A stretch of 49,494 nt of DNA from Pseudoprimorskyibacter sp. (GTDB lineage Bacteria > Pseudomonadota > Alphaproteobacteria > Rhodobacterales > Rhodobacteraceae), in the NCBI GenBank assembly GCA_029251265.1, contig JAQXDR010000179.1, positions 1-49,494 on the forward strand. Direction: 5' to 3'. The notes below the pieces were generated by a model. That model saw only the letters and a list, made by a program, of their open reading frames with translations, did no database searches and was not told where the DNA came from. The position numbers and the translations under genes are program-made. Positions 1-49,494 of the stretch are shown here, piece after piece (position 1 is the stretch's first letter; every line of letters begins with the position of its first letter).

Positions 1-74
1 CACCACTGGTTCGCTCAGTAAGCGAAAAGGCCTCGGCTAGAACCTGCCTTGTTTAGTCATGTTTCTGATTGGAA

Positions 75-151
75 TGGTCGGGACGGCAAGATTCGAACTT
101 GCGACCTACGGTACCCAAAACCGTCGCGCTACCAGGCTGCGCTACGCCCCG
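75..151 (-). tRNA. tRNA-Pro (anticodon TGG)
   Basis: Read on the minus strand the gene starts CGGGGCG and ends with a matching acceptor strand (one G-U pair), discriminator A and an encoded CCA (75-77). A 5-bp anticodon stem, ACGGT/ACCGT, encloses the loop TTTGGGT, so the anticodon is TGG and the tRNA decodes proline. The T arm carries the usual GTTCGAATC-like loop. It lies 46 bp downstream of the DUF192 gene on the same strand. A 6-bp inverted repeat (ttcgct/agcgaa) just beyond its 3' end, near position 10-26, has no T-run and is not a clear terminator. Confidence 0.96.
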
Positions 152-197
152 ACTGACGCGGGTTTAACTGCCCATTTCGGATTTGAAAAGCGGATTC

Positions 198-668
198 TTA
201 CATACAGGGCCAAACGGATCCAATCATCGATGGATGTCGCATCTGCGTTCCGGGTCCGATACCCAAAAGGTTTGACATTCCTGCATTTATTTCAAGGACA
301 TACTGGATATTCTGACCGCCAAAAATAGTCGTTTTATCTTTTGGCTTGGCGCGGGAATGGACTTTTTGAACAATCCCCTGTCCGTCCACAAAAATCATAT
401 CAAGCGCGATTAATGTATTTTTCATCCAAAAACCGACAGTCTGTTCGGAATCGTAGACAAACAACATGCCCGAAAAACGTGGAAGCGACTCAACGAACAT
501 CAGCCCCTTCGCCCGCGTTGCGGGCGTGTCGACAACATCGACCTTGAACTGGGCTTGCCCCCACGTTCCACGCAGATCTACTCTGTCAAACTTACAACCT
601 GCGTGCCCCGCCCCTGCCATCAAACATAGCAGAAGGGACAGGATTAATGCTCGACTGCAGATTCCCAA
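198..668 (-). CDS. DUF192 family secreted protein
   Basis: A 156-residue protein with a probable signal peptide (hydrophobic residues 7-20 ending in AGHA-G) followed by a DUF192 (COG1430) domain. Family marks visible here are the RAKGLMF segment, the GMLFVYD strand, the GFWMKNTLIALDMIFVD core and a late VLEINAG strand. The function of DUF192 is unknown; the family consists of small export-directed beta proteins. The start codon lies inside the end of the upstream cold-shock gene (25-bp overlap), so the two are probably co-transcribed and translationally coupled, a pairing I associate with Rhodobacteraceae. The signal peptide supports the chosen start. Confidence 0.88.
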   Translation of the reverse strand: MGICSRALILSLLLCLMAGAGHAGCKFDRVDLRGTWGQAQFKVDVVDTPATRAKGLMFVESLPRFSGMLFVYDSEQTVGFWMKNTLIALDMIFVDGQGIVQKVHSRAKPKDKTTIFGGQNIQYVLEINAGMSNLLGIGPGTQMRHPSMIGSVWPCM

Positions 669-1171
669 GGTTTTACATCCGTTGCCATCAATCCACGTTT
701 TCCTGAAACAGTCCGCAACGCCAATGCTTCACCGGGTTGCAGATCCGTTAGGCCCGACCGGCGCAACACCTCTATGTGTAAGAACACGTCAGCACTGTTT
801 CCAAATAGGTTGGCAAAACCAAAGCCTTTGGCCTGATCAAACCACTTTACCCGTGCAGGCTGTAACGCAGACAGCACTCCGTCGACCTGCGACGGATCGC
901 CGACCTCAACCAGAGGCGTGGATGATATGGTTTCATCTGCCGTGATTTCGAGCACTTCAACAGCCTGTACACCCCGTGCGGTGCTCTGTGCCATCAAAAC
1001 GATGTGCACTGTATCAGAGATTGAGGATTGTCCAAAATTACGCAAGACATTGGCGTGCAGCAGGATATCCGGCCCACCTGTTTCGGCCACAACAAATCCG
1101 AAACCCTTTACAGGATCGAACCACTTGACCCGTCCGACAACGCGTATTGGAGGATTTTCACTATTATCCAC
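644..1171 (-). CDS. Cold-shock protein with two cold-shock domains
   Basis: A 175-residue protein with two cold-shock (OB-fold) domains. The first, about residues 10-55, carries GRVKWFDPVKGFGFV; the second, about residues 108-150, carries ARVKWFDQAKGFGFA. Each holds the RNP1-type KGFGF motif for single-stranded nucleic-acid binding. Single-domain CspA proteins are about 70 residues; the double form is common in alphaproteobacteria and is thought to act as an RNA chaperone. The start is GTG, with an AGG-containing purine stretch 13 bases upstream, so the exact start is less sure than the gene. It lies downstream of pdxH on the same strand, with 116 bp between them containing a perfect inverted repeat. 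Confidence 0.93.
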   Translation of the reverse strand: MDNSENPPIRVVGRVKWFDPVKGFGFVVAETGGPDILLHANVLRNFGQSSISDTVHIVLMAQSTARGVQAVEVLEITADETISSTPLVEVGDPSQVDGVLSALQPARVKWFDQAKGFGFANLFGNSADVFLHIEVLRRSGLTDLQPGEALALRTVSGKRGLMATDVKPWESAVEH

Positions 1172-1252
1172 TGATATTTCTTACCTGATGTTTCAACTTG
1201 GATGTGGTGTGTTGTTACAAATGCCGCTACGGTCGTGATCTTTGTCGTACAT

Positions 1253-1270
1253 TTGACAAGTGGTTGTCAA
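1253..1270. promoter_or_regulatory. Inverted repeat upstream of the cold-shock gene (candidate operator)
   Basis: TTGACAA (1253-1259) and TTGTCAA (1264-1270) form a perfect 7-bp inverted repeat with a 4-base spacer, in the pdxH/cold-shock intergenic region about 80 bp upstream of the cold-shock start. Read toward the cold-shock gene it includes a TTGACA hexamer, but no good -10 box lies 16-18 bases further on. It could be a dimeric repressor site or a small hairpin after pdxH. Confidence 0.4.
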
Positions 1271-1287
1271 CAAGCACTAATTTTGCC

Positions 1288-1938
1288 TTACGGTGACAGC
1301 CTTGATACCGACCATTCTGACCCGTCTTTACAGACAACCCATTTAAACCGATCATGTAACCGGAACGTTCCATCGGCCCAAAACTCAATCTCCACAGGAG
1401 TAAGCCTGTACCCACCCCAAAAAGGTGGGCGTTCGGGAGACGTACCGTGGCGCGCTGTTTGTTTAACAACTTCGGCAGCCAGCACACTGCGCGATGCCAG
1501 TGGGCGCGACTGCCATGAAGCCCATGCTCCAAGCCGACTTTGCAGGGACCGCGATTCGTAATACGCGTCCGCTATTGGCCCATCTTCCTTTTCGATCCGC
1601 CCACGAACACGAATCTGACGGCCCAATGATTTCCAATGCAGGACAAACGCCGCCTTACCAGCTTTATCAAGCTCTTGCGCTTTGGCACTGCCGTAGTTCG
1701 TATAAAACACAAATGCAGATGCCTCGATGTCTTTCAACAGAACCATGCGCACGTTTGGCAATCCTTCCGAATCCACGGTTGCCAATGCAATCGCGTTGGG
1801 GTCGTTTGGCTCGCTGGTTTCCGCCTCGGCAAGCCAACGTCGCGCAATCACAAACGGATTATCTCCGGCAAAAATGCCCGAACGATCTGACCCGTCAACC
1901 AGTTTGGTCGGGGTCTTTGGTGGATTTGCTTGCGTCAT
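1288..1938 (-). CDS. pdxH: Pyridoxamine 5'-phosphate oxidase
   Basis: FMN-dependent oxidase that converts pyridoxine or pyridoxamine 5'-phosphate to pyridoxal 5'-phosphate, the last step of vitamin B6 cofactor synthesis and salvage in the cytoplasm. The 216-residue product has the family landmarks: [22 protein letters not shown] (FMN/phosphate-binding strand), [31 protein letters not shown], and the C-terminal [17 protein letters not shown] plus HDRF. The start at 1938 was chosen because AAGGAG lies at ideal distance; a longer reading to 1983 has no such site. It diverges from fabI across 187 bp. Confidence 0.97.
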
Positions 1939-2125
1939 ATCCGGGCTCCTTATCTGACAATGCTCAAGATGGGGCAGGAACACGGGTTCGGCAACACCAA
2001 GGTTGACGCAGTATCGACATCTACATGCCTATTGATTTCCGTTTCTCCAACGGGTTTGCTTGATGGACCGCCTTAAAAGCCCTAAAGCCACTAAGAGCAC
2101 TTAAGCGAACGAAGGAGAAAATGGC

Positions 2126-2932
2126 ATGTCAAATCAGCTAATGTCCGGCAAACGAGGTCTGATTATGGGTTTGGCCAATGACAAGTCCATCGCGTGGGGC
2201 ATTGCAAAAGCCCTCGGTGATGCTGGTGCAGAGCTGGCATTTTCCTACCAAGGTGACGCATTGAAAAAACGTGTAGGTCCATTGGCCGCTCAATTGGGCA
2301 GCGACATTGTCCTGCCATGCGATGTCGGCGACGAGGCCTCGATTGATGCATTGTTCGATGGCCTAAAGGAACAATGGGATAGTCTTGATTTTATTGTTCA
2401 CGCTATCGGCTTTTCGGATAAAAATGAATTGCGTGGCCGGTATGTGGACACAAGCCGCGCTAATTTCACTTTGTCGATGGATATATCGGTATACAGCTTT
2501 ACCGCCGTCATGCAGCGTGCAGAAAAAATGATGACGTCAGGGGGATCTGCGCTGACGTTAACATACTACGGAGCTGAACGCGTTATGCCCCACTACAACG
2601 TCATGGGCGTCGCCAAGGCTGCATTAGAGGCATCAGTGCGTTATCTGGCTGAGGATCTTGGCAAAGACGGTATCCGCGTCAACGCCATCAGTGCCGGACC
2701 GATCAAAACATTGGCAGCGTCCGGAATTGGCGATTTCCGCTATATTATGAAATGGAACGAATATAATTCGCCTTTGCGGCGCAATGTGACGATCGACGAC
2801 GTCGGCGGATCAGCCTTGTATTTGTTGTCTGACCTGGGCTCCGGAGCCACAGGCGAAGTGTTACATGTTGATGCCGGATACCATGTGGTTGGGATGAAGG
2901 CCGTGGACGCCCCCGACATGTCCAAGACGTAA
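2126..2932 (+). CDS. fabI: Enoyl-[acyl-carrier-protein] reductase (NADH)
   Basis: Last reductive step of each fatty-acid elongation cycle (FASII): NADH-dependent reduction of trans-2-enoyl-ACP. The 268-residue length is typical. A short-chain dehydrogenase fold shows a modified glycine-rich NAD site, GLANDKSIAWG (15-25), and the FabI Tyr-x6-Lys pair Y157/K164 in PHYNVMGVAK, with the additional conserved Y147. SAGPIKTLAASGI, the substrate-loop segment, is present. A GAAGGAG ribosome site precedes the start; another ATG five bases upstream is in a different frame. It is divergent from pdxH and followed 133 bp later by gpt. Confidence 0.97.
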   Translation: MSNQLMSGKRGLIMGLANDKSIAWGIAKALGDAGAELAFSYQGDALKKRVGPLAAQLGSDIVLPCDVGDEASIDALFDGLKEQWDSLDFIVHAIGFSDKNELRGRYVDTSRANFTLSMDISVYSFTAVMQRAEKMMTSGGSALTLTYYGAERVMPHYNVMGVAKAALEASVRYLAEDLGKDGIRVNAISAGPIKTLAASGIGDFRYIMKWNEYNSPLRRNVTIDDVGGSALYLLSDLGSGATGEVLHVDAGYHVVGMKAVDAPDMSKT

Positions 2933-2948
2933 CACCAAAACACACCCC

Positions 2949-3001
2949 GGCGGTTCCAAGGCCCTTCATACACGGGATTGACTGCCAAGGTTAGAACCGC
3001 C
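2949..3001 (+). other. Long-range stem-loop between fabI and gpt
   Basis: GGCGGTTC (2949-2956) is perfectly complementary to GAACCGCC (2994-3001), with a small inner CCC/GGG pairing. No T-run follows, so it is not a classical terminator. It could protect the fabI transcript end or lie in the gpt leader. Confidence 0.3.
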
Positions 3002-3065
3002 ACCACAGATTACATATGTTTGACGACGCAATACTGTCGTGCACCAACACTGCCCCGAGGATACC

Positions 3066-3569
3066 ATGACCGACCGCCTACCCCATGAAAAAGGTTTTCA
3101 CGTAAGCTGGGATCAAATCCACCGCGACGCACGCGCCCTTGCCTGGCGATTGCAGGGGCAAGGACCCGACGACGGTGCCTGGCGCGCGGTCGTCGCAATC
3201 ACACGCGGGGGCATGGCGCCGGCGATGATTGTTGCGCGAGAACTGGACATTCGGGTTGTCGACACGATTAGTGTCAAAAGCTACGACCATCAAACCCAGT
3301 CGCAGCCCCGTGTGATAAAGGCTCCAAGGGACGAGATCATAGGCGACGGAACTGGCGTTCTGGTTGTAGACGACCTTGTTGATACCGGCAAAACACTTGA
3401 GGCCGTTCGCGCTTTAATGCCAAAGGCGCATGTCGCGACGGTTTATGCGAAGCCCATGGGCCGTCCTCAGGTCAATACGTTCATCACTGAAGTCAGCCAA
3501 GATACGTGGATTTTTTTCCCGTGGGATATGGCCCTGCAATATGTGAAACCTTATCGTGGTGATGATTGA
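3066..3569 (+). CDS. gpt: Xanthine-guanine phosphoribosyltransferase
   Basis: Purine salvage enzyme that couples guanine or xanthine to PRPP to make GMP or XMP. The 167-residue product has the type I phosphoribosyltransferase PRPP motif [13 protein letters not shown] (98-110), an N-terminal substrate loop ITRGGMAP, and the C-terminal WIFFPWDM strand typical of Gpt. The start at 3066 is preferred over a possible one at 3039 because GAGGA lies five bases upstream and the protein then begins [10 protein letters not shown], as family members do. No clear terminator follows. Confidence 0.95.
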
Positions 3570-4072
3570 CCTATACCGAACGCATTCGACAATTATTAAG
3601 ATAAAGTCGTTTAGCAGGTCGAAAAAAGCCTCGAATACGAAAAGTACGCTCGGCCAGATGATGGTACTTTGGCCGTTTGCTGTGTGATTTCCCGTAAATT
3701 GGTTTTTCTTTAGTGCCAATCCGACCACGTAGAATTCCACAAGCGCAAATCGCCCGAATTTCAAATCATCCCACCGGATTACATCCTATATTCACGCCAG
3801 TAACGACCTGCGTTAACGTGTTGTGTTCGATCATTATGGCCAATGGCTTACGCCGTTTAAATCCACATTCTTCAAACATCACGCGTAAATGATAGATGCA
3901 TGGCCTGGTTTTCTCTCGGTGTCGGACTGATAAAATGCATCAGAAGACGCATTTGTGGAACACCCTACGAGTGCAACTTTGCGCACCTCCTAGAAAATCA
4001 ATTTTGACCGTCATGTACAGGTCGAGTTCCGCGGATCTCATCTCAGCACAGATTCTTTTTCGGAATTTGGAT
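3570..4072. other. Gene-poor stretch after gpt
   Basis: About 500 bp in which I see no convincing gene. Open frames are short, lack ribosome sites and resemble no family I recognise. The stretch borders an insertion-sequence relic and may be older debris. Confidence 0.5.
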
Positions 4073-4319
4073 CTATCGGGCTTTTATGCCGCTCCAAGTG
4101 CTCGTTTCAGCCACCATTTGTTCAAAATTGCTGGAGCTTTTCCAGCCCAGGGCTGAATGGTGGCGATACCGACTGTCATATTCTGTAAGTGTATTCGAAA
4201 ATTGCCATCTCAGCCTAGCGTCTTTTGCCCCAAGGCCTGCACCAGATCAGTTCAGTTTTGATGGTTTTGAAAACCTTCTCGACAGCAGTGTTACCGGAGC
4301 AGCTGCTCTTGCCTGACAA
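4073..4319 (-). pseudogene. IS3-family transposase OrfB relic (C-terminal part, frameshifted)
   Basis: On the minus strand, conceptual translation gives SGKSSCSGNTAVEKVFKTIK then TELIW, matching the conserved IS3 OrfB block normally read as SGKGNCYDNAAVESFFKTIK. After an in-frame TAG and a frameshift it resumes as RYRHHSALGWKSSSNFEQ, the OrfB tail normally read RRRHSALGWKSPxAFE, and ends at 4073-4075. Only the last 80 or so codons survive, interrupted by at least two stops and one frameshift, so it is dead. A second relic with a matching 3' end is at 32849-33000. Confidence 0.8.
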
Positions 4320-4591
4320 CTACGCTTTGGCTTCGTGGTGGCGCCGATCTTTTGTTAGTCGTGCGGGCAATATTGCGACCTAGACCTGACGCGGTTTGAG
4401 GCGGACGGTCACAGTGCTCTCGATAAAGGTGAGGGTGCGGACAAAAGGGAGAACGACATACCTATATTCAAGAGTTGACCTCTTGCCCCCTAAAAGTACC
4501 AAACGCCAGACATTCAAAATGCTGTCGGTGGGGCCGTGCAGACCAACCAAACGGCTTTCCAAACAGCCAATTCGGTTTGAAAGCGATAAAA
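4320..4591. other. Spacer between IS relic and GTPase gene
   Basis: About 270 bp without a recognisable gene. It may contain more degraded transposase sequence upstream of the OrfB relic, but no further motif can be read, and no inverted repeat or target duplication that would mark the element's end is visible. Confidence 0.4.
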
Positions 4592-6079
4592 TCAATCCCG
4601 TAGGACTTGTGCCGCGGCGGCTTTGATACCGCGACCCACGCGCAGTGCCTCTTGGGCCAATCCTTTGTTTTGGGACATGGCTGCCCTACGCAAGCGATTG
4701 CGTTGCACCTGAATGGCGTTCGGGGTTGCCTTTGCGATAGCGGCGCCGAGGGCCTCAATATTCCAGGCAGGTTCACATGCCACAACCAGGATTGGCGCCT
4801 CTCCCAAGGTTGGCAAATCCTGCGTTACGGCCTCTTGCAATTCGGCAAAAAGGGCACGCGCTGGCGCTGGAACGTCATGTTCTGGAAAGGGCCAGTCGCG
4901 CACCAAGCGATCCACTGCCGTCACCACGGCCAGAACTTTAGCAGATCGCCGTTGAGGATCGTCCGTCATACGTATTTGCCATTGTTCCAGAAACCTGTCG
5001 TCCAAATCCCGCCCGGGCCGGTCTGCACGCATCACCCAAAGCACCAGATCCGCCCGCTCAAGATCTGCAAGACAGGCCTTCTGCCGAACATCAGAGCCGT
5101 CTAACCCGGGCATATCCATCAACTCTACAGGGTATCCGTTTAAATCAACACGGTAAGCATGCAAGCCTTGCGTGGTCGTCACTATATCTGTCTCGGTCAT
5201 ATTTCCACTAGACAAAGCATTGACCAACATTGACTTTCCAGAATTTTCTTGACCCGCGATTGCAATTCTGAGCGGACGGTCCGGCGCTATCTCTGCCAGG
5301 GGATCATGGGTATGGGCCAGTTCTGCATCGCTAAATCGCAAGCGCCCCGAATAAAGATCGATTGCGACCTGCGCAATTTCTTCCAGCATCAGCTTTTGCA
5401 GCGCGCGGATGCCTTCATCGGTTAATAGTTTGGTATGGGGTCCTGCAATTTGTCGCTCCATTTCGCGCAGAATTGCAGCCGGTGGATTGAATAGAAATCG
5501 CTGCGCGCGCCAGACCCCTTGTCCGATTGTGGCCGCCTTCTGCAGCCCCTGTCGATTGCGCCACACCCAAATCAAATTTCGCACCGACACCGTATCCGAA
5601 AAGGGCACCAGTCGTCGCATATCATCACGCAGCCGTTCTGAAACCCGATTGATCAGCAACAACGCTTCTGGCAGCGTGAAATCCCACACCCCCTTACCTT
5701 GTTTGCCTGAGTCCGCCGCGACCTGCGCCACAAGCGTTTCAATGACCCGAGGCAAGGCGTCCCAAGCCACGGGTTCAGCCAGCTCGCGCGCAATGATCGC
5801 CTGCGCAGCCACATAGGCCCGGGCTTCAGCGTCACTCCATCCGGGATCAGCTGGTAATGACGTCTGCGACACTGTCTGTGTTTGCAGCCGGCGCTGCAAC
5901 ACCCAACGCGCCATCGCGGCCAAGGCCACCAGCGCCACCGACACCGATGCAAAGACCCACATAAGCCCCAACTGCCACAAATAGACCAGTCCAATGGCAA
6001 AGCCTGCAACGAACGGCAAACACAGTGCCAGCACTGCAAGTAACACCTGCCACCGAAGCAATCTGCTAGACCACCCCAT
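4592..6079 (-). CDS. Membrane-anchored GTPase (Era/dynamin-like P-loop protein)
   Basis: A 495-residue protein. Two membrane segments lie near the N-terminus (about residues 11-35 and 38-60), followed by a helical region and then a GTPase domain: G1 GQENSGKS at 276-283, G3 DMPGLDG at about 322-328, and a G4-like TAVD motif. This is the TrmE-Era-EngA-Septin class, and the layout resembles COG3596/COG3597-type membrane GTPases. No function is known; membrane stress or remodelling are guesses. The start at 6079 overlaps the upstream GTPase gene by 14 bp; a longer reading to 6244 would lie entirely in that gene's frame-shifted shadow. The overlap implies translational coupling of the two GTPases. 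Confidence 0.8.
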   Translation of the reverse strand: MGWSSRLLRWQVLLAVLALCLPFVAGFAIGLVYLWQLGLMWVFASVSVALVALAAMARWVLQRRLQTQTVSQTSLPADPGWSDAEARAYVAAQAIIARELAEPVAWDALPRVIETLVAQVAADSGKQGKGVWDFTLPEALLLINRVSERLRDDMRRLVPFSDTVSVRNLIWVWRNRQGLQKAATIGQGVWRAQRFLFNPPAAILREMERQIAGPHTKLLTDEGIRALQKLMLEEIAQVAIDLYSGRLRFSDAELAHTHDPLAEIAPDRPLRIAIAGQENSGKSMLVNALSSGNMTETDIVTTTQGLHAYRVDLNGYPVELMDMPGLDGSDVRQKACLADLERADLVLWVMRADRPGRDLDDRFLEQWQIRMTDDPQRRSAKVLAVVTAVDRLVRDWPFPEHDVPAPARALFAELQEAVTQDLPTLGEAPILVVACEPAWNIEALGAAIAKATPNAIQVQRNRLRRAAMSQNKGLAQEALRVGRGIKAAAAQVLRD

Positions 6080-7190
6080 CAGAGCCTCGCCGCAACGCTG
6101 ATTGGTATAGACTGCGCAGCTCATCAGGATCAACCGGCACATCCGCTGCGCGGCGGTGCAAGTAAAAACCTGCGCTTCGGCCCAATGCAAAGGTCGACGC
6201 AAAGCTGATCGCGCCTGCGGCTGCCGTCCCAAGGGTTTGGCCATAGGCAGGGATCAGCTTGCCCAACTGTCGCAACGCAAGTCCAGCACCATAGCGCGCA
6301 CCGACCGCCAACCCCAAGGCAGAGCCGAACCCTGCCCCGGTTGCCATGTCCCAGGACACGCTGTAGTGGCGCCCAAGATCGCGCAGCATCAAGGCCTGTG
6401 TTGCGGGAACTGATACAAGCCCCACAATTGGTAATAGATCCGAGCCGCCGGCAACCCGCGCATAACGCAACACCTTTGGACGCACTTGCCGGAAGGCTGA
6501 CCGCTCGGCCTGCATCTGTTGCTCACGTTTAAGGCCCGCAACTGCAACAGGCAGGACATCGGCTAAATGGTCACGCAAACAATCCAGAGCCGGATCGTTG
6601 GTCAGATCTTCAGGTGGCAAAGCCAAGGCCACAACAGGTGTCACTTCATCCAGCGGCAGCTTTTGTCGCAGATGCTCTGCGGCCCGCTTAGCATCACCTG
6701 CATCGATCAAATCACGACCGGTCAAGACCAAGACAACCGGCATATTGGCCAAGTCCCGCAAGGCCGCCACAACCGATGATTGTTCAGGATCATCCAACCT
6801 GCACACCACAAGCACCACATGACTGGATCCTGTTAGGGTATTTAGGTCTTCTGTAGGGTCATAGTGCGCCTCTCCCAAACCGCGTGTGTCCAGGAATCGC
6901 ACAACCGGGGCATCTTGCGGAAAATCAAACATATCAGTTGTACGCGTGCAGGGGCGAAACCCGTTGCCTACCTCTGCCCGACTTTCCCCGGTCAATGCCT
7001 GAACGACAGAAGATTTGCCGGCACCCGTTTTGCCAAGCATCCAGATGACGGGCAGTTCATCAAAGGTTTCGGTCGTTTTGCTCACCCTTGAAATACACCT
7101 TTGGCTTTTACGTGTCGGCGAGGGTCCAAAAATTCCCTCATCCTGAAAAGATAGCGACGACGACGGCCGCTCACAAGGCTGGACGCTCAA
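6066..7190 (-). CDS. P-loop GTPase with C-terminal membrane-associated domain
   Basis: A 374-residue protein with G1 GKTGAGKS (53-60), a G3 DTRGLGE motif and a G4-like TGRD. The C-terminal third is glycine/alanine-rich and hydrophobic (LLPIVGLVSVPATQALML and GAGFGSALGLAVGARYGAGL), typical of GTPases that insert into membranes. It is partner to the downstream membrane GTPase, which it overlaps by 14 bp. The start is TTG, chosen because a GTGAGGA ribosome site precedes it by about seven bases; a GTG at 7085 is possible but its Shine-Dalgarno would abut the codon. It lies 122 bp downstream of the CodA-like gene, so it may be the tail of that operon. Substrate and pathway are unknown. Confidence 0.78.
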   Translation of the reverse strand: MSVQPCERPSSSLSFQDEGIFGPSPTRKSQRCISRVSKTTETFDELPVIWMLGKTGAGKSSVVQALTGESRAEVGNGFRPCTRTTDMFDFPQDAPVVRFLDTRGLGEAHYDPTEDLNTLTGSSHVVLVVCRLDDPEQSSVVAALRDLANMPVVLVLTGRDLIDAGDAKRAAEHLRQKLPLDEVTPVVALALPPEDLTNDPALDCLRDHLADVLPVAVAGLKREQQMQAERSAFRQVRPKVLRYARVAGGSDLLPIVGLVSVPATQALMLRDLGRHYSVSWDMATGAGFGSALGLAVGARYGAGLALRQLGKLIPAYGQTLGTAAAGAISFASTFALGRSAGFYLHRRAADVPVDPDELRSLYQSALRRGSDGVV

Positions 7191-7312
7191 AAGCTGTCCT
7201 CACTCACCAAGAATATCTATGCTCTGGTCAAAGACGGGGTGGCCCACCAGAAACGACAAAACCATTCTAGCGCACTGTATTCCAGCGATTTATTCTTGCC
7301 TAAAACAGACGT

Positions 7313-8602
7313 TCAAGCCGTTCCAACGTGGTGTCGCCGCCTGACAGACGAAGGTCGGTCCGGCAGTGCCAACTGGCTGTCATTGCGACGTTTTTGCGAA
7401 ACAATGTTTCCCTTTGAAATGACAACCAACCGATCGGGTCTCAATCTGATGGCTTCAATGGGATCACCAGCGTCCAGGACAATCAAAGAGGCCAAGGCGC
7501 CCTTGTAGATGCCGAAGTCGGCCTGTTCGATGATCGCGGCATTGTCCACGGTCACCATATCAAAGCAGCGCCGCATATCTTCTGGTGACGACATTTGCGC
7601 CACATGCAATCCCATAAAGGCAACGTCCAACATGTCAGCCGTACCCAGAGAGTACCAAGGATCCCGCACGCAGTCCTGCCCCCAGCCCACACGAATGCCA
7701 GCGGCTTGCATTTCTTTGACACGGGTCAAACCCCTACGTTTGGGGAATGTATCGTGCCGACCCTGCAACATGATGTTGATCAAAGGATTGGGGATCGCAC
7801 TGATTTCAGCCTCTGCGATAAGAGGTATCAGCTTTGAGACGTAGTAATTGTCCATGGAATGCATTGAGGTCAGATGCGACCCCGCAACCCGACCTTGTAA
7901 ACCCAAACGCGTTGTTTCAAATGCAAGGCTTTCAATATGCCGCGAATGCGGGTCATCTGTTTCATCGCAATGCATATCCACCGGAAGGCCGCGGTCCGCA
8001 GCAATTTCGCACAGCATACGAACCGACTGCGCACCTTCGGCCATGGTGCGTTCAAAATGGGGAATGCCGCCCACGACATCGACCCCCATGTCCAACGCCC
8101 GAACTGTGTTCACATGGGCAGTTGGGTCCCGCAACAGACCATCTTGAGGAAACGCAACCAGTTGTAAATCCAGATAGGGACGCACCGTTTCGCGGACATG
8201 GATCATGGCCTCGACACCCTTTAGACTGTCGTCACAGGTATCTACATGCGTACGGATTGCCAGCAGCCCCATGGAGACCGCCCAGTCACAATAGCGCAGC
8301 GCACGATCCACCATCTGATCGAGTGTCGTAATTTGCTTGAGCTCGCCCCAAAGTCCGATCCCTTCGAGCAAGGTTCCCGACGCGTTGATGCGCGGGGTGC
8401 CATAGCTCAGGGTTGCGTCCATATGAAAATGTGGATCGACGAACGGGGGTGATACCAAATCTCCGGTGGCATCGATCACAGTGTGGGCCTCTGCCCCGTT
8501 CAGCTGACCAACGGCCGCAATTCTGTCGCCGATAATGCCAACATCTGCTTGTGATCCGCTTGGAAGCGTTCCGCCTTTTACAAGAATATCAAAGCTTGGC
8601 AT
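7313..8602 (-). CDS. CodA-like cytosine deaminase family amidohydrolase (variant active site)
   Basis: A 429-residue metal-dependent amidohydrolase with close overall resemblance to E. coli cytosine deaminase CodA. Shared features are metal ligands H58/H60 in DPHFHMD, Q153 in AFPQDG, H211 and E214 in DMHCDETDD, H243 in SHLTSMHS, and D310. However, the CodA motif GHDDVFDPW is GQDCVRDPW here: Q309 replaces the His before the metal Asp, and C311 replaces Asp314, which lines the CodA pocket. The enzyme should still hydrolyse a C-N or amidine bond in a cyclic base, but cytosine may not be its substrate. ATGA overlap with the permease gene upstream places it in the BMP-type transporter operon, tying it to an imported heterocycle. 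Confidence 0.88.
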   Translation of the reverse strand: MPSFDILVKGGTLPSGSQADVGIIGDRIAAVGQLNGAEAHTVIDATGDLVSPPFVDPHFHMDATLSYGTPRINASGTLLEGIGLWGELKQITTLDQMVDRALRYCDWAVSMGLLAIRTHVDTCDDSLKGVEAMIHVRETVRPYLDLQLVAFPQDGLLRDPTAHVNTVRALDMGVDVVGGIPHFERTMAEGAQSVRMLCEIAADRGLPVDMHCDETDDPHSRHIESLAFETTRLGLQGRVAGSHLTSMHSMDNYYVSKLIPLIAEAEISAIPNPLINIMLQGRHDTFPKRRGLTRVKEMQAAGIRVGWGQDCVRDPWYSLGTADMLDVAFMGLHVAQMSSPEDMRRCFDMVTVDNAAIIEQADFGIYKGALASLIVLDAGDPIEAIRLRPDRLVVISKGNIVSQKRRNDSQLALPDRPSSVRRRHHVGTA

Positions 8603-9546
8603 CAGCGTTCTCCGCGATTGTAGGGGATCATAAGGGCTGCTGGCACCTCTGCACGGCGCGACATCAGGATCAGGGCCAAGATGGACAAAACATAAGGGAT
8701 CATCAAAAAGACCTGATAGGGAACCAACGCACCCAGCTCTGTCTGCTGCAAACGAATTTGCAAGGCATCAAATGCTGCAAACAAAAGCGCCCCTAAGAGA
8801 GCTTTGCCGGGGCGCCAGGCGCCAAACACCACAAGCGCAATGCAGATCCAACCGCGCCCGTTCACCATTTCGAAAAAGAAGCTGTCAAAGGCGGACATCG
8901 TCAAAAATGCCCCCCCAACGGCCATCAACCCCGACCCAACAATGACGGCGCCCATTCTCAGCGCAGTCACCGACAGACCCTGGGCCTCGACCGCAGCAGG
9001 GTTGTCTCCTGCCGATCTAAGCGCAAGACCAAGCGGGGTTCGATAGAGAACAAAGGCCGTTATTACGACGACCCCAAAGGCCAGATAGGTCAGCGGTGTC
9101 TGGTTGAAAATCGCCTGCCCGAATATCGGGATTTGGGACAAAACCGGTATTTCAAAGGGTTTGAACGGAACGATACGGGGGGGGCTGGAGACAGCCGGCA
9201 AAGCAAGGCGATAGATATAATACGCCGACGATGTTGCCAGCAAGGTGATCCCCAGACCAACGACGTGTTGGGATAACCCGAAAGGCACGGTAAGCGTTCC
9301 ATGCAGCAAGCCAAACAGCATCCCAGATGCCATTGCGACGCAGACCCCCGACCATAGCCCAAAGCCCATATAGACGGTCATCCAGCCCGCAAAGGCCCCT
9401 ATGACCATAATCCCTTCGATCCCCAGGTTCAAAATACCGGCGCGTTCGCAGATCAGCTCTCCCATGGTTGCAAAAATCAAGGGCGAGGCAATCCGGACCG
9501 CAGCGGCCCAAAAGCTTGCAGAAAGCAGGATATCAACGATGTCCAT
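8602..9546 (-). CDS. ABC transporter permease, nucleoside/BMP type (second subunit)
   Basis: A 314-residue inner-membrane protein of the BPD_transp_2 family with about eight to ten hydrophobic segments. The segment ICERAGILNLGIEGIM is characteristic of the shorter permease in BMP-type (NupQ/YufQ-like) importers for nucleosides and purines. It pairs with the permease encoded immediately upstream and overlaps that gene by one base. It is also coupled by an ATGA overlap to the CodA-like gene downstream. Confidence 0.93.
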   Translation of the reverse strand: MDIVDILLSASFWAAAVRIASPLIFATMGELICERAGILNLGIEGIMVIGAFAGWMTVYMGFGLWSGVCVAMASGMLFGLLHGTLTVPFGLSQHVVGLGITLLATSSAYYIYRLALPAVSSPPRIVPFKPFEIPVLSQIPIFGQAIFNQTPLTYLAFGVVVITAFVLYRTPLGLALRSAGDNPAAVEAQGLSVTALRMGAVIVGSGLMAVGGAFLTMSAFDSFFFEMVNGRGWICIALVVFGAWRPGKALLGALLFAAFDALQIRLQQTELGALVPYQVFLMIPYVLSILALILMSRRAEVPAALMIPYNRGER

Positions 9547-10595
9547 CAGCCCTTCACAATCCGGTAGCGCGTCAAAAGAATAGCAAAAACCATCAATAGC
9601 AAGGCGGTCGCCAGTAAGATGTCAGCAATATACGTGGGCACATTTGCAGCCCTGCTCATACTGTCTGCGCCAACAAAAATACCCGCGACAAAGATGGCAG
9701 AAACCACCACACCAACAGGATGCAACAAGGCCAGCATTGCGACAATAATCCCAGTGTACCCAAAGCCCGGACTAAGATCGAGCGTGAGCGACCCCTTCAG
9801 ACCCGCAACCTCGGAAAAGCCAGCCAGCGCCGCCAGTCCGCCAGATAACAGCGCGGTTTTCACCAAAACAAAATTAACAGGAATACCGGCAAACCGTGCG
9901 GCACGCGGGTTTTGCCCGACAGCGCGAATTTCATATCCAAGGGTGGTCCGTTTTTCGATCACCCAAACGGCGCCTGCACATATAAGTGCCAGCGCAAACC
10001 CCCAATGCAGTCGCAGTCCCGTGACAATCCGTGGCAAGCGCGCGTCTGGATCCAACCGAGGTGATTTTGGCCAGCCCATGCCCATTGGATCCTTCAAAGG
10101 GCCCTCTAACAGCAGCGAGATGAACAACAGAACTATAAAGTTGAGAAGAAGTGTTGTGACAACTTCGTCCACTCCGAACCGCGTCTTTAAAATAACCGGG
10201 CCAAGCAGCATGACAGCGCCCCCAACAATGGCTGCAAACCCCATGACGACAAGCGGCTGCGGACCGGGCAGACCCAAAGCCGATGTCCCGAAGACCACGG
10301 TCATCAATGCCCCGATGTAGAACTGTGCCTCTGCCCCAATGTTCCAAAGCTTTGCCCGAAAAGCGACGGCAACCGCCAGTCCCGTAAAGATGAGAGGCGT
10401 GGCACGGTTCAACGTCTCCAACGCTGCAAACTTTGACCCGACAGCCCCTTTAAGGATCAGGCCGAGGGTCGCAAAAGGGTTCGCCCCCGCCAACAGGACC
10501 AGCCCCGACGCCACAACTACAGACAGCAAAAGGGCCGCCGCCGGAAACCCTAATGAGCGCGCAATGCTGGGATTGGCGACAGGTTCAAGCCGCAT
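9546..10595 (-). CDS. ABC transporter permease, nucleoside/BMP type (first subunit)
   Basis: A roughly 349-residue BPD_transp_2 permease, the NupP/YufP-like partner of the subunit downstream. Marks include KLWNIGAEAQFYIGAL and TTLLLNFIVLLFISLLLEGP, with hydrophobic helices across the length. The ATG at 10595 is preferred because GAAGG lies eight bases upstream; a GTG at 10610 is also in frame. Either way the start lies inside the 3' end of the ATPase gene. Confidence 0.93.
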   Translation of the reverse strand: MRLEPVANPSIARSLGFPAAALLLSVVVASGLVLLAGANPFATLGLILKGAVGSKFAALETLNRATPLIFTGLAVAVAFRAKLWNIGAEAQFYIGALMTVVFGTSALGLPGPQPLVVMGFAAIVGGAVMLLGPVILKTRFGVDEVVTTLLLNFIVLLFISLLLEGPLKDPMGMGWPKSPRLDPDARLPRIVTGLRLHWGFALALICAGAVWVIEKRTTLGYEIRAVGQNPRAARFAGIPVNFVLVKTALLSGGLAALAGFSEVAGLKGSLTLDLSPGFGYTGIIVAMLALLHPVGVVVSAIFVAGIFVGADSMSRAANVPTYIADILLATALLLMVFAILLTRYRIVKG

Positions 10596-12123
10596 GGTCA
10601 AACCCTTCACCAGCCATCCATTTTCCTAACTCGATTGGCGTGATAGAGCCGCGCGCAAACTCTGGCGACAACCGGCCGTCAGACATCACGCGTATAACAT
10701 CTGCCAAACTCAGGATTTCATCCAGATCCTCTGAAATCAATAAAATCGCGGCACCAGCATCACGCGCGGCAATCAACCTATTCTGAACATAGGTCACTGC
10801 CCCGATATCCAGTCCTCGCACGGGTTGGTTTGCCAAGATAATCCGCGGACCGCCTTCAAGCGCGCGGCCTAGAATGAGCTTTTGCATATTGCCACCGGAC
10901 AACAGCCGGATCCGCGCGTCTGGACCCGGACACCGAACATCAAATCGGTCAATGACGTCTTTGGCCAGGCTTTCGGCGGCGGACCAGCGCATCCAGCCTG
11001 CTTTGCTGATTTCCGGGTCGCGGTATCGTTCGAGGATTACGTTTTCGGTAAGAGAGAATTCTGCAATGCTGCCCGTGGTGTGGCGATCCTCGGGAATGCG
11101 TCCAATGTCAGCCGCCAGCGCGGCGCGCGGGGACCACGATGAGACGCCCTGCCCGCCAAGCCGCATGTCGCCCCGATCCGGAACGGTTTGCCCTGACAAA
11201 AGGTCTGCAAGGACCCCCTGCCCGTTCCCCGACACACCTGCGAGGCCCAAAATCTGCCCGGCCCGCAGGTCCAGATTTATATTCCTCACACCTGTTCTTT
11301 GACCTTTGGGGTGGGCAAAAACACCGTGCATGCTGAACAAGGTCTCGCCTGGACTCGCGTCTGAGGGCACGGGTTTTACAATTTCCTGTCCGACCATGAG
11401 TTCTGCCAAGTCATGCGCGGACGTGTCGGATGTAGACGCTTGTCCCACGATCTTGCCATGACGCAACACAATCACACGATCCGAGATCGCCATGACCTCG
11501 TGCAGTTTGTGAGAGATAAAAATCACGGATAATCCGAGTTGGACCGCCTTTTGCAGGGTGTCAAAGAGAGCGTCGGATTCCTGCGGCGTTAACACCGCCG
11601 TCGGCTCATCCAGAATAAGAATACGTGCATCCCGATAAAGGGCCTTTAAAATCTCGACCCTTTGACGTTCGCCGACGGACAATGACCCCACCTTAGCGTT
11701 CGGATCCACCGACAAACCAAAATCATCGGAAAGCTGTTTGATCCGGGTCCGGGCTGCTTTGCGGCCAATTCCCAATGACCACAGTGGCGCTGTCCCTAGT
11801 ACAATATTATCCTGTACGGTCAGATTGTTAACCAGCGCAAAGTGCTGGTGTACCATGCCCAAACCCGCCTTTAAGGCCGCCCCGGTTGCACCCGCAGGCA
11901 ATGCTGTACCAAAAGCTTCGATGGTGCCTGCGTCAGCGGTATAATGGCCAAACAGGATATTCATCAGCGTCGTTTTACCCGCGCCGTTTTCGCCCAAAAG
12001 CGCGATGACCTCGCCCCGACGCAAATCGAAACTGATGGCGTCATTCGCGATCAAATCACCGAATGTTTTTGTAATACCATTGAGGCGCAGAACAATGTCC
12101 TGCGCCTCTGTCTTGTTAGTCAT
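10585..12123 (-). CDS. ABC transporter ATP-binding protein, two ABC domains (nucleoside/BMP type)
   Basis: A roughly 512-residue double ATPase that powers the BMP-type importer. The first domain has Walker A GENGAGKTT, signature SVGERQR and Walker B ILILDEPTAVLTP. The second has LSGGNMQK and LANQPVRGLDIGA, but its Walker A region reads GVSGNGQGV without the lysine, a degeneracy usual in this NupO/YufO-like family. The start is taken as the ATG at 12123, whose A is also the last base of the upstream stop (TGATG); a GTG at 12126 is in frame. Confidence 0.94.
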   Translation of the reverse strand: MTNKTEAQDIVLRLNGITKTFGDLIANDAISFDLRRGEVIALLGENGAGKTTLMNILFGHYTADAGTIEAFGTALPAGATGAALKAGLGMVHQHFALVNNLTVQDNIVLGTAPLWSLGIGRKAARTRIKQLSDDFGLSVDPNAKVGSLSVGERQRVEILKALYRDARILILDEPTAVLTPQESDALFDTLQKAVQLGLSVIFISHKLHEVMAISDRVIVLRHGKIVGQASTSDTSAHDLAELMVGQEIVKPVPSDASPGETLFSMHGVFAHPKGQRTGVRNINLDLRAGQILGLAGVSGNGQGVLADLLSGQTVPDRGDMRLGGQGVSSWSPRAALAADIGRIPEDRHTTGSIAEFSLTENVILERYRDPEISKAGWMRWSAAESLAKDVIDRFDVRCPGPDARIRLLSGGNMQKLILGRALEGGPRIILANQPVRGLDIGAVTYVQNRLIAARDAGAAILLISEDLDEILSLADVIRVMSDGRLSPEFARGSITPIELGKWMAGEGFDHAA

Positions 12124-13145
12124 CACGAGGACGTGGGCTCTGAATCATTGACCGCGACCACAAATGTACCGGCACGGATTGCAGCTTCACGTTCGCCAAC
12201 CAGTGCCAATGCTTCCGCCGGAACTTTTCCGTCAAAGTTGCCAAGTGGCGCAAGCGAACAGCCGCCCTCTTTCATATAGGAATATGTTCCATAGTTGGCC
12301 GCGCTAAAGCTACCTGCGTTCACTGCCGAAAGGGCAGCCTGCATCGTCGCCTCGAAATGCCAGATCGCAGATGCCACGACGGTGTCGGGATAGTCGGCCT
12401 GCGTATCGATCACATTCCCGATTGCAAGAACACCCCGTTCCTGCGCCGCATCAGACACGCCGAACCGCTCGGCATACATCATGTCCGCGCCATTCTCGAT
12501 CATGGCAAACGCTGTTTCTTTGGCTTTTGGCGGATCAAACCACGACCCGATAAAGGACACCTGGAAGGTTGCATCAGGTTTCATTTCCCGCACACCCGCC
12601 ATAAAGGCATGCATCAGGCGGTTCACCTCGGGAATCGGAAAGCCACCGACCATACCAATGTTTCCAGACTGGCTCATTGCGCCTGCGATGATCCCAGTCA
12701 GATAGGCCGCGTCCTGGATGTAATTGTCAAACACCGACAGATTTGGATACGCAGGATCATCCAGAAATGATGAGCCCAACAAAAACGCGGTCTCTGGATA
12801 ATCCAGAACGACCTCTCTTGCTTCGGCCTCAACTCCGAATATTTCACCGACAATCAGCTTGGCACCGCCTTCGGCATATTCGCGCATAACGCGCGTATAA
12901 TCCGTATTTGCCGTGTTTTCCGTGAATGTGTAATTGATCTGGCCGGCAGCCTGCGCAGCCTCAGCAGCGATATGAATGCGGCTTACCCATTGTTGCTCAA
13001 CCGGAACAGTATAAATACCGGCGACACTTATCGGATCTTGTGCCAAAAGCCGCGTGGGCAATGTGGCCAAACCGGCGACAGCGCCCGCACCGGCAAGCAG
13101 GCCTCGACGACCAATATGGGTTTTAAGCAAGTCAACGCGTTTCAT
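12123..13145 (-). CDS. BMP-family ABC transporter substrate-binding protein
   Basis: A 340-residue periplasmic binding protein. The N-terminus has a twin arginine (R13, R14 in GRRGLLAG) followed by a hydrophobic stretch, suggesting Tat or Sec export; cleavage probably falls near residue 35. The mature part is a basic membrane protein (Bmp/PnrA) domain, with DYPETAFLLGSS, GNIGMVGGFPIPEVNRL and a late GGCSLAPLGNFDGKVP segment. Family members bind nucleosides or purine-like bases. It is the first gene of the transporter operon. The 220 bp upstream hold two inverted repeats. Confidence 0.92.
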   Translation of the reverse strand: MKRVDLLKTHIGRRGLLAGAGAVAGLATLPTRLLAQDPISVAGIYTVPVEQQWVSRIHIAAEAAQAAGQINYTFTENTANTDYTRVMREYAEGGAKLIVGEIFGVEAEAREVVLDYPETAFLLGSSFLDDPAYPNLSVFDNYIQDAAYLTGIIAGAMSQSGNIGMVGGFPIPEVNRLMHAFMAGVREMKPDATFQVSFIGSWFDPPKAKETAFAMIENGADMMYAERFGVSDAAQERGVLAIGNVIDTQADYPDTVVASAIWHFEATMQAALSAVNAGSFSAANYGTYSYMKEGGCSLAPLGNFDGKVPAEALALVGEREAAIRAGTFVVAVNDSEPTSS

Positions 13146-13195
13146 GATATTCCCCTCTCATTCGTGGAATTAGACTACCGCATCTATCAAATGAA

Positions 13196-13255
13196 GCAAC
13201 TTAGCAGTTGCGACTAAATCCACCAGACAGTCAGTATTTAGGCAACATGACTGTC
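13196..13255. promoter_or_regulatory. Two inverted repeats upstream of the BMP transporter operon
   Basis: GCAACT (13196-13201) and AGTTGC (13206-13211) form a 6-bp repeat around TAGC. GACAGTCA (13226-13233) and TGACTGTC (13248-13255) form a perfect 8-bp repeat with a 14-base spacer. Both lie 50-110 bp before the binding-protein start, in the only sizeable gap of the gene train (13146-13365). They are candidate operator or leader structures for a second promoter. Confidence 0.45.
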
Positions 13256-13365
13256 ACTCGCCACTTTCTATGGCTGATACTGAAGGCTGATCACGTACAT
13301 GATTGCGAACAGCCGGGTGGTAAATGACATCCAAACAAAGCTCGGATGTAGAAGGTATGGCAAAA

Positions 13366-14133
13366 TCAATCCGGGACGGGCATCGAGACGACCTTTTGCA
13401 AAAGCTCGATGAAACCCGCCACTTGATGATTGGCTGTCGCCCGTCCTTTGGCCGCCGTTGCGGCACTGGCATCTCCGACGGTTCCTGCAGGGTTCAGGTC
13501 CGACGCGATCCAGCCGCGACTGATAGGTCCAATTGGGGGCACCACATCGCTTTGTGCGGCAGAAACAAAATTTATAGCGCACGACATGTCCACAGCATCC
13601 GGTGCGAAATCAAGCATCAGGGATGTTTCAATATCCCCACCATGAATTCCAAACGCCTTTTCATGGTCGCTGAACATCCCATCGGGATGGCCAAAGCTGC
13701 CCCACTGGCATTTTACAGCAAGCATTCCTGCCTCGACACGCAATTCTCGTGAAAGAATTGAAATAAGATCAAGGTTGCCACCGTGGCTATTGATAATAAT
13801 GATCTTTTTAAATCCTGCACGCGCCACGGACAAACCGATTTCAGTCCAAGCTGCGAGTGCTGTTCTGGCCGTTAATGTCAACGTTCCCTGCGCCCACAGA
13901 TGTTCGTTTGACTTTCCAACTGTTTGGATCGGTAAAATCCATGGGTCCAGATCCTCAGGACACTGTTTGCGAAAAGCGTTCAACATACCGTCCATGATCA
14001 AAGTATCGGTGCCAGTTGGCAGATGGGCCCCATGCTGTTCAATAGCCGCCGTCGGTAAGATGGCAACAGACGTCTTTGGATCCACGTTTTCGAATTCAGG
14101 TTCACGGCGCAATGCCCAATCCAGTCGTCTCAT
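13366..14133 (-). CDS. Creatininase-family amidohydrolase
   Basis: A 255-residue metal-dependent hydrolase of the creatininase fold. Diagnostic motifs are LPTAAIEQHGAHLPTGTD (metal-binding E and H, substrate entrance), KKIIIINSHGGN and GIHGGDIETSLML (further ligands). The family includes creatinine amidohydrolase, the formamidopyrimidine deformylase ArfB and several lactamases, so the likely reaction is opening or trimming of a cyclic amide or formamide. The start at 14133 follows the upstream stop by one base; longer readings overlap the 2OG oxygenase gene. It is the last gene of the tightly spaced block. Confidence 0.88.
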   Translation of the reverse strand: MRRLDWALRREPEFENVDPKTSVAILPTAAIEQHGAHLPTGTDTLIMDGMLNAFRKQCPEDLDPWILPIQTVGKSNEHLWAQGTLTLTARTALAAWTEIGLSVARAGFKKIIIINSHGGNLDLISILSRELRVEAGMLAVKCQWGSFGHPDGMFSDHEKAFGIHGGDIETSLMLDFAPDAVDMSCAINFVSAAQSDVVPPIGPISRGWIASDLNPAGTVGDASAATAAKGRATANHQVAGFIELLQKVVSMPVPD

Positions 14134-14134
14134 G

Positions 14135-15055
14135 TCATTGAAGTCCTTTGTATGTCGCGTCCAACCGCGATCGCAGATAATCTGACGCAAGAACGGGGGG
14201 ATAAACAGGCGATCCCGTGCCCGGTAACGCCTTAATCAGACTGTCGGGATTGGGATCAAGAAAAAAGGCAAGCGATCTGCGTGGACGTGGAGGCGGCAGA
14301 ACCCTATGCGGCGTTGAGACATAAACGTTATTTGTCCAACGCATCAGACAATCCCCGATATTCACGATGAACGCATCTTGAACATGCGGAACAGACAGCC
14401 ATCCCTGCTCTTTTGTCTGGATTTGCAAGCCGGCAACACCATCCGTCATCAAAAGTGTGATCGAGCCGTAATCTGTATGCGCACCGGCGCCGATCTCGTT
14501 TTCAACACCGCGAGACGCCGGATAGGACAGCAAACGCAAGATCGCCATCGGCGCATCAAACTGATCAGCAAAGTAGTCCGCTTCCAGCCCCATATCACGG
14601 GCAAAACTGGTGTGAAGTGTCACACCAAGATCCCATGTGGCATCAAAAAAAGTAAGGATTGTGTCCCGAAACCCGACCAAATCTGGCCAAAGGTTCACGC
14701 CACGAAAGGGGTCTCCCCGCAAGACCGAGGGATCGTTCGGCGCCAAATCAAGGCCGACATTGAACGCCTGTTTTTGATCGACAAAACCCGATGTTTCATC
14801 AAGGCTTTCTGTTCCGGTTGCCGCCCAACCCCGGTTATGGGGGTTGGATGCAATTGCCAGTTTTTGCTTTTCCGCATCCGGAAGGGCAAAAAAATTATCC
14901 GCATGTTCAAAGGTTTTATGGATCAGCGCAGGAGGAACCGGATGGTTTTTAAGCAAGAAAAACCCATGCGTACGGCAGGCACGGCCGACACGTGCTGAAA
15001 AGTCTATCGGATTTTGGACAAATTCGGTCCAATCCAGCAGGGGTATCATGGTCAT
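14135..15055 (-). CDS. 2-oxoglutarate/Fe(II)-dependent oxygenase (isopenicillin N synthase-like)
   Basis: A 306-residue oxygenase with an N-terminal DIOX_N region and a C-terminal double-stranded beta helix. The Fe(II) triad is intact: H193 and D195 in GAHTDYGSITLL, and H250 in STPHRV. The 2OG-binding RxS is R259-x-S261. Such enzymes hydroxylate or demethylate small molecules; thymine 7-hydroxylase belongs to the same family, which suits a cluster that handles bases. The first ATG gives an ATGA overlap with the upstream gene. A second ATG at 15049 has AAAGGA five bases upstream and may be the true start (protein beginning MIPLLDW). Confidence 0.92.
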   Translation of the reverse strand: MTMIPLLDWTEFVQNPIDFSARVGRACRTHGFFLLKNHPVPPALIHKTFEHADNFFALPDAEKQKLAIASNPHNRGWAATGTESLDETSGFVDQKQAFNVGLDLAPNDPSVLRGDPFRGVNLWPDLVGFRDTILTFFDATWDLGVTLHTSFARDMGLEADYFADQFDAPMAILRLLSYPASRGVENEIGAGAHTDYGSITLLMTDGVAGLQIQTKEQGWLSVPHVQDAFIVNIGDCLMRWTNNVYVSTPHRVLPPPRPRRSLAFFLDPNPDSLIKALPGTGSPVYPPVLASDYLRSRLDATYKGLQ

Positions 15056-15651
15056 CCTTTCAGAAATGCATCTGTCTTTCGGGCCACTTTTTGCAGGTGA
15101 TCGGCACGGCTGGCAGGGGTCGAACTATCCATGGAATAATGGGCGCCAAAGGCCGTCTTGCAGCCTTTGGCGCATAGCAACCGGATCCCTCGCAAAAGCG
15201 TCCGCTTGCCCGGCGCGCCGACAAACAACGTCAACCACCAGCTAGCGCCGCATGTGGTAAAAACCGCCAGACGTTTGATATGTGACAGTCCCGGTGCAAT
15301 GTTGTCACCTTCGCTTTGGGGTAAATCAAAGGCCAGACCGGGAACCAAGACACGGTCCAGCCAACCTTTAAGAATTGCGGGCAATCCATACCACCACGTG
15401 GGATAAACGAAAATCAGTGTGTCACACCACGAGACGTCCTCACAATATCGTTCGATGCCTGACCGATTGACGGCACAATCTTCGTATTGCACCCATTCCC
15501 GCGCAGTCATAACTGCCGAAAACCCCTCTTGATACAGGTCAATCACGCGCACCTGCGCGCCGGATGTTTCGGCCTGACGCCTGACCACATCCAAAATAGC
15601 CGCATTAAAGCTTTCGCCACTCGGATGGGCATAAACAATCAAGACGCGCAT
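15052..15651 (-). CDS. Flavodoxin-fold NAD(P)H oxidoreductase (Flavodoxin_2), copy A
   Basis: A roughly 199-residue FMN protein of the NQO/MdaB/KefF class. It begins RVLIVYAHPSGESFN, the phosphate-binding loop, followed by FVYPTWWYGLPAILKGWLDR, the hallmark of Flavodoxin_2, and FTTCGAS. It transfers hydride from NAD(P)H to quinones or other acceptors. The start is taken as the ATG at 15651, sharing one base with the upstream stop (TGATG); a GTG at 15654 is in frame. It is a diverged paralogue of the next gene upstream, and the pair may reduce two successive intermediates or feed the neighbouring oxygenase. Confidence 0.88.
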   Translation of the reverse strand: MRVLIVYAHPSGESFNAAILDVVRRQAETSGAQVRVIDLYQEGFSAVMTAREWVQYEDCAVNRSGIERYCEDVSWCDTLIFVYPTWWYGLPAILKGWLDRVLVPGLAFDLPQSEGDNIAPGLSHIKRLAVFTTCGASWWLTLFVGAPGKRTLLRGIRLLCAKGCKTAFGAHYSMDSSTPASRADHLQKVARKTDAFLKG

Positions 15652-16229
15652 CACAGGTCCTGCATCGCGCGTTTCACCCGCGACAGATGCTGGCCCAGCG
15701 TGTCAGACCCGTTGTTGTTCATGTCATAAAGCGCCAGATAGCTGGTTTTGGGCCAGCCACAGGCGTAACGGACGGCGCGCGTTACACATTTCCGCGGCGG
15801 GTCGCCATTCATCCACGCCCGAAACCGGGTCCCGCCATAGGTCGTACAGGCAGCCAGACGTTTAATATTCGTCAGGCCCGGGCGCACCCCTCCATTGTGA
15901 AGCTTAAAGCTCACATCCGGTAAAAATACGCGGTCAAGAAACCCTTTCAGGATGGCAGGATAGCCAAAGTTCCAAACCGGAAACACCATCACCAAAGCCT
16001 CGGCAGCCTGCAGCCGGTCCACATAGCCCTGCACCGGCACAATATTCGCATGAACATCATGATAGCTCCGCCGCTCTGGCTCTGTCAGCACCGGAGCAAA
16101 GTTTTCAGCATTGAGATCACAGTCGTCCACATCCCACCCCCGAGCCGACAGCGTCTGCACCACCGTTTTATGTACGGCCGCATTAAAACTGTCGGGACAG
16201 GGATGGGCATAAAGGACAAGAGTTTTCAT
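15651..16229 (-). CDS. Flavodoxin-fold NAD(P)H oxidoreductase (Flavodoxin_2), copy B
   Basis: A 192-residue paralogue of the gene just downstream, with KTLVLYAHPCPDSFN at the N-terminus, MVFPVWNFGYPAILKGFLDR in the middle and CTTYGGTRFR further on. It lacks the WW pair of copy A, so the acceptor pocket differs. It starts one base after the stop of the FAD oxidoreductase gene, indicating co-translation. Confidence 0.88.
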   Translation of the reverse strand: MKTLVLYAHPCPDSFNAAVHKTVVQTLSARGWDVDDCDLNAENFAPVLTEPERRSYHDVHANIVPVQGYVDRLQAAEALVMVFPVWNFGYPAILKGFLDRVFLPDVSFKLHNGGVRPGLTNIKRLAACTTYGGTRFRAWMNGDPPRKCVTRAVRYACGWPKTSYLALYDMNNNGSDTLGQHLSRVKRAMQDL

Positions 16230-16230
16230 A

Positions 16231-17649
16231 TCACGCGCTGTTTTGAACTTTGGTCATCTGGGGGTAAGCATACATTTGCTCATATTTCCAATCTGGATCA
16301 TCCCAAGTGATCATCTTGCCGGGATTGAGCAGTCCCTTCGGGTCGGCCTCTTTTTTAAAGGATAATTGAGTGGGGTCCGCGTGCTGCCGCCCCCCCTCTT
16401 CCAAGGTGTACCGATGCGGATTGAAAATCAGGGCACCGGCCGCTTCATGTGCTTTTACGATCTCGTCAAGGCGTTCTTCGGACGTGAATTTCACCAAGGT
16501 CAGGCCCGCAAATCCAACCTGTCCACCGTCCATTCGAATGGCTTCAAGATGCTGGATCAGTTCATCGGGAAAATCTGCCCGCATTTTATTGACCAGATCA
16601 AAGTGGTCGGGAAACCCGTAACGTACCTGCAAATACGTGATACTGGGATCCACTTTCAAAGCGCGCAATGTGGTATGGTTCCAGCCATATTCAAAAACCA
16701 ATCCCGGACCTTTGGTCCAACTGTGATCATCTGACCGATAGATCAGTTTCAGATCCTCATTCCGCCCCATCCACGTCAAGAACCCAGCCATGGAGTGCGG
16801 CGCGACCATAAGGCCAATCAAATGGTCGTCCTCTTCCACGTATGGGGCCACGCGCTGAAAATATGCTTTGGCGGTAGGTGCTTCGTAAACGGATGCAATC
16901 TTGAGCAAAATACCGTTTTCATTTGCCAAACCATCCGCGCAGGCCATCGCGCGATCCCAGTCCTTGGCCGTCACAAAACAATCGACCCATTGATAGGCTG
17001 GCGCAAGGGGCAGTTCGAGTTCCGTTATTATTCCGTTGGTGCCATAGGCGTGGCTGACACGCGCCAGTTCTTCGCCGGTAAATTCCAAAACTTGCGGCTG
17101 TTCCTCCATAGTGACCACGCGCAAGCGCAGGATGTTGCCCAACTCGCGAAGAGATCCCCATGTCACAGACCCCACGCCCCCGGATCCGCCAGCAATGAAC
17201 CCGCCAACCGTAGCCGTTGCCCATGTCGAAGAGAACATCCGCAGTTCATGGCCGCATTCTGCAATGCAATGTGCATCCACATCCTTGAGCAGACACCCCG
17301 GCTGCACAACTACCCGTCCCGGCTCACAGTGGGTGACTTGGTTCATATGCTTGAGGTGCATCACACAGCCGCCCCGCATCGGCATGGCTTGACCATAATT
17401 GCCGGTTCCCGCACCACGGGTCGTCACCGGTACGTCGTGGGCATAGCAGGTTTTTAAAATTTCGATGACCTCTGCCTCGGTCTTTGGTCGGACAACGAAA
17501 TCTGCAACCAGATGATCCATCCGGGCCTTGAGTACCGGCGAATACCAAAAGAAATCCCGCGACGCGCTGAGAATTGCCTTTTCATTTGCCTCTATATCAA
17601 GATGTGACAAAGCCGCCTTTGCCGCGGCGACGTTAGATTGTAAATTCAT
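16231..17649 (-). CDS. FAD-binding oxidoreductase (VAO/GlcD-like)
   Basis: A 472-residue flavoprotein of the vanillyl-alcohol oxidase superfamily. The FAD-binding PCMH domain carries VTTRGAGTGNYGQAMP, VQPGCLLKDVDAHC, SSTWATATVGGFIAGGSGG and SHAYGTNGIIT. The C-terminal part ends with FNPHRYTLEEGG and DPKGLLNPGKMI, as in GlcD-type dehydrogenases. It probably oxidises an alcohol or hydroxy acid made by its neighbours. It is linked to the amidohydrolase gene by an ATGA overlap. The substrate cannot be read from the sequence. Confidence 0.87.
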   Translation of the reverse strand: MNLQSNVAAAKAALSHLDIEANEKAILSASRDFFWYSPVLKARMDHLVADFVVRPKTEAEVIEILKTCYAHDVPVTTRGAGTGNYGQAMPMRGGCVMHLKHMNQVTHCEPGRVVVQPGCLLKDVDAHCIAECGHELRMFSSTWATATVGGFIAGGSGGVGSVTWGSLRELGNILRLRVVTMEEQPQVLEFTGEELARVSHAYGTNGIITELELPLAPAYQWVDCFVTAKDWDRAMACADGLANENGILLKIASVYEAPTAKAYFQRVAPYVEEDDHLIGLMVAPHSMAGFLTWMGRNEDLKLIYRSDDHSWTKGPGLVFEYGWNHTTLRALKVDPSITYLQVRYGFPDHFDLVNKMRADFPDELIQHLEAIRMDGGQVGFAGLTLVKFTSEERLDEIVKAHEAAGALIFNPHRYTLEEGGRQHADPTQLSFKKEADPKGLLNPGKMITWDDPDWKYEQMYAYPQMTKVQNSA

Positions 17650-18908
17650 GGCGTTCCCTCGAACAAGTGGTCAAGTTCCGAATACTTCGGCAATGTGCGA
17701 TCAATGGCCTGACCATTACGCAAGACGACACGGTCTGACTGGGGACGAGAGAAAAACTCGTTCCAGTTCCTTGCAGTGAAAATCAGCAGATCCGCTGGAT
17801 CACCGACACTCAATCCCGCATGATCAAATCCGCAAATCATAGCGGGCGTCGAGGCAAAGCTGTCCACCCAATCCGGGTCAGAGTGATCAAGATGCGCAAT
17901 GCGAGTGGCCATACGCATCACTTCGACCATGTCCATATCGCCATAGGCATAGAACGGGTCGCGCGTGTTATCCGAAGCAAAGCCGACGTTAATGCCCCGG
18001 GCCTTCATTTCATGCACCAAAGTCACCCCGCGGGTGCGAGGCGTGCGGTTCGCATGGCGATCCTGAAGATATAGGTTGCACATTGGCAAACTCACCACAT
18101 TCAGACCCGCCTGTGCCACCAAATCAAGTGTGTCCAGAGCGCGTGCTTCGTCCTGCGACGACAGCGAACAGCAATGCCCCACAAGAACAGGCGCATCGAA
18201 CCCCGTCTCCAAGACGCATTGCGCAATCAGTCTGAGGGTCTCGGACGTCGGATCCAAAGTCTCATCGGTGTGAAAATCCAAAGATAACCCGTACTGCGCG
18301 GCGGTCTCGATATGGCCAAGCAATATCTTTTTCAGATCGGGCACGGGGTAAGACACCATTCCAAGAACGCCGTTGTGATCTGCGACGGTTCTGGCGATGT
18401 CTAGATATTCAGGAAGTGCGTAACCCTCGCAGGAAATCAAGCTGACCATCTGTAGGTCGATTTTGCCCGCCCATTTTTGTTTCAGCGCGTCCAGAACAGG
18501 CCAACTGATGCCATGTTGCCCGTTCATGGAATCCAAATGGGTGCGAATGGCCCGCGTTCCATGCGCATAGGCTGATCGGATAGAAAAGTCGGCTCGGGTG
18601 CGAACATCTTCTTGTGTCCAGTTTGCATGATCTGCGCGCACGTTGCTCAATGCCCCGATAAAACTGCCGTCGGGGTTCTGCGCCCTTGGAAGGATGTGAC
18701 CTTTGTCGAGATGCGTGTGGCAATCCACAAAGGCAGGTAAAACCAACGCGCCGCCCATTTCTATCCTTTGCCCGATCGGGTCGGCAATCCGGCCATTTTT
18801 GATCCCGATATCTGTCTGAACCAAATCGCCCGATTGCCCCAAAACCGATGCGGGAACCGTCACATTTTGAAGGGTATAATCATCTGCGGGAAGGGTTATA
18901 AAATCCAT
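17646..18908 (-). CDS. Cytosine-deaminase-like amidohydrolase, second copy
   Basis: A 420-residue amidohydrolase, distantly related to the CodA-like protein at 7313-8602. Metal ligands are H64/H66 in DCHTHLDKGH, H213 and E216 in DFHTDETLDP, H245 in VGHCCSLS, and D313 in FASDNTRDPFY. The HLDKGH signature marks the branch that contains many enzymes annotated as cytosine deaminases without proof. Catalytic residues are complete, so it is probably active on a cyclic amidine or imide. It overlaps the upstream permease gene by ATGA, tying it to the NMT1-type importer. Confidence 0.87.
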   Translation of the reverse strand: MDFITLPADDYTLQNVTVPASVLGQSGDLVQTDIGIKNGRIADPIGQRIEMGGALVLPAFVDCHTHLDKGHILPRAQNPDGSFIGALSNVRADHANWTQEDVRTRADFSIRSAYAHGTRAIRTHLDSMNGQHGISWPVLDALKQKWAGKIDLQMVSLISCEGYALPEYLDIARTVADHNGVLGMVSYPVPDLKKILLGHIETAAQYGLSLDFHTDETLDPTSETLRLIAQCVLETGFDAPVLVGHCCSLSSQDEARALDTLDLVAQAGLNVVSLPMCNLYLQDRHANRTPRTRGVTLVHEMKARGINVGFASDNTRDPFYAYGDMDMVEVMRMATRIAHLDHSDPDWVDSFASTPAMICGFDHAGLSVGDPADLLIFTARNWNEFFSRPQSDRVVLRNGQAIDRTLPKYSELDHLFEGTP

Positions 18909-19759
18909 CAGTCTTCTCTCTTCAAGGCGCTTTCATGCCAGCGGAACAAACACAAATGACTGATCAGGCTCATCAGCCCGAAAATGGCCACGCCCATGAC
19001 CGAAATCAGAATGAGCGAAGCGTATAAACGCCCAAAATTAAACCTGTAGGACGCCTCAAGCAAAGTGGACGCAAGTCCAAGGCCGGTCCCTGCACGTCCG
19101 ATGACGAACTCGGCCACGACCGAGCCGATCAGGGCCAGACCACCCGCAATTTTGAGCCCGCCTAAAAAGAAAGGCAACGCGGAGGGTGCCGCCAGATAGC
19201 GCAGCGTTTGCCATTTGCTGGCACCATAAATCTTGAAGAGGTCTTGAAGGTTATGGTCGGCGGACTTCAGCCCAATTGTCGTGTTCGACAAAATTGGAAA
19301 AAAGGCCACGATCCAAGCGCAGAGCAAGGCCGCCAGAAACGCGCTATCGACATAGATCTGCAACAGTGGCGCCACCGCCACCACCGGCGTCACCTGCAAG
19401 ATGACCGCATAGGGAAACATCGCAAGCTCTATCCATTTGGATTGCGTAAACGCTATTGCTATGGCCAATCCACCAAGGACCGCAAGGATCAACGCAATGC
19501 TCGTTAACCGCCCAGTGACCACCAAGGCAGGCCACAAAACATCCCAGTCCGTGACCAGAGTTTTCGCAATCAACCAAGGCGATGGCAGGATGTAATGTGG
19601 AACCTCGGCAAGGGTGACATAGGCCTGCCAGCCGCCGATCACCACCAACAAAACCAAAGACGGCAACGTCCATCTGGCGATCTTTGTTATTTGCTTTTGC
19701 CGCGCGCGCTGCTCTTCTTCGGTATCGACAACGGGCTGCTCGATATCCTGCACTGTCAT
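18908..19759 (-). CDS. ABC transporter permease (SsuC/TauC/ThiX type)
   Basis: A 283-residue inner-membrane permease with a long hydrophilic N-terminus, six or so membrane helices and a BPD_transp_1 coupling loop including KIYGASKWQTLRYLAAPSAL. It belongs to the group that imports sulfonates, taurine, nitrate, or pyrimidine precursors of thiamine. It overlaps the ATPase gene upstream and the amidohydrolase downstream, each by four bases. Confidence 0.93.
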   Translation of the reverse strand: MTVQDIEQPVVDTEEEQRARQKQITKIARWTLPSLVLLVVIGGWQAYVTLAEVPHYILPSPWLIAKTLVTDWDVLWPALVVTGRLTSIALILAVLGGLAIAIAFTQSKWIELAMFPYAVILQVTPVVAVAPLLQIYVDSAFLAALLCAWIVAFFPILSNTTIGLKSADHNLQDLFKIYGASKWQTLRYLAAPSALPFFLGGLKIAGGLALIGSVVAEFVIGRAGTGLGLASTLLEASYRFNFGRLYASLILISVMGVAIFGLMSLISHLCLFRWHESALKRED

Positions 19760-20535
19760 GCCGCATCCTCCATCGCTCGGGTCAGCATTTTTGATGCCTC
19801 TGCCGCAGAGGCCGCATAATCGGGCGATGTTCGAAAGCTGTCTGCGCGCGGATAGGGCGCATCCACGTTGACCTCGCCGATAATACGACCGGGTCGTGCC
19901 GCCATGACTACGATCCGGTCTGACAAAAATACGGATTCAAAAACCGAATGCGTCACAAAAATAACAGTGCATCCGATGGCTTCTCTTAGCGCCAATAAGT
20001 CTTTGTTAAGCTTGTGGCGCGTGATCTCGTCCAGCGCGGCGAACGGCTCATCCATCAAGATCAGCCGCGGCCGCGTCACCAGGGCGCGCGCGATAGACAC
20101 CCGCATTTTCATGCCACCCGATAGTTCGCGCGGGTAGGCATTCTGAAACTCTTCAAGTCCGACCAGCCGCAGCGCCTGCATGACATCGTCTTTGACACTG
20201 CCATAGCTTTTGCCGCGCAGCCTGAAAGGAAGCCACACGTTGTCTTTGACTTTCGCCCATGGCATCAGCGTAGGCTCTTGGAAGACGACGCCAAGATCGT
20301 TATCGCCTTTGCCGCCCTGCCAGTCGATGCTACCCGATGTTGGTGTGATCAATCCGGCGATCAAACGCAACGCCGTTGATTTCCCGCACCCAGACGGGCC
20401 AAGAAGAGACAAAAAATCGCCTTGGTTCACTGCCAAGTTCAGGTTTCGAAGCGCCACGACATCACCGCGAAACGTCTTTTCAATGTGAGACATCCGCAAA
20501 AGCTGTGGACGTGCTGCTTTTACTTTGCTTTGCAC
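19756..20535 (-). CDS. ABC transporter ATP-binding protein (SsuB/TauB type)
   Basis: A 259-residue ATPase with Walker A GPSGCGKST, the Q-loop region VVFQEPTLMPW, signature LSGGMKMR, Walker B LILMDEPFAALD and switch VTHSVFES. It energises the permease encoded next. It lies 54 bp after the binding-protein gene, separated by a stem-loop. Confidence 0.95.
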   Translation of the reverse strand: MQSKVKAARPQLLRMSHIEKTFRGDVVALRNLNLAVNQGDFLSLLGPSGCGKSTALRLIAGLITPTSGSIDWQGGKGDNDLGVVFQEPTLMPWAKVKDNVWLPFRLRGKSYGSVKDDVMQALRLVGLEEFQNAYPRELSGGMKMRVSIARALVTRPRLILMDEPFAALDEITRHKLNKDLLALREAIGCTVIFVTHSVFESVFLSDRIVVMAARPGRIIGEVNVDAPYPRADSFRTSPDYAASAAEASKMLTRAMEDAA

Positions 20536-20559
20536 TGCTACGTCTCCTACCTAAGAAAT

Positions 20560-20580
20560 AGGGCCGGCATAACCGACCCT
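20560..20580 (-). other. Intercistronic stem-loop after the binding-protein gene
   Basis: AGGG-C-CGG and CCG-A-CCCT pair around CATAA, ten bases beyond the binding-protein stop. There is no strong T-run. Such hairpins often stabilise the first cistron and lower expression of the transporter genes that follow. Confidence 0.45.
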
Positions 20581-20589
20581 AATGTGATC

Positions 20590-21588
20590 TTATTTTGCCA
20601 AGTCCATACCCAAGCCCTTGCCGACAAACTCTGTCGTATAGGCCGATTGCCAATCAAGGTCGGCCTCAATGACACCTGCGTCTACCATCTTGGCATAAAA
20701 GTCGCCGACTTTGGCATCAGTAATGACGCCGATGCCCAATTCTTCAGCATCTCCGGAGATCACGATACCGTTCTCGGTCATTTTTTCGATCGCAAAATCA
20801 ATCTTGTCATCAGTCATCTCTGGATTGTCTGACTTGATTTTTTCACGCGCTGCGGAATTGTCTCCGTATAAGAAGTTATACCACCCAAGAATGGATCCCT
20901 CGACGAAACACTTCACTTCATCGGGTTTGCTTTCAATAGTGGCTGCCATCGTTTCAATCGTGGTCGCATAGGTCGAATACCCCGCGTCAGCGATCAAAAA
21001 AACTGCTGGCGTGAAACCACCCACCTTTTCAACAAGGTACGGTTCAGATGACAGATACCCCTGCATACCTTTGCTAGTATCGGCCAAAAATGGTGCCGGA
21101 TTGAAGGTATAGGGCTGACGCTTTTCTGCTTTGAAACCATAAGCCGCCATCATCCACTGATAATATGACTGGTATCCATTATCACCAATCAGAAGATCCA
21201 GAGTTTTTAGATCTTCAAATGTCTCAGCCTGTCCGGGGTGCGCCAGAATAACTTGAGGATGTTTTTGAAAGCTGGCAGCCACGGCGACGACCGGAATGCC
21301 TTCTCTGACCGCATTGAAGGCCTGCAGCAAATCACCGCCCATATGATAGTCAATGCGACCCGCCAGCAACAACGCGCGGTTGTTAACCTGTGGCCCACCG
21401 GGAATAATGGAGACCTTTAGTCCACATGCCTCGTAGGTTCCATCAACAGAGGATTGATAAAATCCGCCATGTTCTGCCTGCGCGAGCCAGTTCGATCCAA
21501 AGGTAACCTCTGTCAGATGCCCACCAGCTATTGCCGAGGTGGCTGTCAGCGTTGCTGCCAGAGCGAGAGATGAAAGTTTTAAAGTCAT
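20590..21588 (-). CDS. NMT1/THI5-like ABC transporter substrate-binding protein
   Basis: A 332-residue periplasmic protein with a signal peptide (MTLKLSSLALAATLTATSAIA) and a type II binding fold of the NMT1/THI5 family, which includes binders of thiamine-pyrimidine precursors and related heterocycles. Segments such as GSNWLAQAEHGGFYQS and LLLAGRIDYHMGG are typical. The start at 21588 follows an AAGGA site and gives a clean signal peptide; a reading to 21630 adds a charged extension. It is the first gene of the long minus-strand train. It is divergent from ridA, across 83 bp. Confidence 0.92.
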   Translation of the reverse strand: MTLKLSSLALAATLTATSAIAGGHLTEVTFGSNWLAQAEHGGFYQSSVDGTYEACGLKVSIIPGGPQVNNRALLLAGRIDYHMGGDLLQAFNAVREGIPVVAVAASFQKHPQVILAHPGQAETFEDLKTLDLLIGDNGYQSYYQWMMAAYGFKAEKRQPYTFNPAPFLADTSKGMQGYLSSEPYLVEKVGGFTPAVFLIADAGYSTYATTIETMAATIESKPDEVKCFVEGSILGWYNFLYGDNSAAREKIKSDNPEMTDDKIDFAIEKMTENGIVISGDAEELGIGVITDAKVGDFYAKMVDAGVIEADLDWQSAYTTEFVGKGLGMDLAK

Positions 21589-21631
21589 TACATGATCCTT
21601 CTTGCCAAGGGTTTCGTTTCGGGTTTGCATT

Positions 21632-21653
21632 GCGTGGGCGTATCGCCCGGCGC
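21632..21653. promoter_or_regulatory. Palindrome in the divergent ridA / binding-protein promoter region
   Basis: GCG-T-GGGCG-TAT-CGCCC-GG-CGC reads as an interrupted inverted repeat centred on 21642, midway between two divergent starts. It is a candidate binding site for a regulator that controls both directions. No regulator gene is present in the cluster itself. Confidence 0.4.
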
Positions 21654-21671
21654 AAAAGGGGGACCGACGAG

Positions 21672-22061
21672 ATGATCAAAAGCAGTATTCCGCAGGGCAT
21701 GGCCCCACCTTTCGCCAGATACTCGCATGGTGTTTCGTGGGGGGGGCTGATTTTGACCTCGGGACAATTGGCGCTGGCCACCGACGGCAGCATTCCCGAG
21801 GGAGCAGAGGCGCAGGCTGATCTGATTTTTTCCAACATCGACCTTATTCTGCGGGATGTGGGCACAACGAAGAACAGTACACTGAAAGTCAGTGCGTTTG
21901 TCACCGATCGCCGTCATATGGCGGGCTACATGGTGGCCCGCGACCGATGGATGAGGGATGTACCCCATCTGCCTGCGTCGACGCTTATGATCGTCAGTGG
22001 ATTTACCCGCCCCGAATTTGTCGTGGAAATCGAAGTGATGGCGGCAGGACCGGATGTCTGA
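21672..22061 (+). CDS. RidA-family protein (YjgF/YER057c/UK114)
   Basis: A 129-residue RidA-like protein. Family features are YSHGVSWGGLILTSGQLAL at the front, the central NIDLILRDVGTT segment, and the C-terminal PASTLMIVSGFTRPEFVVEIEVMA. RidA enzymes hydrolyse enamine/imine intermediates; the RutC branch acts on aminoacrylate in pyrimidine degradation. The canonical arginine near the end (usually in a P-R-x-x-V context) is represented by R in FTRPEF, so activity is plausible. It is divergent from the transporter gene train, suggesting a shared promoter region and pathway. Confidence 0.87.
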   Translation: MIKSSIPQGMAPPFARYSHGVSWGGLILTSGQLALATDGSIPEGAEAQADLIFSNIDLILRDVGTTKNSTLKVSAFVTDRRHMAGYMVARDRWMRDVPHLPASTLMIVSGFTRPEFVVEIEVMAAGPDV

Positions 22062-22069
22062 AAAGCTTC

Positions 22070-23071
22070 TCATAAAGATACCTGCATGGGTCGTTTTTTG
22101 AAATTGGACCCTGGCCGCATCTGGATATCATCGTGGGCTGTCACAGGCTCGTAATGCCCCAAGGGTCCTGCCAGCAGTGTGTCTTGGTTAGCTTGGGCGA
22201 AAAACGCGATAGAGTGGCGGGCATCCAAGTTTTCATCTGGACGCGGCATCCGCACACGATGCAGGTTGGATATCAGCCGGTCGTCTGACCAACGCATCAC
22301 CATATCCTCAATATTACAGGTGATGACGTGATCCTCAGCCGGTACATCTATCCGTGTCGGATCTGATCCCGCTGGGTCCTGCCCCGCACAAACCTGCAAA
22401 CCGGGCTGCGCCCGTCGCTGATGCAGCAAGGTCAGACAGTCAAAATCGTTATATGCGCCTGCGCACCATTCGTTTAAATCTTTGGGTGTTGCGGTTGTCA
22501 GAGGAAGATAATGCAACAAACAAAAAATTGACTGATATTCCGGCCTAAGTGGATCATGCCCGTCCAGAAACATCTCTGGCTCAAAGGACAAATTCGTCGC
22601 AAGGCACGAAAGGGTTTGCATGGCCACCATCCAGTGCATCTGTTCAAATGCCAGCATCGTTGTCTTGAACTCGGGCAAGTCCCAAGGCCACAATGCAGCC
22701 ATTCGGGGTACCGTGATTTGGTAGCTTTCTTTTTGATCGGCAGTCCCGGTCAACGGACGTATTTGGGGTTTATCGTCCCATTCCGTATTTGTGCCGCGAG
22801 CCATCAGGTTATGTGCCTGTGCCTCGTGTCTTTGATCAAAGTATCGCGCGGCTTGATCACAGTCAGTGTCAATCAAATCACTCGGAATCACATGGCCAAC
22901 GATCTGGAAAAAGCCTGTGGTTGTGGCGGCTGCCCACAGTGCATTGGCCATTTCGTCTTTTCTGTTTCCGAAATCGGAAAAGTCGATCACAGGGATGTGA
23001 CGATCGCCCTCCTCCCCTTTCGTCCCAAAAAGACGTTCTTTTTCCAATTCGTTCAAAGCGTGGATGTCCAA
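22070..23071 (-). CDS. 2OG-Fe(II) oxygenase-family protein with altered iron site
   Basis: A 333-residue member of the isopenicillin N synthase-like family, with the N-terminal HIPVIDFSDF start of DIOX_N and a C-terminal jelly roll. The distal ligand H271 (SNLHRV) and the 2OG-binding R285-x-S287 are present. The usual HxD is replaced: where relatives read GAHTD, this protein reads GAYND (residues 205-209), so the first iron ligand His is Tyr207. It may be inactive, or use an unusual metal site. The start is TTG, supported by AGGGGA five to six bases upstream; the next in-frame ATG would remove 40 conserved residues. It converges on ridA, eight bases apart. Confidence 0.85.
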   Translation of the reverse strand: MDIHALNELEKERLFGTKGEEGDRHIPVIDFSDFGNRKDEMANALWAAATTTGFFQIVGHVIPSDLIDTDCDQAARYFDQRHEAQAHNLMARGTNTEWDDKPQIRPLTGTADQKESYQITVPRMAALWPWDLPEFKTTMLAFEQMHWMVAMQTLSCLATNLSFEPEMFLDGHDPLRPEYQSIFCLLHYLPLTTATPKDLNEWCAGAYNDFDCLTLLHQRRAQPGLQVCAGQDPAGSDPTRIDVPAEDHVITCNIEDMVMRWSDDRLISNLHRVRMPRPDENLDARHSIAFFAQANQDTLLAGPLGHYEPVTAHDDIQMRPGSNFKKRPMQVSL

Positions 23072-23558
23072 CGTGTTCCCCTACCCGGACGTTGCCGATG
23101 CGAGATTCGGCACGTTGATGTAACGGGATGACAGGGCCTCACGATTACCCGAAACACGCCAAAAGCTAAGAAATTCGATATTTATGCCGGATTTTTCATC
23201 GCAATAGAGCAGGCTGCATCTCAGATGAGCACTTTTGAAAGGCAATTATTCCTTCGGAACGCCTCTGATCCGCGGTTGTCAGCCATGCCCTGAAAGGTCA
23301 TCATTGTAACACTTCGTCAGAAGTCCAATATGCAAATGATCCAGCCCAACACCAGTCAGTGAAAACGCACGCACAGCAACGGATGAAAATTGCAAAACCG
23401 AATTGGATAGGATCACAAACGATAATGGCACAGCACGCACTTGAAATTCCAAGCCAGCTAAAATGTATCGTGATCTCTGAAAGGGGCGTTCATAATTCCT
23501 GCCGATGCGAAAAAAAGATGTGCCCCTTGCGTCTCTGCGGGGAGACTGACCAGATAAA
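23072..23558. other. Divergent intergenic region between the oxygenase homologue and bciA
   Basis: About 490 bp without a convincing gene. It should contain the promoters for both flanking genes. A CCCC..GCGGGG stem lies just before bciA (about 23520-23545). I looked for TGT-N12-ACA (PpsR/CrtJ) sites and found none. Confidence 0.45.
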
Positions 23559-24584
23559 ATGACCCAGACAAAAAGAAATAAATTCGATTGGTCAGAATAT
23601 TCTGACCAATATACGCCCCCTGTAATCCTACTGGGAGCCACGGGAACAATTGGTCAGGCAACATTGAAATGTCTGATCTCACGTGGATATTTTGTTAAAT
23701 GTTTCCTGCGGAGACGCCCTTGTGAATCAACCGCTCATTTGTACGACCACCCAAAGGTCGAGGTTTGCATTGGCGATCTGTCTGACCCTGATTGGCTAAG
23801 CCAACACCTTTTTCCCGATGATACCAAAAGCGCGATTATCAGCTGTATTGCATCCCGGACGGGAACCAAAAAAGACGCATGGGCGGTCGATTACGGAGTG
23901 AACAAATCCTTTCTCGATGCCACTCGAAACACGAGCATAAAACAGTTTGTGCTGTTATCGGCAATCTGCGTTCAAAAGCCTGTGTTGGAGTTTCAAAAGG
24001 CTAAACTGGCCTTTGAGGCTGACCTTAGACAATCAGATATGGCATGGACAATCGTACGCCCTACGGCATTTTTCAAATCGCTTTCCGGTCAGGTGGATCG
24101 TCTGAAAAAGGGAAAACCCTTTTTGGTGTTTGGCACTGGACAGCTTACATCTTGCAAGCCAATCAGCGATGGTGATCTGGCTCGCTTTATTGTCGACAGC
24201 CTCAATCACCCCGACAGACAAGGCGCCATTTTACCAATCGGTGGACCGGGACCGGCCCTTACACCACTGGAGCAGGGACGCGCTCTTTTCGCGGCCTTGG
24301 AAAAGCCACAGCGTTTTCGGCAAGTCCCAGTGGCGGTTCTAGATCTTATTATAGGTGGATTGCGCTTTGCCGGGCTGTTTAGCGCCAAAGCTAGGAACAC
24401 ACTAGAACTAGCGTGCATTGGCCGCTACTACGCCACTGAGTCCATGCTGGTCATGGACCCAAAAACCGGCAGGTATTGCTCGGACATGACAAACGAATTT
24501 GGTACTGAAACGCTAATAGAATTTTATCGTGATCTTGCGACAGAACAGACCACAGTTGATCTGGGCGAACATTCAGTCTTTTAA
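23559..24584 (+). CDS. bciA: Divinyl (proto)chlorophyllide 8-vinyl reductase, BciA type
   Basis: A 341-residue NAD(P)H-dependent reductase with an NmrA-like Rossmann fold. The nucleotide site is GATGTIG (26-32). Segments shared with BciA proteins include SCIASRTGTKKDAWAVDYG, VLLSAICVQKPVLEFQKAKL, VRPTAFFKSLSGQVDRLKKG, CKPISDGDLA, and the C-terminal RYYATESMLVMDPKTGRY. It reduces the C8 vinyl group of divinyl chlorophyllide intermediates during bacteriochlorophyll synthesis. It stands alone here, away from any photosynthesis gene cluster. Its ribosome site is weak. Confidence 0.9.
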   Translation: MTQTKRNKFDWSEYSDQYTPPVILLGATGTIGQATLKCLISRGYFVKCFLRRRPCESTAHLYDHPKVEVCIGDLSDPDWLSQHLFPDDTKSAIISCIASRTGTKKDAWAVDYGVNKSFLDATRNTSIKQFVLLSAICVQKPVLEFQKAKLAFEADLRQSDMAWTIVRPTAFFKSLSGQVDRLKKGKPFLVFGTGQLTSCKPISDGDLARFIVDSLNHPDRQGAILPIGGPGPALTPLEQGRALFAALEKPQRFRQVPVAVLDLIIGGLRFAGLFSAKARNTLELACIGRYYATESMLVMDPKTGRYCSDMTNEFGTETLIEFYRDLATEQTTVDLGEHSVF

Positions 24585-24934
24585 AATCCAAATCATCTTA
24601 CCGCCTTATGCCGTCGCCTTGGAAGATGTCCCTGCCCCCGCGTCGCATCACAACATGCCGTCACGAATATTCAACTTCCACAGGGCCCGGTTTGATCAAA
24701 AGCCAGCACGTTTGCACAGTCTTTTTAATGTTGATCCTTTTTAATGTTGGTCGCAAACGATCTCCCGATTTGTTTGGGCAAAGGTCTGGATCCACGCAGT
24801 TTTTGTGAAAGATGCAGATCAAGTCTCCAATCACATGTTTTGAAAACTTAGCGACAATCAGGGTCGCAAATTGCAGGTCAACCTCACCATAATCGTCATA
24901 GAGACGGGTCAAAGAAACTGTGCGGGGCAACCAA
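24585..24934. other. Gene-poor stretch between bciA and the DMT transporter
   Basis: About 350 bp. An 89-codon open frame on the minus strand (24661-24930) starts with TTG, lacks a ribosome site and matches no family I know. I treat the region as unassigned. Confidence 0.4.
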
Positions 24935-25852
24935 ATGACGGGTGCAACATTTGATACAAGCGACAGTGCCGATCACAGACGAGGGCTGTTTTTTGTCTTT
25001 GCGGCGGGCGTATTGTGGTCAACGGTTGGGTTAGGCATCAGAATGATCCACGACGCAGAAGTTTGGCAAATATTATTCTACCGCTCCATAAGCTTAAGCG
25101 TATTTTTGTTTTTTCTGATCCTTTTGCGCTCGAATGAGAACCCATTTAGCCAGATTCAGCGCGCCGGTCTGCCAGCTGCACTTGGCGGGTTGTCCCTCGT
25201 TGCAGCCTATTCGGGTGGCATCTATGCCATTCAGACTACCTCTGTGGCTAATGCCATGCTTCTGTTTGCATCAGCTCCGTTTTTAGCAGCAATTCTTGGC
25301 TGGTTTATTCTGCGTGAACCTGTTCGAAAGGCAACGTGGATTGCTATTGGTGCCGCCATATTCGGTATTGCCATCATGGTGTCCGATAAATCTGGTGGTG
25401 TCGCCCTTATTGGCAATCTTGCAGCGCTTGGCTCGGCTTTGGGATTTGCGATCTTTACCGTCGCTTTACGTTGGGGCCGATCCGGAGAAATGCTTCCATC
25501 CGTGTTTTTATCCGGATTGTTTGCAATTCCGATTACGTTTGTGATCTGTTTGGCTACTGGTCTGAATTTGGTCTTGTCCCCGAACGATGCCGCCATTTCT
25601 ATGGGAATGGGCGTTTTTCAGGTTGGCGCGGGACTGATACTTTATACCCTTGGGTCACGAACTTTGCCGGCCGCGGAACTGACTTTATTATCACTGGCAG
25701 AAGTTCTTTTAGCCCCTTTATGGGTCTGGATATTTCTACAAGAAACCGCAACTTCGTTCACCTTGATTGGCGGATTTTTCTTGCTGGCTGCAATCACCGG
25801 GAATGCGATTTCTGGGGCCCGAAAAAAGCCACCTCCAATTACAACTCCCTAA
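24935..25852 (+). CDS. DMT-family (EamA) permease
   Basis: A 305-residue inner-membrane protein with about ten hydrophobic helices in two EamA repeats (about residues 17-145 and 160-295). Features include the FAAGVLWSTVGLGIRMI start, YAIQTTSVANAMLLFASAPF, and LSLAEVLLAPLWVWIFL. Family members export amino acids, nucleosides or other metabolites; the substrate here is unknown. The ATG at 24935 was preferred to a GTG at 24920. It converges on the asparaginase-like gene. Confidence 0.88.
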   Translation: MTGATFDTSDSADHRRGLFFVFAAGVLWSTVGLGIRMIHDAEVWQILFYRSISLSVFLFFLILLRSNENPFSQIQRAGLPAALGGLSLVAAYSGGIYAIQTTSVANAMLLFASAPFLAAILGWFILREPVRKATWIAIGAAIFGIAIMVSDKSGGVALIGNLAALGSALGFAIFTVALRWGRSGEMLPSVFLSGLFAIPITFVICLATGLNLVLSPNDAAISMGMGVFQVGAGLILYTLGSRTLPAAELTLLSLAEVLLAPLWVWIFLQETATSFTLIGGFFLLAAITGNAISGARKKPPPITTP

Positions 25853-25928
25853 AAACTTCAGACAAAGCCTCCGACGCGAGTGATTTTATTATTGACCAAC
25901 CCGCAAGAGACAGATTTTGAATTACGGT

Positions 25929-26399
25929 TTATCTAGGCACAAATGCGTTCCATGGCGTCACTTGACCACACAGGGCGATATAGACGCCATTTGGAAGGCA
26001 TTGGACGGCACCAACCGCCATCCCAAGATTAAAGTCCGCATCAGAATCACGCAACCGCTCTGGCTTCAGTGCTCCGGTCAAAATGATGACCTTGGTCTTG
26101 ATCTCGGCCAGATGACGTGCCGTGACATGCAAAGTATCCGTGCCGTGGGTCACGATGATCTTGTCTGCGGAAGATTCAGCGGAAATCCGTTTTATTTCGT
26201 TTCGGTCGTGATCATCCATATCCGAGCTATCCTTCTGACAAACAGAAGAAAATATAACGGGAATTATAATTTCGGCGCGCGGTAAAATAGCGTCATACGC
26301 CGGTTTTCCTATTACAAAATTATAGGCCCGGTTTTTATCATCGGTCAGATAGTCCTTGTCTATCGTCCCACCTGCTTGGATGAAGTGTACTGACTTCAT
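25929..26399 (-). CDS. Short asparaginase-domain protein
   Basis: A 156-residue protein matching only the N-terminal domain of L-asparaginases (full enzymes are about 320-340 residues). It keeps the first catalytic Thr motif QAGGTIDK and the second, THGTDTLH, and has a LTGALKPERL loop. The C-terminus ends at VTPWNAFVPR, and I see no counterpart of the catalytic lysine region (DVTKTN in E. coli AnsB). Short stand-alone asparaginase domains do occur in marine bacteria, so this may be complete. The start at 26399 has GAGG eight bases upstream. Confidence 0.8.
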   Translation of the reverse strand: MKSVHFIQAGGTIDKDYLTDDKNRAYNFVIGKPAYDAILPRAEIIIPVIFSSVCQKDSSDMDDHDRNEIKRISAESSADKIIVTHGTDTLHVTARHLAEIKTKVIILTGALKPERLRDSDADFNLGMAVGAVQCLPNGVYIALCGQVTPWNAFVPR

Positions 26400-26639
26400 A
26401 ATATTAACCTCGATCAAAGATTTCGTTCAGCCGCATTTACGACAAAAATACCAGTCGTACAGGCCCAAAAAAATCAATCAGCAGATCAATGTGCCGTCAA
26501 AAGACATGGCCCTTCATCCCCTTTTTAGCGACTGGGTTGTTGCAAAACTTTGAATAACTGGCCCCGTTCAGTTCTTGCAGCCACCAACCGCTCGGGATAG
26601 CGTTATCCCAGTTTTCGTCATGTTCTCGAGGAGACAACC

Positions 26640-26954
26640 ATGTCCATAGTACACGTGATTGCAATTATCACGACAACACCGGGTCAACGCGAAACCGTCC
26701 TTGCCTTGTTTAATGCAAATGTCCCCGCCGTATTGGCAGAAGAGGGTTGTATTGCCTACGAGGCTACCGTTGACACCGAAGATGCCGGACCAATGCAAGC
26801 AGAATTTGGGCCCGATACATTTGTCGTAGTGGAAAAATGGGCAAGCTTGTCGGCCCTTGGTGCTCATGCGGTATCGTCGCATATGAAAGCCTATTCGGCA
26901 CAGACCAAAGACATGCTGGTAAATCGGGTTATTCATGTTTTGTCGCCCACATAA
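26640..26954 (+). CDS. ABM-family putative quinol monooxygenase
   Basis: A 104-residue protein with the dimeric alpha/beta-barrel pattern of the antibiotic-biosynthesis monooxygenase (ABM, YgiN-like) family: IAIITTTPGQRETVLALF, then EEGCIAYEATVD, FVVVEKWASLSALGAH and a final helix before the C-terminal strand. Relatives oxidise quinols or other small aromatics without a cofactor; the substrate is unknown. GAGGAGA precedes the start. It is followed 58 bp later by the C69-type hydrolase on the same strand. Confidence 0.85.
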   Translation: MSIVHVIAIITTTPGQRETVLALFNANVPAVLAEEGCIAYEATVDTEDAGPMQAEFGPDTFVVVEKWASLSALGAHAVSSHMKAYSAQTKDMLVNRVIHVLSPT

Positions 26955-27012
26955 AGGGCGCAGCGGCATGAGGATATGAACTGCGAGCGATTATTTTGAA
27001 AGCGGCAGTTAA

Positions 27013-28443
27013 ATGAGCTACGCAATCTACATCGGTAAAAATCATTCAGCTACGGGCCATGCTTGGCTTGCCGGATATGGCGATGAACCTTCCAGCCATT
27101 GGTTGGAAATACACCCGCGAAAACAGCATCCGGCCGGCGCGCAGGTCACTGTCGGGGTCGAGGAAACCGCCGATCTGCCCGGACGATTGACACAGATCCC
27201 ACAAGCATCGGAAACCGCCAGAAACATTCGCGTCGACTATTCGTACTACAAAGGGGCGCCTGCTCCACTCACCAACGGCGGATTAAATGAATATGGCGTC
27301 GCCGTGCGCGATGTCTGGTCGACGTCGCGAGACGCCCTGATTGCAATGACGCCCGAAACCCAAAGCGGCCCCAACTACAGCGATTTGGCTCGTATGGTTT
27401 TGGAAAGAGCCAAAACCGCAAGACACGGTGTTGAAATTATCGCCAGCCTAATTGCCGCCTATGGCGACAGCACATACGGCGGCAATTCGCATTTGATTGC
27501 CGACGCGGACGAGGCATGGGTCGTGATCCAGTTTGCCGGTGGACAAGGTTTATGGGCCGCAGAACGGTTGGGCCCCGACAGTATCCGCATATCCCGCCCC
27601 GGATACATCACGACGATCCCGATCGGCACGCCAGATCATCCAGATTTTCTCTACTCCGAGAATTTGATCCACTTTGCGCAAAAGCAGGGCTGGTATACTG
27701 GCGGTCATTTCGATGTGAACGCTGTACTGGGCGACGGCAAGGGACGTTGGGATGGCGTAAAATGGATCGAGGCCCAGATGCGCACACGGGCAAACCGTCC
27801 CGAGAAAATCGGGTTCCATGACATGATATGGGCAATCCGGACCCCGACTTTGACGGGTGATACCGCAGGATATGGCCAGATAGTCCCATTAAACAGACCA
27901 TCCCATGATGCGCTCAGGATGCTGTGGCATGCCCCCATCGGTGCAATCGCAGCCCCGTTTGCGCCTGTTTTCATGGGTCAGCACCAAATTCCAGAAGAAT
28001 TCCGAATGCATCGTTATCTGACAGCTGGCGAAGCACATCGCTTTGTTGACCCTCGCAAAGCCGTTTCCGGCGACACCGACGCATTGTCAAAGGTCACGCC
28101 AACCACAGAAGCGTTCCGGTGCGCTGTGGCGGAAGGCAAAAGGCTTTTGTATCTGATGCTTCTTGATCCAGAGCGATATCTACCAGACGTCACAACGTGT
28201 TTTGAAAAACGCGAAGACACATTAGCTCATCTCACACACGTAATGCTCGCTGCGGCCTGTGCTTTGCTCGAAAAGGGTGATGCCTGTGCGGCCTCCCGTC
28301 TGCTGGATTATTTCAGTTCTGTCGAGCTTTTGAACGGTTTGGACCTTGTTGCAACACTAAGTTCCGGCATCGAAACACGGACCAGACTGGTAGGCAGGCA
28401 TGATCCACAAAGTGGCCAAAGGTTTCCCGATCAAATCTGGTAG
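27013..28443 (+). CDS. C69-like Ntn-hydrolase family protein with N-terminal Ser
   Basis: A 476-residue protein resembling family C69 dipeptidases/acid-ceramidase-like Ntn hydrolases: LTNGGLNEYGVAVRDVWST, YGGNSHLIADADEAWVVIQF, GLWAAERLG, and a C-terminal helical region. In C69 dipeptidases, processing exposes a nucleophilic cysteine at the mature N-terminus. Here the N-terminus is Met-Ser-Tyr, so after removal of Met the candidate nucleophile is Ser2, with no cysteine nearby. No signal peptide is present, so it should be cytoplasmic. The substrate is unknown; hydrolysis of a peptide or amide is the likely chemistry. Confidence 0.75.
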   Translation: MSYAIYIGKNHSATGHAWLAGYGDEPSSHWLEIHPRKQHPAGAQVTVGVEETADLPGRLTQIPQASETARNIRVDYSYYKGAPAPLTNGGLNEYGVAVRDVWSTSRDALIAMTPETQSGPNYSDLARMVLERAKTARHGVEIIASLIAAYGDSTYGGNSHLIADADEAWVVIQFAGGQGLWAAERLGPDSIRISRPGYITTIPIGTPDHPDFLYSENLIHFAQKQGWYTGGHFDVNAVLGDGKGRWDGVKWIEAQMRTRANRPEKIGFHDMIWAIRTPTLTGDTAGYGQIVPLNRPSHDALRMLWHAPIGAIAAPFAPVFMGQHQIPEEFRMHRYLTAGEAHRFVDPRKAVSGDTDALSKVTPTTEAFRCAVAEGKRLLYLMLLDPERYLPDVTTCFEKREDTLAHLTHVMLAAACALLEKGDACAASRLLDYFSSVELLNGLDLVATLSSGIETRTRLVGRHDPQSGQRFPDQIW

Positions 28444-28589
28444 CCCCTTGTTGCAGGTAGCATAGCAAACCCTGTTTTTTATGCGAAATCACACATCATG
28501 TGATAAAGCGCCATTTTTGTAGGGCTTATATCCCTGCGGGTCAGAAAGTTGCGCAGACGATTGTAGCGCCCGTAAACCTTGTCCCTATA

Positions 28590-29555
28590 TCATCGACTGA
28601 ACAAACGAACCCAAACGGGTCCAACGATCCGCGTCCCCAAAGGCACCAGAGCAGATCCCAAGCACAGCCCCAACAGACCATTCAATGCGGCCTTAGTCAT
28701 CCAGCCGCTAAAGCCCCCAATCCCATCGGGCACCAGACCAGACAATTTGTAGGCAAGTGTTTTAATGAGATCTTCAGGCCCATGCCAACCAAGTCCAGCC
28801 AGCCCGTGTACAATGATCTCGCCCCCCACCCATAACATCGCCGCAGTTCCGATGATGGTCAGGGCTTTCATCACCCCCGGCATTGCCTTGACAATTGTTC
28901 GCCCCACACCGCGCATCACGGTGGACGCGCTTTCTTTTGCTATATGTAACCCGACATCATCCATTTTCACGATGACGGCAACGGCTCCGTAGACTGCTGT
29001 GGTGATGATAATAGCCACAGTCGCCAAGGTGGCCGCTTCCATCCAAAACGTGCTTTCGGGGATGGCAGCGAGCGAAATTGTCATGATCTCTGCGGAGAGA
29101 ATGAAATCTGTCTTAATGGCGCCCTTGATTTTTGCCTCTTCCAGATGCGCAGGCGCTTCTTTGGAACCCGTCCCGTGTGCCGGATCGTGGCCCTTCGCAT
29201 GGGGTTGAAATACATGAATAATTTTTTCAGCCCCCTCAAAACACAAATACGCCCCACCCAGCATCAGCAAAGGCGCAATCGCCCAAGGGGCAAATGCTGA
29301 CAAAGCCAGCCCCACTGGCGTCAAAAAAACAAGTTTGTTGATAAGGGACCCGCGGGCAATCCGCCAAATGATCGGCAATTCACGGCTCGCGGCGAAACCA
29401 TGCAGATACTTTGGCGTGACAGCTGCGTCATCGATTACGGCACCAGCAGCCTTTGAACTGGCCTTAACTGCCTGCCCCAGAACATCATCAACCGAGGCAG
29501 CAGCCACTTTTGCAATACCGGCCACATCATCCAAAAGTGCAAGTAAGCCGCTCAT
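28590..29555 (-). CDS. DUF808 family membrane protein (YedI-like)
   Basis: A 321-residue inner-membrane protein of the DUF808/YedI family. It starts SGLLALLDDVAGIAKVAAAS, has KYLHGFAASRELPIIWRIARGS, and several hydrophobic helices; the charged GAIKTDFILSAEIMTISLA segment is typical. Function is unknown. The start at 29555 follows GGAG at seven bases; the longer reading to 29603 lacks support. Confidence 0.9.
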   Translation of the reverse strand: MSGLLALLDDVAGIAKVAAASVDDVLGQAVKASSKAAGAVIDDAAVTPKYLHGFAASRELPIIWRIARGSLINKLVFLTPVGLALSAFAPWAIAPLLMLGGAYLCFEGAEKIIHVFQPHAKGHDPAHGTGSKEAPAHLEEAKIKGAIKTDFILSAEIMTISLAAIPESTFWMEAATLATVAIIITTAVYGAVAVIVKMDDVGLHIAKESASTVMRGVGRTIVKAMPGVMKALTIIGTAAMLWVGGEIIVHGLAGLGWHGPEDLIKTLAYKLSGLVPDGIGGFSGWMTKAALNGLLGLCLGSALVPLGTRIVGPVWVRLFSR

Positions 29556-29602
29556 ATCAGATCTCCACTCAGCTTCGTTTGGCCACTGCCGACCGTAGGC
29601 CA

Positions 29603-29800
29603 CTAAAGACCCGTCGCGCAGCTGGAATCAACCCCACTGGTCTGTTTGCCAGCAAAACACACCGTTGCCCTGGCATGCGACTCTAGACAGTAGACGTTCC
29701 CTTCAGGCAGGTGACCTGTAACCCGCCCCTTGGAAGCATCCGCGATGCACCCCGTTACCGCAAACGTTAGGCATGATTCGAAAAGTGTTATCGCCAACAT
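29603..29800 (-). CDS. Possible small lipoprotein, unrecognised
   Basis: A 65-codon frame starting at ATG with a hydrophobic start and a possible lipobox VTGC (residues 15-18), then a short Cys-containing segment (NVYCLES, TVCFAG). No ribosome site is seen and the start codon overlaps a probable operator for the gap gene (29786-29799). I recognise no family. It may be spurious. Confidence 0.3.
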   Translation of the reverse strand: MLAITLFESCLTFAVTGCIADASKGRVTGHLPEGNVYCLESHARATVCFAGKQTSGVDSSCATGL

Positions 29801-29828
29801 TTTTAATTCAACAGGTTTAACGCTAACA
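29786..29828. promoter_or_regulatory. Two LacI-type palindromes upstream of the first gap gene
   Basis: TGTTATCGCCAACA (29786-29799) and, on the other strand, TGTTAGCGTTAAAC (29815-29828) both fit the LacI/GalR operator form TGTTAnCGnnAACA. Their centres are 29 bases apart, 82 to 124 bp before the first gap start. A third site of the same form precedes the second gap gene (31205-31218). Confidence 0.5.
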
Positions 29829-29909
29829 TACTGTCATAAATATATTTTTTCCTTTTCTCATCTTGCCCAACATTCTATCAAATGCGCAGGTTCACGCGGA
29901 GTTTTCGAT

Positions 29910-30914
29910 ATGACTGTAACACTTGGTATCAATGGCTTTGGTCGTATAGGTCGCTGCACCTTGTCCCATATCGCTGAAAGCGCGCGCAACGACGTTCAGG
30001 TGGTCAAGATCAATGCAACTGGCCCAATTGAAACCGCAGCACATTTGTTACGATACGATAGCATCCACGGTCGCTTTCCCAGTGATATAAAAGTATCGGG
30101 CACCAGCATGGATCTTGGTCGAGGTCCGATGGAGGTGATGTCGACCTATGATATGACCGAACTTGATTGGTCTGGATGCGACGTGGTTCTGGAATGCACC
30201 GGACAATTCAATGACGGAGCCACAGCAGCCTCTCATCTTAATCAAGGGGCGAAATCGGTCCTGATTTCTGCACCGGCGAAAAATGTCCAAAAGACAATTG
30301 TATATGGTGTAAATCATCGGGATCTGACTACGGGCGACACGATGATTTCGAATGGATCGTGTACGACAAACTGCTTGGCCCCTCTGGCCAAAGTCTTGGA
30401 CGACGGCATCGGCATCGAAAGCGGTTTAATGACCACGATTCACAGCTACACCGGTGACCAGCCGACCCTGGACCGCCGCCATAGCGATTTGTATCGCGCC
30501 AGAGCCTCGGCCATGGCGATGATCCCAACATCAACAGGCGCAGCAAAAGCACTGGGAGAGGTGCTGCCCGGCTTACGCGGCAAGCTGGACGGCACTGCAA
30601 TGCGCGTTCCAACACCGAACGTGTCAGCCGTTGACCTGACCTTTCTTGCCAAACGCACCGTGACAGCCAAAGACGTAAATGAAGTGGTTCAAGACGCTGT
30701 CGAAGGTCACATGGGAATGGTGATGGAATATGATCCCGAACCAAAGGTGTCTATCGATTTCAACCACACAACGGCCAGTTCGATCTTTGCGCCCGACCAA
30801 ACAAAAGTCACGGGCCAACGTCTGGTACGTGTTCTGGCATGGTATGATAACGAATGGGGATTTTCTGCCCGTATGGCGGATGTTGCATCAGCAATGGGTC
30901 GCCTGCTGCACTAA
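29910..30914 (+). CDS. gap: Glyceraldehyde-3-phosphate dehydrogenase, paralogue 1 (probably NADP-preferring)
   Basis: A 334-residue GAPDH: reversible oxidation and phosphorylation of glyceraldehyde 3-phosphate. The NAD(P) fold begins GINGFGRIGR, the catalytic cysteine C151 lies in SNGSCTTNC, and HSYTGDQPTLD, STGAAKALG and WYDNEWGF are present. At the end of the second beta strand it has INATGP, so the Asp that selects NAD in most glycolytic enzymes is Ala36. This favours NADPH-linked, gluconeogenic use. A GGAG site precedes the start at 29910; a longer reading to 29730 runs into the upstream operators. The second gap gene follows 352 bp later. Confidence 0.95.
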   Translation: MTVTLGINGFGRIGRCTLSHIAESARNDVQVVKINATGPIETAAHLLRYDSIHGRFPSDIKVSGTSMDLGRGPMEVMSTYDMTELDWSGCDVVLECTGQFNDGATAASHLNQGAKSVLISAPAKNVQKTIVYGVNHRDLTTGDTMISNGSCTTNCLAPLAKVLDDGIGIESGLMTTIHSYTGDQPTLDRRHSDLYRARASAMAMIPTSTGAAKALGEVLPGLRGKLDGTAMRVPTPNVSAVDLTFLAKRTVTAKDVNEVVQDAVEGHMGMVMEYDPEPKVSIDFNHTTASSIFAPDQTKVTGQRLVRVLAWYDNEWGFSARMADVASAMGRLLH

Positions 30915-31204
30915 CAGGCCCCACAGGTGCACAGGATCGCCGTGATATAATGAAGGTGATCGTACACACTGCAATGGCCGTGTCATCAACGCATGCGCCA
31001 TCTGTTCGCGCAGCCACACCCATTCCATCATAAGCCCGACCGACGGATGGTGTTGGGCTGGTAGCCTGTCCTAACGCGGTAAGTAACATCCTGATCGCGT
31101 CGGTTATTTCCTCGTCCACAGTGCATATCGGTCTTGCAAACACAACCAACCTAGAAGTTGTCTCTTGACTGGAATGGGTTTCGATGGTTGTTACGGCGAC
31201 AAAT
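30915..31204. other. Spacer between the tandem gap genes
   Basis: About 290 bp without a credible gene on either strand. A TTGACT hexamer at 31165-31170 could be a -35 box for the second gap gene, but its -10 (TTGTTA at 17 bases) is poor. Confidence 0.4.
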
Positions 31205-31218
31205 TGTTAGCGATAACG
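31205..31218. promoter_or_regulatory. LacI-type palindrome upstream of the second gap gene
   Basis: TGTTAGCGATAACG, five of seven symmetric pairs, shares its left half (TGTTAGCG) with the site at 29815-29828. It lies 49 bp before the second gap start. Confidence 0.5.
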
Positions 31219-31266
31219 CGCGCTCAGAATGTAATCTGAGGGATTTACGAGGCGAAGGACTACCCA

Positions 31267-32268
31267 ATGACTGTCAAAGTAGCGATCAATGGTTTTGGCC
31301 GCATCGGCCGTAACGTACTGCGCGCCGTAATTGAAAGCGGTCGCACGGACATAGAGGTCATGGCCATCAATGACCTTGGCCCTGTAGAAACAAACGCTCA
31401 TCTTTTACAATACGACAGCGTACATGGTCGCTTTCCGGCTGAAGTGTCTGTGGGAGAGAACTGGATCGATGTCGGACGAGGACGTATTCGTGTGACCGCC
31501 GAACGTGATCCAGCAGCACTACCCTGGGCGGATATCGATATCGTAATGGAATGCACAGGGATTTTCACGTCGCGGGAAAAAGCAGCCCTACATTTAAAAA
31601 ACGGGGCCAAACGGGTTCTGGTTTCGGCTCCAGGGGCTGGCGTCGATCGTACGGTCGTACATGGCGTGAACCATCAGGACCTCACGTCAAACGATGTGGT
31701 CGTATCAAACGCGTCTTGCACAACGAACTGCCTTGCCCCAGTGGCTAAGGTTCTCAACGAAAACTTTGGTATTTTGCGCGGCTTTATGACCACGGTGCAC
31801 AGCTATACTGGCGACCAGCCAACGCTGGATACCATGCATTCGGATCTTTACCGCGCACGCGCTGCCGCAACGAGCATGATCCCGACGTCAACCGGTGCGG
31901 CAAAAGCCGTCGGTTTGGTGTTGCCCGAATTATCGGGAAAGCTGGACGGCGTTGCCATCCGTGTTCCTACACCAAATGTGTCGGTCGTTGATCTCACGGT
32001 TGAAGTCCCTTCAGATGTCACTGCTGATCAGGTTAACTCCGCCATGCATGCAGCGGCCGCGGGGCCATTAAAGGGTATTTTGGGCGTAACCGATAAAAAA
32101 TTGGTTTCAGTGGATTTCAATCATGATCCGCGCTCATCAATTTTTGCCACCGACCAAACAAAGGTTCTGGATGGCCGCATGGTCCGAATTCTGAGCTGGT
32201 ACGACAATGAATGGGGCTTTTCCAACCGGATGTCCGACACAGCCGTCGCGATGGGTGCACTAATCTGA
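31267..32268 (+). CDS. gap: Glyceraldehyde-3-phosphate dehydrogenase, paralogue 2 (NAD type)
   Basis: A 333-residue GAPDH with C151 in SNASCTTNC, HSYTGDQPTLD and WYDNEWGF. The cofactor-selecting position reads INDLGP, so Asp36 is present and NAD should be used, in contrast to the paralogue upstream. AAGGA lies seven bases before the start. It was presumably formed by tandem duplication followed by cofactor divergence; together the two could run the reaction in opposite directions. Confidence 0.96.
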   Translation: MTVKVAINGFGRIGRNVLRAVIESGRTDIEVMAINDLGPVETNAHLLQYDSVHGRFPAEVSVGENWIDVGRGRIRVTAERDPAALPWADIDIVMECTGIFTSREKAALHLKNGAKRVLVSAPGAGVDRTVVHGVNHQDLTSNDVVVSNASCTTNCLAPVAKVLNENFGILRGFMTTVHSYTGDQPTLDTMHSDLYRARAAATSMIPTSTGAAKAVGLVLPELSGKLDGVAIRVPTPNVSVVDLTVEVPSDVTADQVNSAMHAAAAGPLKGILGVTDKKLVSVDFNHDPRSSIFATDQTKVLDGRMVRILSWYDNEWGFSNRMSDTAVAMGALI

Positions 32269-32275
32269 ACGATCA

Positions 32276-32296
32276 CAGATATCTGACGTTTTTTTT
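32276..32296 (+). terminator. Possible weak terminator after the second gap gene
   Basis: The palindrome CAGATATCTG (32276-32285) is followed by a run of eight T (32289-32296) just beyond the gap stop. The stem is short once a loop is allowed, so the call is weak. Confidence 0.35.
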
Positions 32297-32848
32297 CAAA
32301 TTATACGCCAGTCTTCTGAGAGTGACGGACACACGTCAAGGCTGTTGGGTTTGTCTGCATATCTGCCGACTTGGACCTGTCACGGTTTGATGCCGCCCCT
32401 TTGATGGCATTTAGTGCAACAAAGGGGACGAAGGGAGCCATGCGCGCCATTGGTTCAAGCACACTGGCGAGCGGGCCTGAAACGGGCGGACCAATTCCGC
32501 CATGATGCGACGCGCATCGCACTGACCAGTAGGGCATGTCGTCGCTGAACAAATGGATCACAGCACATCCAGATACTGGTGGGGTGTCGGCAGAAGATCT
32601 GAGCCTCGCCCATCAGAACAACCGGCTTCGATACGGGAACCGACTTCTTATGAAGGAGCGGGAAATCCTGAACTGAAGAGGATCACGAAAGGCCCCAGTG
32701 AGGCGTTTCCCCGATGAAGGCCACCCAGTTCTTTGCGGGCTTTCCGCAACAGCCCAGCCAGTCGCAAACAGCGATCTGATCTGGTCACGTTGGTGCACAT
32801 CAAACAACAATCGCGTCTCAGTTTAGCCAACTACGGCAGATCTTGGGT
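32297..32848. other. Gene-poor stretch upstream of the second IS relic
   Basis: About 550 bp without a recognisable gene; probably degraded insertion-sequence or other relic DNA. Confidence 0.4.
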
Positions 32849-33000
32849 GACCGAAGAGCTGAGCTGGCGCTGATGCAGCATATCAACGGCTTCTACAACC
32901 CCCGGCGGCGGCAGCCAGCTCTGGGCTCCAAAAGCCCGATAACATTCGAACGAAAAGCCGCGTAAATGAGAGCACTTGGGCCGGCACGCAAGCCCGATAA
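32849..33000 (+). pseudogene. IS3-family transposase OrfB relic (C-terminal tail)
   Basis: Translation of the plus strand gives DRRAELALMQHINGFYNPRR then RQPALGSKSPITFERKAA and a stop at 32963-32965. This is the classic IS3 OrfB tail (HINGFYNPRRRHSALGxKSPxxFE). Frameshifted sequence beyond it, ESTWAGTQAR, aligns with ETSTWSGIKAR at the end of the relic at 4073-4319, so the two come from closely related elements. The rest of the transposase is missing. The area 33001-33270 up to ccmH holds nothing I can assign. Confidence 0.78.
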
Positions 33001-33270
33001 GTCCAGCATGCTCTGAACCGACACCCCGGGAGCCACAGTCTCAACCGGCCGACAGGCCGCCTCAATAATGTCTTCAGGACAATCAAAGCATAAACCGTGA
33101 ATCGCGCGTCTGACGCCTTTTTAGATCCAGCGTTTTCTTGGCATTTCCACGTCAATGACCCTGCCTCATATCCGCTCACCATGAATACTGGCCGATGGCA
33201 GAGCGACCCTCCCGAATTCGTTATGGATGATGATATAAGGGCGTTGTCGCGGCCGGAGGCGACGCACTTT

Positions 33271-33732
33271 CTAATCGTCTTTGATCAGCTCGGCGATCCG
33301 CGCCTCTTCAGTGTCACTGAGCGGCGTACCCTGTGCGGGTCGTGCACGGCTGCGTCCGTGCAGATACGCGATCGCCAACGCTCCGGCCATCAAAAACACC
33401 ACAGGAGCGGCGAGCCAGAGGACAATGTTTGCCCCTGATACCTGTGGTCGCAACAAGACAAACTCACCATAGCGCGCCACAATGAAATCAATCGCTTGTT
33501 GATCGCTGTCGCCTGATGCCAAGCGCTCTCTGACCAGTATCCGCAAATCCCTGGCCAAAGAGGCGTTGGATTCGTCAATACTCTCATTTTGGCACACAAT
33601 GCAGCGTAGCTCTTTTGAAAGATTTCGAGCACGGGCTTCAAGAAACGGATCAGAAAGAACCTCGTCGGGTTCCACTGCCTGTGCGGGCCCCACCAAAAAT
33701 ATCGACAAAAGTATTGCACGTATCCAGATCAT
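33271..33732 (-). CDS. ccmH: Cytochrome c maturation protein CcmH
   Basis: A 153-residue thiol-reductase that keeps apocytochrome c cysteines reduced for haem attachment on the periplasmic side. There is a signal peptide (residues 1-19), the motif LRCIVCQNESI with C44 and C47, a membrane helix (about 103-122) and a short cytoplasmic tail. It overlaps ccmF by ATGA. No downstream partner follows; the next 300 bp hold an IS relic. Confidence 0.95.
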   Translation of the reverse strand: MIWIRAILLSIFLVGPAQAVEPDEVLSDPFLEARARNLSKELRCIVCQNESIDESNASLARDLRILVRERLASGDSDQQAIDFIVARYGEFVLLRPQVSGANIVLWLAAPVVFLMAGALAIAYLHGRSRARPAQGTPLSDTEEARIAELIKDD

Positions 33733-35693
33733 TCCGCAGGTACCCTTTTCGTCTGCATCCGCGCCGCACCAGCGGCAACGCGATAACGACGATCACTAAG
33801 GCTTAAGGCCGCGCCCAACGCCATCAGCAACGCACCGCCCCAGATCCAGCTGGCCAAAGGTTTTATATATGTGCGCACAACCCAACCACCATTGGCCTGC
33901 GCATCACCAATGACCACATAAATATCACGTAAAAACCGGTAATCGATGGCCGCTTCTGTTGTTGGCATTTCCGCGACGGGGTAAATCCGTTTTTCAGGAA
34001 ACAACCGCGCAATTTCGGACCCATTTTTGCTCAAAGATACTTCCCCTATGGTGGACAGGTAATTGGGACCTTTCTCGCGGGACACACCAATCAGCTCCAA
34101 CTGCCAACCACCAACGGCATAGGGTTGTCCTGGTTGGACCACGCGAATATCCTCTTGCTCCCAGGCCATCAAACCCGCGATTGCCAGCATGGTGATGCCA
34201 AGTCCCGAGTGGGCCACAGACTTCCCCCAATCGGCCCGCGGCAATCTTAAAAGCCGTCTCAGGTCGCGACTGCGACCGGTGCGCGACCATAGGTCCGTCA
34301 CTGCGCCTCCAATCAGCCATGCCCCAAGAAATACGCCAACCGGACCAAGCAGGCTGCGTCCGGTCTGAAACGTCCAGACCAACCCCATAACCAGCACTGC
34401 AATAACGACCAAAGGAACGAGGCGGGGTAAAACATGCCCTGCCCGAGCCCGCTTCCATGGCAACATCGACCCAAAAGGAAGGATCAAACCCAGCACAACC
34501 ATGAACGGTGTAAAAGCAAGATTAAAAAACGGCGGACCAACACTGAGGGTGCGATCAAAAAACATCTCGGCAAACATCGGCCACATCGTCCCGATAAAGA
34601 CCACAAAGCATGACACCGCCAGCAATACATTGTTGGCAATGATGGCGCTTTCGCGGCTGACAAGACTAAAAACACCACGCGCCTCCATCACGCTGCTTCG
34701 TGCTGCAAACAACGTCAGCGCTCCTCCAGTGAAAAATACCAAGATAAAGAGGATGTAGACGCCACGCTCGGGATCGTTAGCAAAGGCATGTACCGACGTG
34801 AGCAAGCCCGAGCGCACAATAAACGTGCCCATAAGAGAAAAGCCAAATGCCAGTATTGCCAGAAGGATCGTCCAGCTTTTGAGCGCCTCGCGCTTTTCCA
34901 CGACAATTGCGGAATGCAACAAGGCGGCCGCAAGCAGCCACGGCATAAAGCTTGCGTTTTCAACCGGATCCCAAAACCAAAAGCCGCCCCATCCCAATTC
35001 ATAGTAGGCCCACCATGATCCAAGCCCTATGCCAATCGTCAGGAACATCCATGCCGCAAGCGTCCACGGACGCACCCACCGACCCCATGCCGCATCGATC
35101 CGCCCCTCGATCAGGGCCGCCACAGCAAAGCTGAAACAAATGCTCAAACCAACATATCCCAAATACAAAAAGGGCGGATGAAAAGCCAAACCAGGATCCT
35201 GCAAAAGCGGATTTAAATCGCGTCCGTCAAACGGCGGAGGCGAGACCCGCAAAAACGGGTTGGAGGTCAGGATAATAAAGCTTAGGAACGCAACGGAAAT
35301 TGATCCCTGAACAGCCAAAACGCGGGCGCGCAACGTTGGCGGCAGATTGCCTCCGAACCATGCAGCCATTGCACCAAATAAAGACAGGATCAGCGCCCAT
35401 AACAACATAGAGCCCTCATGATTGCCCCATACACCCGATATTTTATACAGCATCGGCTTGGCCGAGTGGCTGTTTAGAACAACGAGACGAAGGCTAAAAT
35501 CAGAGGTGACAAACGCTTGCGTCAGCGCTGCGAAACTGAGTGCAACCAGCAAAAAGTGCAGCGTGGCGGCCGGCTCGGCAATAGCCATGCCTCCCGACCA
35601 TCTGCGATGTGCGCCGACAAGTGGCACGACTGTCTGCACACAGGCGACGAGGAATGCGAGGATTAACGCAAAGTGACCTAATTCTGTAATCAT
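33729..35693 (-). CDS. ccmF: Haem lyase subunit CcmF
   Basis: A 654-residue polytopic membrane protein that, with CcmH, ligates haem from holo-CcmE to apocytochrome c. It has many hydrophobic segments and the tryptophan-rich WWD domain in YYELGWGGFWFWDPVENASF, plus the WGNHEGSMLLW motif near residue 70. The start at 35693 gives the family N-terminus ITELGHFALILAF. It lies 76 bp downstream of the holin gene on the same strand. Confidence 0.95.
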   Translation of the reverse strand: MITELGHFALILAFLVACVQTVVPLVGAHRRWSGGMAIAEPAATLHFLLVALSFAALTQAFVTSDFSLRLVVLNSHSAKPMLYKISGVWGNHEGSMLLWALILSLFGAMAAWFGGNLPPTLRARVLAVQGSISVAFLSFIILTSNPFLRVSPPPFDGRDLNPLLQDPGLAFHPPFLYLGYVGLSICFSFAVAALIEGRIDAAWGRWVRPWTLAAWMFLTIGIGLGSWWAYYELGWGGFWFWDPVENASFMPWLLAAALLHSAIVVEKREALKSWTILLAILAFGFSLMGTFIVRSGLLTSVHAFANDPERGVYILFILVFFTGGALTLFAARSSVMEARGVFSLVSRESAIIANNVLLAVSCFVVFIGTMWPMFAEMFFDRTLSVGPPFFNLAFTPFMVVLGLILPFGSMLPWKRARAGHVLPRLVPLVVIAVLVMGLVWTFQTGRSLLGPVGVFLGAWLIGGAVTDLWSRTGRSRDLRRLLRLPRADWGKSVAHSGLGITMLAIAGLMAWEQEDIRVVQPGQPYAVGGWQLELIGVSREKGPNYLSTIGEVSLSKNGSEIARLFPEKRIYPVAEMPTTEAAIDYRFLRDIYVVIGDAQANGGWVVRTYIKPLASWIWGGALLMALGAALSLSDRRYRVAAGAARMQTKRVPAE

Positions 35694-35768
35694 ACCTTTA
35701 TGTATAGGCTTACAAAAAACGCGGGCCAATCGAAAATGGACCCGCGCCTGCTCCAGATTGTCGCAATT

Positions 35769-36350
35769 TTATGTCTTGCTGCGCTGCCACGCCCGCAAAG
35801 CCGGGTTTTCATCCATATCAATTGTTTCCGAAAGGCTCACAACCGCCGATTTGGGTGGATCTTGGATGATTTCTTTGGATACGCGCAAAGCTTCAATCTG
35901 CTGTACATCATTGACGACTTGCGGTGCCGTTTGTGCCATCAAAGCCGCGATGTCACGTTGATGCGACTGCCCCTTTGCCTGATGGCGGGCGCCGAAATAA
36001 AAGCTCACTATCGCGCCAAGCAGCCACCAAAGGGGATCTGGAACAAGAGCAAGGCCGGTCATCCGTGCCGAAAACCAAACCGGATCCACCATAGCCGCGA
36101 TGAAAAGCCCAAGCGTGCCGAGGGCAAGCGCGGGTCTTGGCACGCGATTCAATCCGTTCATGAAGCGATCAAAAAATCCTTCTGGCGACCGGGCAAACTC
36201 TGCCCCGTGCTGCGCAAGTGCTGCCATCTGCACCCCTGCGTATCGCTGTGCCTGCGCCTCGGCGTTGGGGCGAAAAACCTCGGCCGTTTCCCCGATTACA
36301 TTTCGTCCGCTGCCGAACAGAATTGCAAACAAACCTTCAATCAACCCCAT
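35769..36350 (-). CDS. Holin-like protein (3TM holin family)
   Basis: A 193-residue protein with an amphipathic N-terminal helix (MGLIEGLFAILFGSG) and two clear membrane segments (about residues 73-92 and 100-120), matching the Holin_3TM type. Holins form lesions in the inner membrane that let muramidases reach the wall. It overlaps the muramidase gene upstream by 10 bp, so they form a lysis pair. No other phage gene is present; the pair sits between ccmE and ccmF. Confidence 0.8.
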   Translation of the reverse strand: MGLIEGLFAILFGSGRNVIGETAEVFRPNAEAQAQRYAGVQMAALAQHGAEFARSPEGFFDRFMNGLNRVPRPALALGTLGLFIAAMVDPVWFSARMTGLALVPDPLWWLLGAIVSFYFGARHQAKGQSHQRDIAALMAQTAPQVVNDVQQIEALRVSKEIIQDPPKSAVVSLSETIDMDENPALRAWQRSKT

Positions 36351-36961
36351 GACGCTACCCGTGCCTGAAAATCAACTGTGTTCAGGTGATATTGGGCCGA
36401 GATGAATTCCTCGGCGCGTTTGATCCAACCTCCCTTGCCACCATCACGACGTCTTGCATATTTGCGCAAAGCAGGTCTGCGGTCCGCTAACGAAAAATAG
36501 TAGTTGCGCCGTTCGATGCCGTAGGCATCAACAAGATGAAAACGCGCGTTTTCATATGCCCGCGCACAAGCACCCGTGGTCTGTGGACCAATCACACCGT
36601 CTACAGTGATAGCCTCGCCCATCTTGACCAATAGTTTTTGTAAGAGAACGACAGCGGCCTGCCCCGCATTGACGTACATATCAAAGACTGTTGCATGCAG
36701 CGGCGCAGGCAAGGCCCTGATGCGTGGTTCATCGAAATAATGGGTCAGAAATATCTCAATGGCTTGGTCCTTGGACAGTCTGCGCACATCATCGGCGCTG
36801 ATATTTCCATCCTCGGTCAAATCCAGACCAAGGCGTCGCAGTGTGTGAATGGTCACACCATACTTTGTGGCCCCGCCGGGGTCATCTGGATCATTTACAT
36901 AGCCGCCTTCACGCGCCACGATCTCGGTGGCAATTTGACGGACGTCGCTGCTCTCACTCAT
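36341..36961 (-). CDS. Holin-associated N-acetylmuramidase (GH108 family)
   Basis: A 206-residue endolysin-like muramidase of glycosyl hydrolase family 108. The N-terminal motif EGGYVNDPDDPGGATKYGVT contains the catalytic glutamate. The peptidoglycan-binding-like segment TVDGVIGPQT is near residue 125. No signal peptide is seen, so it would need the adjoining holin to reach the wall. The start at 36961 was preferred over TTG at 36997. Lysis pairs of this kind release gene transfer agents in Rhodobacter; that role here is inference. Confidence 0.87.
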   Translation of the reverse strand: MSESSDVRQIATEIVAREGGYVNDPDDPGGATKYGVTIHTLRRLGLDLTEDGNISADDVRRLSKDQAIEIFLTHYFDEPRIRALPAPLHATVFDMYVNAGQAAVVLLQKLLVKMGEAITVDGVIGPQTTGACARAYENARFHLVDAYGIERRNYYFSLADRRPALRKYARRRDGGKGGWIKRAEEFISAQYHLNTVDFQARVASWG

Positions 36962-37041
36962 GCTGTGTCTCTTTCCCAAAGTTTTAGGTGGGATCAAGAC
37001 TGCGTGTTATTGGTTAACGGGGCGACGACAGCCCGCACGGT

Positions 37042-37491
37042 TCAACTGTCAGGTTGCTGGTAGACGCCCTGCTCTTTCAATGCATCCACGACTTCTTTTG
37101 GCATGTATGTCTCATCGTGTTTTGCAAGTATTTCAGTGGCTTCAAAAACACCATTGATGTACCGTCCGGTACCAACCATTCCTTGGTTTTCCTCAAACAA
37201 ATCAGGCAGAACGCCGGTGTAAACCACACTCACCGTGGCACCACCATCAGTCACATTGAAGCGAACAGTTTCACCTTGTCCACGCTGCAGACTGTTTTCC
37301 TCAACAAGCCCACCGATGCGAAACACTTCCGTCTCAGCCGGAGGTGCCTCAAGCACCTGACTGGGAGAGCGAAAGAAATTGATGCCGTCTTGAAAACCCA
37401 GATACAATAGCAAAACCGATGCGGCCAACATCGCTGCTGCGACTGAAACAATTTGCACGCGTCTCTTTTTCTTTAAAGTTCTCAGTGCCAT
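37042..37491 (-). CDS. ccmE: Cytochrome c-type biogenesis haem chaperone CcmE
   Basis: A 149-residue membrane-anchored haem chaperone: short basic cytoplasmic N-terminus, one helix (about 14-33), then a periplasmic OB-fold. The haem-binding histidine is H125 in LAKHDETYMPKEV. It starts 9 bp after argC on the same strand, and is followed by the muramidase gene after 80 bp. Confidence 0.96.
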   Translation of the reverse strand: MALRTLKKKRRVQIVSVAAAMLAASVLLLYLGFQDGINFFRSPSQVLEAPPAETEVFRIGGLVEENSLQRGQGETVRFNVTDGGATVSVVYTGVLPDLFEENQGMVGTGRYINGVFEATEILAKHDETYMPKEVVDALKEQGVYQQPDS

Positions 37492-37500
37492 AAGTGTATC

Positions 37501-38529
37501 CTACGGAAAACAGGGAACCATCAACAACCCTGCGGTTTCATCTTCACCCAACATCAGGTTGGCATTTTGAACAGCCTGTCCCGAACTGCCTTTGGTCAGG
37601 TTGTCCAATGCGGCGACGATAATGCTGCGCCCCGGCAATCGGTCGGCCACGACACCGATATGGCAAAAATTCGATCCCCGCACATGATGCGTTGAGGGCG
37701 TTTGCCCGAAAGGCAGCATTTCGATGAATGGTTCACTGCCGTAAGCGGCGCTCAGGGCGGCGTGTACATCATGTCCATTGCCAGTCACATAACCGGTCGC
37801 AAGGATCCCACGATTTGCAGGAACAAGATGAGGTGTAAACTGGATTTTGACATCTTCTCCAGCCAATGCACTGAATTCTTGGTCAAACTCACCCAAATGA
37901 CGATGCGTGCCACCTACGGCGTAGGCGTTATACCCCTCGCTTAATTCAGCGTGGAGCAGATTCTCTTTCAGGCTTCGTCCTGCGCCGGAGACAGCACATT
38001 TCAGGTCCAGAATGATGTCGTTCAGACCAATGACACGGTTTTGAATAAGGGGACGCAGCATATATTGACCTGTGGCTGCGTTACAGCCCGTACCAGCCAC
38101 AAGCCGCGCTGACGCAATTTGGCTACGATAGAATTCTGTCAGCCCATAAACGGCTTCTGCCTGCAAGTCCGGAGCAAGATGCGGATTCCCGTACCAAGCC
38201 TGATATTGCAACGGATCGCGCAGCCGAAAGTCAGCAGACAGGTCAACAATCTTTAGGTCGCGTGGTAGGGCGCCTATGACCTCCTGACTGGTTTTATGCG
38301 GCAAAGCGCAAAAACACAGATCTATTTGGGCGTAATCTATCTGGTCCCAGCGCACCAACTCGGGCAGGTCCAGATGGCGCAAATGCGGAAATACGGTCGA
38401 CATGCTTTGTCCCGCTTTGGAATTCGCAGCCAAAGCGGTGATTTCAAAAGAGGGATGCGTGGCGATGATGCGGATCAATTCCGCCCCGGTGTAGCCGCTT
38501 GCACCAATGATGGCGATGGAGTGAGTCAT
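37501..38529 (-). CDS. argC: N-acetyl-gamma-glutamyl-phosphate reductase
   Basis: Third step of arginine biosynthesis: NADPH-dependent reduction of N-acetylglutamyl phosphate to the semialdehyde. The 342-residue product has the nucleotide site [10 protein letters not shown] at the N-terminus and catalytic C149 in [12 protein letters not shown]. It lies 20 bp downstream of murI and just upstream of ccmE. Confidence 0.96.
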
Positions 38530-38549
38530 AGGGTCATCTCAAATTCTTG

Positions 38550-39389
38550 TCATTTCCGCATGTCAGGATGCCGCGTCTGCGCTGCTTCGAAAACAATCTG
38601 TCTGCGCAGAAATTGGGTGGCATGGCGCGATACACGATCAGGATCACCCGTTGTCAAAAACCGGCTTTCTGTACCCGTGCCAACCATCTGCGGATGCCGC
38701 ATAAGGTAATCAGCCAGCGAGTCTGCGACAAGGTTGGCCTGACTGAACACTTTCACGTTGTCACCCAATGCGTCCTGAAAAACCTTTTGCATCAGCGGAT
38801 AATGTGTACAACCCAAGATGGCTGCCTCTGGCTCAGGCATCTTACGACGCAACGCATCCACATGACTGCGTACCAACGCCTCCGCAAGGATCATATCGCC
38901 GTCTTCAATGGCATCCACCAGACCACCGCAGGCCTGCGCCTCGACATCAACACCGATTGCCCGAAAGGCAAGCTCTCGTTGGAACGCACGAGAGCGCACG
39001 GTCGCTGGCGTCGCGAATAGGGCCACGTCCTGCACCGCCACTTGCCGAGGGGGCGAATTATCGCCCCACTGTCTTTCCGTAAGCGCCTCAATAAGCGGCA
39101 CAAAAACACCAAGTACACGTTTGTTTTCCGGGATCCAGCTTTCCTGCATACGCCGTAGCGCGGCCGCTGACGCTGTGTTACAGGCCAAGATGACAAGGTC
39201 GCACCCCGCATCCCACATCTGTTCCGTCGCATCGCAGGTCAGTCTGTAGACATCATCAGGGTCCCGAACACCGTAAGGCGCACGGGCGTTATCCCCAAAA
39301 TAGACGAATGGAACATCCGGTAACCGCCGGCTGACAGCATCCAAAACTGTCAATCCGCCCAATCCGCTGTCAAATACCCCTACAGCCAT
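38550..39389 (-). CDS. murI: Glutamate racemase
   Basis: Supplies D-glutamate for peptidoglycan by cofactor-independent racemisation. The roughly 279-residue protein has the D7/S8 pair in GVFDSGLGG, the two catalytic cysteines in ILACNTASA (C70) and LGCTHYPL. The ATG at 39389 is preferred because the AAGGA site abuts the first ATG (39398) but is well placed for the second. Confidence 0.95.
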
Positions 39390-39410
39390 TGTGTCCATCC
39401 TTCTTCGGCG

Positions 39411-40295
39411 TTAGCCGCGCTTTCTATGGTGCTGTTCGAACTCAAACCCATAGTTAAGGTTTTTAAGCGGCTTTGGCGATAGTGCGTAGGTGGCCTCTCG
39501 CAAGTAATCCATCAGCTCACGTGCATCTTTGGCGCGTGCGTCGATTTCGGATTGCTCAATTGGCTCTCCGATCACAACTCGGCAAGGCGTATTCACACGC
39601 CGTTTGAATTCCTTGATCAGCAGTCCCATGCGAAGTGTCGCGTGCAGATGGCTTGCCAATTGAAACAAACGCGAATTTGCACCTTCGAAATAGACAGGCA
39701 CGACTGTTGCATTGCTTTTTGCAACCATCCTCGCTGTGAAACTGCGCCATCCCGGGTCCATAGGGGTGTCGAATGGCGTGAGAGCCGTCGATACCGTACC
39801 CCCCGGAAAAATCCCAATAGCCCCCCCTCCGGACAGATAGCTGAGCGCCTGCTTTCGGGTTGCAAGGTTGGCCTTCATTCCCTCGCGTGTTTCGTCAAAA
39901 TTAACCGGTAGGATAATGCGATTAAGGTCATCAGCCTTGCGAAAAATTTTATGGGCGAGGATGCGAAAATCTCCTCTTGCTTGCGACAGCATATAGCCCA
40001 TCATCAACCCATCAAGGATACCGTATGGATGATTTGCGATCAGAATGAGCGGCCCGGTCTTTGGAACAGATGCCATCGAACCGCCTATGATCTGTAAGTC
40101 CAGCCCGTACCGTTCAGCCATGACCTCCCAAAAATCTCGGCCCTGTGCAATCTCTTCCTCGTACCCTTGTGCCCGTTTTATCAAGCTTATCCGCCCAGAT
40201 GCATTTTCCAAAAAGCGGATCATAGCGCGTCCCCCCCGCGTTTGGGCGGAGTGAGCGTAACTGATTTCGCGTGCACCTTCGCGATCGTCCAACAT
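39411..40295 (-). CDS. Lysophospholipid acyltransferase family protein (PlsC-like)
   Basis: A 294-residue acyltransferase with the catalytic NHPYGILDG motif at residues 88-96 and the substrate motif IFPGGTVST further on. The NHPxGxxD form is seen in acyltransferases annotated as hemolysin-like or lyso-ornithine-lipid related. It probably transfers an acyl chain to a glycerophospholipid or aminolipid at the membrane. AGGAG lies before the start at 40295; longer readings lack support. It is separated from murI by 21 bp and may share its transcript. Confidence 0.87.
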   Translation of the reverse strand: MLDDREGAREISYAHSAQTRGGRAMIRFLENASGRISLIKRAQGYEEEIAQGRDFWEVMAERYGLDLQIIGGSMASVPKTGPLILIANHPYGILDGLMMGYMLSQARGDFRILAHKIFRKADDLNRIILPVNFDETREGMKANLATRKQALSYLSGGGAIGIFPGGTVSTALTPFDTPMDPGWRSFTARMVAKSNATVVPVYFEGANSRLFQLASHLHATLRMGLLIKEFKRRVNTPCRVVIGEPIEQSEIDARAKDARELMDYLREATYALSPKPLKNLNYGFEFEQHHRKRG

Positions 40296-40374
40296 CTCTT
40301 CTCCTGCAACACAAAGACAACCTGTCTTAATCAGTAGATAGGCGCGAAACGGGTGCAAATTCAATATCAATCAG

Positions 40375-43300
40375 TCATTCAGCAGCAATGGGCGGTGCTG
40401 CACTTTTATTATTGATTTGGCCAATTAATCGCGCCCGGGTTTTGGCAGCCTCTGCCACCGAAACCGCCTTGACGGGTCCAAAACCCCGAATTTCCAGGGG
40501 TAACTTAAGCAATGCCAGAATATCTGCGCGATTTATGTGCGTAATCATGGGAATGAAGTGCGCGATATCCTCCTCGTACTGGGCGATCAGAGCGCGTTCC
40601 ATGCGGCGTTCTTCGGTCCGTCCGAAAACATCGAGCCAAGTTCCCCGGACACCACGAACCGCTGCCAGAATTCGAAAGACAAACACGGTTCCTGATCCAA
40701 AGCCACGTTTTTTGGGCCGCCCATCTGGTGTTGTCCCAGACAACATGGGTGGGGCAAGATGATAGGTCAGTTTTAGAGGACCCTCAAAGGCCTCGCGCGC
40801 CTTTGCCAAAGAGGACAGATGAAGACGAGCAACTTCGTATTCATCTTTATACGTGAGAAGCTTGTGATATCCTTCTGACACGGCCAATCGAATTTCATCA
40901 TCCGGCATTTCAGCCAAACGATGTAAAAACTCACGCCGTATACCACGGCCGCTGTGGGCCTGAATATGATCGGCGCGCCGTGCAATTTTTTCATCCAACG
41001 TCGGCTGTGCAGGCGTTGATTGGCCAGAAGACATCACCGAGGTCATCATATCTGGATCAAAGACTGCCCATCGACCAAGATCAAAGGCGCCCAGATTTCC
41101 GTCGACCGCGGCCCCATTCAGTCGGATTGCGTCCCGCAGTGAGACGTCTGACAAGGGCACAAGCCCTGACTGCCACGCTGCCCCAAGCAATACCATGTTC
41201 GAATAAATTGCGTCCCCCAAAGCAGAGCGCGCCAGCTCTGTTGCATCAAATTTAATCAATCCGTCCCTCAGTCGGGCTTGTAATGCAAGCGTTAGCTGAT
41301 CCGTCGGCAGCGCAAAGTTTCGGTTTCGTGTAAAATCACCAGTCACCGTTTCATGGGTATTCACAACTGCGGCTGTACGACCAGTCGTCATCAATCCAAC
41401 CGTCTTGGCGCCTGCTGTGACAACAAGGTCGCCCCCAATCACAGCGTCCGCCTCGCCTGTGGCAACCCGAATAGCACTGATGTCATCAGGTCGCTCTGCT
41501 AGCCTTAGATGGATATGAACCGCGCCACCTTTCTGCGCGAGGCCCGCCATCTCCATCATTGCAGCCCCCTTTCCATCCAGTTGTGCCGCCTGAGCAACAA
41601 CGGCACCAATGGTGACAACGCCAGTCCCTCCGACACCGGTCACAACAACATTCCAGGTTCCATCTATATCTGGCAGGCGTGGCATCGGAATATCGGGTAT
41701 GTTTAGTGCTTTGCCCGTTGATTTACGCGGTGTTCCATCCGCTACTGTAACAAAACTGGGACAAAACCCCTTCAGACACGAAAAATCTTTGTTACAAGAA
41801 GACTGGTCGATCGCCCGCTTTCGTCCGAACTCGGTCTCGACCGGTACGATCGACACGCAGTTGGATTGTGTCCCGCAATCCCCGCATCCCTCGCACACGT
41901 CTGTATTTATGAACACGCGCTTGTTGATGTCTGGAAATTGTCCACGTTTGCGTCTGCGCCGTTTTTCCGCAGCACAGGTCTGAATATACAGCAAGACGCT
42001 GACGCCATCCGTCTCGCGCAGCTCTTTTTGAACGCGATCCAGATCTGCCCGCTCGGTCCATCCGACGTTTTCAGGGAAATCGGAACGCTCCGGCTCTTCT
42101 TTTGCATCGAAAACCACCTCAACTCGGCGTACGCCCATCGCGAGAACCTCACGCGCGATACGATCTGCAGACAGCGCCCCATCGTTGCGCTGTCCACCCG
42201 TCATTGCCACCGCGTCGTTAAACAGGATTTTGTAAGTAATGCGCGTCTCTGCCGCCAATGCCGCACGAATGGCCTGAACGCCGGAGTGATTATAGGTCCC
42301 ATCACCAATGTTTTGAAAAACATGCTGAGTTTTCGAAAAAGGTGACTCTCCAATCCAATTCGCCCCTTCGCCACCCATATGGGTAAACCCAAGGGTGTCG
42401 CGATCCATCCATTGTGCCATAAAATGACATCCGATCCCTGCATATCCACGCGACCCCTCGGGCACTTTGGTGGAACTGTTATGCGGGCAGCCGGAGCAGA
42501 AGTAAGGGATCCTTGCGCTGATCTCTTGCGCATTATCTAATTTCTTTGCCTTTTCAATATCTTGTAGTCCGGAGTCAATCTTGTCTGTATTGCGCCCCTC
42601 TTCTATCAGAATTTGCCCGAGCTTTTGCGCGATCATGGTCGGATCCAGCGCACCTTTTACCGGGAACAGCTCTTCTTTTTTTGCTTCGTGGTTGACCTTT
42701 TTGAACCATCCGTAAACCCGAACCTTCTGTTTTTGATCAAACAGAACGTCCTTGATCTGCCCTTCCAGTAATTTGCGTTTCTCTTCGATCACAACGATCA
42801 GCTCGAGCCCCTCAGCCCAATCAACGAAACTGCGCGAGTCCAGAGGATAGGTCTGGCCGATTTTATAGCTGGTAATGCCGAGCTGCTCTGCTGCGCTTTG
42901 ATCAATTCCCAACAATCCCAAAGCGTGTTGTAAATCCAGCCAGTTTTTACCCGCGGCAACAAAGCCGATCTTGGCACCCGCTGTGCCCCAAACACGGCGG
43001 TCGATCTTGTTTACATAGGCAAAGGCTTCTGCCGCGGCTCTTTTATGATCTGCAATTCTGGATTCCTGAGCATGCGGGGTATCAACCAGTCGAATGTTCA
43101 GCCCACCTTCGGGCATATCAAACGCCGGAGTGACAAGCGACATCCGGTCGGGACGTCCATCAACGACTGCCGTAGCCTCGACAGTGTCCTTCATGGTTTT
43201 CAAACCAACCCAAAGACCGGAAAACCGTGACAGAGCATATCCGTATACACCAAAATCCAGAATTTCCTGCACACCTGCGGGGCTGACAATCGGCATGCAG

Positions 43301-43809
43301 GCGTCGACCAAAGCCCACTCAGATTGATGCAAAACCGTGGAACTTTCGCCGGTATGATCATCGCCCATAGCCATCAACACCCCCCCACGGGGCGACGTTC
43401 CTGCCATATTGGCGTGACGCATGGCATCGCCAGAGCGATCAACGCCAGGTCCCTTGCCATACCACAATCCGAAAACACCATCGAACCGGCCTTCTCCACG
43501 CAGTTCCGCCTGTTGGCTACCCCATATAGCCGTCGCAGCGAGGTCTTCGTTCAAGCCTTCTTGAAATAGCACATCTGCTTCCGCCAAGTGTTTGGATGCA
43601 CGTGTCATCTGCATATCCACAGTTCCCAAGGGTGACCCGCGATAGCCCGTTACATAACCCGCCGTATTGAGGCCGGCCACCATATCCCGCGCCTTTTGGA
43701 TCAGCATAAGCCGAACAAGAGCCTGGGTTCCATTCAACAAGACCTCGGGAACGCTCAGGTCGAACCGGTCGTCCAAAGAAATGCGTGGCGGTGTCGAAAG
43801 ATCATTCAT
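40375..43809 (-). CDS. Indolepyruvate ferredoxin oxidoreductase, fused alpha-beta (2-oxoacid:acceptor oxidoreductase)
   Basis: A roughly 1144-residue fused protein. The N-terminal two-thirds hold the 2-oxoacid oxidoreductase alpha-like region and the TPP-binding domain (IGCHFMAQWMDRD, GDGTYNHSGVQAIRAA), followed by an Fe-S segment with C-x2-C-x2-C in CEGCGDCGTQSNC. The C-terminal part is the gamma-type domain (VTGVGGTGVVTIG). It decarboxylates aryl or branched-chain 2-oxoacids to acyl-CoA with ferredoxin. The start at 43809 has GGAGA seven bases upstream. It is divergent from a LysR gene, which may regulate it. Confidence 0.93.
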   Translation of the reverse strand: MNDLSTPPRISLDDRFDLSVPEVLLNGTQALVRLMLIQKARDMVAGLNTAGYVTGYRGSPLGTVDMQMTRASKHLAEADVLFQEGLNEDLAATAIWGSQQAELRGEGRFDGVFGLWYGKGPGVDRSGDAMRHANMAGTSPRGGVLMAMGDDHTGESSTVLHQSEWALVDACMPIVSPAGVQEILDFGVYGYALSRFSGLWVGLKTMKDTVEATAVVDGRPDRMSLVTPAFDMPEGGLNIRLVDTPHAQESRIADHKRAAAEAFAYVNKIDRRVWGTAGAKIGFVAAGKNWLDLQHALGLLGIDQSAAEQLGITSYKIGQTYPLDSRSFVDWAEGLELIVVIEEKRKLLEGQIKDVLFDQKQKVRVYGWFKKVNHEAKKEELFPVKGALDPTMIAQKLGQILIEEGRNTDKIDSGLQDIEKAKKLDNAQEISARIPYFCSGCPHNSSTKVPEGSRGYAGIGCHFMAQWMDRDTLGFTHMGGEGANWIGESPFSKTQHVFQNIGDGTYNHSGVQAIRAALAAETRITYKILFNDAVAMTGGQRNDGALSADRIAREVLAMGVRRVEVVFDAKEEPERSDFPENVGWTERADLDRVQKELRETDGVSVLLYIQTCAAEKRRRRKRGQFPDINKRVFINTDVCEGCGDCGTQSNCVSIVPVETEFGRKRAIDQSSCNKDFSCLKGFCPSFVTVADGTPRKSTGKALNIPDIPMPRLPDIDGTWNVVVTGVGGTGVVTIGAVVAQAAQLDGKGAAMMEMAGLAQKGGAVHIHLRLAERPDDISAIRVATGEADAVIGGDLVVTAGAKTVGLMTTGRTAAVVNTHETVTGDFTRNRNFALPTDQLTLALQARLRDGLIKFDATELARSALGDAIYSNMVLLGAAWQSGLVPLSDVSLRDAIRLNGAAVDGNLGAFDLGRWAVFDPDMMTSVMSSGQSTPAQPTLDEKIARRADHIQAHSGRGIRREFLHRLAEMPDDEIRLAVSEGYHKLLTYKDEYEVARLHLSSLAKAREAFEGPLKLTYHLAPPMLSGTTPDGRPKKRGFGSGTVFVFRILAAVRGVRGTWLDVFGRTEERRMERALIAQYEEDIAHFIPMITHINRADILALLKLPLEIRGFGPVKAVSVAEAAKTRARLIGQINNKSAAPPIAAE

Positions 43810-43855
43810 CAAACGTCTCCGTGTGCTGCGGCATATTGCTTAGTCAATAAAAGGT

Positions 43856-43874
43856 AGGTCATAAATACTGACCT
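43856..43874. promoter_or_regulatory. Inverted repeat in the ior / LysR divergent region
   Basis: AGGTCA (43856-43861) and TGACCT (43869-43874) form a perfect 6-bp inverted repeat around TAAATAC. It is a candidate dimeric regulator site between the two divergent genes, 47 bp from the oxidoreductase start. Confidence 0.45.
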
Positions 43875-43974
43875 GCATAGCCCTACTGCTTCAGTTTTTT
43901 TCCGTTACATGTGCTTCTCGATACCATAAAGGATGTCTTGCAGATGCATTGAAACTTATCTGAAGGCTAATACT

Positions 43975-44877
43975 ATGGATTGGGACAAGTTAAGAATCTT
44001 TCACGCCGTCGCGGATGCCGGCAGCTTGACCCATGCGGGCGAAACACTGCATCTGTCGCAGTCTGCTGTTTCGCGTCAAATACGATCACTTGAGGACTCA
44101 CTGAACACCACATTGTTCCATCGACACGCTCGCGGACTGATTTTGACAGAACAGGGCGAGCTTTTGTTCGACGCGACATCATCGATGAATAAACGCGTAG
44201 ACGCGGCGACGGCGCGCATTCGCGACAGCGAAGAAGAGGTGTTCGGCGGCCTTCGCGTGACGACGACCACAGGCTTTGGGTCCCTTTGGTTGGCACCAAG
44301 GCTCCCAAAACTTTATGAAAAATACCCAGATCTTAACATCGATCTGATGTTGGAGGAACGTGTTCTGGACCTTCCCATGCGGGAAGCCGACGTTGCCATT
44401 CGAATGAAGGAACCAAGCCAGGCAGATCTTATTCGCAAGCGCCTGATGAGCGTTCGGATGCGTTTATATGCGTCACCAGACTATCTTGCGTTGCATCCCG
44501 AACCAAAGTCCTTGGCCGATATACGCGATCACCGCTTGATTTGTCAGCGCACAACCGATCCTCAGGTCGGCGCAGGCCTGCGCTTGGTCGAAGAGTTGCT
44601 GACGCATGATGTGCAATCAGTTTTGACGGTAAACAATTATTTTGGTGCGTTGCAAGCTGTTCTGTCCAATCTTGGAATTGGTGTTCTACCCGACTACATT
44701 ATTGAGGACTTTCCGAATGTTGTTAGGGTCCTGCCGGATGTCGAAAGCAACGAGGTTCCAGTCTTTCTCGCCTATCCAGAAGAGCTAAGGCATTCCAAGA
44801 GGATCGGTGCATTCCGCGACTTTGTGCAGGAAGAAATCATCGCGCACAGGCGGAAAATCCGTGCGCGCGAAGGATGA
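43975..44877 (+). CDS. LysR-family transcriptional regulator
   Basis: A 300-residue regulator with an N-terminal winged helix-turn-helix (DWDKLRIFHAVADAGSLTHA then HLSQSAVSRQIRSLE, residues 2-45) and a LysR substrate-binding domain (VTTTTGFGSLWLAPRLPKLY onward). GAAGG lies eight bases before the start at 43975; the longer reading from 43933 is not needed. The divergent oxidoreductase gene is a natural target. The inducer is unknown. Confidence 0.93.
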   Translation: MDWDKLRIFHAVADAGSLTHAGETLHLSQSAVSRQIRSLEDSLNTTLFHRHARGLILTEQGELLFDATSSMNKRVDAATARIRDSEEEVFGGLRVTTTTGFGSLWLAPRLPKLYEKYPDLNIDLMLEERVLDLPMREADVAIRMKEPSQADLIRKRLMSVRMRLYASPDYLALHPEPKSLADIRDHRLICQRTTDPQVGAGLRLVEELLTHDVQSVLTVNNYFGALQAVLSNLGIGVLPDYIIEDFPNVVRVLPDVESNEVPVFLAYPEELRHSKRIGAFRDFVQEEIIAHRRKIRAREG

Positions 44878-44938
44878 TCAAGTTTTAGCCATGCGGCAGG
44901 CTCATATCGGGTATGCCCAATAATTGACCGCCGTCGCC

Positions 44939-44967
44939 TTGAAAATAGGCAAGGGTGCGTCTACATT
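44939..44967 (+). promoter_or_regulatory. Sigma-70-type promoter for a small RNA
   Basis: TTGAAA (44939-44944), a 17-base spacer and TACATT (44962-44967). It points at the structured RNA that begins near 44974. A second TTGACC at 44924 has no matching -10. Confidence 0.55.
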
Positions 44968-44973
44968 ATCCCA

Positions 44974-45050
44974 CGAAGGCGCGGTACAGTTACCACCGCC
45001 TTCACCTCCCTGTTGGACTTCGGCCGAGCTACACGCTCGGCCTTTTTTTT
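44974..45050 (+). ncRNA. Probable small regulatory RNA with anti-Shine-Dalgarno linker
   Basis: About 77 nt. The 5' hairpin has GAAGGCG (44975-44981) pairing with CGCCTTC (44997-45003) and an inner GGTA/TACC stem around CAGT. The linker 45002-45021 contains TCACCTCC, identical to the 16S rRNA anti-Shine-Dalgarno core, and it overlaps the hairpin only at its first two bases. The 3' hairpin is a strong intrinsic terminator. No open frame covers it. I infer an RNA that could pair with ribosome-binding sites; the identity of any known family is not established. Confidence 0.65.
45022..45050 (+). terminator. Strong rho-independent terminator
   Basis: GGCCGAGC (45022-45029) pairs perfectly with GCTCGGCC (45035-45042) around TACAC and is followed by eight T (45043-45050). 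It ends the small RNA; it lies too far (145 bp) from the LysR stop to be assigned to it alone, although readthrough from LysR would also stop here. Confidence 0.9.
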
Positions 45051-45689
45051 ACGCAATCAAATTTTTTGCTACGGGCAGCATATCGCAAATGATTTGACCT
45101 TGAAAACAGGGTGGATATTGTCGCCGAACTTTGACGTTTAGCTCCTCAACCGACAGCGCACAAATCACGGCGCTCTTAGCCTATTGCCTAGCTCGCCGCT
45201 CTGTTGGAACATCTACAGTAAAGTTTTGAGATGATCTTTTGTGGAACAGCCTGCGAGCACAGCCCCCAAAGCGTCTCTGGTACATGTTGAACTTACGCGA
45301 TGCCTTTTATCATGCTTTTGTGCATCCGCCCCTTTTTTGGGGGATAGATCATGCCAGCAGCATTACCGATGGCGCTTTGAGCGTGGTTTCAGGGCCATAT
45401 CACAGACGGTTTTAGCCGCCGCAACAGATGTCGTTGCGCATGCGGCCTCCATCGGCAGGTTTCTAAACAAACGCGAATACACTGACAAAAAAGTCGCTGG
45501 TTGCCACCGTGCGAGATATGCACCGCAAACGGGGAAATTCAACCGCCACACCAAAGCGTGTTTGATTTCCTCTTCTGGATTTTCTAAAGCGTTTCTAATG
45601 GGTTTGGTCGTCGATTGGCAAAGTCTTTAGGACATTGAGGACCGTTTTACGCCACACACCCACATTCAAATAAGCAAAAGGCAAAACAG
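45051..45689. other. Gene-poor stretch with one strong stem-loop
   Basis: About 640 bp. A GTG-started 129-codon frame (45241-45630) has no recognisable family or ribosome site. An 11-bp stem-loop lies at 45415-45446 (GCCGC-CGCAAC, loop AGATGTC, GTTGCG, bulge CAT, GCGGC). No other signal was found. Confidence 0.4.
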
Positions 45690-46109
45690 ATGACCGCAGA
45701 CCAGATCATAGACTTGCTACAACTCGAGCCACATCCGGAAGGGGGCCATTATCGCCAAATCTGGGAGGCTGAGGGCGCAGGCCGACCTGCAGGGACGTCC
45801 ATATACTTTTTGTTGAAAGGCGACGAAGTCAGTCACTGGCATCGTGTGGACGCAACAGAGATATGGCACTTTTACGCCGGATCTGCACTAACACTATCAA
45901 TTTCGCCGACCGATCAGGGGCCGGTTTCTCACCAAACCCTAGGCCCCGATCTGGCGGAGGGGCAGAGACCGCAAATTATTGTTCCAACTGATCACTGGCA
46001 ATCAGCAAGCAGCACAGGGGCATGGACATTGGTGGGATGCACTGTGTCGCCAGGCTTTAACTTTGACGGCTTTACCCTTGCTCCACCAGACTTCACCATC
46101 CAGTCGTAA
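45690..46109 (+). CDS. DUF985 / cupin_5 family protein
   Basis: A 139-residue cupin of the DUF985 (cupin_5) family: LEPHPEGGHYRQIWEA, TSIYFLLKGDEVSHWHRVDA (metal-binding histidines) and EIWHFYAGSALTL, ending with CTVSPGFNFDGFTLA. Function is unknown. AAAGG precedes the start. Its stop is directly adjacent to the stop of pgi on the other strand, with no bases between. Confidence 0.9.
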   Translation: MTADQIIDLLQLEPHPEGGHYRQIWEAEGAGRPAGTSIYFLLKGDEVSHWHRVDATEIWHFYAGSALTLSISPTDQGPVSHQTLGPDLAEGQRPQIIVPTDHWQSASSTGAWTLVGCTVSPGFNFDGFTLAPPDFTIQS

Positions 46110-47690
46110 TCAGCTCCTGTTTTCGGAGATGTATCCAAGCAGCTGTTGCGTTGACCCGTCTTTGCCGTCGGGAGGTTGCTGGGCTGACACCATTGGCCCA
46201 AGTGCCGTTGCCAGTTCCTTGCCCAATTCGACACCCCATTGATCATACGAATTGATGTTTAGGATCGTCCCTTCGACAAAGACCCGATGTTCATACAGGG
46301 CAATAATCGCACCCAAAGCAGACGGGGTCAGTTTGGGATACATCAGTGTGGTCGAGGGGCGGTTGCCCGGAAAAACACGGTGGCAGGCTTGCCGGTCCAG
46401 CTCAGCTCCTTGAAATCTGTCCGAAACTTTGGCGCGCGCCTCGTCCAGTGACCGACCGCGTAAAAGGGCCTCTGATTGTGCAAGGCAATTGGCAACCAGC
46501 AAATCGTGATGATGCGCCAGATCACTTTCGTGTCCTTCGGCAGCAATCAGAAATTCGCACGGAATCACTGCTGTTCCCTGATGGATCAATTGATAAAAGG
46601 CATGCTGCCCATTGGTTCCCGGCTCGCCCCACACAACCGGCCCCGACGCAATATCAAGCGTCGTGCCGTCCATAGCCACACGCTTGCCGTTACTTTCCAT
46701 CTCTAACTGTTGAAGATAGGCAGGTAGGCGTGACAGACGGTTGTCATAGGGCAGGACCGCACGTGTCCCGTATCCCATGCCCTGATGATGCCAAATCCCC
46801 ACAAGCGCCAGAAGAACCGGCATATTCTGTGCCAGTGGTGCCGTTTGAAAATGTTGGTCCATTGTTTGCGCGCCACCCAAGAACGCGCGAAAGTTGTCTG
46901 CGCCAATGGCAATCATAAGCGATAGCCCAATCGGTCCCCACACTGAATACCGACCACCCACCCAATCTTCAAAACCCAGCACCCGCTCAGCCGGAATACC
47001 CCATTCGGCCGCGGCGGACTGGTTCGAAGACAAGGCGATAAACCGCCCCTCGGTCGAGACACCAGACGCGTCCAGCCATGTTTTGGCCGTGCGCGCATTG
47101 GTCATTGTTTCAATCGTGGTGAAGGTTTTGGACGCGACGATAAACAGCGTTTTTTCAGCATCCAACAACGCAAGCGTATCGGCAATATCTGCACCGTCCA
47201 CGTTCGACACAAAGTGACAGCGCGGCCCGTCATGGTACGGACGCAAGGCCAGCGTGGCCATGGCAGGCCCAAGGTCAGAGCCGCCGATCCCAATGTTCAC
47301 CACATCAGTAAAATCGGACGCGCGTACCTGCTCTGCGACGCGTTCCATATCATCCAGCGTTTTGTGAACGCCTGACATAACATCGCGGCCATCCACAAAA
47401 ACAGCAGCCTCACTTTTCGCACGCAGAGCCGTGTGCAAGACGGCACGGCCCTCGGTCTCGTTCAGCGCAGCACCCGCAAACATTGCGTCCCGCCGCGCGG
47501 CTACATCCTTGGTTTCCGCCAGATCCACCAATGCGCTCAGGATTGTGTGGTCAATCTGTGTTTTGGAATAGTCAAACAGCATCCCGCACGCAGACAGACT
47601 GAAAAAGGCCGCCCGGCTTTTGTCATCAAACAAATCCAGCATGGACCGGTCAGCCACATTACCAGCCAGAGATTTCAGGGTGTCCCACAT
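46110..47690 (-). CDS. pgi: Glucose-6-phosphate isomerase
   Basis: Interconverts glucose 6-phosphate and fructose 6-phosphate. The 526-residue product has the PGI signatures: VNIGIGGSDLGP, FIVASKTFTTIETMTNA, and the C-terminal YDQWGVELGKELA. The start at 47690 lies four bases after the pgl stop, with GGAG well placed; a longer reading to 47801 lies in pgl. It is the last gene of a zwf-pgl-pgi operon. Confidence 0.96.
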   Translation of the reverse strand: MWDTLKSLAGNVADRSMLDLFDDKSRAAFFSLSACGMLFDYSKTQIDHTILSALVDLAETKDVAARRDAMFAGAALNETEGRAVLHTALRAKSEAAVFVDGRDVMSGVHKTLDDMERVAEQVRASDFTDVVNIGIGGSDLGPAMATLALRPYHDGPRCHFVSNVDGADIADTLALLDAEKTLFIVASKTFTTIETMTNARTAKTWLDASGVSTEGRFIALSSNQSAAAEWGIPAERVLGFEDWVGGRYSVWGPIGLSLMIAIGADNFRAFLGGAQTMDQHFQTAPLAQNMPVLLALVGIWHHQGMGYGTRAVLPYDNRLSRLPAYLQQLEMESNGKRVAMDGTTLDIASGPVVWGEPGTNGQHAFYQLIHQGTAVIPCEFLIAAEGHESDLAHHHDLLVANCLAQSEALLRGRSLDEARAKVSDRFQGAELDRQACHRVFPGNRPSTTLMYPKLTPSALGAIIALYEHRVFVEGTILNINSYDQWGVELGKELATALGPMVSAQQPPDGKDGSTQQLLGYISENRS

Positions 47691-47694
47691 CAGC

Positions 47695-48372
47695 CTACTC
47701 CGCCCAGTGTACGATTGCTCTGTCCAAAACAGCCCGTATGGGTGCTTTTTGCGGATCAAGAGAGCGTGCTGTCTCCAAAGCTGCGCGCTTTTCCGCTCCA
47801 AAGATAACGATGTGTTTGTTCAACGCATCGTTTAACACATGTGCCGTTACCGTGATCCGAGGCTCTGGCGCACCGGGTGCACGCATCGCAAGCAGTATTG
47901 GTGCGTTACCAGACAATGCGTCATCCAGCCGATCAGCACCTGGAAAAATTGACGCTGTGTGCATATCCGCTCCCATTCCCAAGACCACGATCCCCAAAGG
48001 CAATCTTGGCGCGATATTTGCCGCCAGTTCGGGCAAAGCGTCTTCGGGCACGTCTGCGTTGCTGCACATTGGCACCAGGGTCGCTTGCGCAGCAGGGCCC
48101 ACGAACAAACGTTCACGCAAAAGCCGCGTGTTGGAACGATCGCTGGTTTCGGGCAGCCAACGCTCGTCAGACAGCATGATATCCACACGATCCCAATCCA
48201 ACTGCGCTGCACATAGATTATCGAAAATCGGACCGGGCGTGGTTCCGCCGGGAACAGCCATCAAAACACGGCCCTCACGCTGAAGTTGGACCCGTAACTG
48301 CGATGCCAGACGATCGGCCACTGAAATCGTCAGCATCTCTCGATCAGCATATTCAACAAATTCGAAGGTCAT
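47695..48372 (-). CDS. pgl: 6-phosphogluconolactonase
   Basis: Hydrolyses 6-phosphogluconolactone, second step of the oxidative pentose and Entner-Doudoroff routes. The 225-residue product shows LMAVPGGTTPGPIFD, MLSDERWLPETSDRSNTRLL and VLGMGADMHTASIFPG, all typical of the DevB/NagB-like fold. It overlaps zwf by ATGA. Confidence 0.94.
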   Translation of the reverse strand: MTFEFVEYADREMLTISVADRLASQLRVQLQREGRVLMAVPGGTTPGPIFDNLCAAQLDWDRVDIMLSDERWLPETSDRSNTRLLRERLFVGPAAQATLVPMCSNADVPEDALPELAANIAPRLPLGIVVLGMGADMHTASIFPGADRLDDALSGNAPILLAMRAPGAPEPRITVTAHVLNDALNKHIVIFGAEKRAALETARSLDPQKAPIRAVLDRAIVHWAE

Positions 48373-49494
48373 TCTTTGATCTCCCGCCACCTGCGTTCAT
48401 CACGATGCAATAACATCAGCGAATCCTCTGGCCCTGCACTATAGGCATCATAGGGTTTCGGTACATCCCCACGCTGCATCCAGCCTTCGATGAGGGGATC
48501 GGTCCACGCCCAAGCGGCTTCGACCTCGTCCCCGCGCATGAACAGGGTCTGGTTTCCACGGATCACGTCCATGATAAGACGTTCATAGGCATCCGGCACA
48601 TCGGACGCCTCTGGCCCAAGTGCATCCGCGAACGTCATATCGAGGGGCACATCCACAAGCCGCATGCCACCCGGTCCAGGTTCCTTGATCGTCACTTGAA
48701 GGGTAATGCCCTCGTTCGGCTGGAGTTTGATCAGCAATTCGTTGTGATGTGCAGTTTCATGATCAAAAATTGAGTGGGGAGTATTTTTGAAAACCACGAC
48801 AATCTCGGACGCACGCGCTTTTAACTTTTTACCTGTCCGCAAGTAGAACGGCGTGCCCGCCCACCGCCAATTGGCGATATGCGCCTTAAGGGCGACAAAG
48901 CTTTCGGTAAAGCTGCGCTCATTGCCCACATCTTGACGATAGCCGGGTTCATCGTTGTGCTCGGAATATTGCCCGCGCACAATCTGGTGGTATTTAACAG
49001 GCTCTAACGCCCGAATAACCTTTAGCTTTTCGTCGCGCACGGCGTTGGGATCAAATTTGGCCGGCGGCTCCATCGCGATCAGACACAAAAGCTGCATCAA
49101 ATGGTTTTGCACCATGTCCCGCATGGCACCGGACTTGTCATAATAGCCACCGCGCCCACCAACACCTACGGTTTCGGCCACAGTGATTTGCACATGATCG
49201 ACGTACTGCGAGTTCCACAAAGGCTCAAACAGGACATTGCCAAAGCGGACGGCCATCAGATTCTGAACGGTTTCCTTACCCAAATAGTGATCAATCCGGT
49301 AAATCTGTGCCTCGTCAAAATACTTTGCCAGTGTTGCATTCAACAGCTTTGCTGACGCGAGATCATGTCCAAACGGTTTTTCCACCACAATGCGGCTGTC
49401 CGACGTGGCTAGATCCTGCGAACAAAGCCGGTCGGCAATATCCCCGAACAACGACGGGCCAACGGAGAAATAAAAGGCGCGCACCACATCACTG
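48369..49494 (-). CDS. zwf: Glucose-6-phosphate 1-dehydrogenase (partial, start beyond window)
   Basis: Oxidises glucose 6-phosphate to the lactone with NAD(P). The C-terminal 375 or so residues are visible; whole enzymes are about 480-500, so about 110 residues lie beyond the right edge. The substrate-binding signature RIDHYLGKE is intact, as are EKPFGHDLASAK, FEPLWNSQYVDHVQI and WRWAGTPFYLRTGKKL. It is the first visible gene of zwf-pgl-pgi; the entry into the Entner-Doudoroff pathway fits a marine Rhodobacteraceae member. Confidence 0.96.
   Translation of the reverse strand, partial: SDVVRAFYFSVGPSLFGDIADRLCSQDLATSDSRIVVEKPFGHDLASAKLLNATLAKYFDEAQIYRIDHYLGKETVQNLMAVRFGNVLFEPLWNSQYVDHVQITVAETVGVGGRGGYYDKSGAMRDMVQNHLMQLLCLIAMEPPAKFDPNAVRDEKLKVIRALEPVKYHQIVRGQYSEHNDEPGYRQDVGNERSFTESFVALKAHIANWRWAGTPFYLRTGKKLKARASEIVVVFKNTPHSIFDHETAHHNELLIKLQPNEGITLQVTIKEPGPGGMRLVDVPLDMTFADALGPEASDVPDAYERLIMDVIRGNQTLFMRGDEVEAAWAWTDPLIEGWMQRGDVPKPYDAYSAGPEDSLMLLHRDERRWREIKE

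Follow-up and report, generated by a model that had tools for sequence, protein, structure and literature searches.

A conserved gene unit, probably for uptake and degradation of the pterin ring, beside a separate importer and deaminase cassette in Pseudoprimorskyibacter sp.

The gene block described here, part of a stretch of Pseudoprimorskyibacter sp. DNA of 49,494 nucleotides (the window), consists of two units, A (13366–22061) and B (7313–13145), and is not one conserved unit. Unit A is a conserved operon that comprises RidA, an NMT1-type importer, an amidohydrolase (AH2), a FAD protein, two flavodoxin-fold reductases, a creatininase-fold hydrolase and, optionally, a 2-oxoglutarate (2OG)/Fe(II) oxygenase (OG1); judged from its sequences, it probably serves the uptake and degradation of the pterin (folate) ring. 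Unit B would be a neighbouring, usually independent importer and deaminase cassette with another N-heterocycle as substrate. Little is known of how bacteria break the pterin ring of folate and allied pigments. By bringing together an enzyme of the pterin-deaminase lineage, a flavin-oxygenase relative, an importer, reductases and a candidate for ring opening, unit A gives a directly testable pathway.

An earlier note on this DNA had listed fourteen co-directional genes with their families, and this inventory stands: all fourteen minus-strand open reading frames at 7313–21588 are free of internal stops, and Pfam agrees on the folds. These are two ABC importers, one BMP-type (binding protein, ATPase and two permeases) and one NMT1-type (binding protein, ATPase and one permease), two CodA-like amidohydrolases, a creatininase, a 2OG-Fe(II) oxygenase, a FAD_binding_4 protein and two Flavodoxin_2 proteins, with RidA (L-PSP), divergent from the block, and a second DIOX_N/2OG protein at the border. 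Genes within the block overlap or lie 1 base apart, save for a gap of 54 bases adjoining the NMT1 binding-protein gene and one of 220 bases between the creatininase gene and the BMP binding-protein gene, the latter being the border of units A and B. Probable start codons lie at 14133 for the creatininase, 1 base past the OG1 stop, at 21588 for the NMT1 binding protein and at 21672 (ATG) for RidA. In the following list, presence counts refer to 64 Rhodobacteraceae loci with full flanks.

22070–23071, minus strand: OG2, a further homologue of 2OG oxygenases; a few relatives also have it upstream of unit A
21672–22061, plus strand: RidA/L-PSP (Pfam Ribonuc_L-PSP); unit A, 53 of 64 loci
20590–21588, minus strand: NMT1/THI5-like substrate-binding protein (Pfam NMT1); unit A, 64 of 64
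19756–20535, minus strand: ABC ATPase; unit A, 64 of 64
18908–19759, minus strand: ABC permease; unit A, 64 of 64
17646–18908, minus strand: AH2, amidohydrolase of the pterin-deaminase lineage; unit A, 63 of 64
16231–17649, minus strand: FAD protein, relative of PDB 6v42; unit A
15651–16229, minus strand: FLD1, flavodoxin-fold NAD(P)H reductase; unit A, 58 of 64
15052–15654, minus strand: FLD2, flavodoxin-fold NAD(P)H reductase; unit A, 61 of 64
14135–15055, minus strand: OG1, 2OG/Fe(II) oxygenase with intact facial triad; unit A, optional, 29 of 64
13366–14133, minus strand: creatininase-fold amidohydrolase; unit A, 57 of 64
12123–13145, minus strand: BMP/PnrA-like substrate-binding protein; unit B
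10585–12126, minus strand: ABC ATPase with two ATPase domains; unit B
9546–10610, minus strand: ABC permease 1; unit B
8602–9546, minus strand: ABC permease 2; unit B
7313–8602, minus strand: AH1, amidohydrolase of the CodA lineage with Cys at the Asp314 position; unit B

First, the gene order of unit A recurs in 87 loci of other Rhodobacteraceae genomes and in 62 database loci, two sets that overlap partly, and this recurrence places the co-occurrence of its genes beyond chance. A close version of the FAD protein is present in 91 of 394 sampled Rhodobacteraceae genomes, the genome of the window included; the unit is carried by many marine and root-associated bacteria, and related clusters are borne on plasmids in Klebsiella, Pantoea, a Comamonadaceae bacterium, Ruegeria and Agrobacterium. 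Among 25 more distant loci, 19 hold an AH2-type gene; since the other six do not (L287, L308, L313, L318, L319 and L323, of which some lie on short contigs), the deaminase is not a constant of the cluster. In a survey of recurring neighbours across 204 loci, the largest clusters resemble antisense frames as judged by eye, the smaller ones (6–9 loci) look like housekeeping genes, and the clearest genuine family tied to the cluster is a LysR regulator, found at 18 loci that are mostly from Rhizobiaceae, together with L137, Klebsiella and Pantoea.

Second, AH2 is a member of the pterin-deaminase lineage, and pterin deamination is its predicted activity. A tree of 27 amidohydrolase rows places AH2 and the Variovorax-type pterin deaminases on one side of a 100/100 branch and E. 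coli CodA and AH1 on the other. The metal and catalytic set, which we take to be the equivalents of H61, H63, H214, E217, H246 and D313, is kept in all 27 rows; at the positions presumed to match Gln156, Asp314 and Trp319, AH2 in the window has Ser, Asn and Phe, which is not the pattern of a cytosine deaminase. Throughout the AH2 and pterin-deaminase (PDA) lineage, position 314 is Asn and position 319 Phe in 21 of 21 rows, and Gln156 occurs in none of them. A true cytosine deaminase is rejected for AH2 on specificity residues and tree together, and the earlier note's modified base, deaminated by such an enzyme, is not supported. AH2 does pass the NCBIfam model NF005759, "cytosine deaminase" (572.9 against a cut-off of 403), a name that records how members are annotated and does not mean that they were assayed; our results suggest that the label is wrong for pterin deaminases in many genomes. 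Within the lineage the split is old: AH2 is 35–37% identical to the PDA-type proteins of L330 and L328, as against 31% to AH1, and branches reach about 1 change per column.

The bridge from AH2 to enzymes of measured activity is the pterin deaminase of Variovorax F1, assayed on folate and pteroate (You et al., 2022; PMC9513972). That paper places an endoribonuclease gene downstream of the deaminase gene and prints a 5′ primer that encodes MKLEAVR. The primer led to L328 and L330, at 2 and 3 mismatches, whose frames of 396 residues start (M/L)KLEAVRIP and are directly followed by RidA; their label "PDA-type" is based on the primer and the RidA neighbour, and AH2 is linked to the assayed F1 and Arad3529 enzymes by this primer match and by published identities. 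In the same genus, L306 holds a 400-residue copy, 76–77% identical to the L328 and L330 proteins, with RidA, and the pair adjoins creatininase, NMT1 importer, FAD protein and reductase genes on the opposite strand; the published downstream primer found no match in L306 at 3 mismatches. At three mismatches the 5′ primer matched in 60 of 61 genomes of one genus, but because a reversed control also matched in many genomes, most such matches are due to chance, and a deaminase was present in two of the 12 loci examined around them. At one mismatch it gave two matches among 299 genomes of another family, with no AH2 match around either.

Third, the FAD protein is closely related to a flavin oxygenase that a PDB title assigns to folate catabolism, and an activity of that kind is predicted for it. 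A model built from a 48-row alignment (pLDDT 86, as against 34 from one sequence) has as its best structural match PDB 6v42, with Z 46.6, rmsd 1.9 and 447 aligned positions at 54% identity; the next match reaches Z 30.0 at 18% identity. As 6v42 stands far above the next VAO-fold match, we assign the protein to the 6v42 family. The folate-catabolism role is taken from the title of the entry, "flavin oxygenase with cofactor bound involved in folate catabolism", for which a literature search found no accompanying paper.

Owing to these two kinships, of the FAD protein to 6v42 and of AH2 to the pterin deaminases, and to the gene neighbourhood of L306, a pterin is favoured over a pyrimidine base and is most likely the substrate of unit A. 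The NMT1-type importer would take up a pterin, be it free, glycosylated or in the form of folate or pteroate, and AH2 would strip its 2-amino group to leave a lumazine of the deaminofolate type. The FAD protein, for which the flavodoxin-fold NAD(P)H reductases would provide reducing power, would then oxygenate the deaminated ring, RidA would clear the resulting reactive imine or enamine, and the creatininase-fold hydrolase, in which fold and conserved metal motif are both present, may open a cyclic amide of the ring system. OG1 would supply a further oxidation in the minority of full-flank relatives that have it: it carries the His-x-Asp...His and Arg-x-Ser residues of 2OG-Fe(II) oxygenases (H193, D195, H250, R259 and S261, each with a conservation of 97% or more across 62 rows) and is missing from 35 of the 64 loci, which, together with the 6v42 kinship of the FAD protein, speaks against the side-group oxidation by 2OG and then FAD enzymes proposed earlier. 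OG2, which lies upstream of unit A in 3 of the 87 Rhodobacteraceae and 2 of the 62 database loci, lacks the His-x-Asp...His motif in the window, where Tyr replaces the first iron-binding His; all five orthologues found have His.

More tentatively, and with somewhat less than even confidence, unit A may be a complete and widespread pathway of pterin-ring mineralisation that is not so described in the literature searched. Its parts would be a pterin-specific NMT1-type importer, a deaminase now labelled cytosine deaminase, a ring-breaking VAO-fold flavin oxygenase and a creatininase-fold enzyme to open the cyclic amide that remains; Rhodobacteraceae would have a variant with a 2OG oxygenase. Our literature searches returned no title or abstract start that describes the operon and no assay of any unit-A enzyme. 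The broader expectation of N-heterocycle uptake with deamination and oxidative and hydrolytic degradation is supported for unit A; that the system is undescribed and resembles no known pathway holds only partly, as the pterin deaminase (PMC9513972) and the flavin oxygenase (title of 6v42) match two of the enzymes.

It is conceivable, though unlikely, that unit A degrades another pterin-shaped, fused bicyclic 2-amino-oxo heterocycle, such as a purine, a 7-deazapurine or a flavin fragment. The deep split of the AH2/PDA lineage leaves room for sub-lineages with different substrates, and the distant clusters vary in their reductases, in their importers and in whether an amidohydrolase is there at all. 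In the genus of L306 there is also a second cluster (L307, L309 and L310), whose amidohydrolase belongs to a different sub-lineage, so that substrates may differ between clusters, and no folate-specific gene was recognised among the recurring neighbours at the 204 loci. Against this, both of the enzymes that anchor the pterin reading, the flavin oxygenase of 6v42 and the deaminase of PDA type, indicate pterins, and the three-site specificity pattern is constant in 21 of 21 rows.

The place of unit B bears on two further alternatives. Conserved co-occurrence of the gene families in relatives, the check proposed in the earlier note, holds for unit A but not for unit B, which adjoins unit A in 0 of the 87 Rhodobacteraceae loci and 2 of the 62 database loci (L149 and L188, in arrangements unlike that of the window) and elsewhere is a free-standing cassette of five genes. 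Its amidohydrolase AH1 scores 322 bits against E. coli CodA (1k6w; AH2, 112 bits) and keeps what we take to be Gln156 and Trp319, with Cys replacing Asp314 in 5 of 5 AH1 rows, again not the pattern of a cytosine deaminase. Cooperation of the two units, in which the unit-A enzymes would receive from B either a deaminated product or a second heterocycle of related chemistry, would be compatible with a pterin operon and has the adjacency in the window and the two database loci in its favour; we nonetheless consider it improbable, given the 220-base gap, the absence of adjacency from the 87 loci and a presence of B that does not clearly track A (B is found in 37 of 90 Rhodobacteraceae genomes with A and in 93 of 303 without it, own genome left out; Fisher p = 0.074, ignoring kinship). 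A single route through all fourteen genes, with a modified pyrimidine base imported, deaminated, oxidised at a side group (2OG then FAD) and ring-opened, was rejected as the main reading on the neighbourhood tests and is very improbable: the single co-directional block, the thymine dioxygenase among the closest solved relatives of OG1, the NCBIfam name "cytosine deaminase" for both amidohydrolases and the loci L149 and L188 are outweighed by the rare adjacency and free-standing occurrence of unit B, the missing CodA specificity residues of AH2, the folate-catabolism oxygenase as nearest match of the FAD protein and the optional OG1.

Finally, the pterin operon may be set against known systems. 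E. coli CodA has its metal site in common with AH1 and AH2, while AH2 lacks the presumed Gln156, Asp314 and Trp319 and AH1 has Cys for Asp314. Creatininase and MftE share fold and metal-site motif with the unit-A hydrolase, which nevertheless scores far under the curated cut-offs (74.1 against 235 bits for NCBIfam TIGR04448 creatininase and 89.2 against 172 bits for MftE). The Rut pyrimidine pathway follows an analogous logic of flavin oxygenation with a separate flavin reductase, a RidA-family protein and an amide hydrolase (PMC7662398, in which the passages searched mention neither folate nor pterin); unit A, with a VAO/GlcD-fold FAD protein, an unrelated hydrolase and an ABC importer, is not a member of Rut, and RutA (luciferase-type), RutB and RutD have no Pfam match among the sixteen proteins listed above. 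The 2022 Variovorax work ends at deaminopteroate, which a figure legend gives as not degraded in F1 extracts, so that ring opening is not shown in that strain, and the term "gene cluster" is absent from its text, as is a ring-opening step from the sections consulted (PMC9513972). The F1 and Arad3529 deaminases (You et al., 2022) share amidohydrolase lineage and site pattern with AH2 by way of the PDA-type loci to which the published primer led, RidA follows the gene, and a FAD protein, creatininase and NMT1 cluster can adjoin it in the PDA-type genus; a difference is the identity of AH2 to PDA-type proteins, only 35–37%. To the flavin oxygenase of PDB 6v42/6v43, the FAD protein is homologous over its full length, at the 54% identity and Z of 46.6 given above.

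The gene list of the earlier note is correct, as checked in the window by open reading frames (ORFs) and Pfam, and comprises one long block with two features at its border:

21588 down to 7313, minus strand: fourteen co-directional genes (ORFs and Pfam)
21672-22061, plus strand: RidA gene, divergent (Pfam, start codon)
22070-23071, minus strand: OG2, a further oxygenase homologue (Pfam)

Genes of the block overlap or lie 1 base apart, with two exceptions: a 54-base gap adjoining the NMT1 binding-protein gene, and a 220-base gap separating the creatininase gene, whose start codon is probably at 14133, 1 base past the oxygenase stop, from the BMP binding-protein gene. We call the RidA side of the latter gap (13366-22061; NMT1-type importer, CodA-like amidohydrolase AH2, FAD protein, flavodoxin-fold reductases FLD1 and FLD2, 2OG oxygenase OG1 and creatininase-fold hydrolase) unit A, and the other side (7313-13145; BMP importer and amidohydrolase AH1) unit B. 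Directly 3′ of unit B lie two overlapping GTPase-domain genes (4592-7190, minus strand; MMR_HSR1, one with a Dynamin_N match), the larger of which is near unit A in 0 of 149 counted loci. Elsewhere the window carries two tandem GAPDH genes (29730-30914 and 31267-32268, plus strand) and a SorX small RNA (44968-45048, plus strand; Rfam, 62.4 bits) just 3′ of a LysR-type regulator gene (43933-44877).

Unit A is a real, conserved operon. Its FAD protein, queried against 394 Rhodobacteraceae genomes, was matched in 132 at E 1e-80 or better, 91 of which (own genome counted) form a close group with identities of about 60% or more (exception G106, 53%). For 100 matches, the surrounding DNA, up to 20 kb, was compared with the window proteins; in 87 of these family loci the FAD protein reached at least 59% identity, and 64 of the 87 have complete flanks (5.5 kb or more upstream, 4.5 kb or more downstream). 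The three NMT1-importer genes (binding protein, ATPase, permease) occur in every one of these 64; next in frequency come AH2 (63), FLD2 (61), FLD1 (58), creatininase (57), RidA (53), OG1 (29) and OG2 (3). A named genome collection holds at least 588 FAD-protein relatives, and among the best 80 loci compared, 62 have a FAD protein at least 59% identical and a similar gene make-up; the two sets of loci overlap partly, and the genome sets are samples. The earlier note had joined all these genes in one system; the unit-A genes do recur together, but unit-B genes accompany them in 0 of the 64 family loci and in 2 of the 62 collection loci (L149 and L188, neither with the window's arrangement).

Unit B is instead a second cassette, independent of unit A. 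A search with AH1 found matches in 131 of the 394 family genomes (E 1e-100 or better), and 19 of 20 fetched AH1 loci hold the five-gene cassette, the remaining one, on a 9.4-kb contig, lacking only the binding protein; AH2, FAD or creatininase genes lie near AH1 in 0 of these 20. Four plasmid records (Shinella, Tritonibacter, Paracoccus, Rhizobium) carry AH1 and the BMP importer without unit A, with AH1 first in Tritonibacter and an amidase inserted in Rhizobium. The presence of unit A does not clearly predict that of unit B (37 of 90 A-bearing vs 93 of 303 A-lacking genomes, p = 0.074, own genome excluded and kinship ignored).

As for function, unit A is most likely an operon for pterin/folate-type ring degradation, and relatives of its key enzymes are already known. 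The sole close solved relative of the FAD protein is 6v42/6v43 (E 1.5e-165; next 9.8e-15), titled "Crystal structure of the flavin oxygenase with cofactor bound involved in folate catabolism". A model built from 48 sequences (the window and 47 database loci; pLDDT 86) superposes on 6v42 with Z 46.6 and rmsd 1.9 over 447 aligned residues at 54% identity.

AH2 probably has a pterin deaminase (PDA) among its relatives. According to You et al. (2022; PMC9513972), the enzyme cloned from Variovorax sp. F1 acts on folate and pteroate, yielding the deamino form of each, shares 37.0% identity with Arad3529 of Agrobacterium radiobacter K84, has an endoribonuclease gene downstream, and was cloned with a primer encoding MKLEAVR. 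We matched this primer, with up to 3 mismatches, against genomes of genus g699, probably Variovorax or kin, and in 2 of 12 inspected loci (L328, L330) the matched site begins a 396-aa frame, (M/L)KLEAVRIP..., which encodes a homologue of AH2 and has RidA directly after it. In L306, of the same genus, a 400-aa copy, 76-77% identical to these, and its RidA lie on the opposite strand to adjoining creatininase, NMT1 importer, FAD, binding-protein and two reductase-type genes; L307, L309 and L310 carry a second cluster with a different amidohydrolase sub-lineage, and the two clusters of this genus may serve two substrates. PDA-type proteins are 35-37% identical to the window AH2 and 36-37% to that of a Rhizobium rhizogenes genome (L218), in which the remaining AH2 matches reach 30% or less. 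Strain K84 is usually classed as R. rhizogenes. The L218 figure agrees with the 36-37% published for Arad3529 (PMC9513972), which is presumably the AH2 gene of L218.

In a 27-row tree, a 100/100 branch sets PDA-type and all AH2 rows, which fall together, apart from AH1 and E. coli CodA. Asn314 and Phe319 are found in 21 of 21 AH2/PDA rows and Gln156 in none, vs Gln156, Asp314 and Trp319 at these substrate-binding positions of CodA. The NCBIfam equivalog model NF005759, "cytosine deaminase" (cut-off 403), gives 572.9 bits for the window AH2 (17646-18908, minus strand) and 701.9 for the Rhizobium copy, and is also the best model for PDA-type L330 (340.9, under the cut-off); its name is likely a database mislabel for AH2. 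In AH1 (7313-8602, minus strand) and four relatives, Cys replaces Asp314 while Gln156 and Trp319 are retained (5 of 5 rows), so this common, BMP-importer-linked "cytosine deaminase" may act on a substrate other than cytosine.

Related clusters extend further, with varied partners. Creatininase, AH2 and FAD genes stand together in 12 of 12 fetched loci with FAD proteins 38-48% identical (L137-L148), whose importers and reductases differ. Plasmid records of Klebsiella, Pantoea, a Comamonadaceae bacterium, Ruegeria TM1040 and Agrobacterium add partners such as a VanB-type reductase, a TauD-type dioxygenase or an IPNS-like oxygenase. Across 25 distant loci (20 from another family and 5 plasmids), creatininase occurs in 23, an AH2-type gene in 19 and RidA in 16; L287, L308, L313, L318, L319 and L323, some on short contigs, lack the AH2-type gene. 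In Rhizobiaceae (L046, L285; L208-L227 by spacing) the creatininase gene lies upstream, and an opposite-strand LysR gene between it and the importer is possibly a dedicated regulator.

The creatininase-fold protein, distant from creatininase proper by NCBIfam score, keeps in 172 rows a conserved motif that is presumably its metal motif. In OG1, the residues for iron and 2-oxoglutarate are conserved in 97% or more of 62 rows; among solved structures it best matches a chain that bears the name ethylene/succinate-forming enzyme, a "probable iron/ascorbate oxidoreductase" and thymine dioxygenase. OG2 has YND as its iron-binding motif, HTD in 5 of 5 orthologues found (55-58% identity), along with other changes; in this genome it may be degenerating or have ceased to be catalytic.

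In the proposed route, the NMT1 ABC importer would take up the substrate, AH2 would deaminate it to a lumazine, the FAD protein with FLD1/FLD2 would carry out a flavin-dependent oxygenation, RidA would remove a reactive imine, and the creatininase-fold protein would open the ring at an amide, with OG1 providing an optional additional oxidation. Enzyme kinship is shown for deamination and oxygenation; the substrate of AH2 and the FAD protein, and all other steps, we infer. In combining a flavin oxygenase, a reductase, RidA and an amide hydrolase, unit A resembles the Rut pathway, but by Pfam no Rut oxygenase or hydrolase is among its proteins.
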